A stretch of DNA of 64,000 bases from Tridacna crocea. Lineage: Eukaryota; Mollusca; Bivalvia; Cardiida; Cardiidae. The notes beneath the pieces were generated by a model. It did no database searches, had not been told where the DNA came from, and saw nothing but the letters and a program-made list of their open reading frames with translations. This document shows positions 1 through 64,000 of the stretch, piece by piece. Numbering within the stretch: the stretch's first letter is position 1; each line of letters starts with the position of its first letter. The stretch is from contig OX031070.1 of the NCBI GenBank assembly GCA_943736015.1, forward strand, positions 40,416,173 to 40,480,172, read 5' to 3'. The position numbers and the translations under genes are program-made.

Positions 1-384
1 CTGTCGGCCTTCTATTGCAAATATGGCGTGACCTAATTCCAGTAGTATTTACAGCAGAAAGTCGATGATCTTAGCATTTTTTGAGAAGGAACACTACTTA
101 GCATTGAGAAAAAAATACGTAGATTTCTTTAACATGTGATAGATCTACTTTGTTTATTTTCTGGCATATTTGTCACGTATTTGTCTGAAATTCAAGGGCA
201 ATGAGACATTCGATTATTGGTAAGGGTTACGAGCAGAAATACCGTGTGACGTCATCAAAATATGTGTTTTTCGAGATGTACACAAAAATCACTGGTTCAA
301 GGACAATCACGATATAAGGATACTCGACGATACAACATCTTAATCAATTTTGCGCTGTAACCTTTTCCCAACATGTACGGATTT

Positions 385-590
385 TTACCGAAGAAAGCTC
401 TTGAAAACATGACAAAAGGAGAAAATGCTAGTTACCAACTTTTTTTTGCTAGTTACCAACTTTTTTTTCCTCCCACAGTTTTTTTTTTTGTATCTTTTGA
501 AAGACAAATCCTAATAAAATAGTTAAGCCACAATTGTCATCTGAAAATGCTATGATTATCAGATATGGACCAGTTTACAGTTTTCAGTGT
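385..590 (+). mobile_element. Degenerate family A MITE relic
   Basis: CTTGAAAACATGACAAAAGG and GAGAAAATGCTAG followed by a T-rich disrupted right arm and CCCACAG. No intact TTAA ends. The rest of 1-599 shows no gene or recognised repeat. Confidence 0.55.
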
Positions 591-599
591 AGTAAAGGA

Positions 600-829
600 T
601 TAACTCTTTATCAAACAACAAAATTTTAGACTTGTCATATAAAAGCATTTGCAGTTAACCAAAAAAAAAGTGTACCTCAAAAATTGAACCTTGACTTTAG
701 AAGAGTAGAAAACATTGTGAGAAAAGAAGAAAATGCTGGTTACCAGCATTTTCTCCTTTTCCCGCAATGTTTTCAGATGGCTCTTCCCTCTGGGTCGTAT
801 AAACCAGGGATTGTTTGGTAGAGGATTAA
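600..829 (-). mobile_element. Family A hairpin MITE (TTAA-flanked)
   Basis: TTAA at both ends; core GTTACCAGC palindrome at 712-776; the terminus that pairs with GATTGTTTGG is on the right, so the element is reversed. Lies just upstream of the IFT20 exon at 868. Confidence 0.85.
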
Positions 830-867
830 TCTTGATTCACTACATACCCTGATATCTTTCTTTTCAG

Positions 868-3800
868 AAATTGGTGATTTTCAGAAAATAGTAGGAACTT
901 TTATTGAAGTAGTAGATAATGTGGCAAAAGAAGTGGAAAAAGAGAAAATGAAGGTAAAACCCATTCTATAAATAAGCTTTTTACACCTGTGTAATGAACA
1001 ACATACAAAAATAATATTGGAAAAAGACCAACTGCCTGTAGCAGCTTTCCTGCGCTATTTTTCCATAATTGCCCGCCAGCTGACATTGTAACATACTGGG
1101 TGTCAAACAAGGGATTGCTGGTTTGAAACGCCAGCATTATTACTGGTAATTTTTTCGGAGGATTGATGATAGTCATCGAGACAGGATGTGTTCCTTGCTC
1201 ATTGCCGATCATTGTTTTGACGATGGTTAACCCTTTCCCAAACAATCCCTGGTTTCTACGGGTCTGGAATAGTAGCCTTTTGAAAATATTGTGGGAAAAG
1301 GAGAAAATGCTGGTAACCAGCATTTTCTCCTTTTCCCACAATGTTTTCTACCCTATCATAGACAGATTCGTCTTTTCAGCAAGAGTTGAATTGTTGTCTG
1401 CAAATGCTTTCAATTTGGTCTAGCCCAAAAGTTTGTCGTTTGGGAAAGGGTTAAGAGGAAAAGCAACCAGTGGCTGGGGAAAATATTGTCCAGAGTACTG
1501 GTGAAAGTAAACTCCAGGAAAACATAGGTGCACTTATTGCCAGGATAAAGCTGAACTCATGTTGAAATAGCTTTAACTACCATACAAATTCTACACACTT
1601 AATAATCATAGTGCATTATTTCTCTGGTCTTCTAGTGTTTGTCTGTTATGCAACCAGCATTTGCTCCCTTTTCCCACAATGTTTAGTACCCTTGTAAGAT
1701 AAATACATGTATCATTATCTGAGTCAAACTAAATTTATAGTGATGCAAATTCTTTCAATTTGGACAAGTCTATATTTTTTGTTGTCTGTTAATAGGATAT
1801 TTAAGCAATTTTATAATATAAATGTTTACACATTAATTCTTTGTTTTCTTTTATTTTTAGGCAATAGGTTCTAGAAATTTATTAAAGTCAATAGCCAAGC
1901 AAAGAGAAGCACAACAACAACAGTTACAGGCCCTGATTACAGAGAAGAAAATGCAGTTAGAAAGGCAAGCATGTTGTCTATAAGTACTGTAACCAAACTG
2001 CCAAGGTGTGCCAGGTCTAATACTTGCCCAAGGCACTCTTATTTTAGTATCCTTGGGCTAGTTGATTCAAGGATATACAGCCCCAGCACAGCCCCTGTTA
2101 AACTCTTAATACACATGAATAATTGAGCTGGTACACTGATAGGACTAAAATAATAATTATATCAGGGTAAAATACATGTACCATCTTATTGTTTAACTCT
2201 TTACCACACAATCCCTACTTTTAACAACCCTAAGGGAAAAAAAAGCCTTCGAAAACATGATAGGAAAATGAGAAAATGCTGGTAACCAGCATTTTCTCCT
2301 TTTCCCACATAGTTTTCTACCTTTCCCTGCAAAACTTTCAGTTTTTGAGTCAATTTAATTTTGTTGTCTGCAAATGCTTTCAATTTGAAGAAGTCTAAAA
2401 TACTATTGTTTGGTGAAGAGTTAAAAACAGATTTTCACTGTTACTGTTTCATAAATTTCCTAAAATGCTGAGTAACTGAAATAGACCTTTTCATAGGTAA
2501 TACAGGTTAAAAGAAAAGCCATTCTGTTCCTAGCTATTTTAAAGATATTTTGGCCAGAAAATGTTAACAAGCTAGCTTGTCTGTGCAGTCTAATGTTGAC
2601 CCACATTTTCTTGGAAACAACATGTTAATCCATTACCACACAATCCCTACTTTTGACGCCCCTGAGAAAGGAGTCTTGTGAAAACACTGTGGGAAAAGGA
2701 GAAAATGCTGGTAACCAGCATTTTCTCCTTTTCCCACAATGTTTTCTACCCTTCCCAGAACAAATTTCTATTTTTCAATCACTTTTATTTTGTCGTCTGC
2801 AAATGCTTTCAATTTGGACCAGTCCAAAATTTTCTCGTGTGGTAATAAGTTAAGTTTTACTTACCTCTGCATAAAATGTGTAGAGGATATTTTATTGATT
2901 CATTAATTTTTCCATGATAAAATCATTTCATCGAGTGAACCCCATCAATAATATTTTCAAGACTAGCGTAGTTGTCTGCGCATGTCATATTCTTCCAACG
3001 TTCAACTAGGTTGAATCTTTAAAGAATATGACAAGCGCAGACAACGAATCTCAGTACAGTTGTTTTGGGTAATTCCTGTGATATACCCTCCCCTTGCATA
3101 AGAACACATTACAATATTACATCAAGTGAAAGAAATATTGGGTTAATGGGCGTAAATTATATCACAATTCCCTCTGGTAGAATAACACATGCTATTAATC
3201 TACATGTGCTTTTGGCGGTACAACCGCCTTCTTCAAGTGTGATCCTGTGATAAAATGCCTCATTATATAAATCGACATCCACAAACCAATATGACTGACA
3301 AAGAGTTAAGAGCAATACAAGAACTAGTAATGTACAATTCGATTATAATACGTCCGGCAGATAAGGGTAGTGGTATTGCTATTATTGACACAGATGAGTA
3401 TATCAATAAAATAGAAAAGGAATTGCAGGATACAACAAAATACAAACAAATGGATTGAGAAGAAGTGAGGCATTCTATCACAGGATCACACTTGAAGAAG
3501 GCGGTTATACCACCGAAAGCTTGTGTTTATTTTATAATTAAACATTACATATCTCAAGAAGAGGATATATCATGGTTTGTAAACCTACATGTGGGTAACT
3601 AGTGTCAGGAACCTACTGTTTCCACCTTAAACTAACGAGTCAAAAATATGGAATTGGTATTTTTCACTGGTCGTAACCATGAAATATCCAACCATAATCC
3701 AGCATTATTTCTCATAAACTATCAAAAAGCATGACATAAGATGCTTTACATGATAGTACTTTCAGAGTTAAGGATCAAGAAGGAAAATCTCAAGATGTGA

Positions 3801-3937
3801 TGCAAAAGTATCCATCTCTTGACTGTCTTTATATTTTCTCTACTATTTTTTCCAGATTGCGAGTGCAGCATGAAGGTTTGCAGAAAGAAGAAAGTGAACA
3901 AAATGAGTTCATAGAACAATTCATTTTGCAAAAGTAG
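868..3937 (+). CDS. IFT20: IFT20, 3' part (three exons, intraflagellar transport complex B subunit)
   Basis: Exons 868-953, 1861-1964 and 3856-3937 splice in frame into the C-terminal ~90 residues of intraflagellar transport protein 20, a ~130-residue coiled-coil IFT-B subunit that links Golgi and cilium. Exon 1 reads [20 protein letters not shown], exon 2 [20 protein letters not shown] followed by MQLE, exon 3 [18 protein letters not shown] and ends FILQK-stop (TAG 3935-3937). Human IFT20 has the same order and nearly the same C-terminus. Phases are consistent: exon 1 opens with 2 nt of a split codon, exon 2 ends with 2 nt, exon 3 supplies 1 nt. The second intron has a GC donor (GCAAGC at 1965) and an AG acceptor (3854-3855). 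The N-terminal exons lie left of the window. A possible poly(A) signal is AATAAA at 4466. Intron 1 holds a SINE split by a MITE; intron 2 holds two MITEs and a Penelope-like fragment. Confidence 0.93.
1035..1600 (+). mobile_element. tRNA-derived SINE interrupted by a MITE
   Basis: A degenerate tRNA-like head (1065-1130) is followed by a body matching the intact relative at 48200-48400 (...GTTTTGACGATGG | ...CCAGTGGCTGGG...). The body is split at 1227-1454 by a complete family A MITE inserted in a TTAA. Confidence 0.75.
1227..1454 (+). mobile_element. Family A hairpin MITE (reference copy)
   Basis: A near-consensus copy: TTAA, CCCTTTCCCAAAC terminus, perfect central hairpin at about 1283-1350, GTTTGGGAAAGGG terminus, TTAA. 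The terminal inverted repeats plus TTAA are typical of piggyBac-derived MITEs. Inserted in the body of a SINE. Confidence 0.93.
1635..1790 (+). mobile_element. Family A half-element relic
   Basis: CCAGCATTTGCTCCCTTTTCC-like right arm and the TTCTTTCAATTTGGACAAG segment only; left half absent. Confidence 0.6.
2193..2424 (+). mobile_element. Family A hairpin MITE
   Basis: TTAA ends, ACTCTTTACCACACAATCCC terminus variant, intact GGTAACC hairpin; in IFT20 intron 2. Confidence 0.9.
2625..2853 (+). mobile_element. Family A hairpin MITE
   Basis: TTAA ends, perfect core hairpin; second copy in IFT20 intron 2. Confidence 0.9.
2971..3045. repeat. Hairpin, 24-bp arms
   Basis: GTTGTCTGCGCATGTCATAT at 2971 is mirrored, with one change, by the sequence ending at 3045; the loop is ~27 nt. 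Probably the end of a decayed transposon in IFT20 intron 2. Confidence 0.7.
3208..3520 (+). mobile_element. Penelope-like element fragment with flanking inverted repeats
   Basis: An open stretch 3255-3458 encodes [20 protein letters not shown], then [18 protein letters not shown] and a QLxDT-like helix. That is the conserved block just before the reverse transcriptase domain of Penelope-like and related retroelements (R/KPADKG...DxxDYI). It ends at a TGA. Two 57-bp inverted repeats, 3208-3264 and 3464-3520, bracket it. Heavily truncated; lies in intron 2 of IFT20. Confidence 0.7.
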
Positions 3938-3979
3938 TGTTAGGTTTACTGGGATAGTTTTCTTTCAGTGTTAAAAGTT

Positions 3980-4400
3980 CATACCAGTTTTCTCAAGAGA
4001 TCCATTCAAACATGTTCACAACGCCAGACCTTTATGTAGACATTTCTGTGAGACGGCTAGGAAAAATTGAAGTCAAAACACCATGATAAAATGGTTACCT
4101 TTCGGTCCTGTTTCTTCCATCAAACTTCACAGATTTTTTATTATCCCATGCTGAAGGTGGAGGGATATAGTGTTAGCGTTGTTCGTCCTTCCCTCTTTTG
4201 GTCCGTCCAGATGAATATCTCTAGTATCATTGGATGGAATTTTGTGTGAAACTTTATACATGCGTACAATAGCCCATTCTGCCGAGACCCTGTTTTTGTG
4301 TTTTTCAATTCAATACAAAATGGCCGACTGGGAGGATTTTTCGGCGGGGGATAGCACTTCAATGAAATTGCTTGTTTCTATTTCTTCAGTTGTGGAATAC
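3980..4400 (+). repeat. Bivalve-type dispersed repeat
   Basis: Contains the GTTCGTCCTTCC...GTCCGTCCAG run and an ATGGCCGACTGGGAGG block that I recall as dispersed sequence in molluscs. It overlaps the 3' flank of IFT20. Confidence 0.5.
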
Positions 4401-4514
4401 AGAAACAAGCTACAAAGACATAATGTATCTATTATTAGGTGTTAATTCCTAATTCAGTGTCACTAAATAAATCATGTTGATTTACCAGCACTGTTTTTTA
4501 AGTCTTTACATCCC

Positions 4515-4625
4515 TGTGTCATAGCTACTGTGAGAAAAAAGGCTGTCGAAAACATTGTGGGAAAGTAAAGTGTCAGTAACCAGCATTTTCTCCTTTTTCT
4601 ATAATGCTTGCTACCATATTTTGAT
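4515..4625 (+). mobile_element. Family A MITE relic
   Basis: GTCGAAAACATTGTGGGAAA... and CAGTAACCAGCATTTTCTCC without TTAA ends. Confidence 0.6.
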
Positions 4626-4629
4626 AGTG

Positions 4630-4854
4630 TTAACCCTCTACCACACAATACTAACTTTTAACACCCCTGTGAAAGAAGCCTGTTGAATTCATTGTGAGAA
4701 AAGGAGAAAATGCTGGTAACCAGCATTTTCTCCTTTTCCCACAATGTTTTCTTCCCCTTCTGACACAAATTTCAATTCTTCAGTCACATTCATTTTGTCG
4801 TTTGCAAATCCTTTCCACTTGGACCATTCTAAAATTTTGTAGTTTGGTAGAGTT
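4630..4854 (+). mobile_element. Family A hairpin MITE
   Basis: Left TTAA intact, right end GTTGA (decayed); perfect core hairpin. Confidence 0.85.
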
Positions 4855-4968
4855 GATATTGTTGCTCAGAGATTCTTTCAATTTTGATTTGTCTAAAATG
4901 TTGTATTTTTGTCGTGAAAGAGTAAGACAGGACACATATCCTGTTTCATGTATTTATTTCTATCATAA

Positions 4969-5072
4969 GTAACCCATTACCACATGATCCAAGTTTGAAT
5001 GGCTCTTGCAGAAAAAAGCTTTGGTAAAAATTGTAGGAAAAGTAGAAAAAGCTGGTAACCAGGGCATTTGAA
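4969..5072 (+). mobile_element. Family A MITE, left half only
   Basis: AACCCATTACCACATGATCC to CTGGTAACCAGGGC; the right half is missing. Confidence 0.65.
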
Positions 5073-5210
5073 GACAATAAATTAGATGAGATACAAATGA
5101 TGGTACATGTATCTATTTTTGTAAATGTCTGTGATAAAATTCTGTTTGCTTTGTCTTTAAGCAGACTACCTTTGACTATTATTGGCAAAATAATAACTTA
5201 ATTTCTTGCA

Positions 5211-5438
5211 TTAACCCTTTCCCAATAGTCCCTGGTTTTTACGCTCCCGAGATAGAAGATTTTTGAAAACACTGTGGGAAAAGGAGAAAATGCTGGTAAC
5301 CAGCATTTTCTCCTTTTCCAACCGTGTTTTTTACCCTGCTGGAAAAAAAAATTGATTTTTGAACTGCGTTTAAGTAGTCGTCTGCAAGTGCTTTGAATTT
5401 GGACCAGTCTGAAATTTTGTCCTTTGGTAAAGAGTTAA
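5211..5438 (+). mobile_element. Family A hairpin MITE, first of a tandem pair
   Basis: TTAA at 5211; its right TTAA (5435-5438) is also the left TTAA of the next copy. Confidence 0.92.
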
Positions 5439-5665
5439 CCCTTTCCCAAACAATCCCTGGTTTTTACGGGTCTGGAATAGTAGCATTTTGAAAACATTGT
5501 GGGAAAAGGAGAAAATGCTGGTAACCAGCATTTTCTCCTTTTCCCACAATGTTTTCTACCCCTATCATAGATAGAAATCATCTTTTCAGCAGGAGTTGAA
5601 TTGTCTTCTGCAAAATGCTTTCAATTTGGTCTAATTCAAAAATATGTCAATTTGGAAAGGGTTAA
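5435..5665 (+). mobile_element. Family A hairpin MITE, second of a tandem pair
   Basis: Shares TTAA 5435-5438 with the preceding element; intact hairpin; ends TTAA 5662-5665. Confidence 0.92.
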
Positions 5666-5696
5666 TGAGCAATTTTTGTTGTTGTCTTATTCATGA

Positions 5697-5795
5697 TTCT
5701 TTTCAACATGTATTATTGTGCATGTTTTTCAACATGTATTATTGTGCATGTTTTCAACATGTACTATTGTGAATGTTTTCCACATGTATTATTGG
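5697..5795. repeat. Tandem repeat, ~26-bp unit x4
   Basis: Four units of TTCAACATGTATTATTGTGC followed by ATGTTT, with minor changes; each contains the palindrome ACATGT. Confidence 0.9.
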
Positions 5796-5910
5796 GCAAA
5801 CACTTTAACTTGTCACTTGATGAATATTCCGTCTCTTTACATGAATTTTTTATGGATCATCAATCAGTTTACAAGTTTATAGGATTTTTACTTTGGAACC
5901 TTGTTAACCC

Positions 5911-6136
5911 TTAACCCTTTCCCAAACAAGGTCTTGTTTTTACGTGTTTGGAGTAAAAGTCTTTTGAAAACACTGAGGGAAAAGGAGAAATTGCTCATAA
6001 CGAGCAATTTCTCTTTTTCCCAGTGTTTTTTGCCAGTTTAGATAATTTTCTGCCATTGTTATGAAAGTTAAAATTGTCATCTGCAAACTCTTTCAGTTTG
6101 GAAGAGTTTAAAATTTGTCGTTTGGGAAAGGGTTAA
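5911..6136 (+). mobile_element. Family C hairpin MITE
   Basis: TTAA ends, CAAACAAGGTCTTG terminus, core GCTCATAACGAGC flanked by GGAGAAATT. Confidence 0.88.
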
Positions 6137-6194
6137 AGTGCTGAATTAAAACAAGAGACATTTCTAAATAGGAAAAACTTATGAAATATTGCTG

Positions 6195-6341
6195 TACCAA
6201 GGGTTTTTTTTTTTACCAGAATATGAAACAAAATAGTGGATATTGTAGATTCAAGATCAGACTGCACTTTCTGTGCAGTCTGAACTTGATCTACACTGTC
6301 CACAAAAACAAGTTAAATTAGTCCAGCGTTTAAAGAGTTAA
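6195..6341 (+). mobile_element. Family D element (GATC hairpin), partial
   Basis: Core GATCAGACTGCAC...GTGCAGTCTGAAC at 6255-6292, right end TTAA 6338-6341. Confidence 0.65.
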
Positions 6342-6939
6342 CAGATATTTTACGTGGTCATCATGGACACAGTGACACGATTAGTCAGGTTCGTATCATA
6401 CAAACATTGGAGCTGTGCGGAGGCAAAAAGGGGGCTTTATGCATCCTCATGATTCATCTCAAAATTAGGGATCCATGAAATCTATTTAGTCTAACAATCG
6501 ACTGGATATGGAGGTAAAATGGTCCTTTGACATACAGACATTTGATCAATTGCAAAAAGTTTCGGCCCAGGTCAGCCTGCACAGACTGCTTCTTTTAGAA
6601 CAAGGAAAATATCGAAAATCTGAACACGGTCATGGAAACTAAGTTGTGACAAGTCAAAGCAGTTTCACAATAAGTATTTCAGGTATACATCTGGATTCAT
6701 GTCGATTAGCCTCTATTACATCGAGGTGTTGTAAGAGTTCTGCTGCAGAGAGGTTTCAGGAGGTACTAAGCAAAATGATTCATCCTATTTATATCATTAT
6801 GGAACTAACTCATGAATATTTATAAGCCTTTTATAAATTGGAAATAAAGTGTAGAGCTATAAAATCGAAGGTTTTTAGTTTTTATCTTTACTCAGCAAAT
6901 TTTATGTTATAACCTTAAATCCAATCATATAAGCTACTT
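6342..6939. other. Intergenic, mostly unassigned; family E repeat inside
   Basis: Around 6430-6610 lie GCTTTATGCATCC and GGCCCAGGTCAGCCTGCACA, matching relatives at 8852 and 25752 (family E). A 46-codon open stretch (6685-6825) after TTTCAG and before AATAAA 6843 was considered and not called. Confidence 0.45.
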
Positions 6940-7168
6940 TTAACCCTTTACCCCATAAGGCATTTCCATGGTATCTCTAATTGACCCTAAATAACAGCAA
7001 GGATGAAGCTGTTTCTTATGTGTATATGACACCTTTTGATTGCATAGAAAACATTGTGGCAAAAAGTGAAATTGCTTGTGATGAGCAATTTCACCTTTTG
7101 CCACAATATTTTCCAAATGCTCCTACAAGCAATACGTAGAAATGAGTATCTATGGAGTAAAGGGTTAA
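6940..7168 (+). mobile_element. Family B hairpin MITE
   Basis: TTAA, CCCTTTACCCCATAAGGCAT terminus, core GCTTGTGATGAGC in GTGGCAAAA/TTTTGCCAC arms, right terminus ATGGAGTAAAGGG, TTAA. Confidence 0.92.
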
Positions 7169-7169
7169 C

Positions 7170-7380
7170 ACACAGTGCCAAGTGTTCATGACCCTGAGAA
7201 AGGGGCACATGGAAAACAGAGAGAAAAGGAGAGCATTCTTTTCCTTTCCAGCAGTTTTCTCAAATCTATCAAAGACAAAATCCATCATTTGAGCTGCATT
7301 TTGATAGTCATGATCATCTGAAAACACAGAAAACACTGTGGGAAAAGGAGAATAGTCATCTGTGAAGGCTCTCATTTTGA
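7170..7380 (+). mobile_element. Family A relics, core lost
   Basis: GACCCTGAGAAAGGGG...GGAAAACAGAGAGAAAAGG without the palindromic centre, then a second fragment with AACACTGTGGGAAAAGGAGA. Confidence 0.55.
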
Positions 7381-7609
7381 TTAACCCCTTTCCCAAACTA
7401 CAAATTTTACACTCTTCCAAACTGAAAGAGTTAGCAGATGACAATTTTAACTTTCATAACAATGGCAGAAAATTATCTGAATGGGCAGAAAACACTGTGG
7501 GAAAAGGAGAAATAGCTCATTATGAGCAATTTCTCCTTTTCCCACAGTATTTTCAAAAGACTTGTACTGCAGACAAGTAAAAATAAGGGCTTGTTTGAGA
7601 AAGGATTAA
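7381..7609 (-). mobile_element. Family C hairpin MITE
   Basis: TTAA ends; core GCTCATTATGAGC with ACTGTGGGAAAAGGAG arms; reversed relative to the copy at 5911. Confidence 0.88.
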
Positions 7610-7661
7610 GTCAATAAAATTCTTGTTTGATAAGGTTCACCCTGTACCACACAATTCTAAG

Positions 7662-7892
7662 TTGAACTCTTTACCACACAATCCAGACTTTTAACGGCCC
7701 TGAGAGAGAAGCCTTTTGAAAACATTGTGGGAAATGGAGAAAATGCTGGTAACCAGCATTTTCTCCTTTCCCGACAATGTTTTCTCCCCTGTCAAAGAAA
7801 AATTGCACCATTTGAGCCACACTGAAATTGTCATCCGCAAATACTTTCAATTTGGACAAGGTTAAAAGTTTTTTCGTCTGGTATAGTGTTAA
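7662..7892 (+). mobile_element. Family A hairpin MITE
   Basis: Left end TTGA (decayed TTAA), right TTAA 7889-7892, core GCTGGTAACCAGC; a further left-arm fragment follows to ~7950. Confidence 0.85.
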
Positions 7893-8444
7893 ACTACATT
7901 GAGACAGAAGGCTCTTGAAAACACTGTGGCAAAAGGAAGGGGAGGGGAGCATCCGAATGCTGTGTGTTTATGTATTTATGTATGTACAGATATCTGTATG
8001 CATGCATGTTTGGTAAACTGATTTTATTGTCTGGCCAATGACTTCCAGGTTCATGGTTCGATTCTAGATTAATTACAAAATATGATCACCATGGTTTGAT
8101 GATAAGGCGAATGTAACAACTATGTCACCAGCTCAAAAGGTCAAGGTCATAGCACAGGGGCATCTATGACATTTCTGGTATTTATGCGAGTCACATCTTC
8201 TGTAGTTTCATGGTCTACATTATGCTTTCAATTGGACAAGTCTTAGACTTTTCATAGGATGAAATAGTTACAGTATGCTCCCCCACAAAATGAATGATAT
8301 TGAAGGTATACAGATGACAGCCAGTCTGTCCTTCTGTCTGTCTGTGTAAATTTACTATTGCAGTTAAACCTTTTACCAAACAAAAAGGTTGAACAATCAT
8401 CCAAATGGACAACATTTTTAGGCAACAAATTATATGTGCCAAAA

Positions 8445-8848
8445 GCATCTTCTCAAGCCAAGGCCGACGATTCACTACGCTACTCTACCCTTGGCAGATC
8501 AAGCTTGATTTTTAAATTCACCTGATACACTTTTTCACTGGATACAGCCAGCTCTAGCTGCAATGAATAAAATCGCTCGTAGCATTTCATCTTTGATAAA
8601 AATAGAACAAGGTCACTACCTTTCGAATAGAAGGTAAAACATGGAAACGCACATGGATGTCTGCTTATCTCTTCATGTGTATTCGTAAGTGGTTTGTAAA
8701 ATGATATTTCATTTGCTTTTAGAAATATGATGTAAAGGGGGGTAATAACCAGCATCCAATAGAGGGCACATCACAGGAATCTCGAAATCCGGCTCAATCA
8801 GCCAAGATAAAATCCACATAGTGATCGTTAACTCGGCTCCCGAAGATG
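8445..8848. mobile_element. hAT-like fold-back element, copy 1
   Basis: Long terminal inverted repeats beginning GCATCTTCTCAAGCCAAGG and ending GCTCCCGAAGATG. The interior has no recognisable transposase. Relative at 26015-26429 has an exact 8-bp duplication; here the flanks are only similar. Confidence 0.75.
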
Positions 8849-8851
8849 TCT

Positions 8852-8990
8852 AAAAAGGGGCTTAATGCATCTGCAAAAAGTATCGACCTAGGTCAGCCGG
8901 CGGGTCTGTGCAGGCTGATCTGAGTCTCTAGTTTTTACTAATGGTCAGTTTTCTGCATTTATGAGATGCATTCTACAACACAAAAGAATC
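8852..8990 (+). repeat. Family E dispersed repeat
   Basis: GGGGCTTAATGCATCTGCAA followed by CAGGCTGATCTGAG; close to the segment at 25752 and to a short repeat I associate with bivalves. Confidence 0.55.
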
Positions 8991-9029
8991 GTAGACTATT
9001 CCAAATTGAGGGCATTTACAGACAAACAA

Positions 9030-9257
9030 TTAATCCATTACCACGCAATCCCTACTTGTGACGCCCCTGAGAAAGAAGCCTTTAGAAAACAATGTGGGAA
9101 AAGGAGAAAATGCTGGTAACCAGCATTTTCCCCTTTGCCCACAATGTTTTCTACCCTTCACAAAACAAATTTCAAATTTTCAGTCACTTTTATTTTGTTG
9201 TCTGCAAATGCTTTCAATTTGGGCCAGTCTAAAATATTGTCGTTTGGTAATGGGTTA
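9030..9257 (+). mobile_element. Family A hairpin MITE
   Basis: Left TTAA, right TTAC, perfect core with one arm change. Confidence 0.88.
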
Positions 9258-9269
9258 CAGATGGCTAAA

Positions 9270-9407
9270 ATGATTTAATCAGTCTTTGTAGAAAATATTG
9301 TGGAAAAAGAAGAAAATGCTGATCATCAGCATTTTTTTCTTTATCCACAATATTTTCGAAAGCCTTCTTCAGGGTTGTTAAAACTCGGGATTGTATGGTA
9401 GAGTTAA
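9270..9407 (-). mobile_element. Family A MITE, truncated, with symmetric core change
   Basis: Core reads GCTGATCATCAGC, i.e. the usual GCTGGT...ACCAGC with the same substitution on both arms. Right TTAA 9404-9407. Confidence 0.8.
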
Positions 9408-10018
9408 ACTTTGAGTGTACACATACAAGTTTAAACCACCATAAGGAAGAAAGCCTTGAAAACACAGACAAAAAAAAATGTCTTTTCTCCCCTTCCCACT
9501 CTGTTTTCTGGCATTCGAGGATAAATTTCATCATTTTAGCCTCCCTTGTTGGTTAACAGGACATTGAGTGGCTGTTGTTGGATGTCTAAGGTAACATAAT
9601 AACTAGGTCTCCATAAATTGGTGACACCTTTTTAAAAAGTAAAATGAGTTGTGGTTTAATGAAATCTCAAATCTTTTTATTTAGATTTTTAAAGTTTCAT
9701 ATCATTAACCTTTTTTAGATTTTCAATAAAATGTAGATTCAGATATAAATTTGCGTCATATCTATTTTGTCTGGTAAACACTAATCAGCTCTGAAAGATT
9801 TATTTGTGTGAAAAAAATTTTTTACAAGCACTTCCACAATATACGATATTAAGGTTTTGTAAAAAAAAAAAAATTGCTATGGCTGTTGCTATGGCTTTAC
9901 CAGAGAGCCAAGATTTCCATAAAGCACTTGTACATTCTAATTATTTTTAACAAAAAAGTATCAGCTGTGAAGAGAAGGCATCTATTCATTACAAATCTTT
10001 CATTATCTGCATCGTTCA
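9408..10018. other. Intergenic
   Basis: A degenerate family A relic at 9430-9545; from 9546 to 10018 A/T-rich sequence with no gene or repeat that I recognise. Confidence 0.5.
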
Positions 10019-10247
10019 TTAACCCTTTACCCCATAAGGCATTTCTATAGTATCTCTAATTGACCCTAAATAACAGCTAGGATGAAGCCATTTCTTATGT
10101 GTACATGACACCTTTTGATAGTGTAGAAAACATTGTGGCAACAGGTGAAATTGCTCGTCATGAGCAATTTCACCTTTTGCCACAATGTTTTCCAAAGGCT
10201 CCTACAAGCAGTGCGTAGAAATGAGTATCTATGGAGTAAAGGGTTAA
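10019..10247 (+). mobile_element. Family B hairpin MITE
   Basis: TTAA ends; core GCTCGTCATGAGC; left arm GTGGCAACAGG carries one mismatch to the right arm. Confidence 0.92.
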
Positions 10248-10455
10248 GTAAAACTATGTACCAAATATCACAGCAATATACAATTTCTGAATTAAATGGT
10301 ATAAACTGTGAAAAAGGAGCAGATGCAAGTAACAATGTTATCACAAAGAATTCTATGGCACAAGTTAGTAAATTTACATCCACACAAGAGATGCCGAGCC
10401 ATGACCTGTCCTTTAGCTTCAGATTTATGTCTTTGTATGTGGGCTGTTCCACATC

Positions 10456-10640
10456 ATTAGCCCTTTACCAAACAGCCCCTGGTTTTTATGACCCCTAGAC
10501 AAAAGCCTTTTGAAAACATTGTTCGAAAAGGAGAAAAATGCTGGTGACCAGCATTTTCTCCTTTTCCAACAACGTTTTCTCCTTTTCCAACAATGTTGTC
10601 CAAATTTGACACACTAAACTACCTTTTGATTGGCTGAAAT
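10456..10640 (+). mobile_element. Family A MITE, 3' truncated, with duplicated arm segment
   Basis: CCCTTTACCAAACAGCCCCTG...GCTGGTGACCAGC; the right-arm segment CTCCTTTTCCAACAA occurs twice in tandem and the right end is lost. Confidence 0.75.
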
Positions 10641-10680
10641 GACATCAGGCAGCAGAAAGGTCAATGCTTTGGTCCGTTTT

Positions 10681-11290
10681 TAGCTCATCTGAGCACAAGG
10701 TGCTCAAGGGGAGCTCTTATAATCACAATTTGCTCGTCGTGCGTTGTGCGTCATCAACAATTCTTTAAACATCGCCTCCTCCTAAACCGCTAGGCCAATT
10801 TGGATCAAACTTTGCTGGAATTACGAGGTTCTCTTTAGAAAAAGTTCACAGAATTTGATTCCATTACAAACTCTTATTGCCATGGCAACCAAATAGAATT
10901 TTCTAAGAAATTCTTTAAATATCTTCTCATCTGAAACTGTTGGGTCAGAATTTGAATTATTTCACAGCTATGTTCCTTGGGTGACTCTTCAAACACTGTC
11001 CCTGAAATTTTGACCTGTCGAAAAACATGGCCTTGGTGGCGGTGGGGGGGCCTTTTTGTGTGCGGCGGTGTCAACATCTCCTCCTCCAAAACAGCTCAGT
11101 TTATTTGGATCAAACTTGGCTGATATGTTCTTGCGAGGTCTTCTCCAAAAAATGTCCACAGAATTTGATTCCATCAAAAACTATGGTAGCCATGACAACT
11201 ACATGGAATTTTCCAAATCCGCCAAGGATTTAGGAGGAGAAGCTGTTTAAAGAATTCCTAATGCCGCACCACAGATGATGCATGATCCTA
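10681..11290 (-). repeat. Bivalve-type dispersed repeat
   Basis: Starts TTAGCTCATCTGAGCACAAG and contains two ~350-bp related halves, each with TTTGGATCAAACTT(T/G)GC, CACAGAATTTGATTCCAT and a (C/T)GCCATGGCAACC-like block. A repeat type I associate with bivalve genomes; it lies 3' of MIF. Confidence 0.7.
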
Positions 11291-11466
11291 AAAGATCCCC
11301 TTAAGCATGTTGAAAAATGTTGAAAATGGTGTTAAAAATCATACAATCCATCAATCAACCACTCAATACAGAACAACTAATATATATACATGTTCATCGA
11401 GGCAAAGTCTGTATTCTGTCCAACAGATACTAAACACTTCAAACAAAGGAAAATGGTTGACACAAT

Positions 11467-14400
11467 TCAAAATGTTGTTCCATTGAAGCCACAATCAGGT
11501 CTGGGAATGTCATAGAAGTTGATATAAAATCTGTAAATGATAAAAAAAAAAAAATGAGCAGTTACTTTAACCATTACAACCCTCCAATCACAATTTGTAT
11601 TCTTTAGTCATTTACCAGATAATGATATTTTAACCCTTTACTCCATAGATACTCGTTTTTATGCATTGGAAAACATTGTGGCAAAAGGTGAAATTGCTCA
11701 TGATGAGCAATTTCACCTTTTGTCACAATGTTTTTGATGCTATCAAAAGGTGTCCTATACACATGTATAAAAAAAGGTTTCATCCTTGCTGTTAATTTGG
11801 GTCAATTAGAGATACCATAGAAATGCCTTATGGGGTAAAGGGTTAAACTTGTCCAAAAGTAAAATTGTTTACAGACAATATATGTTGTAAAAACACTTGT
11901 AGTGAGATTTCTTTTGACGCAGTAGAAAATCCTGTGGAAAAATGAGAAAATGTTGGTACAAGCATTTTCTCCTTATTCCATGTTTTCGAAAACTTTTTTT
12001 TTCCTTTTTCCAAAGATTCATCAAAAATAAAAAAGACTATTTGTTAGAGGGTTAACTCTACCAGATTATAATATTTAGGGCTTGTGCATACTGAAAGCAC
12101 TGGATGTTAGACACTAACGTCTATGCGGTGTCCTATAAACATTGTGAATGTCAAAAGCGTTCATAACATTTTTACCCTTTCTCAAAGTAAATTCCATCGC
12201 ACTGAACACATTTCATGTGGCACTTAACCCACATATCATACACGTTTCTACACCATTCACTCTCTAGCTTCCTCATGACATTTAGTATTGCCCTTTCTAC
12301 ACCATTCACTCTCCCTTTTAACTTTTAATGGCTACTTTTCCCTTACTAATTGACGGATATTTTTCAAAATCAATCAGGTACAGGCTGCTGTACTGATGAT
12401 ATCAATACACAGTATGAGTTTCACGAAAATCTAACCAGAAATGCAGACTTTATTGTATAAGCAAGAATGTAAAATTTTCAATCTGAAATGACTACTTTTA
12501 CTTTATTGATTACCAGATTTTTTCCAAAATAAATATGAATCAAGCTGTTGATGACATAAGCAAACTGCAAGTTTCATGCAAATCTATTCACAAATGCAGA
12601 CTTTGGCCCATAACCAAGTCATAATAAATTTTCAACTTTAAATGGCTACTTTTCCTTTACTGATTGTCTGATTTTTTTGCAAATCAATAGAGTTTGAGCT
12701 ATTGATGATACAGAGAAACTGCAAGTTTCACGAAAGTCTGATCACAAATGCAGACTTTATCACATAAACAAGAACAAGAGGGCCATTATGGCCCTGAATC
12801 GCTCCATTCATGAAGTGTTCATAACCCTGAAAAAGAGGGCTTTTGAAAACAATGAACAATGTCGGGCAATAGAAGCAGGTTTTTTCATTGGCATAAAAGG
12901 TAAAGTTCTTGGAAAAAAAACCTGAATGACAGAAATCTTACATTGAAATTAAAATTCCAATATGTGTGCATAATTATTAACACCAAAATGAATCACTCTC
13001 TCCGAAAACTGAATAATTTCTATCAAAAAACTTCCACATCTGGCACCGATCATGTATCACTGCAGTTTGATAATCAAGGGAGGTAAATAGTAACAAGCTT
13101 TATTCTTTACAACTAGTCACTTCCCTTGATTAATGTTTAAATTGAAGTGACTACATATGAAAGCCCATGTTAAACTTGTGAGCCCTGGAATAGAGCCAAT
13201 TTTGACCCCAGGCCTATAATATGAAGACAGTTGTTAAAGGTCCATTAAATAAAGCTAAATGCCTAATGTAGTAGCCCTGGGCCTTGTGGTTTCAGAGAAA
13301 AAGATTTTTAAAAATGTTCATTTTTTTTTTTTCAGTTTTGTTGCCATGGCAACCAGAGATTTTGAGTGAATCAAATTCTTTTAACAAATTCTGAACAGGA
13401 CCATGGCAGGATTATTTCTGTGTTTCAGAGAAGAAGATGTTTGAAATAAAAGTTAACACGTGGACGCATGCACACACACACAACGGACACCGGGCCATGA
13501 CATAAGCCCGCTGGCCTTCAGCCAGTGGCGCTAAAAAGACTAACAGATGGACAGGCAACAAAAACCAAGTCATGACATAAGCTCTGCTGGCCTTCAGCCA
13601 GTACGCCTAAAAACATTCTACCTTTAAGTCAAATATGAGAAAGTTTGTTAAAACATTATCAAGAATAAGCAATGTCTACCTATTTTTAGGGATGCCGAGT
13701 TTAGTCTCAATGAAGTCCCCTATTGCGCTGGCATGTTTTTTATTCTTTTCTCCTAACGCTCCAATACTTGTCACCTGTGAGAACAAAACTATTGGAATGA
13801 ATGGTATTTTACGTTATCTGAATGAATGGTATTTTATACAATGTCATCATTATTTAGCCATACAAAATGACAGCAATACCTCATTTGTTTGTGTGTTTCC
13901 TAGGTCTTACCTTTTAAAACTCTTTACCACACGAGAAATTTAAGACCGGTCCAAATTGAAAGTATTTGCAGAGGACAAAATAATTATATGACTGAAACAT
14001 GGAAATTTTGTTTGGGAAGGATAGAAAACATTGTGGGAAAAGGAGAAAATGCTGGTTGCCAGCATTTTCTACTTTTCACAAAATGTTTTCAAATGGGTTC
14101 TTTCTCAGGGTTGTTAAAAGTCTGGATCATGTGGTAAACAATTAAGTACTGGTATCTTGTCCAAGGAGACTCCAATCAAAGACCCAATGCCTCTTTGGAG
14201 GATTAAATATGAGACTTACACACTACAAGTCCTACACCTTAACCACTGAAAAATCCACACATAGTCACTGAATTTGAACTGTTAGTAGATGTTTTTCAAC
14301 ATGTCTTGTTAATTCTGGTTTTTTCCAGTATTTTCTCCTTTTCCCTCAATGTTTTCAAAAGTTTTTTTCTCAGGGTTGTTAAAAACCGTCATTGTGTGGT

Positions 14401-16805
14401 AAAGGGTTTCCTTAGTGAATGTGCAGTAAAGTGAAATTACGTAAAATACACCTTTCAATAGAGCTGCGTGTAAGTTAACATCATAGTTAACTTATGGGTT
14501 AAATCTATACTAATCTTTATTAATTAACTATTAGATATATAGAAGTTATTATACATGGAAACCATCCATGCGATACTAATCACATTTCTTACTTTGTATA
14601 GTATACAGGTCATGACCCTGGCTTAATACGCCTTGACCCCCTGATCAATACAGTTGACCTCGTATCACTATTGATGACCTGCAACCAATAAAGAAATCCT
14701 TAAACATAATTGGTCAAAAGTTCGGTCGAATGAGTGTCTGCGCTTACTTTTAACCAATCACGTTCAAGGATTTCTGTATTGGTCGAGGGTCATCAATATT
14801 AATACAAGGTCAACTACTGACCGGAGGTCAAGTTGTTTTATGCCGGTGTCATGACCTGTATAGTTTAGTTTAAACATATTTATTTTACATCGATTGAGAA
14901 ACAAGTTCCTACAACTTATACTAATCTCTCTCGATTCTGCTTCCTGGGAACTACACCAGTACTCGCGCCGAATGTGTGGGCCATTGGAAAATCCCAAAGT
15001 TGACACCCGCTTCCAGGTATCGAACTCAGGACCCTTAGGTTATGAGGCTGACGCTCTGCCTCACGGCCACGGACACCACACGACCTGTATACTATACGAA
15101 GTAAGAAATTTGACTAGTAAACCCTATTTTCACTTCTCTTAGGTTGTCATATTGATTCTGGGCCAACAGTTAATTAATAAAAATGTCATTGATCTAGTGA
15201 TTTCGTATTGGCCCAATTACAGGTCCTCGTTCAGCTCTATTGGCCCAAAACCTTCAGGCCAATAAGGGTGACCTCGGACCTGTAAGAGGGCCAATATGAA
15301 ATCACTTGATTAATAACATTATAATACCAACTTGCAGTGAACCACAAGGATCTGTTGTTCCACCATGACACATCATCTGATCAGGAACCACTCTTGTTGT
15401 GACATACTGAAAGAAAAATTCAACTATTTACCAAAATTACAAATTTTCAGACTTAAAGTGCCCTTCACAACTTAGTCATTGCATTACTTTTTGTGGCCTG
15501 TGTAGGTCTGTGACCTGTGTAGATCAAGACAAAACTGCACAAAAAATGCACTTTTATCTTCACTATCTACTTTGCAAAAATGTTAAATACACGAGCAACC
15601 TAAATATTTTGTTTTAGATGGGTCTTATTCCAACACTGAAGCTACCATTTAAGTTTACTTGATACTCTAAAGGGTTAACAAGTTTCTAATAATATGATAT
15701 ACACCCTTTTTTTAATACAGACCTGCATAAATCTAAATCCAAAAGTGTGAAATCAAATGGATTTTGTTTGAAATATTGATCATGATTGAACTTTAAATTT
15801 GTGTAGATTTACATTTGAGACAAACACTTTTCTAATGCCTAGGTCACAAATAAAATGGGCGCTGGGAGATTTCTTCAAACTTTGCTGATTCAAAATTTTG
15901 AGACATTGTGCTTGCGCCATACGATTTTAAGACATTTTACTCAAGCAGTCATAAATGAAACGGGCATCGGATGGCAGTTGCTTGGGAAATGTCTGCGTGC
16001 CTTTTTCAGTTCAGAAAGGCACTGGGCGGCAACCGGACAGTCATCAGCCTGCGACCAGACGCCCAAAGAACGGCAACCTGACGGACATCTTTTGAACTCT
16101 TTGCCGCTGTCCGGCTAGTTACAAAGGCGTTTCATACGGTCCGAGGATGACACACCTCTGTAGCCACCTTTTGACCCACATAGTCCTCACTTTGCGACCT
16201 TACCCAGCACCCTGCTAATCGTAAATAGCAGCAGCTGCTATTGCATTTCTCTTCCTTCAGAGAGCAGCTTGCAATCTCTATTGATGAAGAAGCTGCAATC
16301 TCTATTAATGAAGAAGAAGATTCAACAGATTTTGTGGTAGTATAAGCGCCATTTTCGCTTCAGAACTGATAAGTTATAATGAGGTGAGACATCAATATAC
16401 ACTTTATAGTATAGTATATGTTTGCCATCTGGTCGCCATCCAGAAAGAATTAACAACATCAATTCCGCATGTCGATCTAACGGTCACTGGACAGTGACCA
16501 GATGAACATTTATAATCGGGCGGTGCCCGCTTTGGGTCTAACCGCACCTTGGTGGAGGCAGTTTGGTCACCGTATGGATGCAGTCTGGTTGCAAGGCAAT
16601 TTGGAGATAAACGTTTCATAAAAATCAGCCCTTCAGACTGAAGGTAATCTAGGACAAGAATCGCGAAAACCCATTGCAGCAACTGATCCACACTGACCTG
16701 TTCGGGTTTTCCCAGCTCTTCGGAAATAAATTTCGAAGCTTCAAGAAGGAAGTTTTCTGGGATTTTTTCCTTAGGTGTTGTCACGAAAATAGTAAATGTT
16801 GGCAT
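11467..16805 (-). CDS. MIF: Macrophage migration inhibitory factor (MIF), complete, 4 exons, 113 aa
   Basis: Exons on the minus strand: 16805-16698 (MPTFTIFVTTPKEKIPENF...GKPEQ), 15406-15332 (YVTTRVVPDQMMCHGG...GSLQ), 13774-13680 (VTSIGALGEKNKKHAS...GIPKN) and 11530-11467 (FYINFYDIPRPDCGFNGTTF-stop). Phases match and total 342 nt, 113 aa plus stop; MIF is normally 113-118 aa. Pro2 (the catalytic N-terminal proline once Met is removed), Lys33, Ser64-Ile65 and the Tyr95/Asn97 region of the tautomerase pocket are present. The vertebrate CXXC thiol motif is reduced to one Cys (Cys57; position 60 is Leu). The first exon is 36 codons, as in human MIF. MIF is a small cytokine-like tautomerase, in molluscs usually linked to innate immunity. 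Introns carry an A MITE, a B MITE, fold-back elements and a SINE. A family C MITE ends 147 bp upstream of the ATG. Confidence 0.95.
11630..11846 (-). mobile_element. Family B hairpin MITE in MIF intron 3
   Basis: TTAA ends; core GCTCATGATGAGC (symmetric); begins 100 bp upstream (in gene sense) of the last MIF exon. Confidence 0.92.
11900..12055 (-). mobile_element. Family A MITE relic
   Basis: GTGGAAAAATGAGAAAATGTTGG/CAAGCATTTTCTCC core, right TTAA 12052-12055, left end lost. Confidence 0.65.
12330..12775 (+). repeat. Tandem repeat, ~157-bp unit x3
   Basis: Three diverged units, each opening (A)TGRCTACTTTT(C/A)C and containing a (A/T)GTTTCA(C/T)G(A/C)AA(A/G)TCT and AAATGCAGACTTT block. The period resembles the ~160-bp monomers described for bivalve pearl/BIV160-type elements; a sequence comparison is needed to assign it. 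Confidence 0.75.
12776..13615 (+). repeat. Bivalve-type dispersed repeat
   Basis: Opens AACAAGAGGGCCATTATGGC and ends GCTGGCCTTCAGCCAGTACG; contains (T/C)TGTTGCCATGGCAACCAGAG and an ACACACACACAACGGACACC segment. Downstream continuation of the tandem units, all in MIF intron 3. Confidence 0.75.
13914..14145 (-). mobile_element. Family A hairpin MITE in MIF intron 2
   Basis: TTAA ends; core GCTGGTTGCCAGC; starts 140 bp upstream of exon 3 in gene sense. Confidence 0.87.
14150..14410 (-). mobile_element. SINE-like relic followed by family A half-element
   Basis: 14155-14265: CTTGTCCAAGGAGACTCC and a TTAACCACTGAA end, like the SINE at 62455. 14320-14410: right arm of a family A MITE. Confidence 0.5.
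14583..15112. mobile_element. Fold-back MITE split by a SINE
   Basis: The left end CATTTCTTACTTTGTATAGT is mirrored by ACTATACGAAGTAAGAAAT at 15091-15109. Internal arms also fold back (GAAATCCTTAAACAT near 14691 against CAAGGATTTCTG near 14765). A SINE at 14863-15081 interrupts the right end, with GACCTGTATA on both sides. In MIF intron 2. Confidence 0.8.
14863..15081 (-). mobile_element. tRNA-derived SINE with 10-bp target duplication
   Basis: Minus strand carries a tRNA-like head: GGCCGTGAGGCAGAGCG (A box) and GAGTTCGATACC (B box). Target duplication GACCTGTATA at 14853-14862 and 15082-15091. Confidence 0.8.
15182..15320. mobile_element. Small fold-back MITE next to MIF exon 2
   Basis: 45-bp arms 15182-15226 and 15276-15320 (AATGTCATTGATCTAGTGAT... 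and mirror), inner stem CTATTGGCC/GGCCAATAAG. Its right end is ~10 nt from the exon 2 splice donor (15331). Confidence 0.85.
15855..16400. other. MIF intron 1, unassigned
   Basis: Open reading stretches here resemble no known protein. A short direct repeat TGCAATCTCTATT(G/A)ATGAAGAAG occurs at 16270-16315. Confidence 0.4.
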
Positions 16806-16951
16806 GGTTTTATTTCGATTATACGATACTCCCTGTCCAGTAAAATTAAGGTTTGATAACTCTACTTGCTTGAGAAAATCAAAGTACCTCGAATGGTCTC
16901 CGACTTTAATCAAAGGACTGAAAGTCCTGAAAAGCGGATTTGTTGAACTGT

Positions 16952-17178
16952 TTAACCCTTTCCGAAACAAGCCCTGGTTTTTACGTGTCTGCAGTAAAAG
17001 TCTTTTGAAAACACTGTGGGAAAAGGAGAAATTGCTCGTAACGAGAAATTTCTCCTTTTCTCACAGTGTTTTCTACCCTTTTTGAGAACTTTCTGGCATT
17101 TTCTCCAACTCCAAAATTGTCGTCTGCAAACTCTTTCGGTTTGGAGGAGTCCAAAATTTGTCGCTTGGGAAAGGGTTA
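16952..17178 (+). mobile_element. Family C hairpin MITE upstream of MIF
   Basis: TTAA ends; CGAAACAAGCCCTGG terminus; core GCTCGTAACGAGA. It begins 147 bp upstream of the MIF start codon, so in the promoter or 5' leader. Confidence 0.9.
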
Positions 17179-18511
17179 AGCTATGATTAGATGTAATGAA
17201 AATTTTACAAAAATCATGACTCGTAATACATGTAGGCCTATAGCCTAAATACTATGCAAGTACTTAGTAGAGTATGCAAGGAGCAGACCAGGATGGAAAT
17301 TTGCTGGAAACTGACACTTGGACTGACCATACAACAACACATTCTTCTTGCTTTTTTCAATAGTTATTATTGCAACAATGTTTTCAAAGTTGTATTTATT
17401 TCTCCATGAGGTACATTTAGATCTAATGCTTTGATGCTGTAATCTTCACAATTATCTCCATGCTTTTGAATGATGTGATTAAAATTTAAATTTATCTTAA
17501 CATCCGCGTTGTCTACTTTTGGTCCTTATAAGGGGCTCTAATTCTCAACCGAGTAATCTTGAGTTTTAATAATTTCTAAGAAAAATCCTTTTGAAAGCAT
17601 TGTGAGGAATCTACAGGAGACAAGAGCCATCAGAGACGGCTGGGTTATGTTTCCTGAACAAGTGCTTGTCATAAAATGTATGAAATTGGAGAAAATAATC
17701 CAAAGGCAAATGTTACGATGATATTAATTGACAACATATCTACCTGGAGGAAAATGCGCAAACACAAACTGAAATAGAGCTCGACAAACGAATGGGCAGA
17801 CTGACAGCAAAATTCTTTTGAAGAGGATAGTAACTGAAATGTGAAATTTTGAACAGAAAGACAATGGAGAAAAACTGACTCTAACTCTACCATGAAGCCC
17901 CCTTTTCTCCTAGAACGTCTTGAAACATGGAAAAATGACATTTTCTGTTTATCAGTAAGATCTATCTGTTTATGAATTTTGACATTAATACCTGTAATAC
18001 TTTTGGAGTAATAGCCATCACAGACTTGTAGAGGACACTAAGCCTCCTTTAAGCCCCACTTTTCCCTTAAGACAATATTACATAATTGGAATAAATACAA
18101 AAGGTTTGTGATTTGTGGCATTTTTGAATAATAATTCAAATTTGAAATTTCATGAAATTTTTAGCAGTAATGTAGGAGATACGGTATTACATAAAACGAT
18201 TTTATATATGAAGCTCCCTTTTTCCCTGATGCAGACTGAAATTAAGAAACTGTCGCACAGCCTCTGTCCAAATGAGTTTACATATGAAGTTTCATAAAAT
18301 TTGGTCCAGCAGTTATGTTATGGAGAACTGACGAATGGACAAACGGATGTATGCACAGCGTGGCGACCAGAATGTTATCTCCCCCCCCCCCCCCCAAAAA
18401 AAAATTTTTCAGGGAGCATAAAAATGCTGGTAAGCTTCCATTGGTCGACTGCATAGTAGCATACCTAAAATGGGCAAGTCTAAAGCTTTGTCATCTGGTA
18501 AAGAGTTAGCA
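17179..18511. other. Intergenic between MIF and the next repeats
   Basis: 17179-17990: nothing recognised. 17990-18370: bivalve-type dispersed repeat (GTTATGGAGAACTGACGAAT segment). 18371-18405: C-run then A-run. 18412-18511: family A half-element relic. Confidence 0.5.
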
Positions 18512-18966
18512 GAGATGGCCACTTAGTCAGGGTTTACTTATTTTTAGAGTTATATTTAAATTTCTACACACAGTATACCTGTGCATGTCAGTACATGTAT
18601 GGCATCTGAAGTGCAGAGTATCATCTGATTGGGATTGAACATTACTGAAATTTAAACCAGATATATAAGAGTTAACTTTTAATGCAATTAATACCATTCT
18701 CAGAGCAACAAATTCATACATTTCTTATTTACATATATACATATTTTTGTTATGTATTTACAATAGTGATAAATGACAGTTCTTATATAAAAAAAACACA
18801 CCCGAAAAGGCACATGCACACAATCTCTACACAAGCAATGTCAACACATACAACACTTTTACAGCTCATAAAGATCAACAGACCTTTTGACACTGTCATG
18901 GGAAAAGATAACTATGGCAATACAAGTATTGTTTCTTTTCTCACAGTCATTGTCATCAATATTTTT

Positions 18967-19195
18967 TTAACCCTTTCCCAAATGACAAACTTTTTGACTA
19001 GACAAAATTCAAAGCATTTGCAGACGACAATTCAACTCTTGCTGAAAAGATGATTTCTGTCTATGATAGGATAGAAAACATTGTGGGAAAAGGAGAAAAT
19101 GCTGGTTACCAGCATTTTCTCCTTTTCCCTCGATGTTTTCAAAAGGCTACTATTCGAGATCCGTAAAAACCAGGGATTGTTTGGGAAAGGGTTAA
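18967..19195 (-). mobile_element. Family A hairpin MITE
   Basis: TTAA ends; near-perfect terminal inverted repeat and core. Confidence 0.92.
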
Positions 19196-19319
19196 AGAGA
19201 TATCCTGACATTTAAACTACATTCAGCTTGGTGGCTGCACTCTCCAATTTCAGTAAATTGGTCATTATTTCCGTCTTGCTGAACTTAATTTACACTTATA
19301 AAAGTGTTCAGCAGATCAT

Positions 19320-19435
19320 ATAATTGTAGACTTATCTATGTGGGAAGTGTTCAAGAATATCGAATGTGACTCAAATGATGGGATTTGGTAGAAAACATTG
19401 TGGTATAAGGGGAACATCCTGGTTAGCAGGGTCAC
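19320..19435 (-). mobile_element. Family A MITE relic
   Basis: GTAGAAAACATTGTGGTATAAG and CTGGTTAGCAGG only. Confidence 0.5.
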
Positions 19436-19613
19436 ACTTGAGGTACCCATGATATGAAGTGTTTCACTTCAAATTTTGCACTCATGACAAAAGCAACATT
19501 ATAATTATAATTTATTTGTTTTAGGTATAATATCTTTTTGAACATTATTTCAATGAAATCAATGCAATAGCTATTTTATTTAAAATATTTATTTAAAGCA
19601 CTGAGTTTGGGCT

Positions 19614-19843
19614 TTAACCCTATACTAAACAATCCCTGGTTTTTACGACTCTCAGATAGAAGCCTTTAGAAATTATTGTGCGAAAAGGAGAAAATGCTGG
19701 TAACCAGCATTTTCTCCTATTCCCACGAAGTTTTCTATCCTGCTGGAAACAGATTTCAATTTTTGAGTTATATTCACTTTAATCATCTGCAAATGCTTTC
19801 AATTAGGACCTGTCTAAAATGTTGTTGTTTGGTAAAAGATTAA
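19614..19843 (+). mobile_element. Family A hairpin MITE
   Basis: TTAA ends; core intact with a few arm mismatches. Confidence 0.9.
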
Positions 19844-20036
19844 GGTTCCCAGACCAAGAACAAAGACACTAGCAACTCCAATAAGAGTCAAACCCAAAAC
19901 TTCATACTAGCTTATACTGTATACGGTAACCCTCTAAGCCTACCTTCCTGAAAAGTATGTAATATAGATAAAAAACACACCACAACAGACAAGACAATTT
20001 TGTTAACTCGAGTCTTAGATGAAGTCTTCAAGTTTC

Positions 20037-20439
20037 ACTTTTTACCACACAAAGAGATTTTAGACTTGTCCGAATTGAAAGCATTTGCTGATGACAGTTT
20101 CAATGTGACTCATATGAAATGATAGGGTTGAAAACATTTTGGGAAAAGCAGAAAATGTTGGTAACCAGCATTTTCTCCTTTTCCCACAATGTTTTCAAAA
20201 GCCATCTCTTTCACTCTTTACCAAATGACAAAATTTTAGACTGGCCCAAATTGAAAGGACTTGCAGACAAAAAAATAAACCTAACTCAGAAACTGAAATT
20301 TGTTTTCAGCAGGGTATAAAACACTGTGGGAAAAGGAGAAAATGCTGGTATACAAGCGTTTTCTCCTTTTCCCACAATGTTTTCCAAAGGCTTCTCTATA
20401 AGGGTCGTTAAAAGTAGGGATTGTGTGGTAAATGGTTAA
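20037..20439 (-). mobile_element. Two family A MITEs, head to tail
   Basis: 20037-20209 lacks its right terminus and abuts a complete copy 20210-20439 (left TTCA, right TTAA, core GCTGGTATACAAGCG). Confidence 0.85.
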
Positions 20440-20606
20440 CCCGTTAGCAGCTAATAAAATTTTAGGATATAGTTCTAACTTAAAGAATATACAGACTACA
20501 AAATATAATTATGAGATTCACATGATTAACATTTGGCATTTTAAAACATGGAGAAACTGCTTCACTTTCCCGCCATATTCTCAGAAACCCTCTTCCTATG
20601 GGTTAC

Positions 20607-20784
20607 TTAACCCTTTACCCCATAAGGCATTTCTATGGTATCTCTAATTGACCCTAAATAACAGCAATGATGAAGCCGTTTCTTATGTGTATATGAGACC
20701 TTTTGAAAACATTGTGGCAAAAGGTTTTCCAAAGGCTCCTACAAGGAATATGTAGAAATGAGTATCTATGCAGTAAAGGGTTAA
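20607..20784 (+). mobile_element. Family B MITE lacking the hairpin core
   Basis: TTAA ends and both B termini, but AACATTGTGGCAAAAGG runs straight into TTTTCCAAAGG: the palindrome centre is deleted. Shares TTAA 20781-20784 with the next element. Confidence 0.9.
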
Positions 20785-21014
20785 CTCTTTACTAAACGAC
20801 AAAATTTTGGACTCGTCCGAATTGAAAACACGTACTTGAAGACGACAAAATAAATGCGACTCAGAAATTGAATTTTGATTTTTGGAAGGGCAGAAAACAT
20901 TGTGGGAAAAGGAGAAAATGCTGGTTACCAGCATTTTCTCCTTTTCCCACAATGTTTTCAAAAGCTTTCCTTCTCAAGGTCGTCAAAAGTCGGGATTGTG
21001 TTGTAAAGAGTTAA
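20781..21014 (-). mobile_element. Family A hairpin MITE
   Basis: TTAA ends; perfect core; directly abuts the B element by a shared TTAA. Confidence 0.92.
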
Positions 21015-21037
21015 TCACCAGATTGTGTGGCAGAGGA

Positions 21038-21266
21038 TTAACCCATTACCACACAATCCCTACTTTTGACGCCCCTGAGAAAGAAGCCTTTAGAAAAAAT
21101 TGTGGGAAAAGGAAAATATGCAGGTAACGAGCATTTTCTCCTTTACCCACAATGTTTTCTACCCTTCACAAAACAAATTTCAAATTTTCAGTCACTTTTA
21201 TTTTGTCGTCTGCAAATGCTTTCAATTTGGACTAGTCTTAAATTTTGTCGTTTGGTAATGGGTTAA
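21038..21266 (+). mobile_element. Family A hairpin MITE downstream of the sulfotransferase
   Basis: TTAA ends. Its TTTATT (21198-21203) is the first AATAAA on the minus strand after the sulfotransferase stop codon. Confidence 0.9.
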
Positions 21267-21348
21267 AGCTTTTCAACCCTAAAATTCTGATGGTACTGCT
21301 TTGCAGACATTTGAAGACCATCGTCATGGCACAAAAATTGTCAGTGAT

Positions 21349-21577
21349 TTAACCCTTTCCCAAACAACAAAATTTTAGACTGATCCAAATTGAAAGCACT
21401 TGCAGACAACAAAATTAGTGTTATTCAAAAAGCAAACTTTGTTTCCAGCAGAGAAGAAAACATTGTGGGAAAAGGAGAAAATGCTGGTTACCAGCATTTT
21501 CTCCTTTTCCCACAATGTTTTCAAAAGGATTCTCTCTCAGGGCCGTAAAAACTAGGGATTGTTTGGTAAAGGGTTAA
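21349..21577 (-). mobile_element. Family A hairpin MITE abutting the sulfotransferase stop codon
   Basis: TTAA ends, perfect core hairpin. Begins 6 nt after the TAA at 21584-21586, so it should form the start of the 3'-UTR. Confidence 0.93.
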
Positions 21578-21583
21578 CAGCAT

Positions 21584-24500
21584 TTACTCATATTTGAATT
21601 TAAACAAGTCCAAGTCAGCAGCTTTTGTATTCCACCATTCTTCAAATCTCTGATTTTGTGCTACAGTAAACCAGTTCTTCCAGTCACCAATTTGTCCTGT
21701 GAAAAAAAAAAATTGATATTAACCCATTACCAAACAATCGCTACTTTTGACAACCCTGAGAAAGAAACATTTAGAAAACATTGTGGGGAAAAAGCAAAAA
21801 TGCTGGTATTAACCAGCATTTTCTCCTTTTCCCACAATGTTTTCTACTCTTCACAGAAATTGCCGGTGACCACCATTTTCTCTATTTGCCAAAGCGATTT
21901 TTACCCTTATCCACTCAAAACCTCATTTGAACATATCGCATGTTGCCTTGAAGTGCTTTCAACTCTTACCCAAATGATAGATCATTTTAGACTTGTCCTC
22001 ATTCAAAGCACTGGAGACAACAGAATATATCAGATATAAGTCAAACAAAATTGTACTGTAGGTCTGTTTGTCTTTGAAACAATATGTAAGCACATTGTGG
22101 GAAAAGGGGAAAATGCTGGTTACCAGCATTTTCTCTTTTGCCCACACTGTTCAAAAACACCTTTGACTTCTTCAAAAAGTCTTTATAGCCTGTGATTATT
22201 TTATAAAGAGTTATATATAATGTGAGGAGTGTGAAATTTTGTGGTCATGTAAAGAGAGAACCAACCTTTTCTCATGACATTAAACCCGTCTTTCATCATT
22301 TTGGACAGCATTTCTTTCATCTTCTCATCCATTGCTTGCATCTTTCCTTTTCTCATTTTGTTAAAGGAACAATTATCAACAATTTCGTATAGAGATTCAT
22401 CACTGATGTCTTTCTCCAAAAACTGACACACTTTCTTCATTTCACTGAAAGCATCCTGAAAAGAAGCAGAGCTGGAATAATCTTTACAGAGCAAAAACCC
22501 TGTTTAACCCATTACCACACAGCCCCTACTTTCGACGACCCTGAGGAAGAAGCCTTTCGAAAACATTGTGGGAAAAGGAGAAAATGCTGATAACCAGTAT
22601 TTTCTCCTTTTCCCACAATGCTTTCTACCCTTCACAAAACAAATTTCAAATTCAGTCACTTTTAATTTGTCGTCTGCAAATGCTTTTGATTTCGACAAGC
22701 TTAAAATATCGTCGTTTGGTAATGAGTTAAACTGGTTGATTTTTGAATGGTGCAGATCACGACTAGACTGCACAATGCAAATAGTCTGATCTTCATCTAC
22801 AGATACTCCCTGCTTCTATAGTAAGTGGTTTCAGTCATTTGATCTTAATCAAAAGATGATAAGCTGCTTTCCTTGGAATAAGAATTTTTCAGACGTCTTT
22901 CTAACTGAAAAGGTTCATTTCACTATTTGAGCTGGTGACCAAACTTTTAACTTGACATGACCCATCTTCAGACTCATCCAAGATACTATCAAGACAAACA
23001 CTCTGACCTGGTTATCAAGACAAACACTCTGACCTGGTTTCATGAATATCTGACTGAAAATGTGGCCTCTAGCGCATACACAAAATAAAAGTTGACGACA
23101 CATTTCAGACAAGAAAATTTTTAAAGATGTAAATTTTCCCTTTTTTGTTGCTACCACAACCATGCAGGTTTCATGGGTTAATTTAATTCTTTGAACAACT
23201 TTGGTAGAGCTTCACCCAAAGAATGTGCCAGCCATGTTTCAACATGATTGGCCCACTGGTTTAGGAGAAGAAGATGTTTAAAAGAATTGTGGACAGACAC
23301 ACAGATCGACACAGGACAATGATGACAATACTTCACCATAGCACTTCATGCTCAGGTGAACTAAAAAGCAGTGAAATCACAAAATCTGCCAACTTCACTA
23401 CAAATAGATTTTAATTCTTAATTGCTTGTACCTTTTTCAAATCTTCGTAGTAGACCACATGCACTGGAATGTCTGGATTACTTCGGATAAATTCTTGCCA
23501 TTCAAGGAGGTACTCTGCATAGGACCCATAGTCCACTGTAAAAAATTGGGAAAAGTGAGATTTTAACCTTATAACACCGACCACAACTTACCACATTCCA
23601 CAAAAAAGTTAAATTTAGAACTCAGGGCACAACATTACTGGTTATTTACATTGTTTAACCCTCTACTCCATAGATACTCATTTCTACGCATTGCTTGTAT
23701 GAGCTTTTTGAAAACATTGTGGCAAAAGGTGAAATTGCTCGTGACGAGCAATTTCACCTTTTGTCGCAATGTTTTCTATGCTATCAAAAGGTGTCATATA
23801 CACATAAGAAACGGCTTCATCCTTGCTGTTTATTTAGGGTCAAGTAGAGATACCATAGAAATGCCTTATGGGGTAAAGGGTTAAGCTGATCAAGTCCAGG
23901 CTGCACAAAACAAGCAGTCTGACTATATAGTTTAGCCCATTACCACACAATCCGTATTTTTGACGCCCCTGAAAAAGAAGCCTTTAGAAAACATTGTGGG
24001 AAAAGGAGAAAATGCTGGTAACCAGTATTTTCTCCTTATCCCACTGTGTTTTCTACCCTTCACAAAAGAAATTTCACATTTTTAGTCACTTTTATTTTGA
24101 CCTACTTTATACCATAGATGACCCAATTTAGAACTCATCACAAACTTATCAAAACAAACTTGATAGAAGTTCATAGGAGATGCTACACACCAAATATCAA
24201 AGCTACAGCCTTCTAGTTTCAGAGAAGACAAATTTCAAAGTTTCCCTTCTTTGTTCTTTTTTTCAAACTTGTGACCCCAGGGGCATCATATGAACACACT
24301 TGGTGGAAGTCTACTAGGAGAAGCTGCATATCAAATATAAATGCTCCACATCCTCTAGTTTCAGAGAAGAAGATCTTCAAAAATTTCACTATTTTTTCCT
24401 TTTGGTTGCCATGGCAACCAGAGTTATGGGTTGAATTTTAATCTCTCGATTAACAATGGTACAGCTTCAACCAAGGAACATCCCTGCTGATTGGCCAAGT

Positions 24501-27500
24501 GGTTTAGGAGGAGAAGATGTTTAAAGAAATTGTGGATAATGGACGACGCACAACGGACATTGGGCAATCACAAATGCTTACCTAAAGCACTTCAACCATG
24601 TCTCAAGTTTCAAAGCTGTCAGCGGTCTGGATTAAAATCTGTGTGTAAGTCAGGTAAATGAAGTGATTAGAAGCATGTAGGTACACCTGTTTACTCACAG
24701 GTCCCCACAATGTAACTAAAATTTTCTAAATCATGTAGAATACCATATAAACAAACAGAACTGTAAAAATAGAATACATCGCTTACCTTCTCCGCGAAGA
24801 AACATTTCAAAATAGTTTTCAAATTTCCCACTGTACTGGTAGCCATTTATTCCTTTAGTATGATTATAGAATGATACTACAACGTCTTTAGGGTTGCGAC
24901 ACACCAACACAAACTTGATCTTCTTTAACATACAATCCTGTTAAGAATGAATGAACAAGAATCTTGGAAAAAGATTTATTAACTCATTACCAAATGACAA
25001 AATTTTAAGTTTGTCCAAATGGAAAGCATTTGCAGACAACAAAATAAAAGTGACTGAAATTTTGCAATTAATGTTTTTTGAAGGGTAGAAAACATGGTGG
25101 AAAAGGGATGTTTTCTAAAGGCTTAAATTCTTTCTCAGGGTTGTCAAAAGTAGGGATTGCGTGGTAATGGGATGATTAAATAATTACTAAGTTATTTATC
25201 ACTTTATTCATTAATAAATTAATAACATATGTCGGCCTTTTACTATGAACAAATTAAAAATAGAAATCAATTATTAATCAACTCTTTAACCGATGAAAAA
25301 AATTTGACCTGTCGAAAAACTAAGTGATGGTATTTACAGACAAGAAATTAAAATTAGCACAACTTAATATAACAGTTTTTTTTCAGTAATGGTAATGGTA
25401 GAGAGACATTGTAGAGAAGATGAAAAAAATTACCGGTTACCACCTTTCAAAGACAAATGCCATTTGTATAAAGGATATCAAGATTTACATTTATTGCAAA
25501 AACAATTCTATTAACCCTTTACCCCCCAATCCTGAGTTTTAACACCCTCGAAAAAGAAGCCTTTAGAAAACATTGTGGGAAAAGAAGAAAATGCTGGTAA
25601 CCAGCATTTTCTCCTTTTCCCACAATGTTTTCTATCCTATCAAAGGCAAATTTCATTATTTGAAGCATGTTTATATTGTTGTGTGCAAATGCTTTGAGTT
25701 TGCACAAGTCTAAGATTTTGTCGCGTGGTAGAGAGTTAAGGCAAGGCTCTGTGAAAAGCAGGCTTAATGCATTTCCAAAAAGTATCAACCCAGGTCAGCT
25801 TGCCCACTAAACACAGGCTGATCTGGACCAAATCTTTTAGCTTTTGGTCAATTTTCTGCATGTGAAGGACCAGTTTACCCATGACTGAGTAGGCTGTTAT
25901 ACAAAACAGATTTTTAAAATGATTGTGACAATTTCTTTGGTATCAGGCATCATAGATATGTGTCAAGCCTCCTTCTACCAAGCATTACCTATTTCTTTTT
26001 CTGTTAGATAAAAAGCATCTTCGCGAGCCAAGGTTACAATCACTATGTGGATCTTACCTAGGCGGATTGAGCCCGATTTCGAGATTCCCACATTATGTCC
26101 CCTATTGGATGCTGGTTATTATCCCCCTTCACATCATATTTCTGATACCCAATGAAATATCGTTACTGCTTACGAATACAATAATTCAACATGAAGCAAT
26201 AACCACAATTGTATTTTGATGTTCCATCATCCGGTGCTGGAATACGGCTTGAAACCTCCGACAATTGATTGGTCACACAGTAGCTTTCTGTCAATATTGT
26301 TTGTCTATGCTTATTCGGTAATAAATCATTACAGATCCTGCACACAACCACGGAGAAATGTCGAAATCAAGCTCAATCTGCCAAGGGTAAGGTAGCGTAG
26401 TGGATCATCACCCTTGGCTTGTGAAGATGGATAAAAAGTCAAACATTACCTTTGGTAAATATTTCACTTTGAGGTGAGAATTCAGGAGACGTGGAGATTT
26501 CAGTTTCTCTGTTGCGCCAGGTGGCAGAGCTTCAATAAGTCCAAAGGTACTCTTTGCACCCTCGGTGGTTTTCTGTATGATCAACGACAGCATTTCCCAC
26601 ATCCAGTTTGTACCTGTAGAATGGAACCATTACCTTAACTCTTTATAAGACAACAAAATTTAAGACTTGTTTGAAATGAAAGTACTTGCCAACAGCACAG
26701 GAGATGTGGCTTAAGTACTAGACATGTCCCTGAAAGGCTAGGAACCTGCATTTTCTCCACTTCCAGCATGTTTTTTTTACCTTTCTCAAACAAATCACAT
26801 TATTTCAGCCACATATAGACCTAGATCAATACATACTACATGTACTTGCAAATGTTTTCAAAATGGACAAATAGATCTAGATCTTGAGCGACTGCACCTC
26901 AATACCTAAGCATGATAATTTTCCATTCATAAATAAAACCACCTACTGAACAGGTTCATTTTTTCAAATGGATGAAGCTGCATGATATTTTCTATGACGC
27001 TAAGCAAAAAATGAAATTAGAAAGTTATTTGCTGATTTCTTTTACAGTCTAGATCTAGTCTACTCCGTTAATTTTTTTTTTCTTGATCGGACCGTTGGCC
27101 CTAAATACCGTGAACCAACAAACCGCAAGCCTTCTATAAAAATATGAATTTCCATGGACAGTGAACACCAGAAACCAAGCCAAAGGTCTACTGGTGAATA
27201 AGCAGTTAGTACTTTGAAAGTTATTAGAGTGTGGCTGTCGCAGCGAAATGACAGTTCACACTGTTGGCGTTCGAGGCAAAATTCAATTCAAGCATTTGAT
27301 TAAGTCCCTGCAGTAGGCCTATCGTTTTTTTTTTTTAATTATTTTTAACCCTTTCCCAAACGATAAATTTTGGACCTTTCCAAACCGAAAAAGTTTGCAG
27401 ACGGCAGTTTTAGATTTGGCGAAAATGGCAGAAAGTTCTCAAAAAGGGTAGAAAACACTGTGGGAAAAGGAGAAATTGCTCGTTACGAGCAATTTCTCCT

Positions 27501-28017
27501 TTTCCCACAGTGTTTTCAAAAGACTTTTACTGCAGACACGTAAAAAACAGGGCTTGTTTGGTAAAGGGTTAAACATTTGACGTAAGGAGGGATTTCTTGT
27601 AACTCGATGTGTCTCGTTACGAGCAATTTCTCCTTTTCCCACAGTGTTTTCAAAAGACTTTTACTGCAGACACGTAAAAAACAGGGCTTGTTTGGTAAAG
27701 GGTTAAACATTTGACGTAAGGAGGGATTTCTTGTAACTCGATGTGTCTCATTCAATATCTAGAACCCGCTTTCAACCAAACCAAATTAAAAATGTTGATC
27801 AACCAACTAATAAATCAAATGGCTCACCTGTTTTAGGATACGATGCCAGAAATACGTCGTCTTCCCTGCAAGGAATGTCTGCAATTGCTTTGAATTGTTC
27901 CCGCCTTCCTTCTTCCGGAAGCTGGAAGACTGGCTGTATATATCCAGTCTCGTCTACAACGTCATAGATAATTGTGTCCCCGTCTGGCACATCATGAAAT
28001 ACTCTTCGTGACATCAT
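21584..28017 (-). CDS. Cytosolic sulfotransferase (SULT family), complete, 6 coding exons, 303 aa
   Basis: Exons: 28017-27828, 26613-26450, 24937-24787, 23535-23432, 22455-22266 and 21696-21584; all introns GT-AG and all phases agree (912 nt, 303 aa plus stop). It transfers sulfonate from PAPS to a hydroxyl or amine acceptor. Visible motifs: 5'-phosphosulfate loop YPKTGTNW (residues 60-67), catalytic His110 in PRLLNSHLKVKYLP, 3'-phosphate motif RNPKDVVVSFYNH (132-144), and C-terminal RKGQIGDWKNW (265-275), which closes on PAPS. Length is normal (usual 285-305 aa). Two Met codons open the frame (28017 and 28014); a possible acceptor just upstream suggests a 5'-UTR exon further out. A lysine/methionine-rich stretch (about residues 235-262) is unusually charged. 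The acceptor substrate cannot be told from sequence. The last exon is hemmed in by two inverted MITEs, one starting 6 nt after the stop codon. Confidence 0.96.
21719..21970 (+). mobile_element. Family A MITE, composite, in the last sulfotransferase intron
   Basis: Left TTAA 21719-21722; core GCTGGTATTAACCAGC; a second partial right arm follows (GCCGGTGACCACC). Its end lies 22 nt from the acceptor of the last exon. Confidence 0.85.
21960..22215 (-). mobile_element. Family A MITE, end-decayed
   Basis: Core GCTGGTTACCAGC with GTGGGAAAAGGGGAAAA arm; right end AAAGAGTTATA. Same intron as the previous copy. Confidence 0.8.
22504..22730 (+). mobile_element. Family A hairpin MITE
   Basis: TTAA ends; core GCTGATAACCAGT (one-sided changes); 49 bp upstream (gene sense) of sulfotransferase exon 22455-22266. 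Confidence 0.9.
22742..22805. mobile_element. Family D hairpin relic
   Basis: GCAGATCACGACTAGACTGC and ATAGTCTGATCTTCATCTAC are imperfect mirror images. Confidence 0.5.
22905..23362 (+). repeat. Bivalve-type dispersed repeat
   Basis: Ends CACTTCATGCTCAGGTGAAC TAAAAAG; includes a 26-bp unit (ATCAAGACAAACACTCTGAC CTGGTT) repeated twice at 22988-23039. In a sulfotransferase intron. Confidence 0.7.
23655..23884 (-). mobile_element. Family B hairpin MITE
   Basis: TTAA ends; core GCTCGTGACGAGC, perfectly symmetric; in a sulfotransferase intron. Confidence 0.93.
23932..24103 (+). mobile_element. Family A MITE, 3' truncated
   Basis: TAGCCCATTACCACACAATC to TTTAGTCACTTTTATTTTG, where a dispersed repeat takes over. 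Confidence 0.8.
24104..24600 (+). repeat. Bivalve-type dispersed repeat
   Basis: Two related blocks (TTTCAGAGAAGA and TTGCCATGGCAACCAGAG) and a terminal ACGACGCACAACGGACATTG; same family as 12776 and 39640. Confidence 0.7.
24979..25179 (-). mobile_element. Family A MITE lacking the hairpin core
   Basis: Left TTAA 24979-24982, right TTAA 25176-25179; GAAAACATGGTGGAAAAGGG joins directly to ATGTTTTCTAAAGG. Confidence 0.85.
25270..25490 (-). mobile_element. Family A MITE relic
   Basis: CTCTTTAACCGATGAAAAAA... GTAGAGAAGATGAAAAAA..ACCGGTTACC: strongly decayed. Confidence 0.5.
25511..25738 (+). mobile_element. Family A hairpin MITE
   Basis: TTAA ends; near-perfect core; in a sulfotransferase intron. 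A family E repeat follows at about 25752-25890. Confidence 0.92.
26015..26429. mobile_element. hAT-like fold-back element, copy 2, with 8-bp duplication
   Basis: ~75-bp terminal inverted repeats (GCATCTTCGCGAGCCAAGG ... CCTTGGCTTGTGAAGATG), flanked by GATAAAAA at 26007-26014 and 26430-26437. Eight-base duplications are the hAT signature. The copy ends 12 nt inside the intron from the donor of sulfotransferase exon 26613-26450. Confidence 0.9.
26636..26800 (-). mobile_element. Family A MITE relic
   Basis: TTAACTCTTTATAAGACAAC start; AACCTGCATTTTCTCCACTT; no intact right end. Confidence 0.55.
27345..27572 (-). mobile_element. Family C hairpin MITE
   Basis: TTAA ends; core GCTCGTTACGAGC, perfect arms; in the first coding intron of the sulfotransferase. 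Confidence 0.93.
27479..27746. repeat. Tandem duplication of 134 bp (half a MITE plus flank)
   Basis: 27479-27612 and 27613-27746 are identical by eye. The unit starts at the MITE hairpin centre (CTCGTTACGAGC) and ends in the flank (ACTCGATGTGT). Confidence 0.92.
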
Positions 28018-28403
28018 TCGATAGTTTGAATCTACATATAGATAATGATAAAATAGGCAAAAATAGTTTCAAAACAAAGTATATAACTCGCAACAAGCCC
28101 GTGTATGAAGGACCCACGGCAGGGTAGCCAGAAAAAGTATTTACGTGTGTTAAGGCCCTCCATTGCAATTCATGAACAGACACAAACAATCGAACTATTC
28201 ATGATCAGTTACGCAGCCGCGAGTGAAAATAATACCGATGGTGTTCACGAGATGAAATAAATTTCGATCTTTCACCGAAAAAAACAAATATTCTATTAAT
28301 TTCATTTCATGCTTTTAACCCTTTCTGGGAGGACCTTTATCAAAATCCAGTACAGCTCTTTTCCGTTATTCCCCGTGGCGTACCCCTCCCGCATAGCAAC
28401 GCA

Positions 28404-28482
28404 TTAAATTTCATCCAACACATAAACTCCCTTATGGGCCCCACAGATTATGACGCAGCGTCAGCAATCCAGGTGGTCATAA
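28404..28482 (-). mobile_element. Partial copy of the fold-back element at 33734
   Basis: AATTTCATCCAACACATAAA CTCCCTTATGGG and GACGCAGCGTCAGCAATCC match the reverse complement of 33734-33771 and 33940-33966. Confidence 0.75.
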
Positions 28483-28684
28483 CGAGGCAATAGCGACCAG
28501 GGAACGGACATATTTCATAGACAATGATTACTAGTTCTGATTATATGTGATTTGAAAATAATTCATATTTCATAGCAAAAAATACTAAGGAGTACTTTGA
28601 GGAATAGAATAGGAAGCGGTGAGTCCATTTAAATAATAGTAAAAAAAAAATACTTTAAATATCGTAAGAATATTATTATTTACA

Positions 28685-30066
28685 ACGGAATGAATTGCAT
28701 TTTGAATGCACTTACAAACGATGGAATTACATCGCCCAAACAAAAGTTGTTCCTATAACAAAAGATGAAATTATGTCGCTCAAGTGCTAATGCAAAGTTG
28801 ACATTTACCATATATCTAGATCTATTGACGATGGATGTACGTCGTCCTGGCAAAAGTTACTTCTATATCATAGATTAATTAAGGTCCGATTTACGTCTTC
28901 ACAGCTAAAAACTGCTTCCGGATTTACATCAAAGATTTATCAACGCTAACAATTCCACACAGTTAAAACAAGTTACTTCAATATCAAGAATTCATTAAGG
29001 ATGGATTTACGTCGTTAAAGCAACAGTTAATTCCATATCAAAGATTAACTAATGATGATATTTCCAACTTTCTGGCAAAAATTTGTTTTATATCAAATGG
29101 TTGAAAACAAAGAATTCACGTCGTTTGGCAAAAGTTGTCTTAATGCACGGTTCGTGGCTAAGAATGATCAATCTTGAACAGATTCACGCCGTTCTAGCAT
29201 TTACGATTACTTCACAAAGTTCAACCAAAGGTTCATGTATCATGAGACTTATATAAGATGGATTTACATCCTTGTAGACAATTTTTATGTACAACAGATT
29301 ATCAAGGATAGATTTACAATTCCTAAGCCAGAGATGTTCCATGTCAAAGTTCTTTTTACGATGGATTTACATCGTTCAAGCCAGTACAAGTATCTTTTCA
29401 CAGCAAAGTTCAATTTAGGATGGATTTACGATGTTCAATCAAACGCTTTCCATATCAGAGATGTATTAATTGAAGGTGGATTTACACCGTTCAAGCCAAA
29501 GTTGTTTCTATAACCAAGTCCTATTGACGATGGACTTACATTGTTCAAGCAAAATTGCTTCTATATCAAAGTTCTATGAAGGATGGATTTACATCGTTCA
29601 AAAAAAAAAAAAAAAAAATGTTTCAAAATCAAACTTCTTCTAACGATGGATTTACATCGTATAAGCATAAATTGCTTCTATATCAAAGTTCTATGAAGGA
29701 TTGATTTACGTCGTTCAAAAAAAAAAAAAAAATTGTTTCAAAATCGAAGTTCTTCTAACGATGGATTTACATCGTATAAGCAAAAACTGCTTCAATATCA
29801 TAGTTCTATTAACGATGCGTTTAAATCGTGCAAGCAGAAGTACTTCCTATATCAGAGGTCTATGAACGATGAACTTACATCATTCAACCAAAAATATTTC
29901 GTATATCAAAGGTCTATTAACGATGAACTTACATCGTACTTTTGAGCGAAATTCCAGTCATATAATTGAAGTTACCTTAAGGATCCAATTACGTCGTTTA
30001 AGCAAAATTCGCTTCTACAGCAGTGCTTTGATTGACGATGGATTTACATCGTTCAAAAAGCACTAC
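28685..30066. repeat. Tandem array, ~55-bp units, about 24 copies
   Basis: Consensus AACGATGGATTTACATCGTT (itself a hairpin) plus CAAGCAAAAGTTGCTTCTATATC-like linker. Spacing between successive GGATTTAC motifs at the right end is 52-63 bp. Left units are diverged, right units regular; two A-runs are inserted in the linker (29601, 29719). The 54-bp units read as an 18-residue peptide repeat in one frame, which I regard as incidental. Confidence 0.92.
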
Positions 30067-30701
30067 AATAAAAAGATACCCCTCAGGTGCACAATGTATG
30101 TGTACATGGATACCACAGTTTCACTGAATTATATGGCACCTATATATGACGGGTTAAGTAAGTACACACACAAAAAAAAAAGCAGGAAGATATGAATAGT
30201 GAATAACTCGATCTACAGAAAATAGTTGAAAGCCGTAGGTAAGTTAATTTGTCACTTCACGGTAAATGTTGTCTAAGGTTTCTCATTTGGAGAAATCTAT
30301 ATGCCAAAGTGCGAACTCTACATTTCTAGAAAAACTTGACAGCCATATCGTAACAGCCGAAGAATCCGTAATCTTGCAAGGAATACACATGCATACTGCA
30401 AGACAACAAGAGGTGATTGACCGGCAATTAATTATCGGTATATCTCCGTTCAATTCAAATCTGTTAGAAAATAGCACGAATGGATAACTCAGCGGTCAGT
30501 TCAGTCCACGAGAACAAGGCTCGGAATGTGTCAAAATCACAACAGACATTAAACTATCCTATAATTAGCATAAAGGAAGATATCTTATCTGTGAAAGTAT
30601 CACAGACAATACCTGGAAAATGCAGGATAGAGCGACCACAGGAAATTAATGACCTTTCTTGCACGGTCATGACCTTAGCAGTGATTCTGACCATGGAGAT
30701 A

Positions 30702-31152
30702 CACGGCGGGGAATCACGTGACACAACAACAACAACAATGACCGTTATTTGAAAAAATTCCCCGACTTCAGGTAAGAAAATCTTCAATAATTCCGTTAAT
30801 ACATGACCGATTGGAATTTGGTTTGAAGCAGAGAAGGTGGAAGGACTCCAGGGATTTGCTTGATGTGTTAGATTTTTTAAACAACACCTGATAAAAAAGT
30901 TATTTACGAGCAAACAAATTTTTTACCCTGGATAATTTGTTTGCTCGTCAATAACTTTTTTATCAGGTGTTGTTTAAAAAATCTAACACATCAAGCAAAT
31001 CCCCGGAGTCCTTCCGCCTTCTCTGCTTCAAACCAAATTCCAATCGGTCACGTATTAACGGAATTATTGAAGACTTTCTTACCTGAAGCTGGGGAATTTT
31101 TTCAAATAACGGTCATTGTTGTTGTTGTTGTGTCACGTGATTCCCCGCCGTG
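30702..31152. mobile_element. 451-bp snap-back element with AGATA target duplication
   Basis: Arms 30702-30920 and 30934-31152 are each 219 bp and almost identical after inversion; the spacer is 13 nt. Flanked by AGATA (30697-30701; 31153-31157). The terminus is CACGGCGGGGAATCACGTGA; a (CAA)n/(TTG)n run lies in each arm. Confidence 0.95.
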
Positions 31153-31157
31153 AGATA

Positions 31158-33733
31158 ATAGATAAACATTTCCTTGAGACGAAATATACAGAGGCTCAAT
31201 ATGGGAAAACTCGAAAAAAAAAAAAATGGCTGAACATTTATGACTCCTTTCAAACAACAGTTCCGATTTCGACAGAAGAATTGTATAGATGGATCTAGCT
31301 ACAGAAAATGGCAACTGTTTCGAAGGATATAGTAAAGCAGATTAAATTAAACGCACTTCAATATAAATGTAAATGACAAAAGGGGTGTCAAATTGACAAG
31401 ACTCGAGAGTAGATGGCCACTGTGCCAACATTGAAACAGCCCTAAAGAAACACACACACAAATACCGGTATTACGAGACAACATCTCGACACAGAGAGTT
31501 GTAGCCTACAATCTAATAAGTTGAGGAAATGTGCGGAAATATCTCTTTCCCATGTACATGTCTCTTAATTCAACATTTCTTTTCTAGAAATACTGCCCGA
31601 GTTAAATTGTCTCAAATAATCAAAGGCTTCATTCACTTAAAATAAAAGAGTTCCATAGCTGAAAGGGGAGGGGGCCAACTATTTCCCCACACACTCCACA
31701 CTGGAACAACCACAACCTTCAATCCAACAATAAAAGCGAAACCGGGAATAAATACAAATTAAGTCCGAGTATCAAATACAAGTTCGAGAAAGGCTATACT
31801 TGGAAATTCCAAGGTGGTGAAACGGCTTCATCGTGACATGAGGAAAATGAATCCTTAACGACATAGATACCAGCAATGCATGCATATCAAAATTTCAGCT
31901 CAGTGAGTTATGGCAGGTAGAATAAGACTTATTTGACATCTGAAATTCTCGTTTTATTTAAACGAAAGTCTTTTCAAACGAAACCGCTGCATAGCAGTCA
32001 GCACTCACTATAATGAGGAAGATTTGCTGGTTAACATCTGTTGACCTTTCGGGTGATTATTTATTACTCAATCAAGACATGAGGACCGGTTTGTAAATAT
32101 TTCAGAATCATTTCAGAGGACATAAATACTAATTAAACGGCATTAATTATTGGCTCCTCCTGCAGTCTTGAAATCCGAACCACTGAAACTTGTATGAACT
32201 CGCTTATCCAGGGTCTTATCTTGCAAGCGTGAATTCCATTAGTAATTGTTCTCAGACTGGCTTACGTAATATAAAAAGAGCAGTGCATTCAGTGGTGACT
32301 GAGGTGTTACAAAATTCCTGAGTTCTTATCAGGTAAGATGATGGTTCAAGGTCTGTTCATAGTTAAGAATCCAAGACTACAAAGAACATGAGAAGCATGC
32401 GAGGATATTACAGCTAGGGAAACATGCCGATTATGGCCATATCATAGTATTTCTGATATTTAAATTAACATACCTCCTGTCCCAGAGGACAATCTGAATG
32501 TTGACATGGCAACAAAAGTAGCAGTTACATTCTTGAACGTAACGTTAAATCTAATACATACTTGTAAATCCATACAGCTACTGCACTATATGTGGCATGT
32601 GATTTATTGATAATGAAAGAAAAGCTATTTAGATCAAAGGAACATCAAATTCAAAAGAATGAAGATACGAGAAGATTTCGAAAGCGAGAATCACGCCTTC
32701 ATGACGAACATGAGGAAAGTCTACATACGACTACATACGAACGATACAACAAGTTGTTTATGAATGAATAATCATGGTAGAAAAAAAAAAAACACTATGA
32801 TTCGGTAGATCGTATTTAAACCCAAAAGGAGAAATACACGGACAGAAAAACTCTGTGTAGGAGTGGAAATAATGTACTAGAAGGACTGTTTGATGAAAAT
32901 GCTTTTTATTCATCACTTGTAAAAGTAATTAATGCCAGAAATGCACACAGAACATTGGTTGCATCACGTTGAATGCCAAATTCCTTTTATATGGTACTAG
33001 ATATTCCGAACCAGGAGCAGCTGCTTATGAGACATTTGTATTCACATGGTAGGAAAAGGTATTACACATGTATATTTCCACTCCATTCATTTCCACGAAT
33101 TCCGTTGGAAATTGGGGGATAACATAACTATGAAAATCCTCACACAAATCGACAAACAGAAGTCCGGGAGTCAAATGTTATTAACTTCGCCATGAGTTAT
33201 TCGTTGATTTAAAAAAGAAAACGGCCATTACTAAAATTCATGCACAAACAATAGTTGAATATAAGGCTAATTAGCACATGGCTAAACGAGAATATTATCA
33301 TACATGAAACAAAACCACCAGCCGGTTTTGTAAGATGTATCATGCAATGAGGAAACTCTTTCTCTGGCTAGTTCAACGCAATACGGACGTATGCTGCAGA
33401 ATGCACAACGATATGAGGCAAGAATAAATCTTGTATTGTTACAATTAAGAATGTAATGGAAAGTACAAATACTTATAAACAGTAATAAAATAAAATACTT
33501 ATGAGAAATTGTGAACATTTCAAGCCGTATATTACGCATAGGATAAGATCGGCGTCCTTGTTAAAAATTCATCGTGAGGGAGGGCGTTTAAGAGAAGTCA
33601 TATTATGAGCTGACCCGAGTAATGCTAACACACCTGCTCAATGCTACACTTCACAGGATTCCAAAATTGTTGTTAATGAAAGTCTCTCTATGTTATGCTT
33701 GCCCATTTTATAAGAAATCAACTCTAAAGAATC
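31158..33733. other. Intergenic, nothing assigned
   Basis: A/T-rich, without A/B/C MITEs and without convincing splice-flanked reading frames. CA-rich patch near 31450. Confidence 0.45.
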
Positions 33734-34059
33734 TGTGGGGCCCATAAGGGAGTTTATGTGTTGGATGAAATTGAATGATTAAGCTAGACTTACCTTCGTA
33801 GAAGTAAGGCGAAGGTTGATCATAATTTCATCCGACACAAAACTCCCTTAGGGCTCACACGCCCACCCTCATCCACCCTTCCAACAATTCCTTACAAAAT
33901 GATGCAACTACTGCGCCATAAGTACTCTAAAATATGACCACCTGGATTGCTGACGCTGCGTCATAATCTGTGTGAGCCCTAAGGGAGTTTTGTGTCGGAT
34001 GAAATTATGATCAACCTTCGCCTTACTTCTACGAAGGTAAGTCTAGCTTAATCATTCAA
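33734..34059. mobile_element. Fold-back element with 90-bp perfect arms
   Basis: Arms 33771-33860 and 33970-34059 are exact inverted copies; a third diverged copy of the phrase CCCATAAGGGAGTTTATGTG lies at 33740. Each arm contains its own hairpin (CTTCGTAGAAG) and an outward CGAAG|GTAAGT. Confidence 0.92.
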
Positions 34060-34669
34060 ATATAAGGTATACATGACGTCATATTTCCCATCTGGTTGTC
34101 AGGCACGCGCAATTTACCTATGCAACAAGAACGTGAAAATCGGTATTTTCACTGGTGGTACCAGTGTAAGATCGAAAAATATTTTCACTGCTATTTCTCA
34201 ATATGCTACCAGAAAGCATGCAATAAAGCGCCGTATTTACAAAACAGGAAAAAATCCCGTGAAATCTGGTAAGAATTGCTTTCATGTAATCTATAGTTTC
34301 ACAAATGAACAAAAACAGAAACTAGTACTGTCACTTGAAAAATAGAATCTATAACATACGAAAACTTCGACCACTCTAACTTGCATAGTAAAGAAAAATA
34401 GATCTAGTTGCTTTTTTCAGAACTATTAGGAAAATTAAAATAAGGCTTAATTGCTACCAGATTTTTTCCCTTTTCCCACACCATTATCTACCATCTTCAA
34501 GATATGTATAGGACTACATATCCCGTCATTTTCTAAATGCACATAAATTTTGCCATCTTCAAAATGCTTAAAATCAATGTCGTTGAAGACGTGAACAGGT
34601 AGATCTATCTTATTTTGTCCGACCCCCGGTCTGATCAGGAATCTGTATTTTCAGTCCCTCGTCTAATGA

Positions 34670-35081
34670 GGGGTTTCACTGATAGGCCTACTTTCTAATC
34701 CAATTAATATCTATACATACATGTAGATCTAAATGATGAGATCTATAGATCTATATATGAAATTCATTCATTAGTACAGGGCTCCAGATAAGAAGAAATG
34801 GTCGATGGTATTCTAAATCCATTATTTCATTTCCAAACCCTATTATGTGGGTACTCATTATATAGGATCGTCTCCGGGGTTTCACTGATAGGCCTACTTT
34901 CTAATCCAATTAATATCTATACATACATGTAGATCTAAATGATGAGATCTATAGATCTATATATGAAATTCATTCATTAGTACAGGGCTCCAGATAAGAA
35001 GAAATGGTCGATGGTATTCTAAATCCATTATTTCATTTCCAAACCCTATTATGTGGGTACTCATTATATAGGATCGTCTCG
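34670..35081. repeat. Tandem duplication of 206 bp
   Basis: 34670-34874 and 34876-35080 look identical base for base. Each copy is the left arm of a fold-back element. Confidence 0.95.
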
Positions 35082-35176
35082 TGGAGACGATTCTAATGAG
35101 AACCCACAGCAAGAATAATTCACATTTTCAACTTTGAAGTCAAAATCACCCTCCTTTATCTGGAGCTCTGTTATTA
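34978..35176. mobile_element. Imperfect fold-back element
   Basis: GGGCTCCAGATAA...GTGGGTACTCATTA...GATCGTCTC is mirrored by GAGACGATTC...AATGAGAACCCAC...TTATCTGGAGCTC. Confidence 0.75.
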
Positions 35177-35210
35177 GACAATAAAGAACAAGGCAACCTG
35201 AGCCTGTAAT

Positions 35211-35391
35211 ACCAACCATTCTTAAGAACGTTCTTTGTCTTATTCTTCAGAATTTTCTTCATTTGTAACAGAGCTTCTGATTGGCTAAGCCATTCGGTTT
35301 AGCCAGTCAGAAGTTGCTATAAATACAAATCTAGAAAACCCTGGAGAACAAGACTAAGAATATTCTCAAGAATGGTTGGTGAATACCAGCC
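35211..35391. mobile_element. Imperfect fold-back element
   Basis: ACCAACCATTCTTAAGAACG... and ...TCTCAAGAATGGTTGG; inner stem TTCTGATTGGCTAA / TTAGCCAGTCAGAA. A related stem fragment occurs at 36187-36230. Confidence 0.75.
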
Positions 35392-36353
35392 CTGGTTATT
35401 TTTACAGAAAACAAAACGGAATTAAGCCAAGCCTTCCGTTGAAAAAAAAAATAGCTATTCTACCTAGGCTAAGCCACTCTGTAGTATGAGAAAGACAAGA
35501 TATATGTTAATGTTGGTATGAGATACAACATACGTGCATGTATTTAGATCTAACTCTTCACCAACACAATTTTTCATACTGCTCAAGTGCGTATACAACC
35601 TGACGTTTCATAATATATGATTTGCGTAAACAACTCACCTTTATAAGCTTAATTAATCAAGAACAACGTACAATTGTAGACTAGATCTATATCCAGTTTC
35701 TTTGATTCTTGAAAGAGAAATCAGTTTGCTGTGCAATTTGTAATTGACTTCTAGCTGCGATAGTGCGCTATTTATATGAGTTTAGACGGACCCCGTAATT
35801 CACATCATTTTTTACACGTCACATTTTGTTGTATACTGTAAACGAGTGAGTCAAGAGGTTAAATCATGGGACGCTAGACAGGTTAAAAGAGAGAACGCTG
35901 TCAATCACAACCGCGCTCGACTCCGAGATCTGGTATGAGAGATAACATGGCGCGGAGAAATACTGATAGCTTGAACTGATTAATGGTGTTTTACACCACT
36001 ATCAACAATATTTCAATCACACCAGGGCAACTGTATCAGATGCATTGGCCGCCGCCATGTGTTTACAATAATGTTAAAAATAGCGTCAAACATTAAGCAT
36101 ATAGGTAAAATCATTTTCAAATCTCGTCTTGTCCTAAACTCTCACCAAGTCTATACCAATTCAAATTACAGGACCATGCAGCCACCCGATTGGCTAAGAC
36201 AATTTTAAACGTCTCAGCCAGTCAGTTTATCAGTCTTATTATTTAGAGCTGGAACAATAGAAATCTACCTGAACCGAGAAAAAAGTCGAATTCCCAGTCG
36301 TAAATAATGATCAAGTTTGGCCTAATTTAGTTATCGGACAAGAAATGGATTGC
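35392..36353. other. Intergenic, nothing assigned
   Basis: No repeat match inside the window apart from the stem fragment at 36187. A short ATGGCGGCGGCC opening on the minus strand near 36058 leads to no further exon. Confidence 0.4.
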
Positions 36354-36569
36354 GTAAACCTTTATCTTGCAAAGGGAGTGAAATTGAAACTTTCAAACTG
36401 ACAATAAATTCTCAAAAAATTCTTTTTCATGGGCATTTTTGGGGAAAAGGTATATTTCCTTACCAGAAACTGTAGATCCAAGTTCAGACTGCACGTCCTA
36501 TGCAGTCTAATCTTGATCCATACAATACGCACAAGGTCTTGGGTCGCACTTAGCAGCATAGGGGTTGAT
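36354..36569 (+). mobile_element. Family D element
   Basis: Hairpin TCAGACTGCACGTCC...GCAGTCTAATC at 36484-36520; flanks match the D copies at 46208 and 53874. Confidence 0.7.
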
Positions 36570-36679
36570 AGAGTTCATTCACACAGACATGTTTACATTT
36601 GGTTCACACGCATGCGTTAAAAAAGAAATTTTGTAAGTAGAGCATAAATTTACACCGGTTAAAATGTAGGACGAGGCAG

Positions 36680-36908
36680 TTAACCCTTTCCCAAACAATC
36701 CCTGGTTTTTACGGGTCTGGAATAATAAACTTTTGAAAACATTGTGAGAAAAGGAGAAAATGCTGGTAACCAGCATTTTCTCCTTTTCCCACAACGTTTT
36801 CTACCCTATCATAAACAGAAATCATCTTTTCAGCAAGATTTGGATTGTCGACTGCAAATGCTTTCAATTTGGTCTAATCCAAAAGATTGTCGTTTGGGAA
36901 AGGGTTAA
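36680..36908 (+). mobile_element. Family A hairpin MITE
   Basis: TTAA ends, near-consensus; first A copy after the 28-36.6 kb gap. Confidence 0.92.
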
Positions 36909-37014
36909 GGTACATTTTCAGCGAAACGACCGACTTACTGTCTTATGCAACTAAACACTGAAATTGCGGAAGATTTGACTATATTGATATGCCATTTTCC
37001 GTTCTCATGCAAGT

Positions 37015-37245
37015 GATTAAACCTTTCCCAAACAATCCCTGATTTTTACGGGTCTGGAAGAGCAGCCTTTTGAAAACATTGTGAGAAAAGCAGAAAACGC
37101 TGGCGAGGCTCGAACCCGGGGCCTCCGGGTCACGTGTCCGACGTTTTAACATTGAGCAGTGCCCTAGAAGTATATAATGTGGAGAGAAAGTAGATTTAAC
37201 CCTTTCCCAAACGATCAAACTTTTAGACTAGACCAAATTGAAGTA
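37015..37245. mobile_element. Family A left half fused to a tRNA-like segment
   Basis: The MITE's left half runs to GAAAACGCTGG (37104). It then meets a tRNA-like segment on the minus strand (B box GGGTTCGAGCC at 37113-37123), ending ~37175. A reversed A terminus fragment begins at TTAA 37197. Confidence 0.75.
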
Positions 37246-37636
37246 TAAAATCTAATTAATTAAAATTGTGTTGCTGTATTTAAGTGCTCCTTTCTAATTT
37301 CAGACTGACTATATACAAGTACAAACGTTGCTGCAAAGATGCAGCAAAATGGGTAAAAGCACGGCGAAAAAATAATGTCGCAGCTGCCATTTGTTTCAAG
37401 AAATCTTTCAGAATTCATGGAATTCGATTGGCCATAATGCAATCGTATTACTAATGAGTAGTCCAGTACTTAGATCTATTGAGTTGAAGAAGATAAAGGT
37501 AAAATAAAGGATTGACACAATTGATTAGAAGATATTACATATATATCTATGAAATATATTTATTAAAACTTATAAAATAAAAATTGCGTTAAAACATTAT
37601 GTTCATTCTAAAGGAACAAGTACTGCGATCCCAAGC

Positions 37637-37834
37637 TTTAAAAACTATGAAAGAGGTTTTTGAAAACACTGCTGGACAATGAGAAAATACTGGTTAACAG
37701 CCTTTGCTTCTTTTTCCCACAATATTCCTATGATATCATAGAAAGAAAATTATTATTTGAGCAAATGTAGTTAGTCGTGTATGTACGCCCGTAAATGCTT
37801 TTAGTTTGGTTTAGTCCATAATTTGGTCTTTTTT
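37637..37834 (+). mobile_element. Family A MITE relic
   Basis: TTTTTGAAAACACTGCTGGA ... CTGGTTAACAGCC, right segment TTTAGTTTGGTTTAGTCC. Confidence 0.65.
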
Positions 37835-38379
37835 TTAAAGGTGGCCCTTCAGATTTTGGGACGAAAATTTTACAAAAATGCTAAAAAAATCACCCTTATA
37901 CTCCCAAAGCCCTTTAATTTGCGTTCATAAAACCCCAGTAGTCGAAAGCCATCTGACAACACGAGAGATTAGAGATTTAATACGGACCAGGTTGACACCA
38001 ATGGGGGACACGTTCTATTTCTAGATTATCAGTTTTCTCATTTAGATACAGTAAACACAGACGAAGTTTCAAACATCCGTCCAAAGAAGACATTATGGAA
38101 AATACTTATTACATGATTGTTATGTAATGGAATTTAAGCTATTAGTCACGTGCCGGTCACTTAAAATTTCCACAATGCTTTATTGATTTTTGGCGCGAAA
38201 TCTAAAAATACCTTAAGAGGCTACGTAGCCTTTTAAGGGAATACCATCAAAAAAAATCTTTTTTGTAATTATATGAATCTTAATTATTGATGTTTTGTAT
38301 TATTTTTTCATATGATTTTCAGTGATATATATATATTTTAATTTGGTGTGATGTGAAAATTCTAAATACCCACCTTTAA
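37835..38379 (+). mobile_element. Family F element (AGGTGG termini, TTAA)
   Basis: TTAA then AGGTGGCCCTTCAGATTTTG; ends AATACCCACCT then TTAA. ~545 bp, non-coding; second copy at 55866. Confidence 0.8.
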
Positions 38380-38689
38380 AGAGTTATATCTAAAAATCAA
38401 ACGCCATACCACGTGGGAAGAACAGAAAATATGAAAGAGAAAAAGTACAGACAATTCAATTTTTAGTTGCAGTAATTATCATTTACGTTGTCCCTACACT
38501 TGGCAATCATTTGTTTTGCTACAGTATTGATCGAACGGTCAGTTTACTTTTTCAGAGGCAACTCTTTCGTCAGCTATATTACTATTGTGACAAATTTGGT
38601 TTTACATCTAACCCTTTACACAGCCTGGGTTACAGTTCGATTTGTTTTATTCCCCCCCCCTTTTTTTTTTTAATGACGCCCATTTTGAC

Positions 38690-38930
38690 AAAGTAATGTC
38701 ACGATATAAAAAAGGAGAAAATGATTGCACTGAACCCAGGCTGCCCTTTAAACAATCCCATGTTTTAACGACACTGAAGAAAAGTTTTTTGAGGCCATTG
38801 AGTAAAGACATAGGAAAAGCCGGTAACAAACCATCTCGCCTTCCAGTAGCGCTTTTATAGACCACATGTACCATTAGAGCTGTACATAGTAATATGTTGT
38901 TTGTTGCTGCTTTGTTCAATGCAAGATTTC
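38690..38930 (+). mobile_element. Diverged MITE relic shared with 54412
   Basis: TATAAAAAAGGAGAAAATGA to TGTTGCTGCTTTGTTCAA matches 54412-54630. It contains a decayed A-like left arm (AACAATCCCATGTTTTAACG). Confidence 0.7.
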
Positions 38931-39345
38931 TCGTGTTGTCGGGTGGTTTTCGACCACTGGGATTGTATGAATGACGATTATAAGGCTTTTTTGATAAAAG
39001 TTTTACTAATTTGAAGATTTAATATGTTGTCTGCAACATCTTTCAGTTATGACCAGTTATAAAAATTTTGTCTTCTGGTTATAGTTAAAGAGGGTCTTGT
39101 TACAAACCATTTTGGATGGGGAAACATCAAAATACAGAAAAAAATATGCATTGTGGCAATTGTCTTATTGAAGTTGCAGGATCAGTTTGATTGGATAACA
39201 AAATGCCTTATCACAACAGTAAAGCCCTGTCCCTCTTTATACTAGGTCACCAGTAGGTCAACAAACCTTTACCAGAACTAATAAAAGAGCAGAGGTTCTC
39301 TTGTTTTATATGAAAGGGATTATAGATTATGTAAAGCAACCATCT

Positions 39346-39568
39346 TTAAGTCTTTACCAAACGACAAAATTTGGGATGTGACCAAACTGAAAGCATTTGA
39401 AGACAACAAATTAAACACTGATGAAATGATGATTTCTCTCTTTGATGAAAACACTGAGAGAAAAGGAGAAAATGCTGATTACCAGTATTTTCTTCTTTTC
39501 AAAGAGTGTTTTCCAAAGACTTCTTCTTTAGGGATGTTAAAAGTCAGGATTGTATGGTAAAGACTTAC
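39346..39568 (-). mobile_element. Family A hairpin MITE
   Basis: Left TTAA, right TTAC; core GCTGATTACCAGT. Confidence 0.87.
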
Positions 39569-39639
39569 CACCATAGGAACTAACATGCAATACAACAATG
39601 AAATCCAACGAATAGATTGAGAGAAGAAATTTTTCAAAG

Positions 39640-40050
39640 ATTGTACTTTATACCATAAATGGAAAATGAGTCTCCCATAAAAGCCATGTTTTTTTACGGA
39701 TCCTTTTTTTTTAAGGAATTCTGTAGACCTCTATCTAAGGAACATTCTTGCAAAATAATAATGCTATCCAATTAGCGGTTTGGGAGGAGAAGATTTTTAA
39801 AGGTTTTTTACTTTGGTTGCCATGGCAACCAAAATTTTTCATGGAACACAATTATTTGAAGGAATTTGAAAGAGGACCACCAAAGGAACATTCCTGTGAA
39901 ATTTGGTAAAAATCCAGTCAATAGTTTCTGAGGAGAAGTTTTTTAAAGAAAAAGTTTACGGACGCACGAACGGACGAACGGACGGATGCACGACGGACAC
40001 AACGCCATGACAATAGCTCGCTGGCCTTCGGCCAGTGGAGCTAAAAATGG
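39640..40050 (+). repeat. Bivalve-type dispersed repeat
   Basis: GGTTGCCATGGCAACCAAAA, ACGCACGAACGGACGAACGG and terminal GCTGGCCTTCGGCCAGTGGA. Confidence 0.75.
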
Positions 40051-40063
40051 AAAGAAAAGTTCA

Positions 40064-40310
40064 TTAACCCTTGATTACCTCCATGAAAATGTATTTTGAA
40101 AATAATGTGGAAATGAGAAAATATTGGAAACTAGCATTTTCTCCTTGTCTGACTGTGACAAATGTTTTTTTTCCATCAAACACTAAACCCATTTTTGAAC
40201 TAAATTCCCAATATGTTTTCGACTCTGTCAAAGACAAATCTCATTGCTTGAACTACATTTCATTTGTTGTCTGCAATTCCTTTTTATTTCAGCAAGTCGA
40301 ACTAGAGCTG
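40064..40310 (+). mobile_element. Family A MITE, decayed
   Basis: TTAACCCTTGATTACC start; ATTGGAAACTAGCATTTTC core; duplicated right-arm pieces; right end lost. Confidence 0.6.
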
Positions 40311-40344
40311 TGACTTAATGTGACGTAATACCCCTGCCAGCCCT

Positions 40345-40750
40345 TTGACAGAAAAAAGTGTCAAATTCAAGGGGAGATAATTCTTCAACTAGGAAGAGTT
40401 GACACATGAAAAGTGCATCTTGCAATCTTCGATATATGATTAATATATGTGCAAAGTTTCAATACAGTTGAAGGAAAAACTGTAGGAGGAGTTTGGAACA
40501 CAAAATTACTGGTATTTTGTACACAGATGGACAGACACACAGACTGACACACAGACAAACAGGATGATTCCAGTATACCCCGAAAACATTCATTTTAATG
40601 GGGGGGGGGGGTTTACAAGAATTTCTCATTTTTTGTAGTTTCTATAGAAGTAGTTTGTACTTACCAGCATTTTCTCCTTTTCCCAAAATGTCTTCAAAAG
40701 GTTTCTTTTTCAGTGATGTTAAAAGTTGGGATTGTGTTGTAAAGGGTTTA
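40345..40750 (+). repeat. Dispersed repeat followed by family A half-element
   Basis: 40345-40600: GACACACAGACAAACAGGAT GATTCCAGTATACCCC type. 40600-40612: G-run. 40660-40750: reversed A right half with GTTGTAAAGGG terminus. Confidence 0.6.
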
Positions 40751-41139
40751 AGAAGAACCAGATTATTAATCAAACATTCTTTAACTTATCGTTTGGCATG
40801 TGGTCCAAATGGCTCACAAAGTCTGCATTGGCGTTGCTCGTATAAAAAAATCTCACTGCCACAATGCTTTCAAAGGTTACCTCACTGCATGACAAAAAAC
40901 CCTGCTGTGCTGGACGTAAAAGGGTTTCTGTAAATTACAGATTCAGTAAAATGGATGCACTGTATGTAGATACATTTTTATCTTGAATGTGTGAAGGATA
41001 TGTAACCTAGCAATAAATCTAATATAAAATTGTTATATGCAAAATATTAGATTATATTGCATAATTGTTAAAACTTCCCTTTTTCCTCACAAGAAATGAA
41101 TCTTTCTTGGAGATCTACTTTTGTCAAGTCTATTATGTT

Positions 41140-41368
41140 TTAACCCTTTACTCCACAGATATTCATTTCTAAACATTGTTTGTAGGAGCATTTGGAAAAC
41201 ATTGTGGCAAAAGGTGAAATTGCTCATGACGAGCAATTTCACCTTTTGTCACAATGTTTTCTATGCTATTCAAAGATGTCATATACACATAAGAAACAGC
41301 TTCATCCTTGCTGTTATTTAGGGTCAATTAGAGATACTATAGAAATGCATTATGGGGTAAAGGATTAA
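41140..41368 (-). mobile_element. Family B hairpin MITE
   Basis: TTAA ends; core GCTCATGACGAGC (one arm changed). Confidence 0.92.
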
Positions 41369-41723
41369 TACAGAGGATTTTGATGCAGTTTGGCATTTTC
41401 ATCCCAAATTGTTAAGATTTACTGGACATGTTTTTACATCTTTTAGATTTAATCATTTAGTTCCATTTATCAATCAAGTCTGCATCGTTTGCTCTTAGCA
41501 CCTTTGATTTTGGAATGTTAAGATCTAATCTTTTGTCACCATATTTGATTAGGTGTGAAACCATAGCTTGCCTCTGGTGAAACCCTGTGTTAATCAATTT
41601 ATATCTATTGGTTAATTCTCCTTGTATATTTCATTGGTTACTTAAAATTGTAAAGTTTCATTGGTCTAGTGACTATATTTCTAAGTAATATAAAATATGT
41701 AGTTCTGACTTACACTGACAGAC

Positions 41724-42045
41724 TTCACACTTTACCCGGCCGATTAGCTCAGTAGGTAGAGCGTAGGACTCGTGAACACAATGTTTCGGGTCTCTACAGG
41801 TTGTGGGTTCAAGTCCCCGGCTGGCCAACTAAAAAAAGGTTATTGATAGTCTTTCGGATGAGACGTTAAACCGAGGTCCCGTGTGACGGTGCTACACACC
41901 GAGCACGTTAAAGAACCAGGCGGAATTCTCAGTAGTTTCGACCTGTATCCTTGCACTATCCCCCGTAACAACTAACCGTCTCTGGGGGCGTCGCTCAGAT
42001 GGGTAACTGGTAGCGACGATAAATAAACGAAAATAATCAATCAAA
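41724..42045 (+). mobile_element. tRNA-derived SINE, complete, with 12-bp target duplication
   Basis: Head GGCCGATTAGCTCAGTAGGT AGAGCG (A box) ... GGGTTCAAGTCCCC (B box) GGCTGGCC. Then a conserved-looking body with GGATGAGACGTTAAACCGAG and GAGCACGTTAAAGAACC, and an AT-rich tail. Flanked by ACACTGACAGAC (41712-41723; 42046-42057). The ~70-nt insertion between the acceptor strands and mismatches in the T stem argue against a functional tRNA. Superfamily not assigned. Confidence 0.88.
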
Positions 42046-42057
42046 ACACTGACAGAC

Positions 42058-42645
42058 AAACTTACACACTCTAATACAGAGAAAGTTAGAATTAAGAGAG
42101 AATTCAATCTAAACATAACTTTATCAGTGCTTGCCTATATCTGAAAATGTTTTAAGTACAATAAATTAAATAATGTTGAAAGATGATCCACAAATACTAT
42201 TATAACTTTAATAAAGACATCATTATGGAACTGGACTTGGACTTCAGTCTTGTATCTTAATAATCAGGGACTTGGATCCCTGACCTTGCAAACACGTTTT
42301 TATGTGAATCTTGTGGCTGAGGGCTAAGACTGCCTCTACCTTACTGTTTGAAAGTTGATTCCCCAATGACAGCAGCCAAGTGCCTTTGGACCCTTGGTCA
42401 CAGACATATGTTTTCTTAATTTTTTTAGGTGGTCTAGTCTGGGCATTTGTTACATTTTGTAGGATTTTCATTAATTATGATTTATTCTGATTGATAAAAA
42501 CTTGAAGTCAAACACAGTTAAAGACAGGTGAAGGTGTGATAAATATTATACTGCATATTAATCTCTTCCTAAAAAGGCAGTGTAGAATACAGAAAATTGT
42601 ACAGATATACCCATACTCGGAGTAATTCCCCTTGAATAAAGTTAT
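42058..42645. other. Intergenic, nothing assigned
   Basis: A 75-codon minus-strand open stretch (42471-42244) has no recognised homology and no good splice context. Confidence 0.4.
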
Positions 42646-42872
42646 TTAACCCTTTTCCAAACAATCTCTGGTTTTTACCGGTCTTGCATAGTAGCCTTTT
42701 GAAAACATTGTGGGAAAAGGAGAAAATGCTGGTAAACAGCATTTTCTCCTTTGCCCACAATGTTTTCTACCCTATCATAGACAGAAATCATCTTTTCAGC
42801 TAGAGTTGAATTGTCGTCTGCAAATGTTTTCAATTTGGTTTAGTCCAAAAGTTTTATTTGGGAAAGGGTTAA
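42646..42872 (+). mobile_element. Family A hairpin MITE
   Basis: TTAA ends; core GCTGGTAAACAGC. Confidence 0.9.
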
Positions 42873-42986
42873 AAACCTGTTTTGATCACACACCCACAAA
42901 AAATTATAATGATATGACATCTTTAAAAGAAACTAAAGTAACTTGATAATAAAAAGTCGAGTTTAAAAAGTGCTCTAAAAAAATAA

Positions 42987-43095
42987 GGTGTCGATATGGC
43001 CAAAGTTGGCAAACATTTTTCCTACGGGGATCGAAATGACCAAAATGTGTTGAAATGACTGGGTGTCGAAATTACCGGGTGTTCAAATGACTGCC
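42987..43095 (+). repeat. Short phrase repeat (GTCGAAATGACC type)
   Basis: Five to six variants of GGTGTCGAAATGACC spaced ~15-33 bp: TCGATATGGCC, TCGAAATGACC, TTGAAATGACT, TCGAAATTACC, TTCAAATGACT. Confidence 0.75.
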
Positions 43096-43926
43096 ATTCG
43101 ATAGAAACAAGTTTTTACAACTATATTTATACTAACCTCTCTCAACTATGCTATTTTCTTTATTTTCTTTTCAACTAACGTGTTGTATTGAATAAATTTC
43201 AAATTTTTCTCACAATTCAAACTTTTATCCGAATATATCTACAATCCGGATACTGAACAGATGAATCTCGTTCATGTTTACTGTTTTATTGCCTTTGACT
43301 TTGATATGGTTCATATGCAAAGATATACACGTGTTTACTTACAAAAAAAAAACATGCGACTAACAACCATTGGCACCCGTAGAATCGTAAAGAAATCATG
43401 GAACTAGTGTCATATCTTCTTTACCAATTAAGCTTATTTGCTATTTCCGGTTTGTTCCTTTCGCATCAATTTTTGTTTGTAACACCAATTTACATTGCTT
43501 TTTCTCCTGAATTTGTTTAATTTATTGCTACTATCGCTTATTTCCGTCCATTTTATCTGCACTTTTAATTTGCTTTTTATTCCGGGCTGATATTCATTCA
43601 AATATATGGGTCTTGCAAGAGAATGATGAACGACTAATGATCAAAGGGAAACAACTCGTACAAAATTTTGCAATTAGTAATGCTACAGTTGCCTCCCTTA
43701 TTGGAGAGGAAAAGGCTTATTTCTGACTGCTTCGCGTCGTGAGTACGTGCATACCATTGAATGGTACGCTTACAAAACAAAGACTCCGCCCAAAACCTCG
43801 CTTTGGCTACTTCCGGAGGTGCTAAATTACTGCGGCTACAGTATGTGCATAGTACGTGCAGTAGGCGGGACATGGAACCTCCTCTTCCTGTCTCTGGTCC
43901 TTATATGCCTGTGCACCTTACAAAAA

Positions 43927-43970
43927 ATGCCAGCCAAGAGCAAGCATAAAACCGAGGACGAATAAACACG
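43927..43970 (+). pseudogene. Candidate first coding exon inside segmental duplication, copy 1 (stop in frame)
   Basis: ATG followed by PAKSKHKTEDE, then an in-frame TAA at 43963 and ACACG|GTAACG. The paralogous copy at 52544 has CAA (Gln) at the stop position and stays open to the same donor-like GTAACG. This may be a decayed first exon or merely open sequence within the duplication; no downstream exon was found. Confidence 0.25.
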
Positions 43971-44554
43971 GTAACGTCTGTAGAGACGATCCGTTGGACA
44001 AACGATAAATTTTCATCTAGGTGTAACGAATATCAACCAGTTCATGTGGTCAACTTGTTAATTTTAACCGTTCTAAAGACAACATGCCACCAGACAAAAA
44101 CAAAAAAATCAGTCAAACTTATTATTTTTCTTAACAGGCGGCAGGAAGCCTCCCGTTTATTTTATGTTAATTATAACCGCTAATATTTGAATTTGGAATT
44201 CAATGTAAGATCGCGCTACAATAAAAATGCAATATTTTGTAACAGATATCATTGAGGAAGATCTAATAGATGTTCAGTACATGAAATTGATTCTGAGTTA
44301 ATGATAACCACTATGATAACTTAACGCAAACTTACAAACAAAACTGTTTTCATTCAATGACGATATCGACATAAATCGCTAAATATAGAAGGCCATTTTA
44401 TTGCTCAACTTCAAAACATAAATTGGCTTAATGTAGGAAGATGATGTCTAGTTAAAATAAATCCCAATGAATATCAAACCATTCCCGTTACAAACCCATA
44501 GAGCGCCAAATAAACAAGAGATAAGTTCAGTCTAAAAAAAAAAAATCCGAGCAA

Positions 44555-44783
44555 TTAACCCTTTCCCAAACAATCCCTGGTTTTTACGGGTCTGGAATAG
44601 TAGCCTTTTGAAAACATTGTGGGAAAAGGAGAAAATGCTGGTAACCAGCATTTTCTCCTTTTCCCACAAAGTTTTCTACCATGCTGGAAACAAATTTCAA
44701 TTTTTTGGTTTCGTTTATTTTGTCGTCTGCAAGTGCCATCAATTAAGACTGGTCCAAAATTTTGTCGTTTCGGAAAGGGTTAA
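44555..44783 (+). mobile_element. Family A hairpin MITE (copy-1-specific)
   Basis: TTAA ends, perfect core; lies in the segment absent from the paralogous copy at 52.8 kb. Confidence 0.92.
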
Positions 44784-44799
44784 GGTTTTAAAGTTGCAT

Positions 44800-45330
44800 A
44801 AAATTGTACAGAAAGTCTGAAGAAAGTGGTCGGTGTAGATCAAAGATCAGCCTGCACGTTCTGTGCAGTCTGATCATGATCTACACAGACTGTAAAGGCA
44901 ACTTTTATTGTATATGGCACTTTGAAGTTTTCGTTTTTACGCCCCTTAAACATCGAACCTCTCTCGACGATTTGAACAGTCTACCGGAACTAGATCTATC
45001 TTGTAAAGATTTAACACTATCCAAATAAGCTTAACCCTTTCGGCGCCATGGGGGAAAGCAGAGACTTTTGCGGACGGCATAGATCAAGATCAGATTGACT
45101 GCACAGAACGTGCAGTCTGATCCTTGATCTATGTCATCCGCTGGTGTAGTCAAGCCTATACAATCAAAATCTTTGTGTGTTTCAATAGAATGTATTTATA
45201 GCCGTCGGCTGGAATTCGAGTTTTTTTTTTTATTTTGCACTGAAAGGTTTACGAAACAAGTAAACTGTGTAGACTCGGAATCAGATCGTACATTCTGTGA
45301 AGCGTCATTCTAAACTATGCCGTCCGCAAA
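44800..45330 (+). mobile_element. Family D elements, two or more
   Basis: Hairpins GATCAGCCTGCACGTTCTGT GCAGTCTGATC (44845-44876) and GATTGACTGCACAGAACGTG CAGTCTGATC (45090-45122). The second element starts at TTAA 45031. A further half (GATCGTACATTCTGTGAAGC) is at 45284. Confidence 0.7.
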
Positions 45331-45973
45331 CCTTATACCTTTGCAAATGGCGATTTTCAAAGAATAAAACATTTCTCGGTGATCCCATTCGAATTTCAAG
45401 TAGAAAAAGCAGGAAATATTCTTATTTAAAACTTAGATTTTAGTGTTTTGTATTAAAATCAATATCAATGACACTCTTTTGTTAAAATTAATTGAAATCT
45501 TCATCAGAAACAGATTAAAAACGTTACATTCACGTCACCTTTTTCCTAGTGTTGTGTTTAGTACTTTGATCCGTCAAGCGTCTAGGAGAAATGATGAAGA
45601 GCGGGGATCATTATAAGGGAGATTACTCTTGCTTTACTCTTACTCTTAGACAGTACGAGTTTTCTCCCCTAGACCATATTTTTTTCTAAAAGATTCCAGC
45701 TGCGATAGTTTTGCAGTACAAGTTTATGGGCATCATTTATTGGGTTGATTGATAAAAGATATAATTCGATATTGTAATTAAACTGTATCTAATTGAGGAA
45801 AATGGCTATTTATCTAATTTTTTCGTCATATATGAATCAAGGAAAATCATATTTGCACATAATTATGTAGACTACACCGTAGCTTATTTGAATCAATGAA
45901 AAAATTTGTCAAACAGTATGCTTGTATATGACTCTTTCTTATACATTTTAATCAAATAATTCTCGTGCAATTT

Positions 45974-46200
45974 AACCCTTTACAAGAAAGTCCCGATACT
46001 TAGAGACACTGTTTAGGCTTATGGAAAACATAATGAGAATCTTGAGGAAAACTGCTGGTTGCATGCTATTTTCCTTTTGCCACAATAATTTCATATCCTT
46101 CGCAAAGTCCTTCTTTTGAGAAACTTTTGATCAAACACTATCTGTAAATGTTATTTATACTAAATGGTACAGAACTTTTATAGTTTGGCAGATTTGTTTG
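45974..46200 (+). mobile_element. Old family A-like MITE, in both duplication copies
   Basis: TTAACCCTTTACAAGAAAGT ... CTGCTGGTTGCATGC; counterpart at 53624-53860. Confidence 0.7.
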
Positions 46201-46207
46201 TTTAAAG

Positions 46208-46421
46208 TTCAACCCTTATCCTACTAAGTAACAGATGAAACCTTCAAACTAATAGTAAAAAACCAAAATTTAGCTATTTCAAAGGTATTTTTTTCAGGAT
46301 CAGACATCCCCTTATAGGACAGTGTAGATCAAAGATCAGACTATTTGTTCTGTGCAGTCTGATCTTGATCAACAATATCTGCAAAAGGTCCTTGAGTTGC
46401 ACTTGACAGCCTAAGAGTTGA
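46208..46421 (+). mobile_element. Family D element, uninterrupted
   Basis: GTAGATCAAAGATCAGACTA/ CTGATCTTGATC hairpin at 46323-46372; ends TTCA and TTGA (decayed TTAA). Counterpart at 53874 is split by a B MITE. Confidence 0.8.
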
Positions 46422-46462
46422 TACTGTTCAAATATTTTTAGTGATATCACAGCTGCAGCCAC

Positions 46463-46705
46463 TTCATCTATCTATGCTTTCCCAGCATTTCTTTTCCAGC
46501 ACTTCTCACTATGTTCTTCCCAATCCTTTGGCTGCTTTCCCACATAACCATCTAGGGCATCATACACAGGTTATTCAGAAGCAAGATAGGAATGTATCCT
46601 GTTAAAATGACTATTATAAATTCTCTGACAGAAATCGCCAAGCTGGAATTTTGTACCAGCCACATGCTTGCTCAAATGTTGTTACCAGCTGAGCTACAGA
46701 GCATT
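46463..46705 (-). mobile_element. tRNA-derived SINE
   Basis: Minus strand: GTAGCTCAGCTGGTAACA (A box) near 46700, then the body GGTTATGTGGGAAAGCAGCC as in the copy at 48118. Confidence 0.65.
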
Positions 46706-46890
46706 TTCATCTTTTCCCACAATGTTTTCAAAAGCTGTTGATTTCTCAGAAGAATTCTTCTTTTCTGGTCACAAGCGTTTTCTTTTTTTCCAACAATGTT
46801 TTCAAAAGCCATCTCTTTATCTGAAAGACTTCTCTTCTGGTCACCGGCATTTTCATCTTTTCCCACAATGTTTTCAAAAACCTCCAATAT
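46690..46890. repeat. Three tandem family A half-arms
   Basis: Three successive copies of a TTTTC.TC TTTTCC(C/A)ACAATGTTTTCAAAA arm, spaced ~75 bp, each followed by a different short linker. Confidence 0.8.
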
Positions 46891-47120
46891 TTCAACTCTT
46901 TACCAGACGACAAAGTTTTGACCTTGCCCAACTTGAAAGTATTTGGAGACAACAATTTAAATGCGACTCAAATAATGAAATTTGATCCTGATACGGTAGA
47001 AAATATTGTGGGAAAAAGAGAAAACGCTGGTTACCAGCATTTTCTCCTTTTCCCACAGTGCTTTCAAAAGGCTTCTTCCTCAAGGGTGTTAAAAGTCGTT
47101 ATTTAGTGGTAAAGGGTTAA
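46891..47120 (-). mobile_element. Family A hairpin MITE
   Basis: Left TTCA, right TTAA; core GCTGGTTACCAGC. Half-arm relics continue 47121-47265. Confidence 0.88.
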
Positions 47121-47395
47121 AAAGCCTTCTTTTTCTTCAAAGGCATCCTGTCTGGTAACCAACATTTTTTTTTCTTTTCCTACAATGTTTTAGAAAGCCT
47201 ACAGTGTTTTCAAAAGTCTTCTCTACTTTGGGTTGTTAAAACTCAGGATTGTGTAGAATGGGGTAAAAGGAATGACAAGATAAAAAGATAGAAATTCATA
47301 AAACAAACCTTATTTATTTAACAATGCAGTTCTGCGCATATACATGTATATATACATGTATTTTACAAAAATATTCAGTTCTCTGGGTGTAATTA

Positions 47396-47626
47396 CTAAA
47401 CTCTTTACCAACAACAAAATTTTAGACTGGTCCAAATTGAAAGCACTTGCAGACAACAATATAACTGTATAACTGGAAATTTGAAATTTGTTTCCAGCAG
47501 GGTAGAAAACATTGTGGGAAAAGGAGAAAATGCTGGTTACCAGCATTTTCTCCTTTTCCCACAATGTTTTCAAAAGGCTTCTCCCTCAGGGTAATAAAAA
47601 CCAGGGATTGTACAGTAAAGGGTTAA
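47396..47626 (-). mobile_element. Family A hairpin MITE
   Basis: Left CTAAA, right TTAA; perfect core. Confidence 0.9.
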
Positions 47627-47672
47627 GAATTATCTTTAAAACAAAGTGAAGTCAGTAAACTCATATTTCTGT

Positions 47673-47901
47673 TTAAACCTTTACCACAAAATCCCAACCT
47701 TTAACAACCCTGTGAAAGAAGCAGTTTTAAAACATTATGGGAAAAGGAGAAAATGCTGATAACCAGTATTTTCTCATTTTCCCACAATGTTTGCTACCCT
47801 GCTGAAAACAAATTTCAATTTTTGAGTTACATTTATTTTGTTGTCTGCAAAAGCTTTCAACTTGGACCAGTATAAAATTATGTAGTTTGGTAAAGATTTA
47901 A
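47673..47901 (+). mobile_element. Family A hairpin MITE
   Basis: TTAA ends; core GCTGATAACCAGT. A reversed, decayed A relic follows at 47955-48117. Confidence 0.88.
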
Positions 47902-48117
47902 AAATTTAAATCAGTGTTTACATTCTCACTATTTCCTGAACCTGAAGCTAATACTTTAACAAACAATACTGAAAGCATTTGCAACTGACAAATGTAGGTC
48001 AAGGAATGGTTACTGTTTTGAGTTGAAAAAAAAAAAAACTTGGGGAAAAACAACATGTAGGTCATCTACATTTTCCTCTTTTCCCATAATCTTTTCAAAA
48101 GCCTTATACCTAAGGGA

Positions 48118-48415
48118 AGCCAAGCCCAGGTAGCTCATTTGGTAGCACGCAGGACTTAGGAACAAAAGGTCGTGGGCTCGATCCCTGGCTCGACCAATTT
48201 CTTTTAGGGGATTGCTGATAGCCATTGCCACAGGAATCATCATTCTCCCAACACTAGCTATTGTCCTGACAATGGTTATGTGGGAAAGCTGCCAGTGGTT
48301 TGGAAAAGAAAACTGTTTGGAATACTGATAAAAGAGACTCCTGGAAAGTATGAATAGTGAACTGGCCACTGTGACATAACTGAAATAATATTGAAAGTGG
48401 CTCTAGTCACCATAC
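48118..48415 (+). mobile_element. tRNA-derived SINE, uninterrupted relative of 1035-1600
   Basis: AGCCCAGGTAGCTCATTTGG TAGCACG (A box), GGGCTCGATCCCTGGC (B box), body with ACAATGGTTATGTGGGAAAG CTGCCAGTGG; represents the state before MITE insertion of the copy at 1 kb. Confidence 0.8.
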
Positions 48416-48445
48416 AATCAAAACAATCAGTTGTACCAGCAGGTA

Positions 48446-48795
48446 TTAAACTTTTACCACATAATCCCCTGTTTTATTAACCCTGAGGATGGAGGCTTTG
48501 GAAAATAATGAGGAAAAGGGAGAGAAACACTGGTAATTAGCATTTTCTGCTTTTCTCACGATGTTTTCTATCCATTCCAAGACATATCTCAACATTTGGT
48601 TGACATTTAATTTGTTGTCTGCAAATGATTTCAATATGTACTGGTCTAAAAAGCAGTATTCTCTCATTTTTCCACAATGTTTTCTATCTTTTCAAAGAAA
48701 ACTTTTCTACTCTTTGTACCATGTGATTCGTCTTCTGCAAATGCTTTCAGTTTTGACCATTCTTTATTTTTTTTTCATTGTAAAGAGCTAAAAGA
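48446..48795 (+). mobile_element. Family A MITE plus an extra right half
   Basis: 48446-48660 complete but diverged (core ACTGGTAATTAGC); 48660-48795 a second right half ending AAAGAGCTAAA. Confidence 0.75.
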
Positions 48796-48922
48796 AACTA
48801 CCGGTATTAACCTCAGTGAATACCTACCGTAATACTTTTCCTGTTTTCCTTTCAGTCATTATTTGCCTTTTCCCTACTCAAATACCGGTATTTAGCCACA
48901 TATTGTTAATTTGCAATATATC

Positions 48923-49151
48923 TTAACTCTTTACCAGATTACAAAATTTTGGACTAGTCCAACTTGAAAGCATTTGCAGACGACATAATAAGCATGACTC
49001 AAAAACTGAAATTTCATTTGGAAAGGGTCGAAAACATTGTGGGAAAAGGAGAAAATGCTGGTAACAAGCATTTTCTCCTTTTCCCACAAGGTTTTTAAAG
49101 GTTTTCTTTCTCGGGGTTGTCAAAAGTCGGGATAGCGTGTTAAAGAATTAA
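48923..49151 (-). mobile_element. Family A hairpin MITE
   Basis: TTAA ends; core GCTGGTAACAAGC. Confidence 0.92.
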
Positions 49152-49172
49152 TCCAAGTCAGTCATCCATAAT

Positions 49173-49401
49173 TTAATTCTTCACCAAACAACAAAATTCT
49201 AGACTTGTCCAAACTGAAAGCATTTGCAGATAACAAAATAAACAAATCTCAAAAATTGAAATTTGTTTTCAGCAGGGTAGGAAACACTGTGGGAAAAAGA
49301 AAACATGCTGGTTACCAGCATTTTCTTCTTTTCCCACAACGTTTTCAGAAGCCTTCTGTATCAGAATTGTTAAAAGTCGGGATGGCTTGGTATTCTGTTA
49401 A
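49173..49401 (-). mobile_element. Family A hairpin MITE
   Basis: TTAA ends; core GCTGGTTACCAGC; left arm has an insertion/deletion (GGGAAAAAGAAAACATG). Confidence 0.9.
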
Positions 49402-49582
49402 AGCAGTTGAAGAGGACAGTTTGAATTTAGCTTCATGTTTTGAGATTTGAAAATATTAAACGATGAAAAGAAGAAAAACCTTAGATACCACCATTTCCTC
49501 CTTTTCCATCAGTGTTTTCTGCTTTTTTAAATCATGAATCTCATAACTTTAGCTATATGTAATTTACAGAATGCAAAACCTT

Positions 49583-49810
49583 TTAACCCTTTACCAGACA
49601 AAAAAATTTTGGCCTTTGTCCAAATTGAAAGCATTTGCAGTCGACAATTTCAAAGTGGCTACAATTGTGCAAATTTTGTTTGATAGGGTAGAAAACATTG
49701 TGGGAAAAGGAGAAAATATGTGGTTATCAGCATTTTCTCCTTTTCCCACGTTTTCCAAAGGCTTCTTTTCCAGGAGGATCAAAAGTCGGCATTTTGTGTT
49801 AAAGGGTTAA
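49583..49810 (-). mobile_element. Family A hairpin MITE
   Basis: TTAA ends; core altered to TGTGGTTATCAGC. A decayed A fragment precedes at 49452-49545. Confidence 0.9.
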
Positions 49811-49843
49811 CCTGGACAATTTTGTAGTCTCAGTTATCATGAG

Positions 49844-50061
49844 TTAACCCTATTCCAAACGACAAAATTCGGTCCAAATTGAAAGCACTTGCAAAAGACA
49901 AAATAAAAACTTAATTGAAATATGTTTCCAGCAGGGTAGAAAACATAGTGGGAAAAAGGAGAAAATGCTGGTAACCAGCCTTTTCTCCCTTTCCCATAAT
50001 GTGTTCAAAAGGCTTCTATCTCAGGGTCGTACAAACCAGGGACTGTTTGGTAAAGGGTTAG
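49844..50061 (-). mobile_element. Family A hairpin MITE
   Basis: Left TTAA, right TTAG; core GCTGGTAACCAGC. Confidence 0.9.
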
Positions 50062-50139
50062 GCATTTTGTTCTTTTGTTACAGAATTAAAATACTGAGTT
50101 TCAACACATAGTAGTTATCTTCTTATGAGAGGGACATAC

Positions 50140-50317
50140 CACTAGCTGGTTCTGTTTCTTTATAAATGACTTCACAACGGTTCTATAATATGGTAGACGT
50201 CCGAATTCTGTTTCTTCAGTGTTCCACATGTTTCTTATTGAATGTTCGTGAAGTTTAAGTGCTGCAAAAATTACTGGACAACCATAATAACTCCCCAAGC
50301 AATTCTGTACTGAAAAT
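50140..50317 (-). CDS. Candidate internal exon, unrecognised protein
   Basis: After a strong acceptor (pyrimidine tract, TTTCAG) the minus strand is open through FSVQNCLGSYYGCPVIFAAL to RLPYYRTVVKSFIKKQNQLV and ends at GTATGT. An alternative acceptor 8 nt further in (exon from 50309) keeps the same frame. Composition is protein-like and the stretch is free of repeats, unlike its surroundings. I do not recognise the family. Host-gene membership is unknown; orientation matches the gene beginning at 63833. Confidence 0.45.
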
Positions 50318-50703
50318 CTGAAATGAAAAAAGAAATTTTCAAACCTTTCACACACTGTATCAGTAAAAAAAACACCCATGAGGTATAGGGTTTTTTTAGA
50401 AGGTAGCTGAATGCACTGGCATTTGACCTACTTCTTTGTACATACTCAGATAGAACAAATAGATTTTAATTTGTGATTTGTAAAAAATATTCACTCGCTT
50501 ATTGGCAGGCCCTTGCCTCCATATTTTCTTGAACATTTATGAAACCATTATTTACAAGCACTGAGCATCACCCAATAACCCAATAGATATACTGCTTTTC
50601 AACAAAACAAAACAATGGTGATAATAAAAAGGTAATTGCTTGCCAGGTTACTTTTCATTATCTTACTTCATTTTGAGCCATAAAAGAATTTCAATGTTTA
50701 TAT

Positions 50704-50936
50704 TTAACTTATTACTATACAACAATGTATTAGGCTTGTCCAAATCGAAAGCATTTTAAGACGACAAGATAAAAGTGACTAAAAATTTGAAATTTGTTTT
50801 GTGAAGGGTAGAAAACATTGTAGGAAAAGGAGAAAATGCTGGTAATAATTATCAGCATTTTCTCCTTTTCCGACAATGTTTTCTAAAGGCTTCTTTCTCG
50901 GTCGTCAAAAGTAGGGATTGTGTGGTAATGGGTTAA
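50704..50936 (-). mobile_element. Family A hairpin MITE
   Basis: TTAA ends; core carries a small central insertion (GGTAATAATTATC). A half-element follows at 50995-51080. Confidence 0.9.
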
Positions 50937-51373
50937 GTATCTTGTACGCAACAAGCCATCATTTTTGAAGACATTCATTGTTTTCAAACCACCATAATAA
51001 ATGGCATTTTTTCCTTTTCCAACAAGGTTTTTCTACCCTTTTTATGGCAAATTTCATCATTTCAACCACATTGTATTTTACACATAAAGAAATCATCTAC
51101 ATGTATCCATGGGCTGACAATGCTTCAGAACTCTGTGGCCAAAACAAAACATACAAAATGTTTTCTTCAGTCTGATAGTATGGTTTGATATCATGTTATA
51201 GAACTGACTTTAGATTTGTTGGTCAATAAGAAAAGGATCTAAGCCTACATTCGATCCAAAGGGGAGCTTCGATGCCATTTTTTTAAATGTTTCTCCTCTC
51301 CAAGACCCAGTTACAAAATGACACCTGGGAAATTCTTCAGTCTACAGGTATATACAAAGCCTAGTGGTTGCAT

Positions 51374-51537
51374 GCTTGCTCCAATGCTATTTTTGTTATT
51401 TGGTCTCCACAGCAGAGACTAAATAACAACAACAGCATTGGAGCAAGCCGTCAGAGTCGGACTGAAGGTACACAGTCCCCAGCTTACATGTAGGTACACA
51501 GTCCCCAGCTTACATGTAGGTACACAGTCCCCAGCTT
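51374..51537. repeat. 34-bp hairpin followed by a 26-bp tandem repeat
   Basis: Arms 51374-51407 and 51415-51448 (GCTTGCTCCAATGCT...), 7-nt loop. Then AGGTACACAGTCCCCAGCTT ACATGT x2.8 at 51466-51537. A decayed A element follows at 51565-51753. Confidence 0.88.
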
Positions 51538-52543
51538 CAAAATATATCCTTGAGAACTCCTATGTTCTTTTGAAACCACTATAGAAATAGGATGAAATAC
51601 TATTATCCAGCATTTTCTGGTTTTTCCTATCATTTCATTTTTCCTATCCTATCAAGGACAGAAGTCATCTTTTGACCAACTTTTAGATTTGTCGTCTGCT
51701 AAATTGCTTCCAATTTGGTGCAGGCCTTAGTTTGTCATCTTCTAAATAGTTAAATGTTTACCAAACTTTTCCTCCATTTTTTGTGTTACTAATTTTTCAA
51801 AACTTGAATGAAGTGTTTTAAGAACAGAACTTTTACGCTTCTTCTACAAAGCCAAACTTTTATCCGAATATATGTACAACCCGGACACTGTGAAATTAAA
51901 ACACGTCAATGATTCCAGTATTTTGTGGATTGTTTTACGGTTTATATGTGAAGATATACGCGATTATTTTGTGTTAGATTATGAAATGTACGACTAAACA
52001 ACAAGAAGCACCCTTCAAATCACAAGAAATCAAGGAAAACTATCTCGTCTCCTTGTGTTTGTTTATTTCCGGTTCCTTCATGTCGTTTCAACTGATATTT
52101 GTCAAAACATTATCATGTATTTTTTGTCCATTGTTTTATTTACTTTCTTGCCCCATCCCTTCGCTTATTTATTCCATTTTACCTGTGCTTGTGCTTGGTA
52201 TTTTGTTCTAAACTGATTTTCTTTCACAATTTAAGGCCATTGCGATGGAATGATGAACTACCAATGGTCAATGGGAGACAACTCGTACAAAATTTTCTTA
52301 TTAGTAATGTCAGAGTTGCTTCCCTTATTGAAGAGGAAAGGGCTTATTTCTGACTGCTTCACGTCATTCCCTCAGAAGATAGGCCTACAAGAGACAGGCT
52401 GCACCCAAAGCCTCGCTTTGGCTTTTTTTCCGGTAGTGCTAAATGACTGCGCCTACAGTACCTGAATGGTAGAAGCAGTAGGCGGGACATGGAACCTCCT
52501 CCTCATGCCTGTGGTCCTTATATGCCTGTGCACCTTACAAAAA

Positions 52544-52587
52544 ATGCCAGCAAAGAGCAAGCGTAAAACCGAGGACGAACAAACACG
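52544..52587 (+). CDS. Candidate first coding exon inside segmental duplication, copy 2 (open)
   Basis: ATG opening MPAKSKRKTEDEQT, ending ACACG|GTAACG. The basic-then-acidic start would suit a nuclear protein. A TATA-like TTATATG lies only ~22 nt upstream of the ATG, too close to direct a normal leader. No second exon identified; function unknown. Confidence 0.25.
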
Positions 52588-53310
52588 GTAACGTCTGTAG
52601 AGACGATCGGTTTGACAAGCGATAATTTTTCATTTAGCTGTAACAACTTTGAATCAGTTCGTATAGTAAAATTGCTATTTTTAATTATTCTAAAAACGAC
52701 ATGCCACCCAACAGAAAATAATTCAGTAAGACATATTATATGTCAAAACAGGCGGTAGGTAGGCTCCCTTTTTCATGACAATTTATAACGCCAATATTTG
52801 AATTTGGAATTAAGGTAAGATTTCACTAGAATAACAATGCATCATTTGGTAACATATCTCTGAGGTAACTAGATATTAATAAATCTTCATTTAAAAACAG
52901 ATTAAAACCGACACACGCATGTCACTTTTTCCCGTGTTGTGTTAAGTACTTTGATCCGTCAAGCGTCTAGGAGAAATGATGAAAAGGGGGGAGGTCAGAT
53001 CATTATAAGGGAGATTACTCTTGGTTTTCTGTTACTCTTAGGCAGTACGAGTTTTCTCCCCTAGACCACATTAAAAAAAAAAAAAAAAAATCCCAACTGC
53101 GACAGTTTCGCAGTACGGGTCTATAGGCTTCATTTATTGGGTCGATTGGTAAAGGATATATAATTCAATATCGTAAATAAACTGTATCTAATTGAGAAAA
53201 ATGACTATTTATCCATTTTTTTTGTCATATGTGAATCAAGGAAAATCATATTTACACATAATTATATGTAGACTACGCCGTAGCTTTAAATCAATAGTAT
53301 GCTCGTATAT

Positions 53311-53574
53311 CAGGCCCGTAGGAACACCGGGGGGGGGGGGGGGGGGGGGGAGGGGGGGGGGGTAGCAAGCATTTTCTCTTTTTCCCGCATTTTTTTCTAT
53401 CTTTCTGGAAACAAATTTCAATTTTTGAGTTATGTTTATTTAGTAGTTTGCAATAATTTTTAAAATTATAGTAACTGAAATATGAGTTTTCAGTGCGATG
53501 CAACAACCACGCAAAAAATCTCAGTATTCCGAAGTTAGCCTCCCCCCCATCTTGAAATGCTTCCTATGTGCCTG
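53311..53574. mobile_element. hAT-like element with 5-bp duplication, containing a poly-G run
   Basis: Termini CAGGCCCGTAGGAACACC and TTCCTATGTGCCTG; TATAT on both sides. Absent from copy 1 at 45925-45930, which gives the empty site. Interior: G-run 53329-53362 with one A, then a family A half-element. Confidence 0.82.
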
Positions 53575-53623
53575 TATATGATTATATTTCTTATACATTT
53601 TTATTGAATAATTCTCATGCAAT

Positions 53624-53860
53624 TTAACCCTTCACGTGACAGACCGGATATTTAGGGACACTACTTAGGCTTTTGGAAAACATGTTAGGAATCTTGAGGA
53701 AAACTGCTGGTTACAAGCAATTTTCCTCCTGCCACAACGATTTCATATCCTTCGCAAAGTCCTTCTTTTGAGAAACTTTTGATCAAACAGTAGATCCCAT
53801 CTGCAGATGCTATTTAAAACCAAAGACTAAAAAACTGTAAATTTATAGTTTGGTAGATTT
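53624..53860 (+). mobile_element. Old family A-like MITE (duplication copy 2)
   Basis: TTAACCCTTCACGTGACAGA ... CTGCTGGTTACAAGC; counterpart of 45974-46200. Confidence 0.7.
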
Positions 53861-53873
53861 GTTGATTAAGAAT

Positions 53874-54312
53874 TTAACCCTTATCCTATCATGTAACTGA
53901 GATAAAACCTTCAAACTGATAGTAAAACCCAAAATTTGGCTATTTCAAAGGTATTTCTTTCAGGATTAGACATCCCCTTATTAGATAGCGTAGATCAAAG
54001 ATCAGACTATATGTTCTGTGCAATCTGATCTTGATCAACACTGTCTGTAAAACGTCCTTGAGTTGCACTTAACCCTTTACCCCATAAGGCATTTCTATTG
54101 TATCTCTAATTAACCCTAAATAACAGCAAGGATGAAGCTGTTTCTTATTTGTATATGACACCTTTTGATAGCATAGAAAACATTGTGGCAAATAGTGAAA
54201 TTGCTCGTCACGAGCAATTTCACCTTTTGCCACAATGTTTTCCAAAGGCTCCTACAAGTAATGTGTAGAAATGAGCATCTATGGAGTAAAGGGTTAACAG
54301 CCTAAGAGTTAA
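53874..54312 (+). mobile_element. Family D element split by a family B MITE
   Basis: TTAA 53874 to TTAA 54309-54312; hairpin GATCAGACTATATGTTCTGT GCAATCTGATC at 54000-54030; interrupted at 54069-54297. Confidence 0.82.
54069..54297 (+). mobile_element. Family B hairpin MITE (copy-2-specific)
   Basis: TTAA ends; core GCTCGTCACGAGC, perfectly symmetric. The paralogous site at 46401-46404 reads TTGA, uninterrupted. A reversed B half follows at 54313-54412. Confidence 0.93.
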
Positions 54313-54411
54313 CACCTTTTGCCACAATGTTTTCATCACTATCAAAATGTTTCATATACACATGAGAAAAGGCTTCATCATTGCTGTTATTTAGGTTTAA
54401 TTAGAGATACA

Positions 54412-54650
54412 ATATAAAAAAGGAGAAAATGATTGGACTGAACCCAGGCTGCACTTTAAACAATCCCATGTTTTAGCGACACTGAAGAAAAGTTTTTTGA
54501 GGCCATTGAGTAAAGAAGTCGGAAAAGCCGGTACCAAACCATCTCGCCTTCCAGTAGCGCTTTTATAGACCACATGAACCATTAGAGCTGTAGTAAAATG
54601 TCGTTTGTTGCTGCTTTGTTCAATTCAAGATTTTATATGATGTCGGCTAA
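54412..54650 (+). mobile_element. Diverged MITE relic shared with 38690
   Basis: Same sequence as 38690-38930, with small differences (GGTAACAAACC/GGTACCAAACC). Confidence 0.7.
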
Positions 54651-55865
54651 GGGTTAGGCCCCTGTTGTCTCTCTATATACACAAATGTTTAATCGACACG
54701 CTAAAACGCCTCCTGGACTGGCTAACACGCCTCCCTGTCTACAGCATTCTAACTGATATTTATGTGTAGAGTTTCCATTTAACCTTTATCCAAACAATCT
54801 GAAGTCTTAACGACAAAGAGAGTGAAACATTTCTTAACACCATTAAAAACAACAAATACAAATAGACTAATCATCATTTCAGTCTTTTCAACAGTATTTA
54901 AAGTATGTTTTTCCTGCTGGGAGCAGGTTCTTTTGATGTTTTTTTTTTCTATTGACTTTATTTGTTACAAATCATTATTATTGTACTGTTTTTCTTTCAT
55001 GAATAAATTGTTTAACATGATTAAAAAAGTTCAGAGCTTAGATTAGGATTGTCGTCATGGTAGCTATAAAACGCAAACCAGTCAATCATTAATCACTTAA
55101 TCATTACGGTCGGCAAACCAGGGTCAAAAAATTTCCAGAAAAGGCACTCGTCGTGTAGGATAAGTGACCTTGAAAAAAAGACTGGCCTTGCTTCGATCTA
55201 CATTCGTCCTACAAGAAAAACCCTTTCAAAATTGGACTCTGACGGTTTTTTTTTTTCAGACGAAACGGTTACGTTACAATTACGAACCATAAATACCAGG
55301 TCTTAATCAAAGTGCTGTCAGCACTGTAATCGGTCGACACTGAATAATCTCTAACCTAGCCATTCGACCCCTCGTCTACCCACCGTGTGTACAACCTTAT
55401 CCGATTAGGTACCACCACATGTGAAATACGCTATTTTATATTATAAAAGTGGAACAATGATTTTGTTCTTTTGTCATTATCAGTGTCATTTCTGAACACC
55501 ATTCGTTGTATGTTTTGTTGAAGGATTACATGTCACAAGGACTATGTGTCACATTTTATTTGCGTCTTTAGTTCATGCAGAGTGTACCGCACAGCTCTTT
55601 TATTACAGAAGGGTATGGGTAGAGCTGTATTTTATTTCCATAAGTTAGTGTTGAAATCGGTGATCAAGGCGGACTAGAATAAAAGACAATATCAAATATA
55701 AAACACGGGGAGATATGTAACACCTGCGACAGGTCATTGAACATCTACTCTTGTGGCTGTATATAGTCACTGAAGATCGGGTTTTTGAGAGAAAAGCAGC
55801 AAAACTTACAGTAATACTGTAATAGTATAAAAAGACTCGGTTTTATTCTGCTTCCTTTTCATCCG
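54651..55865. other. Intergenic, MITE-poor
   Basis: An A-like terminus fragment at 54779-54850; otherwise no repeat or coding signal recognised. Confidence 0.4.
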
Positions 55866-56412
55866 TTACAGGTGGTCCTTCAGATTTTGGGACAAAAATT
55901 TTACAAAAATACAAAAAAAAAAAAAATCTTTATACTCCCAAAGCCGTATAATTTTCTTTCATTAAACCCAAGTAGTCGAAAACCATCCGACAACAAGAGA
56001 AATAAGAGATTTACCACAGCCCAGGTCGACACCGCCGGGACACACTGTCTATTTTTACAATTTGCTCATTTACATACTAGAAATACATAGTCGAAGCTTC
56101 AAGCATAGCGTCCGAAAAAGACACTATTGAAAATAAATACATGTTTCTTATGGAATTTATGCGTCATTAGTCACATGCCAGTCACTTATTTATAATCAAC
56201 ATTCCCACAAACCTTTTTTTAATTTTTTGGTGCGAAATCTAAAAATAGCCTAATGGGTAACAGCCTTTTAAGGGAATACCACCCCCGATTTTTTTGTAAT
56301 ATTATGATTCTTAATTATTGATAATTTGTATTGTTTTTTCATATAAATTTCAGTGATATATATATATTATTTAATTTTGTGTGATGTGAAAAACCTATAT
56401 ACCCACCTTTAA
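55866..56412 (+). mobile_element. Family F element, copy 2
   Basis: TTAC then AGGTGGTCCTTCAGATTTTG; ends ATACCCACCT then TTAA 56409-56412. Matches 37835-38379 over its whole length. Confidence 0.8.
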
Positions 56413-58490
56413 CGAACAGAACGAATTCATGCAATAAGATTTCACAATTTGTATTCATCTGCTAATAGATAAAAAGAGGGATTCATCTGCTAATAGATAA
56501 AAAGAGGAATTACCTTTTCCTGATACAGCATCTTGGACTCATCCAATTTGGGAGAATTTAGGGGAAAATTTACAGATCTGCTTAATAAAAGTATAATTTT
56601 GAAAACGAATAGAAAATGTTACGAGAAAGGAAGAAATTGTTCGTTGAGTGTAATTTCTTCTCAGATTCTTACAATATTTTCTTAAGTGATTGACTGATGA
56701 CTCATTTCTATGAGGAATGGGAATAACCACTATAAAACAGTATTTCGCATAAAACATTCAGATTCTTCAAGAAACTTGTGAACATCCCTCACTGGTGTCT
56801 TTCTTTATGGGGCTTTTTTAAAATGGTGACACAAAAACAAGCCTTGAAACTCACTGTCTTAGTATCATCATTAGGTAGCAGAGGCCTGTTACATGTACAT
56901 AGCTTCAAATCTTTTGGAATACTTTTGAAGGGTTTTTTTTTTTCATACGATATTGTTTCTTTTCTTTGTGAGTCACATTCTGAAATTTTGATCTTGAGGT
57001 TTTTCCGTTATGGATTTCCAAATTGTGATTTATTATATCACCAAAGCTTGTGGTTGACAGTTTGCTGTAAAGGTATCTGAATTACTCCATTTTATAGATG
57101 AAAATGAACAGATTTATACCATCAGGCATCAGATTTGTTATCCCAAGAACCGTACAGAATATTTGAAAAAACTCCCAAGACGTCGTACAGATAGATTTCG
57201 TAAACTCGCAAGTAAGGGTACGAATCACCAGCAAGAAACGTACAGTTGACCTACATTACATAAAGACATTAATTCTTATTTTTTATGTTCAAAATCGAAC
57301 TTTAAAATGCCCAATGCCGCAAATATCTTTTCTAATTAATTAATTGCACGCACCGGTTCAAACTCAGAAAACGTGTTTCAGCCAGCCTTCACATGATAAA
57401 AGCTGATTTAAGATCGTATGAAAGACGCAACAATTTCACGTGATTTTTCCATTTTTGCATAGAAGCGCTCCTCATGAATTGTTGTGTGAAAACCCTGTTC
57501 TGATTTGCATAGCAAATGACTGATATCCTTGCGCATGTTTATTCAATATAGCATTTTTTTTTCTAAAGTTAATTGAACCAAGATGTCAGGCTGTTGCCTT
57601 GAGAATAACACAATTAAATGATAAACAGATCTTTACCGCTATTTATTGAACTGCAGATGATTTGAGGTCCGGATTATGTTTTAGACTTTTTACACACTCA
57701 GTTCCCGCGCTCACCTGGACGAAAAAGTAGTTTTTGTAATAAGGTCACGACCGAACTGCGAGGCGTTAAAAAGTCGTAAGTGAGGGTTGTGACTGGTAGC
57801 AGTTACATTTGTTTGCGTTCAATTCACGGCTTTCCGAAATTTGCCATCTCTCTAATCGCTCGGCTTTGAAGCCGACCGATTAAAAACCGGTATCAGTTAT
57901 CCGGCAGTGTTACAGAAATCAATAAAGCCAAAAGAACGCTGTTTTTCGAAGTGGTATCGGGAAAGTATTTGCGTTAATCTTTGTATCGTTCGTTTCAATA
58001 ATTAGCAAAGTCGCTCATGTTGAATAAGGTGCACTCAAAGCATATTCCGAGATTTTTGTTTGGCATGAAAGGTACCGGGTTATATCATTAGGCAAGCTTG
58101 AAACCGGTCTTCATGGGGGGTGGAGGGACGTTTTATGTTCTGTTTCAAAATTTGATTTCCTAAATGCCCTTGATTTGCTTATTCAATAATTGAATGGCCG
58201 TTTTGTCTTGTGTAAGTTAAATATTCATCTGAAAAACTTAACTTCTTTTACTATATCCTATTCACCACTCGTCCTACCGGTCTAGTATGGCAGATATTTC
58301 ACTCGTCCTCATCCATTTCTTACACGTAAATTTATACGAGTGTTTTTTTTTTTTACCCTGCAAACGAATTTTCATATCTACTCGCAAAAAAAAAAAATGC
58401 AAATCAATTTTCCACTTGCATTTTGCGAGTTTGCTAGTGTTTACTTCGAACCCTGGATTTAACTAATTTGCAATAGAAATAGGGACGTTT
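56413..58490. other. Intergenic, MITE-poor
   Basis: A 28-bp direct repeat at 56453-56508 (ATTCATCTGCTAATAGATAA...). A decayed C-like hairpin at 56600-56690. A stem CGCTCGGCTTTGAAGCCGACCG at 57859. No gene seen. Confidence 0.4.
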
Positions 58491-58531
58491 TAACCAAAAG
58501 TCGGACGTTTTGACTGTGGGACGTTTTATCC
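58491..58531 (+). repeat. Short phrase repeat (GGACGTTTTAACC type)
   Basis: Three variants in 41 bp: GGGACGTTTTAACC, CGGACGTTTTGACT, GGGACGTTTTATCC. Confidence 0.75.
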
Positions 58532-58904
58532 GGATACCGTCTGCGCATGTGCAGGATGCGCTTAAACGTTTAACTGAAGGGATTCCTCATATCCGTTAAC
58601 ATATTCTTTATTTACTGAATACTACAATAATTATGAGGCATGAATAAAATATTATGACATATGTAGACAATATCAGGTATACAAAGAATCGGCAAATTCT
58701 ATGTTTTTGTCAAATATCATCCGGATAATGAAAATATTTCATAAATAACGCCGCAAAAATCGAAGGGAGATTTCTGTGCGGAGTTAATCCATGGACAGGG
58801 AGAAAAACCGTCAATATATGCACTTCGACTGATGTCGCCGTGCAATAAACCTTTGTTTGAGAAAGTTCAGTTCGGCGCATTGCGGTTCGAGACGAGTTTA
58901 GCTG

Positions 58905-58945
58905 ACAACCGTGGCTGACTTCGTCTGGGGCTATAGCCACAGCTA
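58905..58945. repeat. Inverted partner of the motif at 63938
   Basis: GTGGCTGACTTCGTCTGGGG CTATAGCCAC occurs inverted near the right end of the window (GTGGCTATAGCCCCAAACGA AGTCAGCC). Confidence 0.8.
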
Positions 58946-59504
58946 AAGTGACGTCAGAAAACTATAAATAAACGGGAAGCTGTCAAGTACGCATGTCATG
59001 AAGCGAACACACATAGCCTTTGCAACGGGTGTGACTAAAACGCAGACGCGATAAGCGGACCATATAGACAAAGAGGAAAAAAGCGGACGATATGAAATAT
59101 AGAGAGAAAAAGCGGACGCCATCCTGCACCTAATTCGGTGCCTAATATTAGTTTTATAAGAGCAATTAACCTTTTTTTCCCAGATTAATCTACTTGAAAA
59201 TTTGATAATTAATGATATATATATATATTTCAAGTTAGTTTGTTTTTTGTTTTTACACAAATAAACAGAAATGTTTGCATAGTTTATTTCACTTTCCTAC
59301 ATGCATTGATCGTTAGGGACATGTACATTTTGTCGTTGCTATCAGATAGAAAGATAATTTAAAAATTAGAGTCATAATTGAATTAATTAAAAAAAGCTGA
59401 CTGTTTTGATTGGTCTCTTACTCAGACTCCGTGGACAGCATACTAGTATTCCGCGGGTGCAGGGTTATTCAGAGAATATAATTCCGCAGTTTATAGACTT
59501 TGAC

Positions 59505-59730
59505 TTAACCCTTTCTCAAACAATCCCTGGTTTTTACGGGTCTTGAATAGTAGCCTTTTGAAAACATTGTGGAAAAAGGAGAAAATGCTGGTAACCAGCA
59601 TTTTCTCCTTTTCCCACAATGTTTTCTACCCAATCATAGACAGAAATCTTTTTAGCAAGAGTTGAATTGTCGTCTGCAAATGCTTTCAATTTGGTCTAGT
59701 CCAAAAGTTTGTCGTTTGGGTAAGGGTTAA
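59505..59730 (+). mobile_element. Family A hairpin MITE
   Basis: TTAA ends, near-consensus; first A copy after the 54.4-59.5 kb gap. Confidence 0.92.
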
Positions 59731-59977
59731 GGTACCATTTTCGAATTGATAAAGGGATGTGTGAGGAGGTTCTAAGGATTATCGGCCTTTTTCTTACAAG
59801 CCAGGACCATAGTGGTGGTATTGAGGACACAGATCTGTTTTTCTTCCGAAAAATCGCAAATTTCAATGAAAATTTTTGGTATTTTTCTTTCACCCCAAAA
59901 GGTTTTCAAAACTTTTGGAGACAATTAGCTCTACCATAATTCCAGCTACATTTCATTTCTGCATATGCATTTAATTT

Positions 59978-60173
59978 CAACCTTTGAAAACACTGTTGGA
60001 AAAGGAGAAAATGCTGGTAACCAGAATGAAGTAACCAGCATTTTCTCCATTTTCCACAATGTTTTCTACCCTTTCCAAATCAATTTTCTATTTTTTATTC
60101 ACATTCATTTTATCGTCTGCAAATGCTTTCAATTTGGACAAGTCCAAAATTTTGCTATTTGCTAAAGAGTTAA
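59978..60173 (+). mobile_element. Family A MITE, 5' truncated, core expanded
   Basis: GCTGGTAACCAGAATGAAGT AACCAGC: the centre holds a short duplication. Right TTAA 60170-60173. Confidence 0.8.
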
Positions 60174-60614
60174 ATACAAAGATTCCCAGGGCTATGACCA
60201 AGACTCATACAGTGTAGGCCTAGTTGAAGTCTTGATAAAAATCCTTTTTTGGTGTAAGGCAGATCAGGAGTTGAATAACAATTTCTATCTGGCTAAAAAT
60301 TGTTTAGCCAGATCCTGAATGAGTCCAGACCAATTAAGAATTTTTATCTGTCCTAGTCCTGATAAAATCGATTGCCTATCTGGTCTAGCCAGATTCTGAA
60401 TCTAGCTGAATTCCTGTCTAGCCTACGACATTTATAACTGTAAACCCAAACTTTTACTATAAAGTAGGTCTTACAAAATTGATCATTTGAAGGGTACCGG
60501 TATATTTAAGTCATAAAAGCAGAAGTTTGGAAAATAAATGAGATATGCCAACAACAGTTAACATCATTTTAATAAAGTTTGAAAACTAACATGAAAATCA
60601 AAGTGTCAGATAAA
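60174..60614. other. Intergenic
   Basis: Local inverted/direct repeats of TCTGGCTAAA / TTTAGCCAGATCCTGAAT around 60290-60400; no gene. Confidence 0.4.
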
Positions 60615-61045
60615 TCTAACAAGAGGCCCATTATGCCTCTGTACATTGCTCCACTGGCTTTTTAACCATACAAATTGGCCCATTATGCCTCTGTACATTG
60701 CTCCACTGGCTTTTTAACCATACAAATTTGAAGTGATTGAGGTCCATAAGATAAAGCTAGATGCCAAATTTGGTAGCCCTGGGCCGCTTATGGTTTCAGA
60801 CAAGAAGATTTTCAAAGACGATCAAATTTTTTCGGTTTTGTTGCTATGGCAACCAGCTTTTTAATTCTTTCAAGAATTTCTGGAGAAGACAATAGCAAGA
60901 TCGTTTCTGTGAGGTTTCATCAAATGAATGGGTAGTTTCAGTGAAGAAGTTTGAAAAAAAAGTTAACACACAGACACACATGTACAACGGGCACCAGGCC
61001 ATGACATAAGCCTGCTGGCCTTGGGCCAGTGGAGAAAAAAATGTC
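60615..61045 (+). repeat. Bivalve-type dispersed repeat with a 52-bp internal duplication
   Basis: AACAAGAGGCCCATTATGCC start; 60626-60677 repeated at 60678-60729; TTGCTATGGCAACCAG; ends GCTGGCCTTGGGCCAGTGGA. Confidence 0.78.
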
Positions 61046-61344
61046 TAAGGTTGTTCATAAAAACTTGTGAAATCAAATGCAGCCACCAAAGTTTCTTTGT
61101 ATGCTGCTTCAAGTTAAAGCAGAATTAGGGTAAAAGCCTTGTCCTGTTTTAAATTGAGGCAACAGGCATTAGACAATATAACATAATATCCCATCACTTC
61201 CTGTGGTAGAGTATAAAGAACTAGTGGCCCTTAAGAGCCAGAACTGCTCTACTTGCAGTGTATCTACTTATTTTCTTGCAAACTGTCAAAGTTAAAAAAA
61301 AAAAACATAAAAACAAATGAAATTTTCATCATGTAAACAAGAAA

Positions 61345-61950
61345 TGGAAATTTTCAACATGAAATGGCTACTTTTCCGATATTGTTTGTTTCATTTTTTT
61401 TTCAAAACCAATAGGGTTAAAGCTATTGATAAAACAAACTTTGCAAGTAGATCTACACAGAAATCTGACAGATAATGCATTCTTTATCAAGTAAACAAGA
61501 AATAGCTATTTTCAAATTAAAGTGGCTACTTTTCCCTTACTGTTTGTTTGTTTGTTTGTTTTTTTTTTCAAAATCAATCAGCTTGAAGCTGTTGATGAGA
61601 TAAACAAATTGTGCAAGTTTCACGAAAATCCAACCAAAAATGCTGACCAAATCATGTAAATACGAAATGGAAATTTTAAATTTTAACTCATTACCAAACA
61701 ATAATATTTAATTTATAGACTTGTCCAAATTGAAAGCATTTGCAGACGACAGAATAAAAGTGACTGAAAATTTGAAATTTGTTTTGTGAAGGGTAGAAAA
61801 CATTGTGGGAAAATGAGAAAATGCTGGTAACCAGCATTTTCCCCTTTTCCCATAATGTTTTCTAAAGGCTTCTTTCTCAGGGGCATCAAAAGTAGGGATT
61901 GTGTGGTAATGGGTTAACTGGCTACTTTTCCCATATTGTTAGGACATAAA
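61345..61950 (+). repeat. ~165-bp tandem units split by a MITE
   Basis: Units begin TGGCTACTTTTCC at 61356 and 61523; a third beginning, at 61919, comes directly after the MITE that ends at 61917. Same type as 12330-12775. Confidence 0.75.
61683..61917 (-). mobile_element. Family A hairpin MITE inside tandem units
   Basis: TTAA ends; core GCTGGTAACCAGC; interrupts the tandem unit just before CTGGCTACTTTTCC. Confidence 0.92.
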
Positions 61951-62268
61951 TGTGACAAATGTGCAGGTGAAAAATAAATGGAACAAACTTAAAAAAGATT
62001 ATTGGAAAGCAGTCTTGAGAACAACAGTACAGGGAATAATCCAACTAAATTCAAGTACGTTGAAGATTTCAACATAATCTATTGAAACAGGGCTTCAACC
62101 AAACCTATGGTAGTGTATGACACTGGTAACAAATGGCCACTGACTTCTGACACATACAGCCACTCTGCCTTTTTAGAGTTATCAAAGAAACAGAAAAAAT
62201 GATCCTCTGTAAAGAAGCACTCAAAAGTCCGAAAATGTTAAAATTATGGAAAAGTTGGACCAGTAAAC

Positions 62269-62367
62269 CAGGACATCATGGCGTTGATTTTTATTAAACT
62301 CCTCATCAACCTCTCCTCTCACACTTATTAGAGCTTTCTCTTCACTTGATGTCCATAGGTGTATAAG
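62269..62367 (-). CDS. Candidate exon of a Myb/SANT-like DNA-binding domain
   Basis: Between a long poly-T tract ending TATAG (acceptor) and a GTTTAC donor the minus strand is open for 33 codons: LIHLWTSSEEKALISVRGEV followed by DEEFNKNQRHDVL. A Trp followed by an acidic/Lys helix containing KALI is the usual first helix of Myb/SANT-like (trihelix or MSANTD-type) domains. The rest of the domain was not found. It may be an internal exon of the gene whose first exon is at 63833, but the phases do not join directly. Confidence 0.45.
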
Positions 62368-62454
62368 CTATAAAAAAAAAAAAAAAAAAGGGATATATTT
62401 AACGACTGTTTTATGCCGCTTCAACATTATTTCAGTCATATCACTGCAGCAGCT

Positions 62455-62640
62455 GGTATATTCATGTATTTTCTGGGTTTTAGCAGTACTAGGTAAGGGC
62501 TTTGAAGTGTCTTGCCCAAGGGCACTCCAATGAAAACTCCAATGAATGCAGTGCAGCTTGTACCCAGAGCCTCCAGCTTATGAGACCCACACTTTACCAC
62601 TGAGCCCTGCAGGACTCCTGTGCTGTCAGGAAAAGATAAC
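62455..62640 (-). mobile_element. tRNA-derived SINE
   Basis: Minus strand: GGGCTCAGTGGTAAAGTG (A box), CTCTGGGTACAAGC (B-box-like), then GTGCCCTTGGGCAAGACACT TC in the body. Confidence 0.7.
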
Positions 62641-63230
62641 CTATCCTAGTTCTTTTTCAACCACTAAAATCCTTCAAAGCCACTGTATCTTGTGATGACA
62701 AACATTTCTGCCAAGGAACAGAATTTTGATTTGGCCTGAGCACTTACTTTCACGGCTCTAGAAAAGCAATGATCTTTCCAGTTCTGCTGAGGCCAAATTA
62801 AGTTTCAGTTTACTTGCCAATATAGAAGTCAATATATGATTTCATAAGATTACACAATTATCTCTTTGGAGAAGTGATATAACTCCCATGTTATTACTAT
62901 TTTTGGTACAGGACAGGTAAGATTCTTTCTGAAGTAGGCAGATGCCAGTATCTGACTTAGTACTGGTTAACTGCCTATTCAGTAGAGTCTGGTTAGGATG
63001 AGTGTTGATATACATGTATAACTGAAAATTTGCTAATGTGGCATGAACCCCAACAAGCAATTATCAATCTTATTTCTCCATAATAGGAGTGTAAAGGGTA
63101 CTGATAAAGCTTATGAAACTTCAAAAAACCTGCCTGCATGGTACTAATCTGACACAAGCTAGAAGACTGGTGTTTGATACCCCAACCTAGCAACATTTTT
63201 TTTTTAACATTTCTCCCAAATCATACATAC

Positions 63231-63833
63231 CACATTCTGGTGAACTGATCATATCAAATAAAGATTGGCTAATTCTTGCCAAGTACATTGTGCCATTTTT
63301 GTTCACCTGCACCATAATCCTGAAAGAAGAAACAAGTGCAAATATCATATTGCTGCTCTTCTACAGTACAATAGTGATTTTGAATAGAAATAATTTTAGT
63401 TTTTTACTTAAAAAACGTTACGTTCTGCAAAACAATATCGTGGACGATTAAGATTACTCTAACGTTTAAGAATAATTAGTTCAATCAGGTAATTTTACTG
63501 GTACAAACAATATAATACAACTTGGGCCGAATCTTCTCACCCTCGGGGCCGAATCATCTCACCTGCTGGGCCGAATCTTCTCGAAAATCGCTGGAAGGCC
63601 CTGGGCCGAATCTTCTTGGGTCCGAATCTTCTGACATCCCCTCCATCAATCATAATGAAAAATATCATCGGCTGAAGCCATCGGTTCGTTTGAAATAACA
63701 CATATACTCCATTTCGATGCATAACTATTGGCTGGCATATAGGTCTGATCAAATAAATAATATGGAACGAATACGGTTTGTACTTCTACCTTTTCAACAT
63801 AACTTACATTTCATTTCCTACCCCAGTCGCCAT
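63231..63833 (-). CDS. 5' exons of an unidentified gene (ATG exon and exon 2)
   Basis: Exon 1 coding part 63833-63808 starts in an AAGATGG context, encodes MATGVGNE and ends at a GTAAGT donor. Exon 2, 63319-63231, lies between a pyrimidine-rich CAG acceptor and GTATGT; joined to exon 1 it reads on as MIMVQVNKNGTMYLARIS and ends ...SSPEC in phase 1. The product is not recognised. Just upstream (63860-63880) is a GC-rich stretch that could be promoter. The next candidate exon (62367-62269) begins in phase 0, so a short intermediate exon would be needed, or the two belong to different transcripts. Confidence 0.6.
63521..63640 (+). repeat. Short phrase repeat (GGGCCGAATCTTCTC type)
   Basis: Five variants of GGGCCGAATC(T/A)TCT(C/T) spaced 16-35 bp, ~200 bp downstream of the start codon of the right-hand gene, in its first intron. 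Confidence 0.85.
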
Positions 63834-63937
63834 CTTGGAACTAAACCGACCGTGGGTGCGAGCGCGGTCCGACAATAGCCGAGGTTAAAGGTCAAATGAC
63901 ATCATTATAGTCCTGGCTTTTGATGTTCGATTGAAGC

Positions 63938-63985
63938 CATTGCTTCTGTAGCCGTGGCTATAGCCCCAAACGAAGTCAGCCCGTG
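63938..63985. repeat. Inverted partner of the motif at 58905
   Basis: GTAGCCGTGGCTATAGCCCC AAACGAAGTCAGCC, upstream of the right-hand gene's start. Confidence 0.8.
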
Positions 63986-64000
63986 TACTGCCACCTTAGT

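What the first reader, a model, noticed from the sequence alone, without database searches (positions are those of the whole stretch)
600..61917. Three TTAA hairpin MITE families whose core stems differ by paired, compensatory changes
Families A, B and C share one core plan: GAAAACA(T/C)TGTGG then AAAAGG then GAAA to a GCT(G/C)GT centre and its mirror. A and B differ at four stem positions (GGG/GCC-side base, GGAG/GGTG, AAAAT/AAATT, CTGGT/CTCGT); A and C differ at three. Each difference is present on both arms, so pairing is kept although sequence changed. Within A, the copy at 9270-9407 has GCTGATCATCAGC, again changed on both sides. Within B, GCTCGTGACGAGC, GCTCATGACGAGC, GCTCATGATGAGC and GCTCGTCATGAGC all occur. 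The paired state may be selected (RNA or cruciform recognition) or produced by arm-to-arm conversion during hairpin replication. The B-core variants could also be independent CpG decay; the A/B/C differences are not explained by that.
Basis: partly seen in the sequence, partly recalled or inferred. Interest (0 to 1): 0.75.

Follow-up and report, generated by a model that had tools for sequence, protein, structure and literature searches.

The report
Conserved palindrome inside TTAA mini-transposons
A very abundant family of short jumping DNA elements in an animal genome carries a 67-letter mirror-image core that changes far less than the rest of the element, and whose lasting changes are mostly made on both halves, which suggests that the core helps the element to move.

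Summary
The window holds about 90 copies or fragments of one superfamily of ~220-bp TTAA elements with piggyBac-type CCCTTT ends. Each full copy has a 67-nt near-perfect palindrome between unequal, non-palindromic flanks. The A, B and C cores differ at pairs 8, 14, 21, 26 and 31, always on both arms; chance match 1.7e-8. One one-sided difference was missed: most B copies have G.T at pair 13.

The genome holds 592,368 exact 13-nt arm matches. Among 161 full copies from 314 kb, three A lineages share an identical core while their flanks differ at 21 to 40 of 159 sites. In a segmental duplication the core decays like other DNA (4.0% versus 4.9%, p=0.40). Large clades carry two-sided changes (8, versus 1 one-sided); terminal branches are mostly one-sided (399, versus 20).

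So pairing is not protected in ordinary copies. It is kept in lineages that multiply. Best reading: the core is a DNA site used in mobilisation, perhaps a transposase-dimer site, with occasional arm-to-arm template switching. RNA-level selection is not supported. The partner transposon was not found. Closest known: coral CMITEs.

The parts
600..827 (-). full-length MITE, subfamily A1; core 708-774
1230..1453 (+). full-length MITE, A2; core 1282-1348
2197..2423 (+). full-length MITE, A1; core 2251-2317
2627..2854 (+). full-length MITE, A1; core 2680-2746
4632..4850 (+). full-length MITE, A1; core 4685-4751
5215..5438 (+). full-length MITE, A1; core 5265-5331
5438..5664 (+). full-length MITE, A2 exemplar; perfect A core 5490-5556
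5909..6135 (+). full-length MITE, C; core 5966-6030 with a 2-nt deletion in one arm
6941..7167 (-). full-length MITE, B; core 7047-7113
7385..7610 (-). full-length MITE, C; core 7488-7554
7666..7891 (+). full-length MITE, A1b; core 7718-7784
9032..9257 (+). full-length MITE, A1; core 9085-9151
9207..9403 (-). diverged A1b-like MITE; core 9291-9357 with four two-sided pair changes (6, 14, 20, 32)
10020..10246 (-). full-length MITE, B exemplar; core 10126-10192
11631..11845 (+). full-length MITE, B; core 11669-11735
13918..14139 (-). full-length MITE, A1; core 14024-14090
16952..17178 (+). full-length MITE, C; core 17007-17073
18968..19192 (-). full-length MITE, A2; core 19074-19140
19616..19844 (+). 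full-length MITE, A1; core 19669-19735
20211..20436 (-). full-length MITE, A1; core 20317-20384, 1-nt centre insertion
20608..20783 (-). B element that lost the apex and most of one arm of the core (42-nt and 9-nt deletions)
20781..21010 (-). full-length MITE, A1; perfect core 20893-20959
21040..21266 (+). full-length MITE, A1; core 21093-21159
21349..21575 (-). full-length MITE, A3; perfect core 21456-21522
22506..22730 (+). full-length MITE, A1; core 22559-22625
23656..23883 (+). full-length MITE, B; core 23710-23776
24979..25171 (-). A1 element with a 39-nt deletion of the core apex
25513..25740 (+). full-length MITE, A1; core 25566-25632
27346..27572 (-). full-length MITE, C exemplar; perfect core 27451-27517
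27607..27706 (-). left half of a C element ending just past the palindrome centre; with its flank a tandem duplicate of the neighbouring copy
36683..36907 (+). full-length MITE, A2; core 36735-36801
37022..37105 (+). half element (A2) ending at the palindrome centre
14322..14407 (-). half element ending at the palindrome centre
40657..40747 (-). half element ending at the palindrome centre
39347..39564 (-). full-length MITE, A1; core 39447-39513
41141..41367 (+). full-length MITE, B; core 41195-41261
42649..42871 (+). full-length MITE, A2; core 42701-42767
44558..44782 (+). probable chimaeric MITE: left flank nearest A2 (0.02), right flank nearest an A1 copy (0.19), core 44610-44676 with one change
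46893..47118 (-). full-length MITE, A1; core 46999-47065
47397..47624 (-). full-length MITE, A1; perfect core 47505-47571
47676..47897 (+). full-length MITE, A1; core 47728-47794
48451..48651 (+). full-length MITE, A1, diverged core
48922..49149 (-). full-length MITE, A1; core 49030-49096
49175..49394 (-). full-length MITE, A1; core 49280-49346
49584..49807 (-). full-length MITE, A1b
49846..50059 (-). full-length MITE, A1
50704..50934 (-). full-length MITE, A1, 6-nt insertion at the palindrome centre
51178..51195 (.). site without an element (now TTGA) that matches the TTAA site of an A2 copy in the duplicate L014
54070..54296 (-). full-length MITE, B; core 54176-54242
59508..59729 (+). full-length MITE, A2; core 59560-59626
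61683..61915 (-). full-length MITE, A1; core 61796-61862

Best explanation
These are non-autonomous piggyBac-type (TTAA) mini-transposons whose 67-bp palindromic core is a cis-acting DNA site that a copy needs in order to multiply well. SHOWN: TTAA flanks and CCCTTT ends; one A2 copy present on only one side of a segmental duplication, so this family has been mobile; a core that changes far less than the flanks between lineages; mostly one-armed decay of ordinary copies, at the neutral rate in the duplication; two-sided core changes in the large lineages. INFERRED: copies with a symmetric core of the right sequence are mobilised better, so lineages that succeed carry matched arms. The simplest molecular reading is symmetric binding by a transposase dimer or tetramer, as the piggyBac C-terminal domains bind a palindrome in the transposon end. 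Template switching between the arms probably supplies some two-sided changes in one step.
For: Core nearly frozen in sources: A1, A2 and A3 consensus cores differ at 0/67 sites while flanks differ at 40 (A1-A2), 21 (A1-A3) and 31 (A2-A3) of 159; A1-F 4/67 versus 78/159; C-F 2/67 versus 73/158; A1-B 10/67 versus 85/159. Over 12,558 pairs of copies the core follows the flank when flanks are young (0.061 versus 0.080) and lags when they are old (0.119 versus 0.325). Neutral in situ: in duplicated segments core 4.0%, element flank 4.7%, other DNA 4.9%. Source versus in-situ contrast: clades of 5 or more copies 8 two-sided, 1 one-sided; terminal branches 20 versus 399, p=1e-9 (145 copies, support 0.7); 6 versus 1 if the pair 26 and 31 changes are counted once, p=2e-7. 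A DNA element with no RNA intermediate whose copies decay after insertion points to a DNA-level role in mobilisation (inference). piggyBac ends hold a 19-bp palindromic repeat bound by two C-terminal domains, and an added dimer site raised integration about two-fold (PMC7351741, passages). The arm holds a stretch CCTTTTCCCACAAT like the left terminal repeat of A1 (20/2000 shuffles as good) and A2 (26/2000). 118 piggyBac transposase matches (some are pieces of one gene) lie in the same genome.
Against: No autonomous partner with these ends was found: six of the eleven transposase loci fetched had recognisable ends, with other TIRs, and no core arm inside. One-sided states do multiply a little: 13 in clades of 2 and 6 in clades of 3-4, and the main B lineage carries G.T at pair 13. 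A core variant with mismatches at pairs 28 and 32 occurs in 22559 and 47728, and nearly so in 49584, whose flanks differ by 24-30%. The likeness of the arm to the terminal repeat fails for the right end of A1 (636/2000) and A2 (160/2000) and for both ends of B and C (102 to 915 of 2000). Within flank clusters the core is less diverged than the flanks, by all changes (165/4602 versus 658/10757, p=4e-11, source and in-situ changes mixed; 40/1200 versus 133/2713 in the window, p=0.03) and by singletons (70/4006 versus 233/9383, ratio 0.70, p=0.009), so decay in situ may not be wholly neutral.
Confidence: 0.55

Rival explanations
1. Arm-to-arm homogenisation: template switching or cruciform repair copies one arm onto the other, so a mutation on one arm becomes two-sided in one step without selection for symmetry.
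For: The mechanism is described in other systems (PMC8794818 abstract and one section; PMC8604942 abstract: arm homogenisation plus spacer inversion). The centre base is changed to its complement 4 times among 41 cores against 0.39 expected (P=7e-4). In the larger set 8 of 11 centre changes are complement-type (P=0.002); that list took A as unchanged in B and missed one B copy, and the full count is 9 of 13 (P=0.002), or 8 of 12 with a duplicated copy removed (P=0.005). Two-sided changes exceed shuffles: 12 versus 5.2 in copies with at most 7 changes (3 of 500 shuffles as high), 40 versus 26.4 in all 185 (0 of 500). Four of the five family changes are pair flips with no wobble step.
Against: In situ the process is weak: 399 one-sided versus 20 two-sided terminal changes, and no pair changed on both sides among the core differences of the duplicate pairs. 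It does not explain why the core sequence changes so little between lineages. The in-situ excess is not seen in the ungapped set with at most 7 changes (4 versus 2.5, 124 of 500 shuffles).
Confidence: 0.22
2. The core is homogenised between elements by ectopic gene conversion or break repair started at the unstable palindrome, so the core stays alike while flanks drift.
For: A probable chimaera joins an A2 left flank to an A1-like right flank through the core. Clean breaks cluster at the centre, 10 of 31 within 12 nt (p=0.005); 15 of 67 internal hit ends within 10 nt (p=0.004). A two-mismatch core variant recurs in different flank backgrounds. Core divergence within clusters is below flank divergence.
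Against: The family core changes map to flank clades (B, B with F, C), so cores are not freely exchanged, though one mosaic core was seen (L007 near 6686). Duplicated copies show no significantly younger core.
Confidence: 0.12
3. The RNA hairpin is selected, for example as a microRNA-like or siRNA source.
For: The three consensus cores fold as RNA into a 32-bp hairpin of -52 to -55 kcal/mol, z -12.7 to -15.4. A lasting one-sided source state, pair 13 in B, is a G.U wobble on the element strand.
Against: No Rfam match in the window. Copies lose pairing in the duplication at the neutral rate. The loop is 3 nt. Four of five family changes are pair flips that did not go through G.U in one step.
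Confidence: 0.06
4. No constraint: the families arose separately and the arms evolve independently.
For: Within family A the arms decay almost independently (96 one-sided cells, 7 two-sided paired and 2 two-sided unpaired in 32 copies; 4.28 two-sided expected by chance).
Against: Probability 1.7e-8 for the family differences; shared layout and slowly changing core.
Confidence: 0.03

Closest known systems
CMITEs of Acropora corals (Wang et al. 2010, PMC2872659; abstract, passages, part 1 of 2 of the results, and the discussion seen)
   Same: TTAA duplications, CCCTTT-type ends with CC[C/T]T motif, several families that share a conserved internal region whose role is unknown; tandem arrays are reported there, and the window has a tandem array of half cores.
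   Different: CMITEs are about 100 bp with a 75-nt internal region; here about 220 bp with a 67-nt core and long flanks. A search of that paper's main text found no 'palindrom' or 'hairpin', and its sequence figure is not held, so I cannot say whether its core is palindromic or related.
piggyBac transposon ends (PMC7351741 and PMC11707139, passages only)
   Same: Unequal left and right ends; a palindromic internal repeat bound by two C-terminal domains of the transposase; TTAA target.
   Different: There a 19-bp palindrome near each end of piggyBac; here one 67-bp palindrome in the middle, with no proven transposase.
Template-switch maintained RNA hairpins (PMC8794818; abstract and one section seen)
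   Same: Compensatory changes and loop inversions in stems.
   Different: Those are RNA genes; here a non-coding transposon whose ordinary copies decay.
Made1/hsa-mir-548 (PMC1784062, search listing with the start of the abstract)
   Same: Short inverted-repeat element able to form a hairpin.
   Different: There the elements are described as giving microRNA genes; here no evidence of RNA use.

Membership tests
piggyBac/TTAA MITE | TTAA target site duplication | tested here: met
   34 of 43 full copies (8 of 51 left out) have TTAA at both ends and 43 of 43 at one end or both, background 0.12 per 18 nt; an A2 copy in L014 is flanked by TTAA and the matching window site has no element, there TTGA
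piggyBac/TTAA MITE | short terminal inverted repeats starting CC[C/T]T | tested here: met
   left ends CCCTTTACCACAC (A1), CCCTTTCCCAAAC (A2, C), CCCTTTACTCCAT (B); the A1 right end consensus reads CTCTTT; motif definition from PMC2872659
piggyBac/TTAA MITE | short, non-coding, high copy | tested here: met
   consensus 220-223 bp without TTAA; 592,368 exact arm matches genome-wide; of ten window ORFs tested against Pfam one matched, a sulfotransferase fragment outside the elements
piggyBac/TTAA MITE | ends shared with an autonomous piggyBac element | tested here: inconclusive
   118 PF13843 matches in the genome; 11 loci read, 6 with ends, TIRs CCCTTTATATAC, CCCATTTATGCCT and CCCTAGTCATGC (one end of L035 CCCTTGTCATGC), not the MITE ends
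Kolobok-type TTAA MITE | Kolobok transposase partner and ends | not tested
   no search for a Kolobok transposase was made
coral CMITE | internal region more conserved between families than the TIRs | tested here: inconclusive
   the core is far more conserved than the flanks, but the first 12 nt also stay alike: 8-12 of 12 between consensus pairs, so core exceeds the ends in some pairs (A2-B) and not in others (A2-C)
coral CMITE | length about 100 bp with 75-nt internal region | tested here: not met
   220-223 bp, 67-nt core
coral CMITE | same internal sequence | not testable with these tools
   the figure with the CMITE sequence is not held
MITE-derived microRNA hairpin | known RNA family or small RNA reads on the stem | tested here: inconclusive
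   no Rfam match at gathering score in the window; small-RNA data not available

The most novel reading that the evidence does not exclude
The core is recognised in its folded, cruciform or hairpin form by the transposase or a host factor during mobilisation, so that selection on multiplying copies keeps base pairing itself, making this a DNA transposon with a selected internal DNA hairpin. Breaks, indels and base inversions at the centre would be the side effects of that folding.
Probability: 0.18. Interest if true: 0.82.

Novelty: new variant of a known kind. Interest (0 to 1): 0.58.

Why it matters
Why some MITE families keep a conserved internal region was left open for coral CMITEs (PMC2872659). 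Here a genome with perhaps half a million copies or more, a segmental duplication as a neutral yardstick, and natural two-sided variants make that question testable: the constraint seems to act on copies that multiply, not on copies that sit. If the core drives mobilisation, it would help to explain how a 220-bp element came to make up about an eighth of 200 kb of sampled sequence. The case also warns that compensatory changes, usually read as proof of RNA structure, can arise in an element with no evident RNA role.

Tried and rejected
Rejected: RNA gene of a known family (no Rfam match in the window). Rejected for the elements examined: core arms as internal repeats of the autonomous transposon (none inside the L028, L031-L033, L035 or L036 elements); not excluded for a partner not yet found. 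Rejected: the core flips freely relative to the flanks (centre A in 105 of 114 A-type copies). Weak leads: a gradient of fewer changes towards the apex in the window (thirds 53/43/18) shrank in the larger sample (0.042, 0.035, 0.029). The apparent third pair type at pair 31 in L015:480 sits in a CpG on both arms and can be explained by decay. Pair flips are 4 of 5 family changes, but complement-type changes are also 20-44% of flank consensus differences, so the excess is slight (P=0.03 at 30%).

Led nowhere: exact core patterns in viral contigs and genome contigs gave no match. Three short arm strings were looked for in paper texts; one paper, on diatom biosilica, holds one of them. Ten paper searches listed no paper that, from its title and the start of its abstract, describes these elements or a conserved palindromic MITE core; figures and most subscription journals are not covered.

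Limits: searches used 41 of 49 ungapped cores (those over 11 changes and the copy at 5966 left out); one search used 43 of 51 full copies, 70 of 161 copies fell in clusters of three or more; one search left out the L014 copies and poorly covered ones (145 of 161 used). In one search the gap handling seems to have marked many ungapped cores as gapped, so the 'ungapped' rows are an incomplete subset. The F group held two A1 copies by mistake; one search repeats it with three F copies. The duplication test used six aligned segments and left out one of 88% identity. The 20 stretches were chosen by hand at round positions, not at random. The pair 26 and 31 changes count twice in the '8' (once for B with F, once for C). 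The likeness of the arm to the terminal repeat was tried for eight ends and was good in two.


Full report
What is there. The window comes from an animal-type genome (IFT20 exons, Pfam E 1e-33, and a probable MIF exon, E 0.002, below the curated cut-off). It is a stretch of a 1.05-Gb assembly in 31 contigs. About 90 copies or fragments of one element superfamily lie in its 64 kb. A complete copy is TTAA, a left flank of 51 nt that begins CCCTTT, a 67-nt palindrome (33 pairs and one centre base), a right flank of about 105 nt that ends in the inverted terminal repeat, and TTAA. Of 43 full copies (8 of 51 left out), 34 have TTAA at both ends.

If the arms changed independently, five matched and complementary changes would have probability 1.7e-8. 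With 18 B copies, however, the B consensus also has one one-sided pair, G.T at 13.

Scale. The 13-nt arm motif occurs exactly 592,368 times in the genome, against 69 for the same pattern read backwards. In 20 stretches of 10 kb there were 142 non-overlapping hits covering 26.2 kb, 13%; stretches varied from 0 to 22 hits. Extrapolated by me, that is about 0.7 million copies and fragments. The window is denser than average (891 exact arm matches per Mb, genome 565).

The core changes little in sources. From 314 kb I aligned 161 full copies. Flank clusters A1 (31 copies), A2 (12) and A3 (6) have identical core consensus, 0/67, while their flanks differ at 21 to 40 of 159 sites. A further family F (3 copies) has flanks nearly as far from A1 as those of B (78 and 85 of 159), yet its core differs from A at two pairs and from C at one. 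Pairs of copies with young flanks have nearly equal core and flank distance (0.061 and 0.080); with old flanks the core lags (0.119 and 0.325).

Decay after insertion. The window from 46.65 to 54.2 kb, with a piece at 58.4-58.9 kb, is duplicated in inverted orientation on another chromosome (L014), at 93-96% identity for most segments. Between the duplicates the core differs at 23/572 sites, element flanks at 123/2640, other DNA at 180/3677; core versus other p=0.40. No pair is changed on both sides among the listed core differences. In L014 an A2 copy lies at a TTAA where the window has no element (..GTATGGTTTGATATCATG.., site now TTGA): the copy went in after the duplication, or was excised cleanly from the window side; either way the family has been mobile. 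Against full neutrality, the core is less diverged than the flanks within clusters: 165/4602 versus 658/10757 (p=4e-11, which mixes source and in-situ changes), and singletons 70/4006 versus 233/9383 (p=0.009). The singleton deficit is largest at A positions (0.012 versus 0.026).

Two-sided changes belong to successful lineages. On a flank-only tree (145 copies, L014 left out, support 0.7) changes of core pairs were: clades of 5 or more, 8 two-sided and 1 one-sided (plus one that restores pairing); clades of 3-4, 0 and 6; clades of 2, 0 paired two-sided, 2 unpaired two-sided and 13 one-sided; terminal branches, 20 two-sided, 19 two-sided unpaired, 399 one-sided and 9 restoring. Large clades versus terminal branches: p=1e-9, and the result holds at support 0.5 and 0.85. 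Counting the shared pair 26 and 31 changes of B/F and C once gives 6 versus 1 (p=2e-7). With L014 left in and clades of 3 or more, the count is 8 versus 7 including one restoring change (p=4.5e-7), or 6 versus 6 in the strictest form (p=2e-5). One-sided states therefore do multiply for a while, but the lineages that grew large are nearly all two-sided.

Signs that the palindrome is physically unstable. Clean breaks of partial copies cluster at the centre: 10 of 31 within 12 nt (p=0.005). Centre insertions occur in 20211, 21721, 50704 and 59983, and two copies (20608, 24979) lost the apex. Copy 44558 has flanks nearest to two different subfamilies on its two sides. The centre base is replaced by its complement more often than expected (4 versus 0.39 in the window, P=7e-4; 9 of 13 centre changes in the larger set, P=0.002, or 8 of 12 after removing a duplicate, P=0.005; the narrower list gave 8 of 11). 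These fit occasional hairpin formation and template switching, which in other systems homogenises arms and inverts spacers (PMC8604942, abstract; PMC8794818, abstract and one section).

Mechanism. A MITE moves as DNA and needs no RNA of its own (established knowledge). A core that decays in ordinary copies and changes little in multiplying lineages is best explained as a cis-acting DNA site for mobilisation. piggyBac transposases bind a palindromic internal repeat with two C-terminal domains, and an added dimer site raised integration about two-fold (PMC7351741, passages). A stretch of each arm resembles the element's left terminal repeat in A1 and A2 (about 1% of shuffles as good), but not the right one, and not in B or C. 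A symmetric protein site would give matched changes on both arms without any folding; a folded site would give the same. My data do not separate the two. The genome has 118 piggyBac transposase matches, many with long open frames, but none of the six loci with recognisable ends carries the MITE ends or a core arm; five further loci gave no ends. The partner is therefore unknown, and Kolobok was not tested.

Comparison. Coral CMITEs (PMC2872659) are the closest known case: TTAA, CCCTTT ends, and an internal region conserved between families, with unknown role. They are half the length, and a search of the text finds no mention of a palindrome. I call the present elements a new variant of piggyBac-type MITEs. 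What seems new is the palindromic symmetry of the conserved core, the separation of source-level constraint from decay in ordinary copies, and the scale; I know of no description in print, within the ten searches named above.

Noticed in passing
window 46653-54212 and 58418-58851 versus L014 (G000:C9:14000001-14010000): Inverted segmental duplication between two chromosomes, 93-96% identity for most segments, with an A2 element present on one side only.
   Followed up: partly
window 30702-31152: Inverted repeat with 219-nt arms, 97% complementary, 13 nt apart; no MITE hit lies there.
   Followed up: no
window 33771-34059: Inverted repeat with 90-nt arms, 100% complementary, 109 nt apart.
   Followed up: no
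window 46698-46885: Tandem array of three half-core units of roughly 70 nt, each ending at or near the palindrome centre.
   Followed up: partly
window 45975-46130 and 53627-53811: Two related copies of an older element with a shorter palindromic apex and similar outer flanks, probably one insertion later duplicated.
   Followed up: no
A1 versus A2 flank consensus: Flank differences between source lineages are rich in complement-type changes (16 of 36) against 25 of 133 in situ; not explained.
   Followed up: no
window 22204-22503, minus strand: Fragment with a sulfotransferase domain (Pfam Sulfotransfer_1, E 2.6e-10).
   Followed up: no
L014 7515-7742 versus window 48922-49149: Six substitutions within 10 nt at the core apex between duplicate copies, a mutation cluster at the palindrome centre.
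   Followed up: partly
L007 core near 6686: Mosaic core with an A/C-type left arm and a B-type right arm (mismatch at pair 21), a possible intermediate.
   Followed up: no
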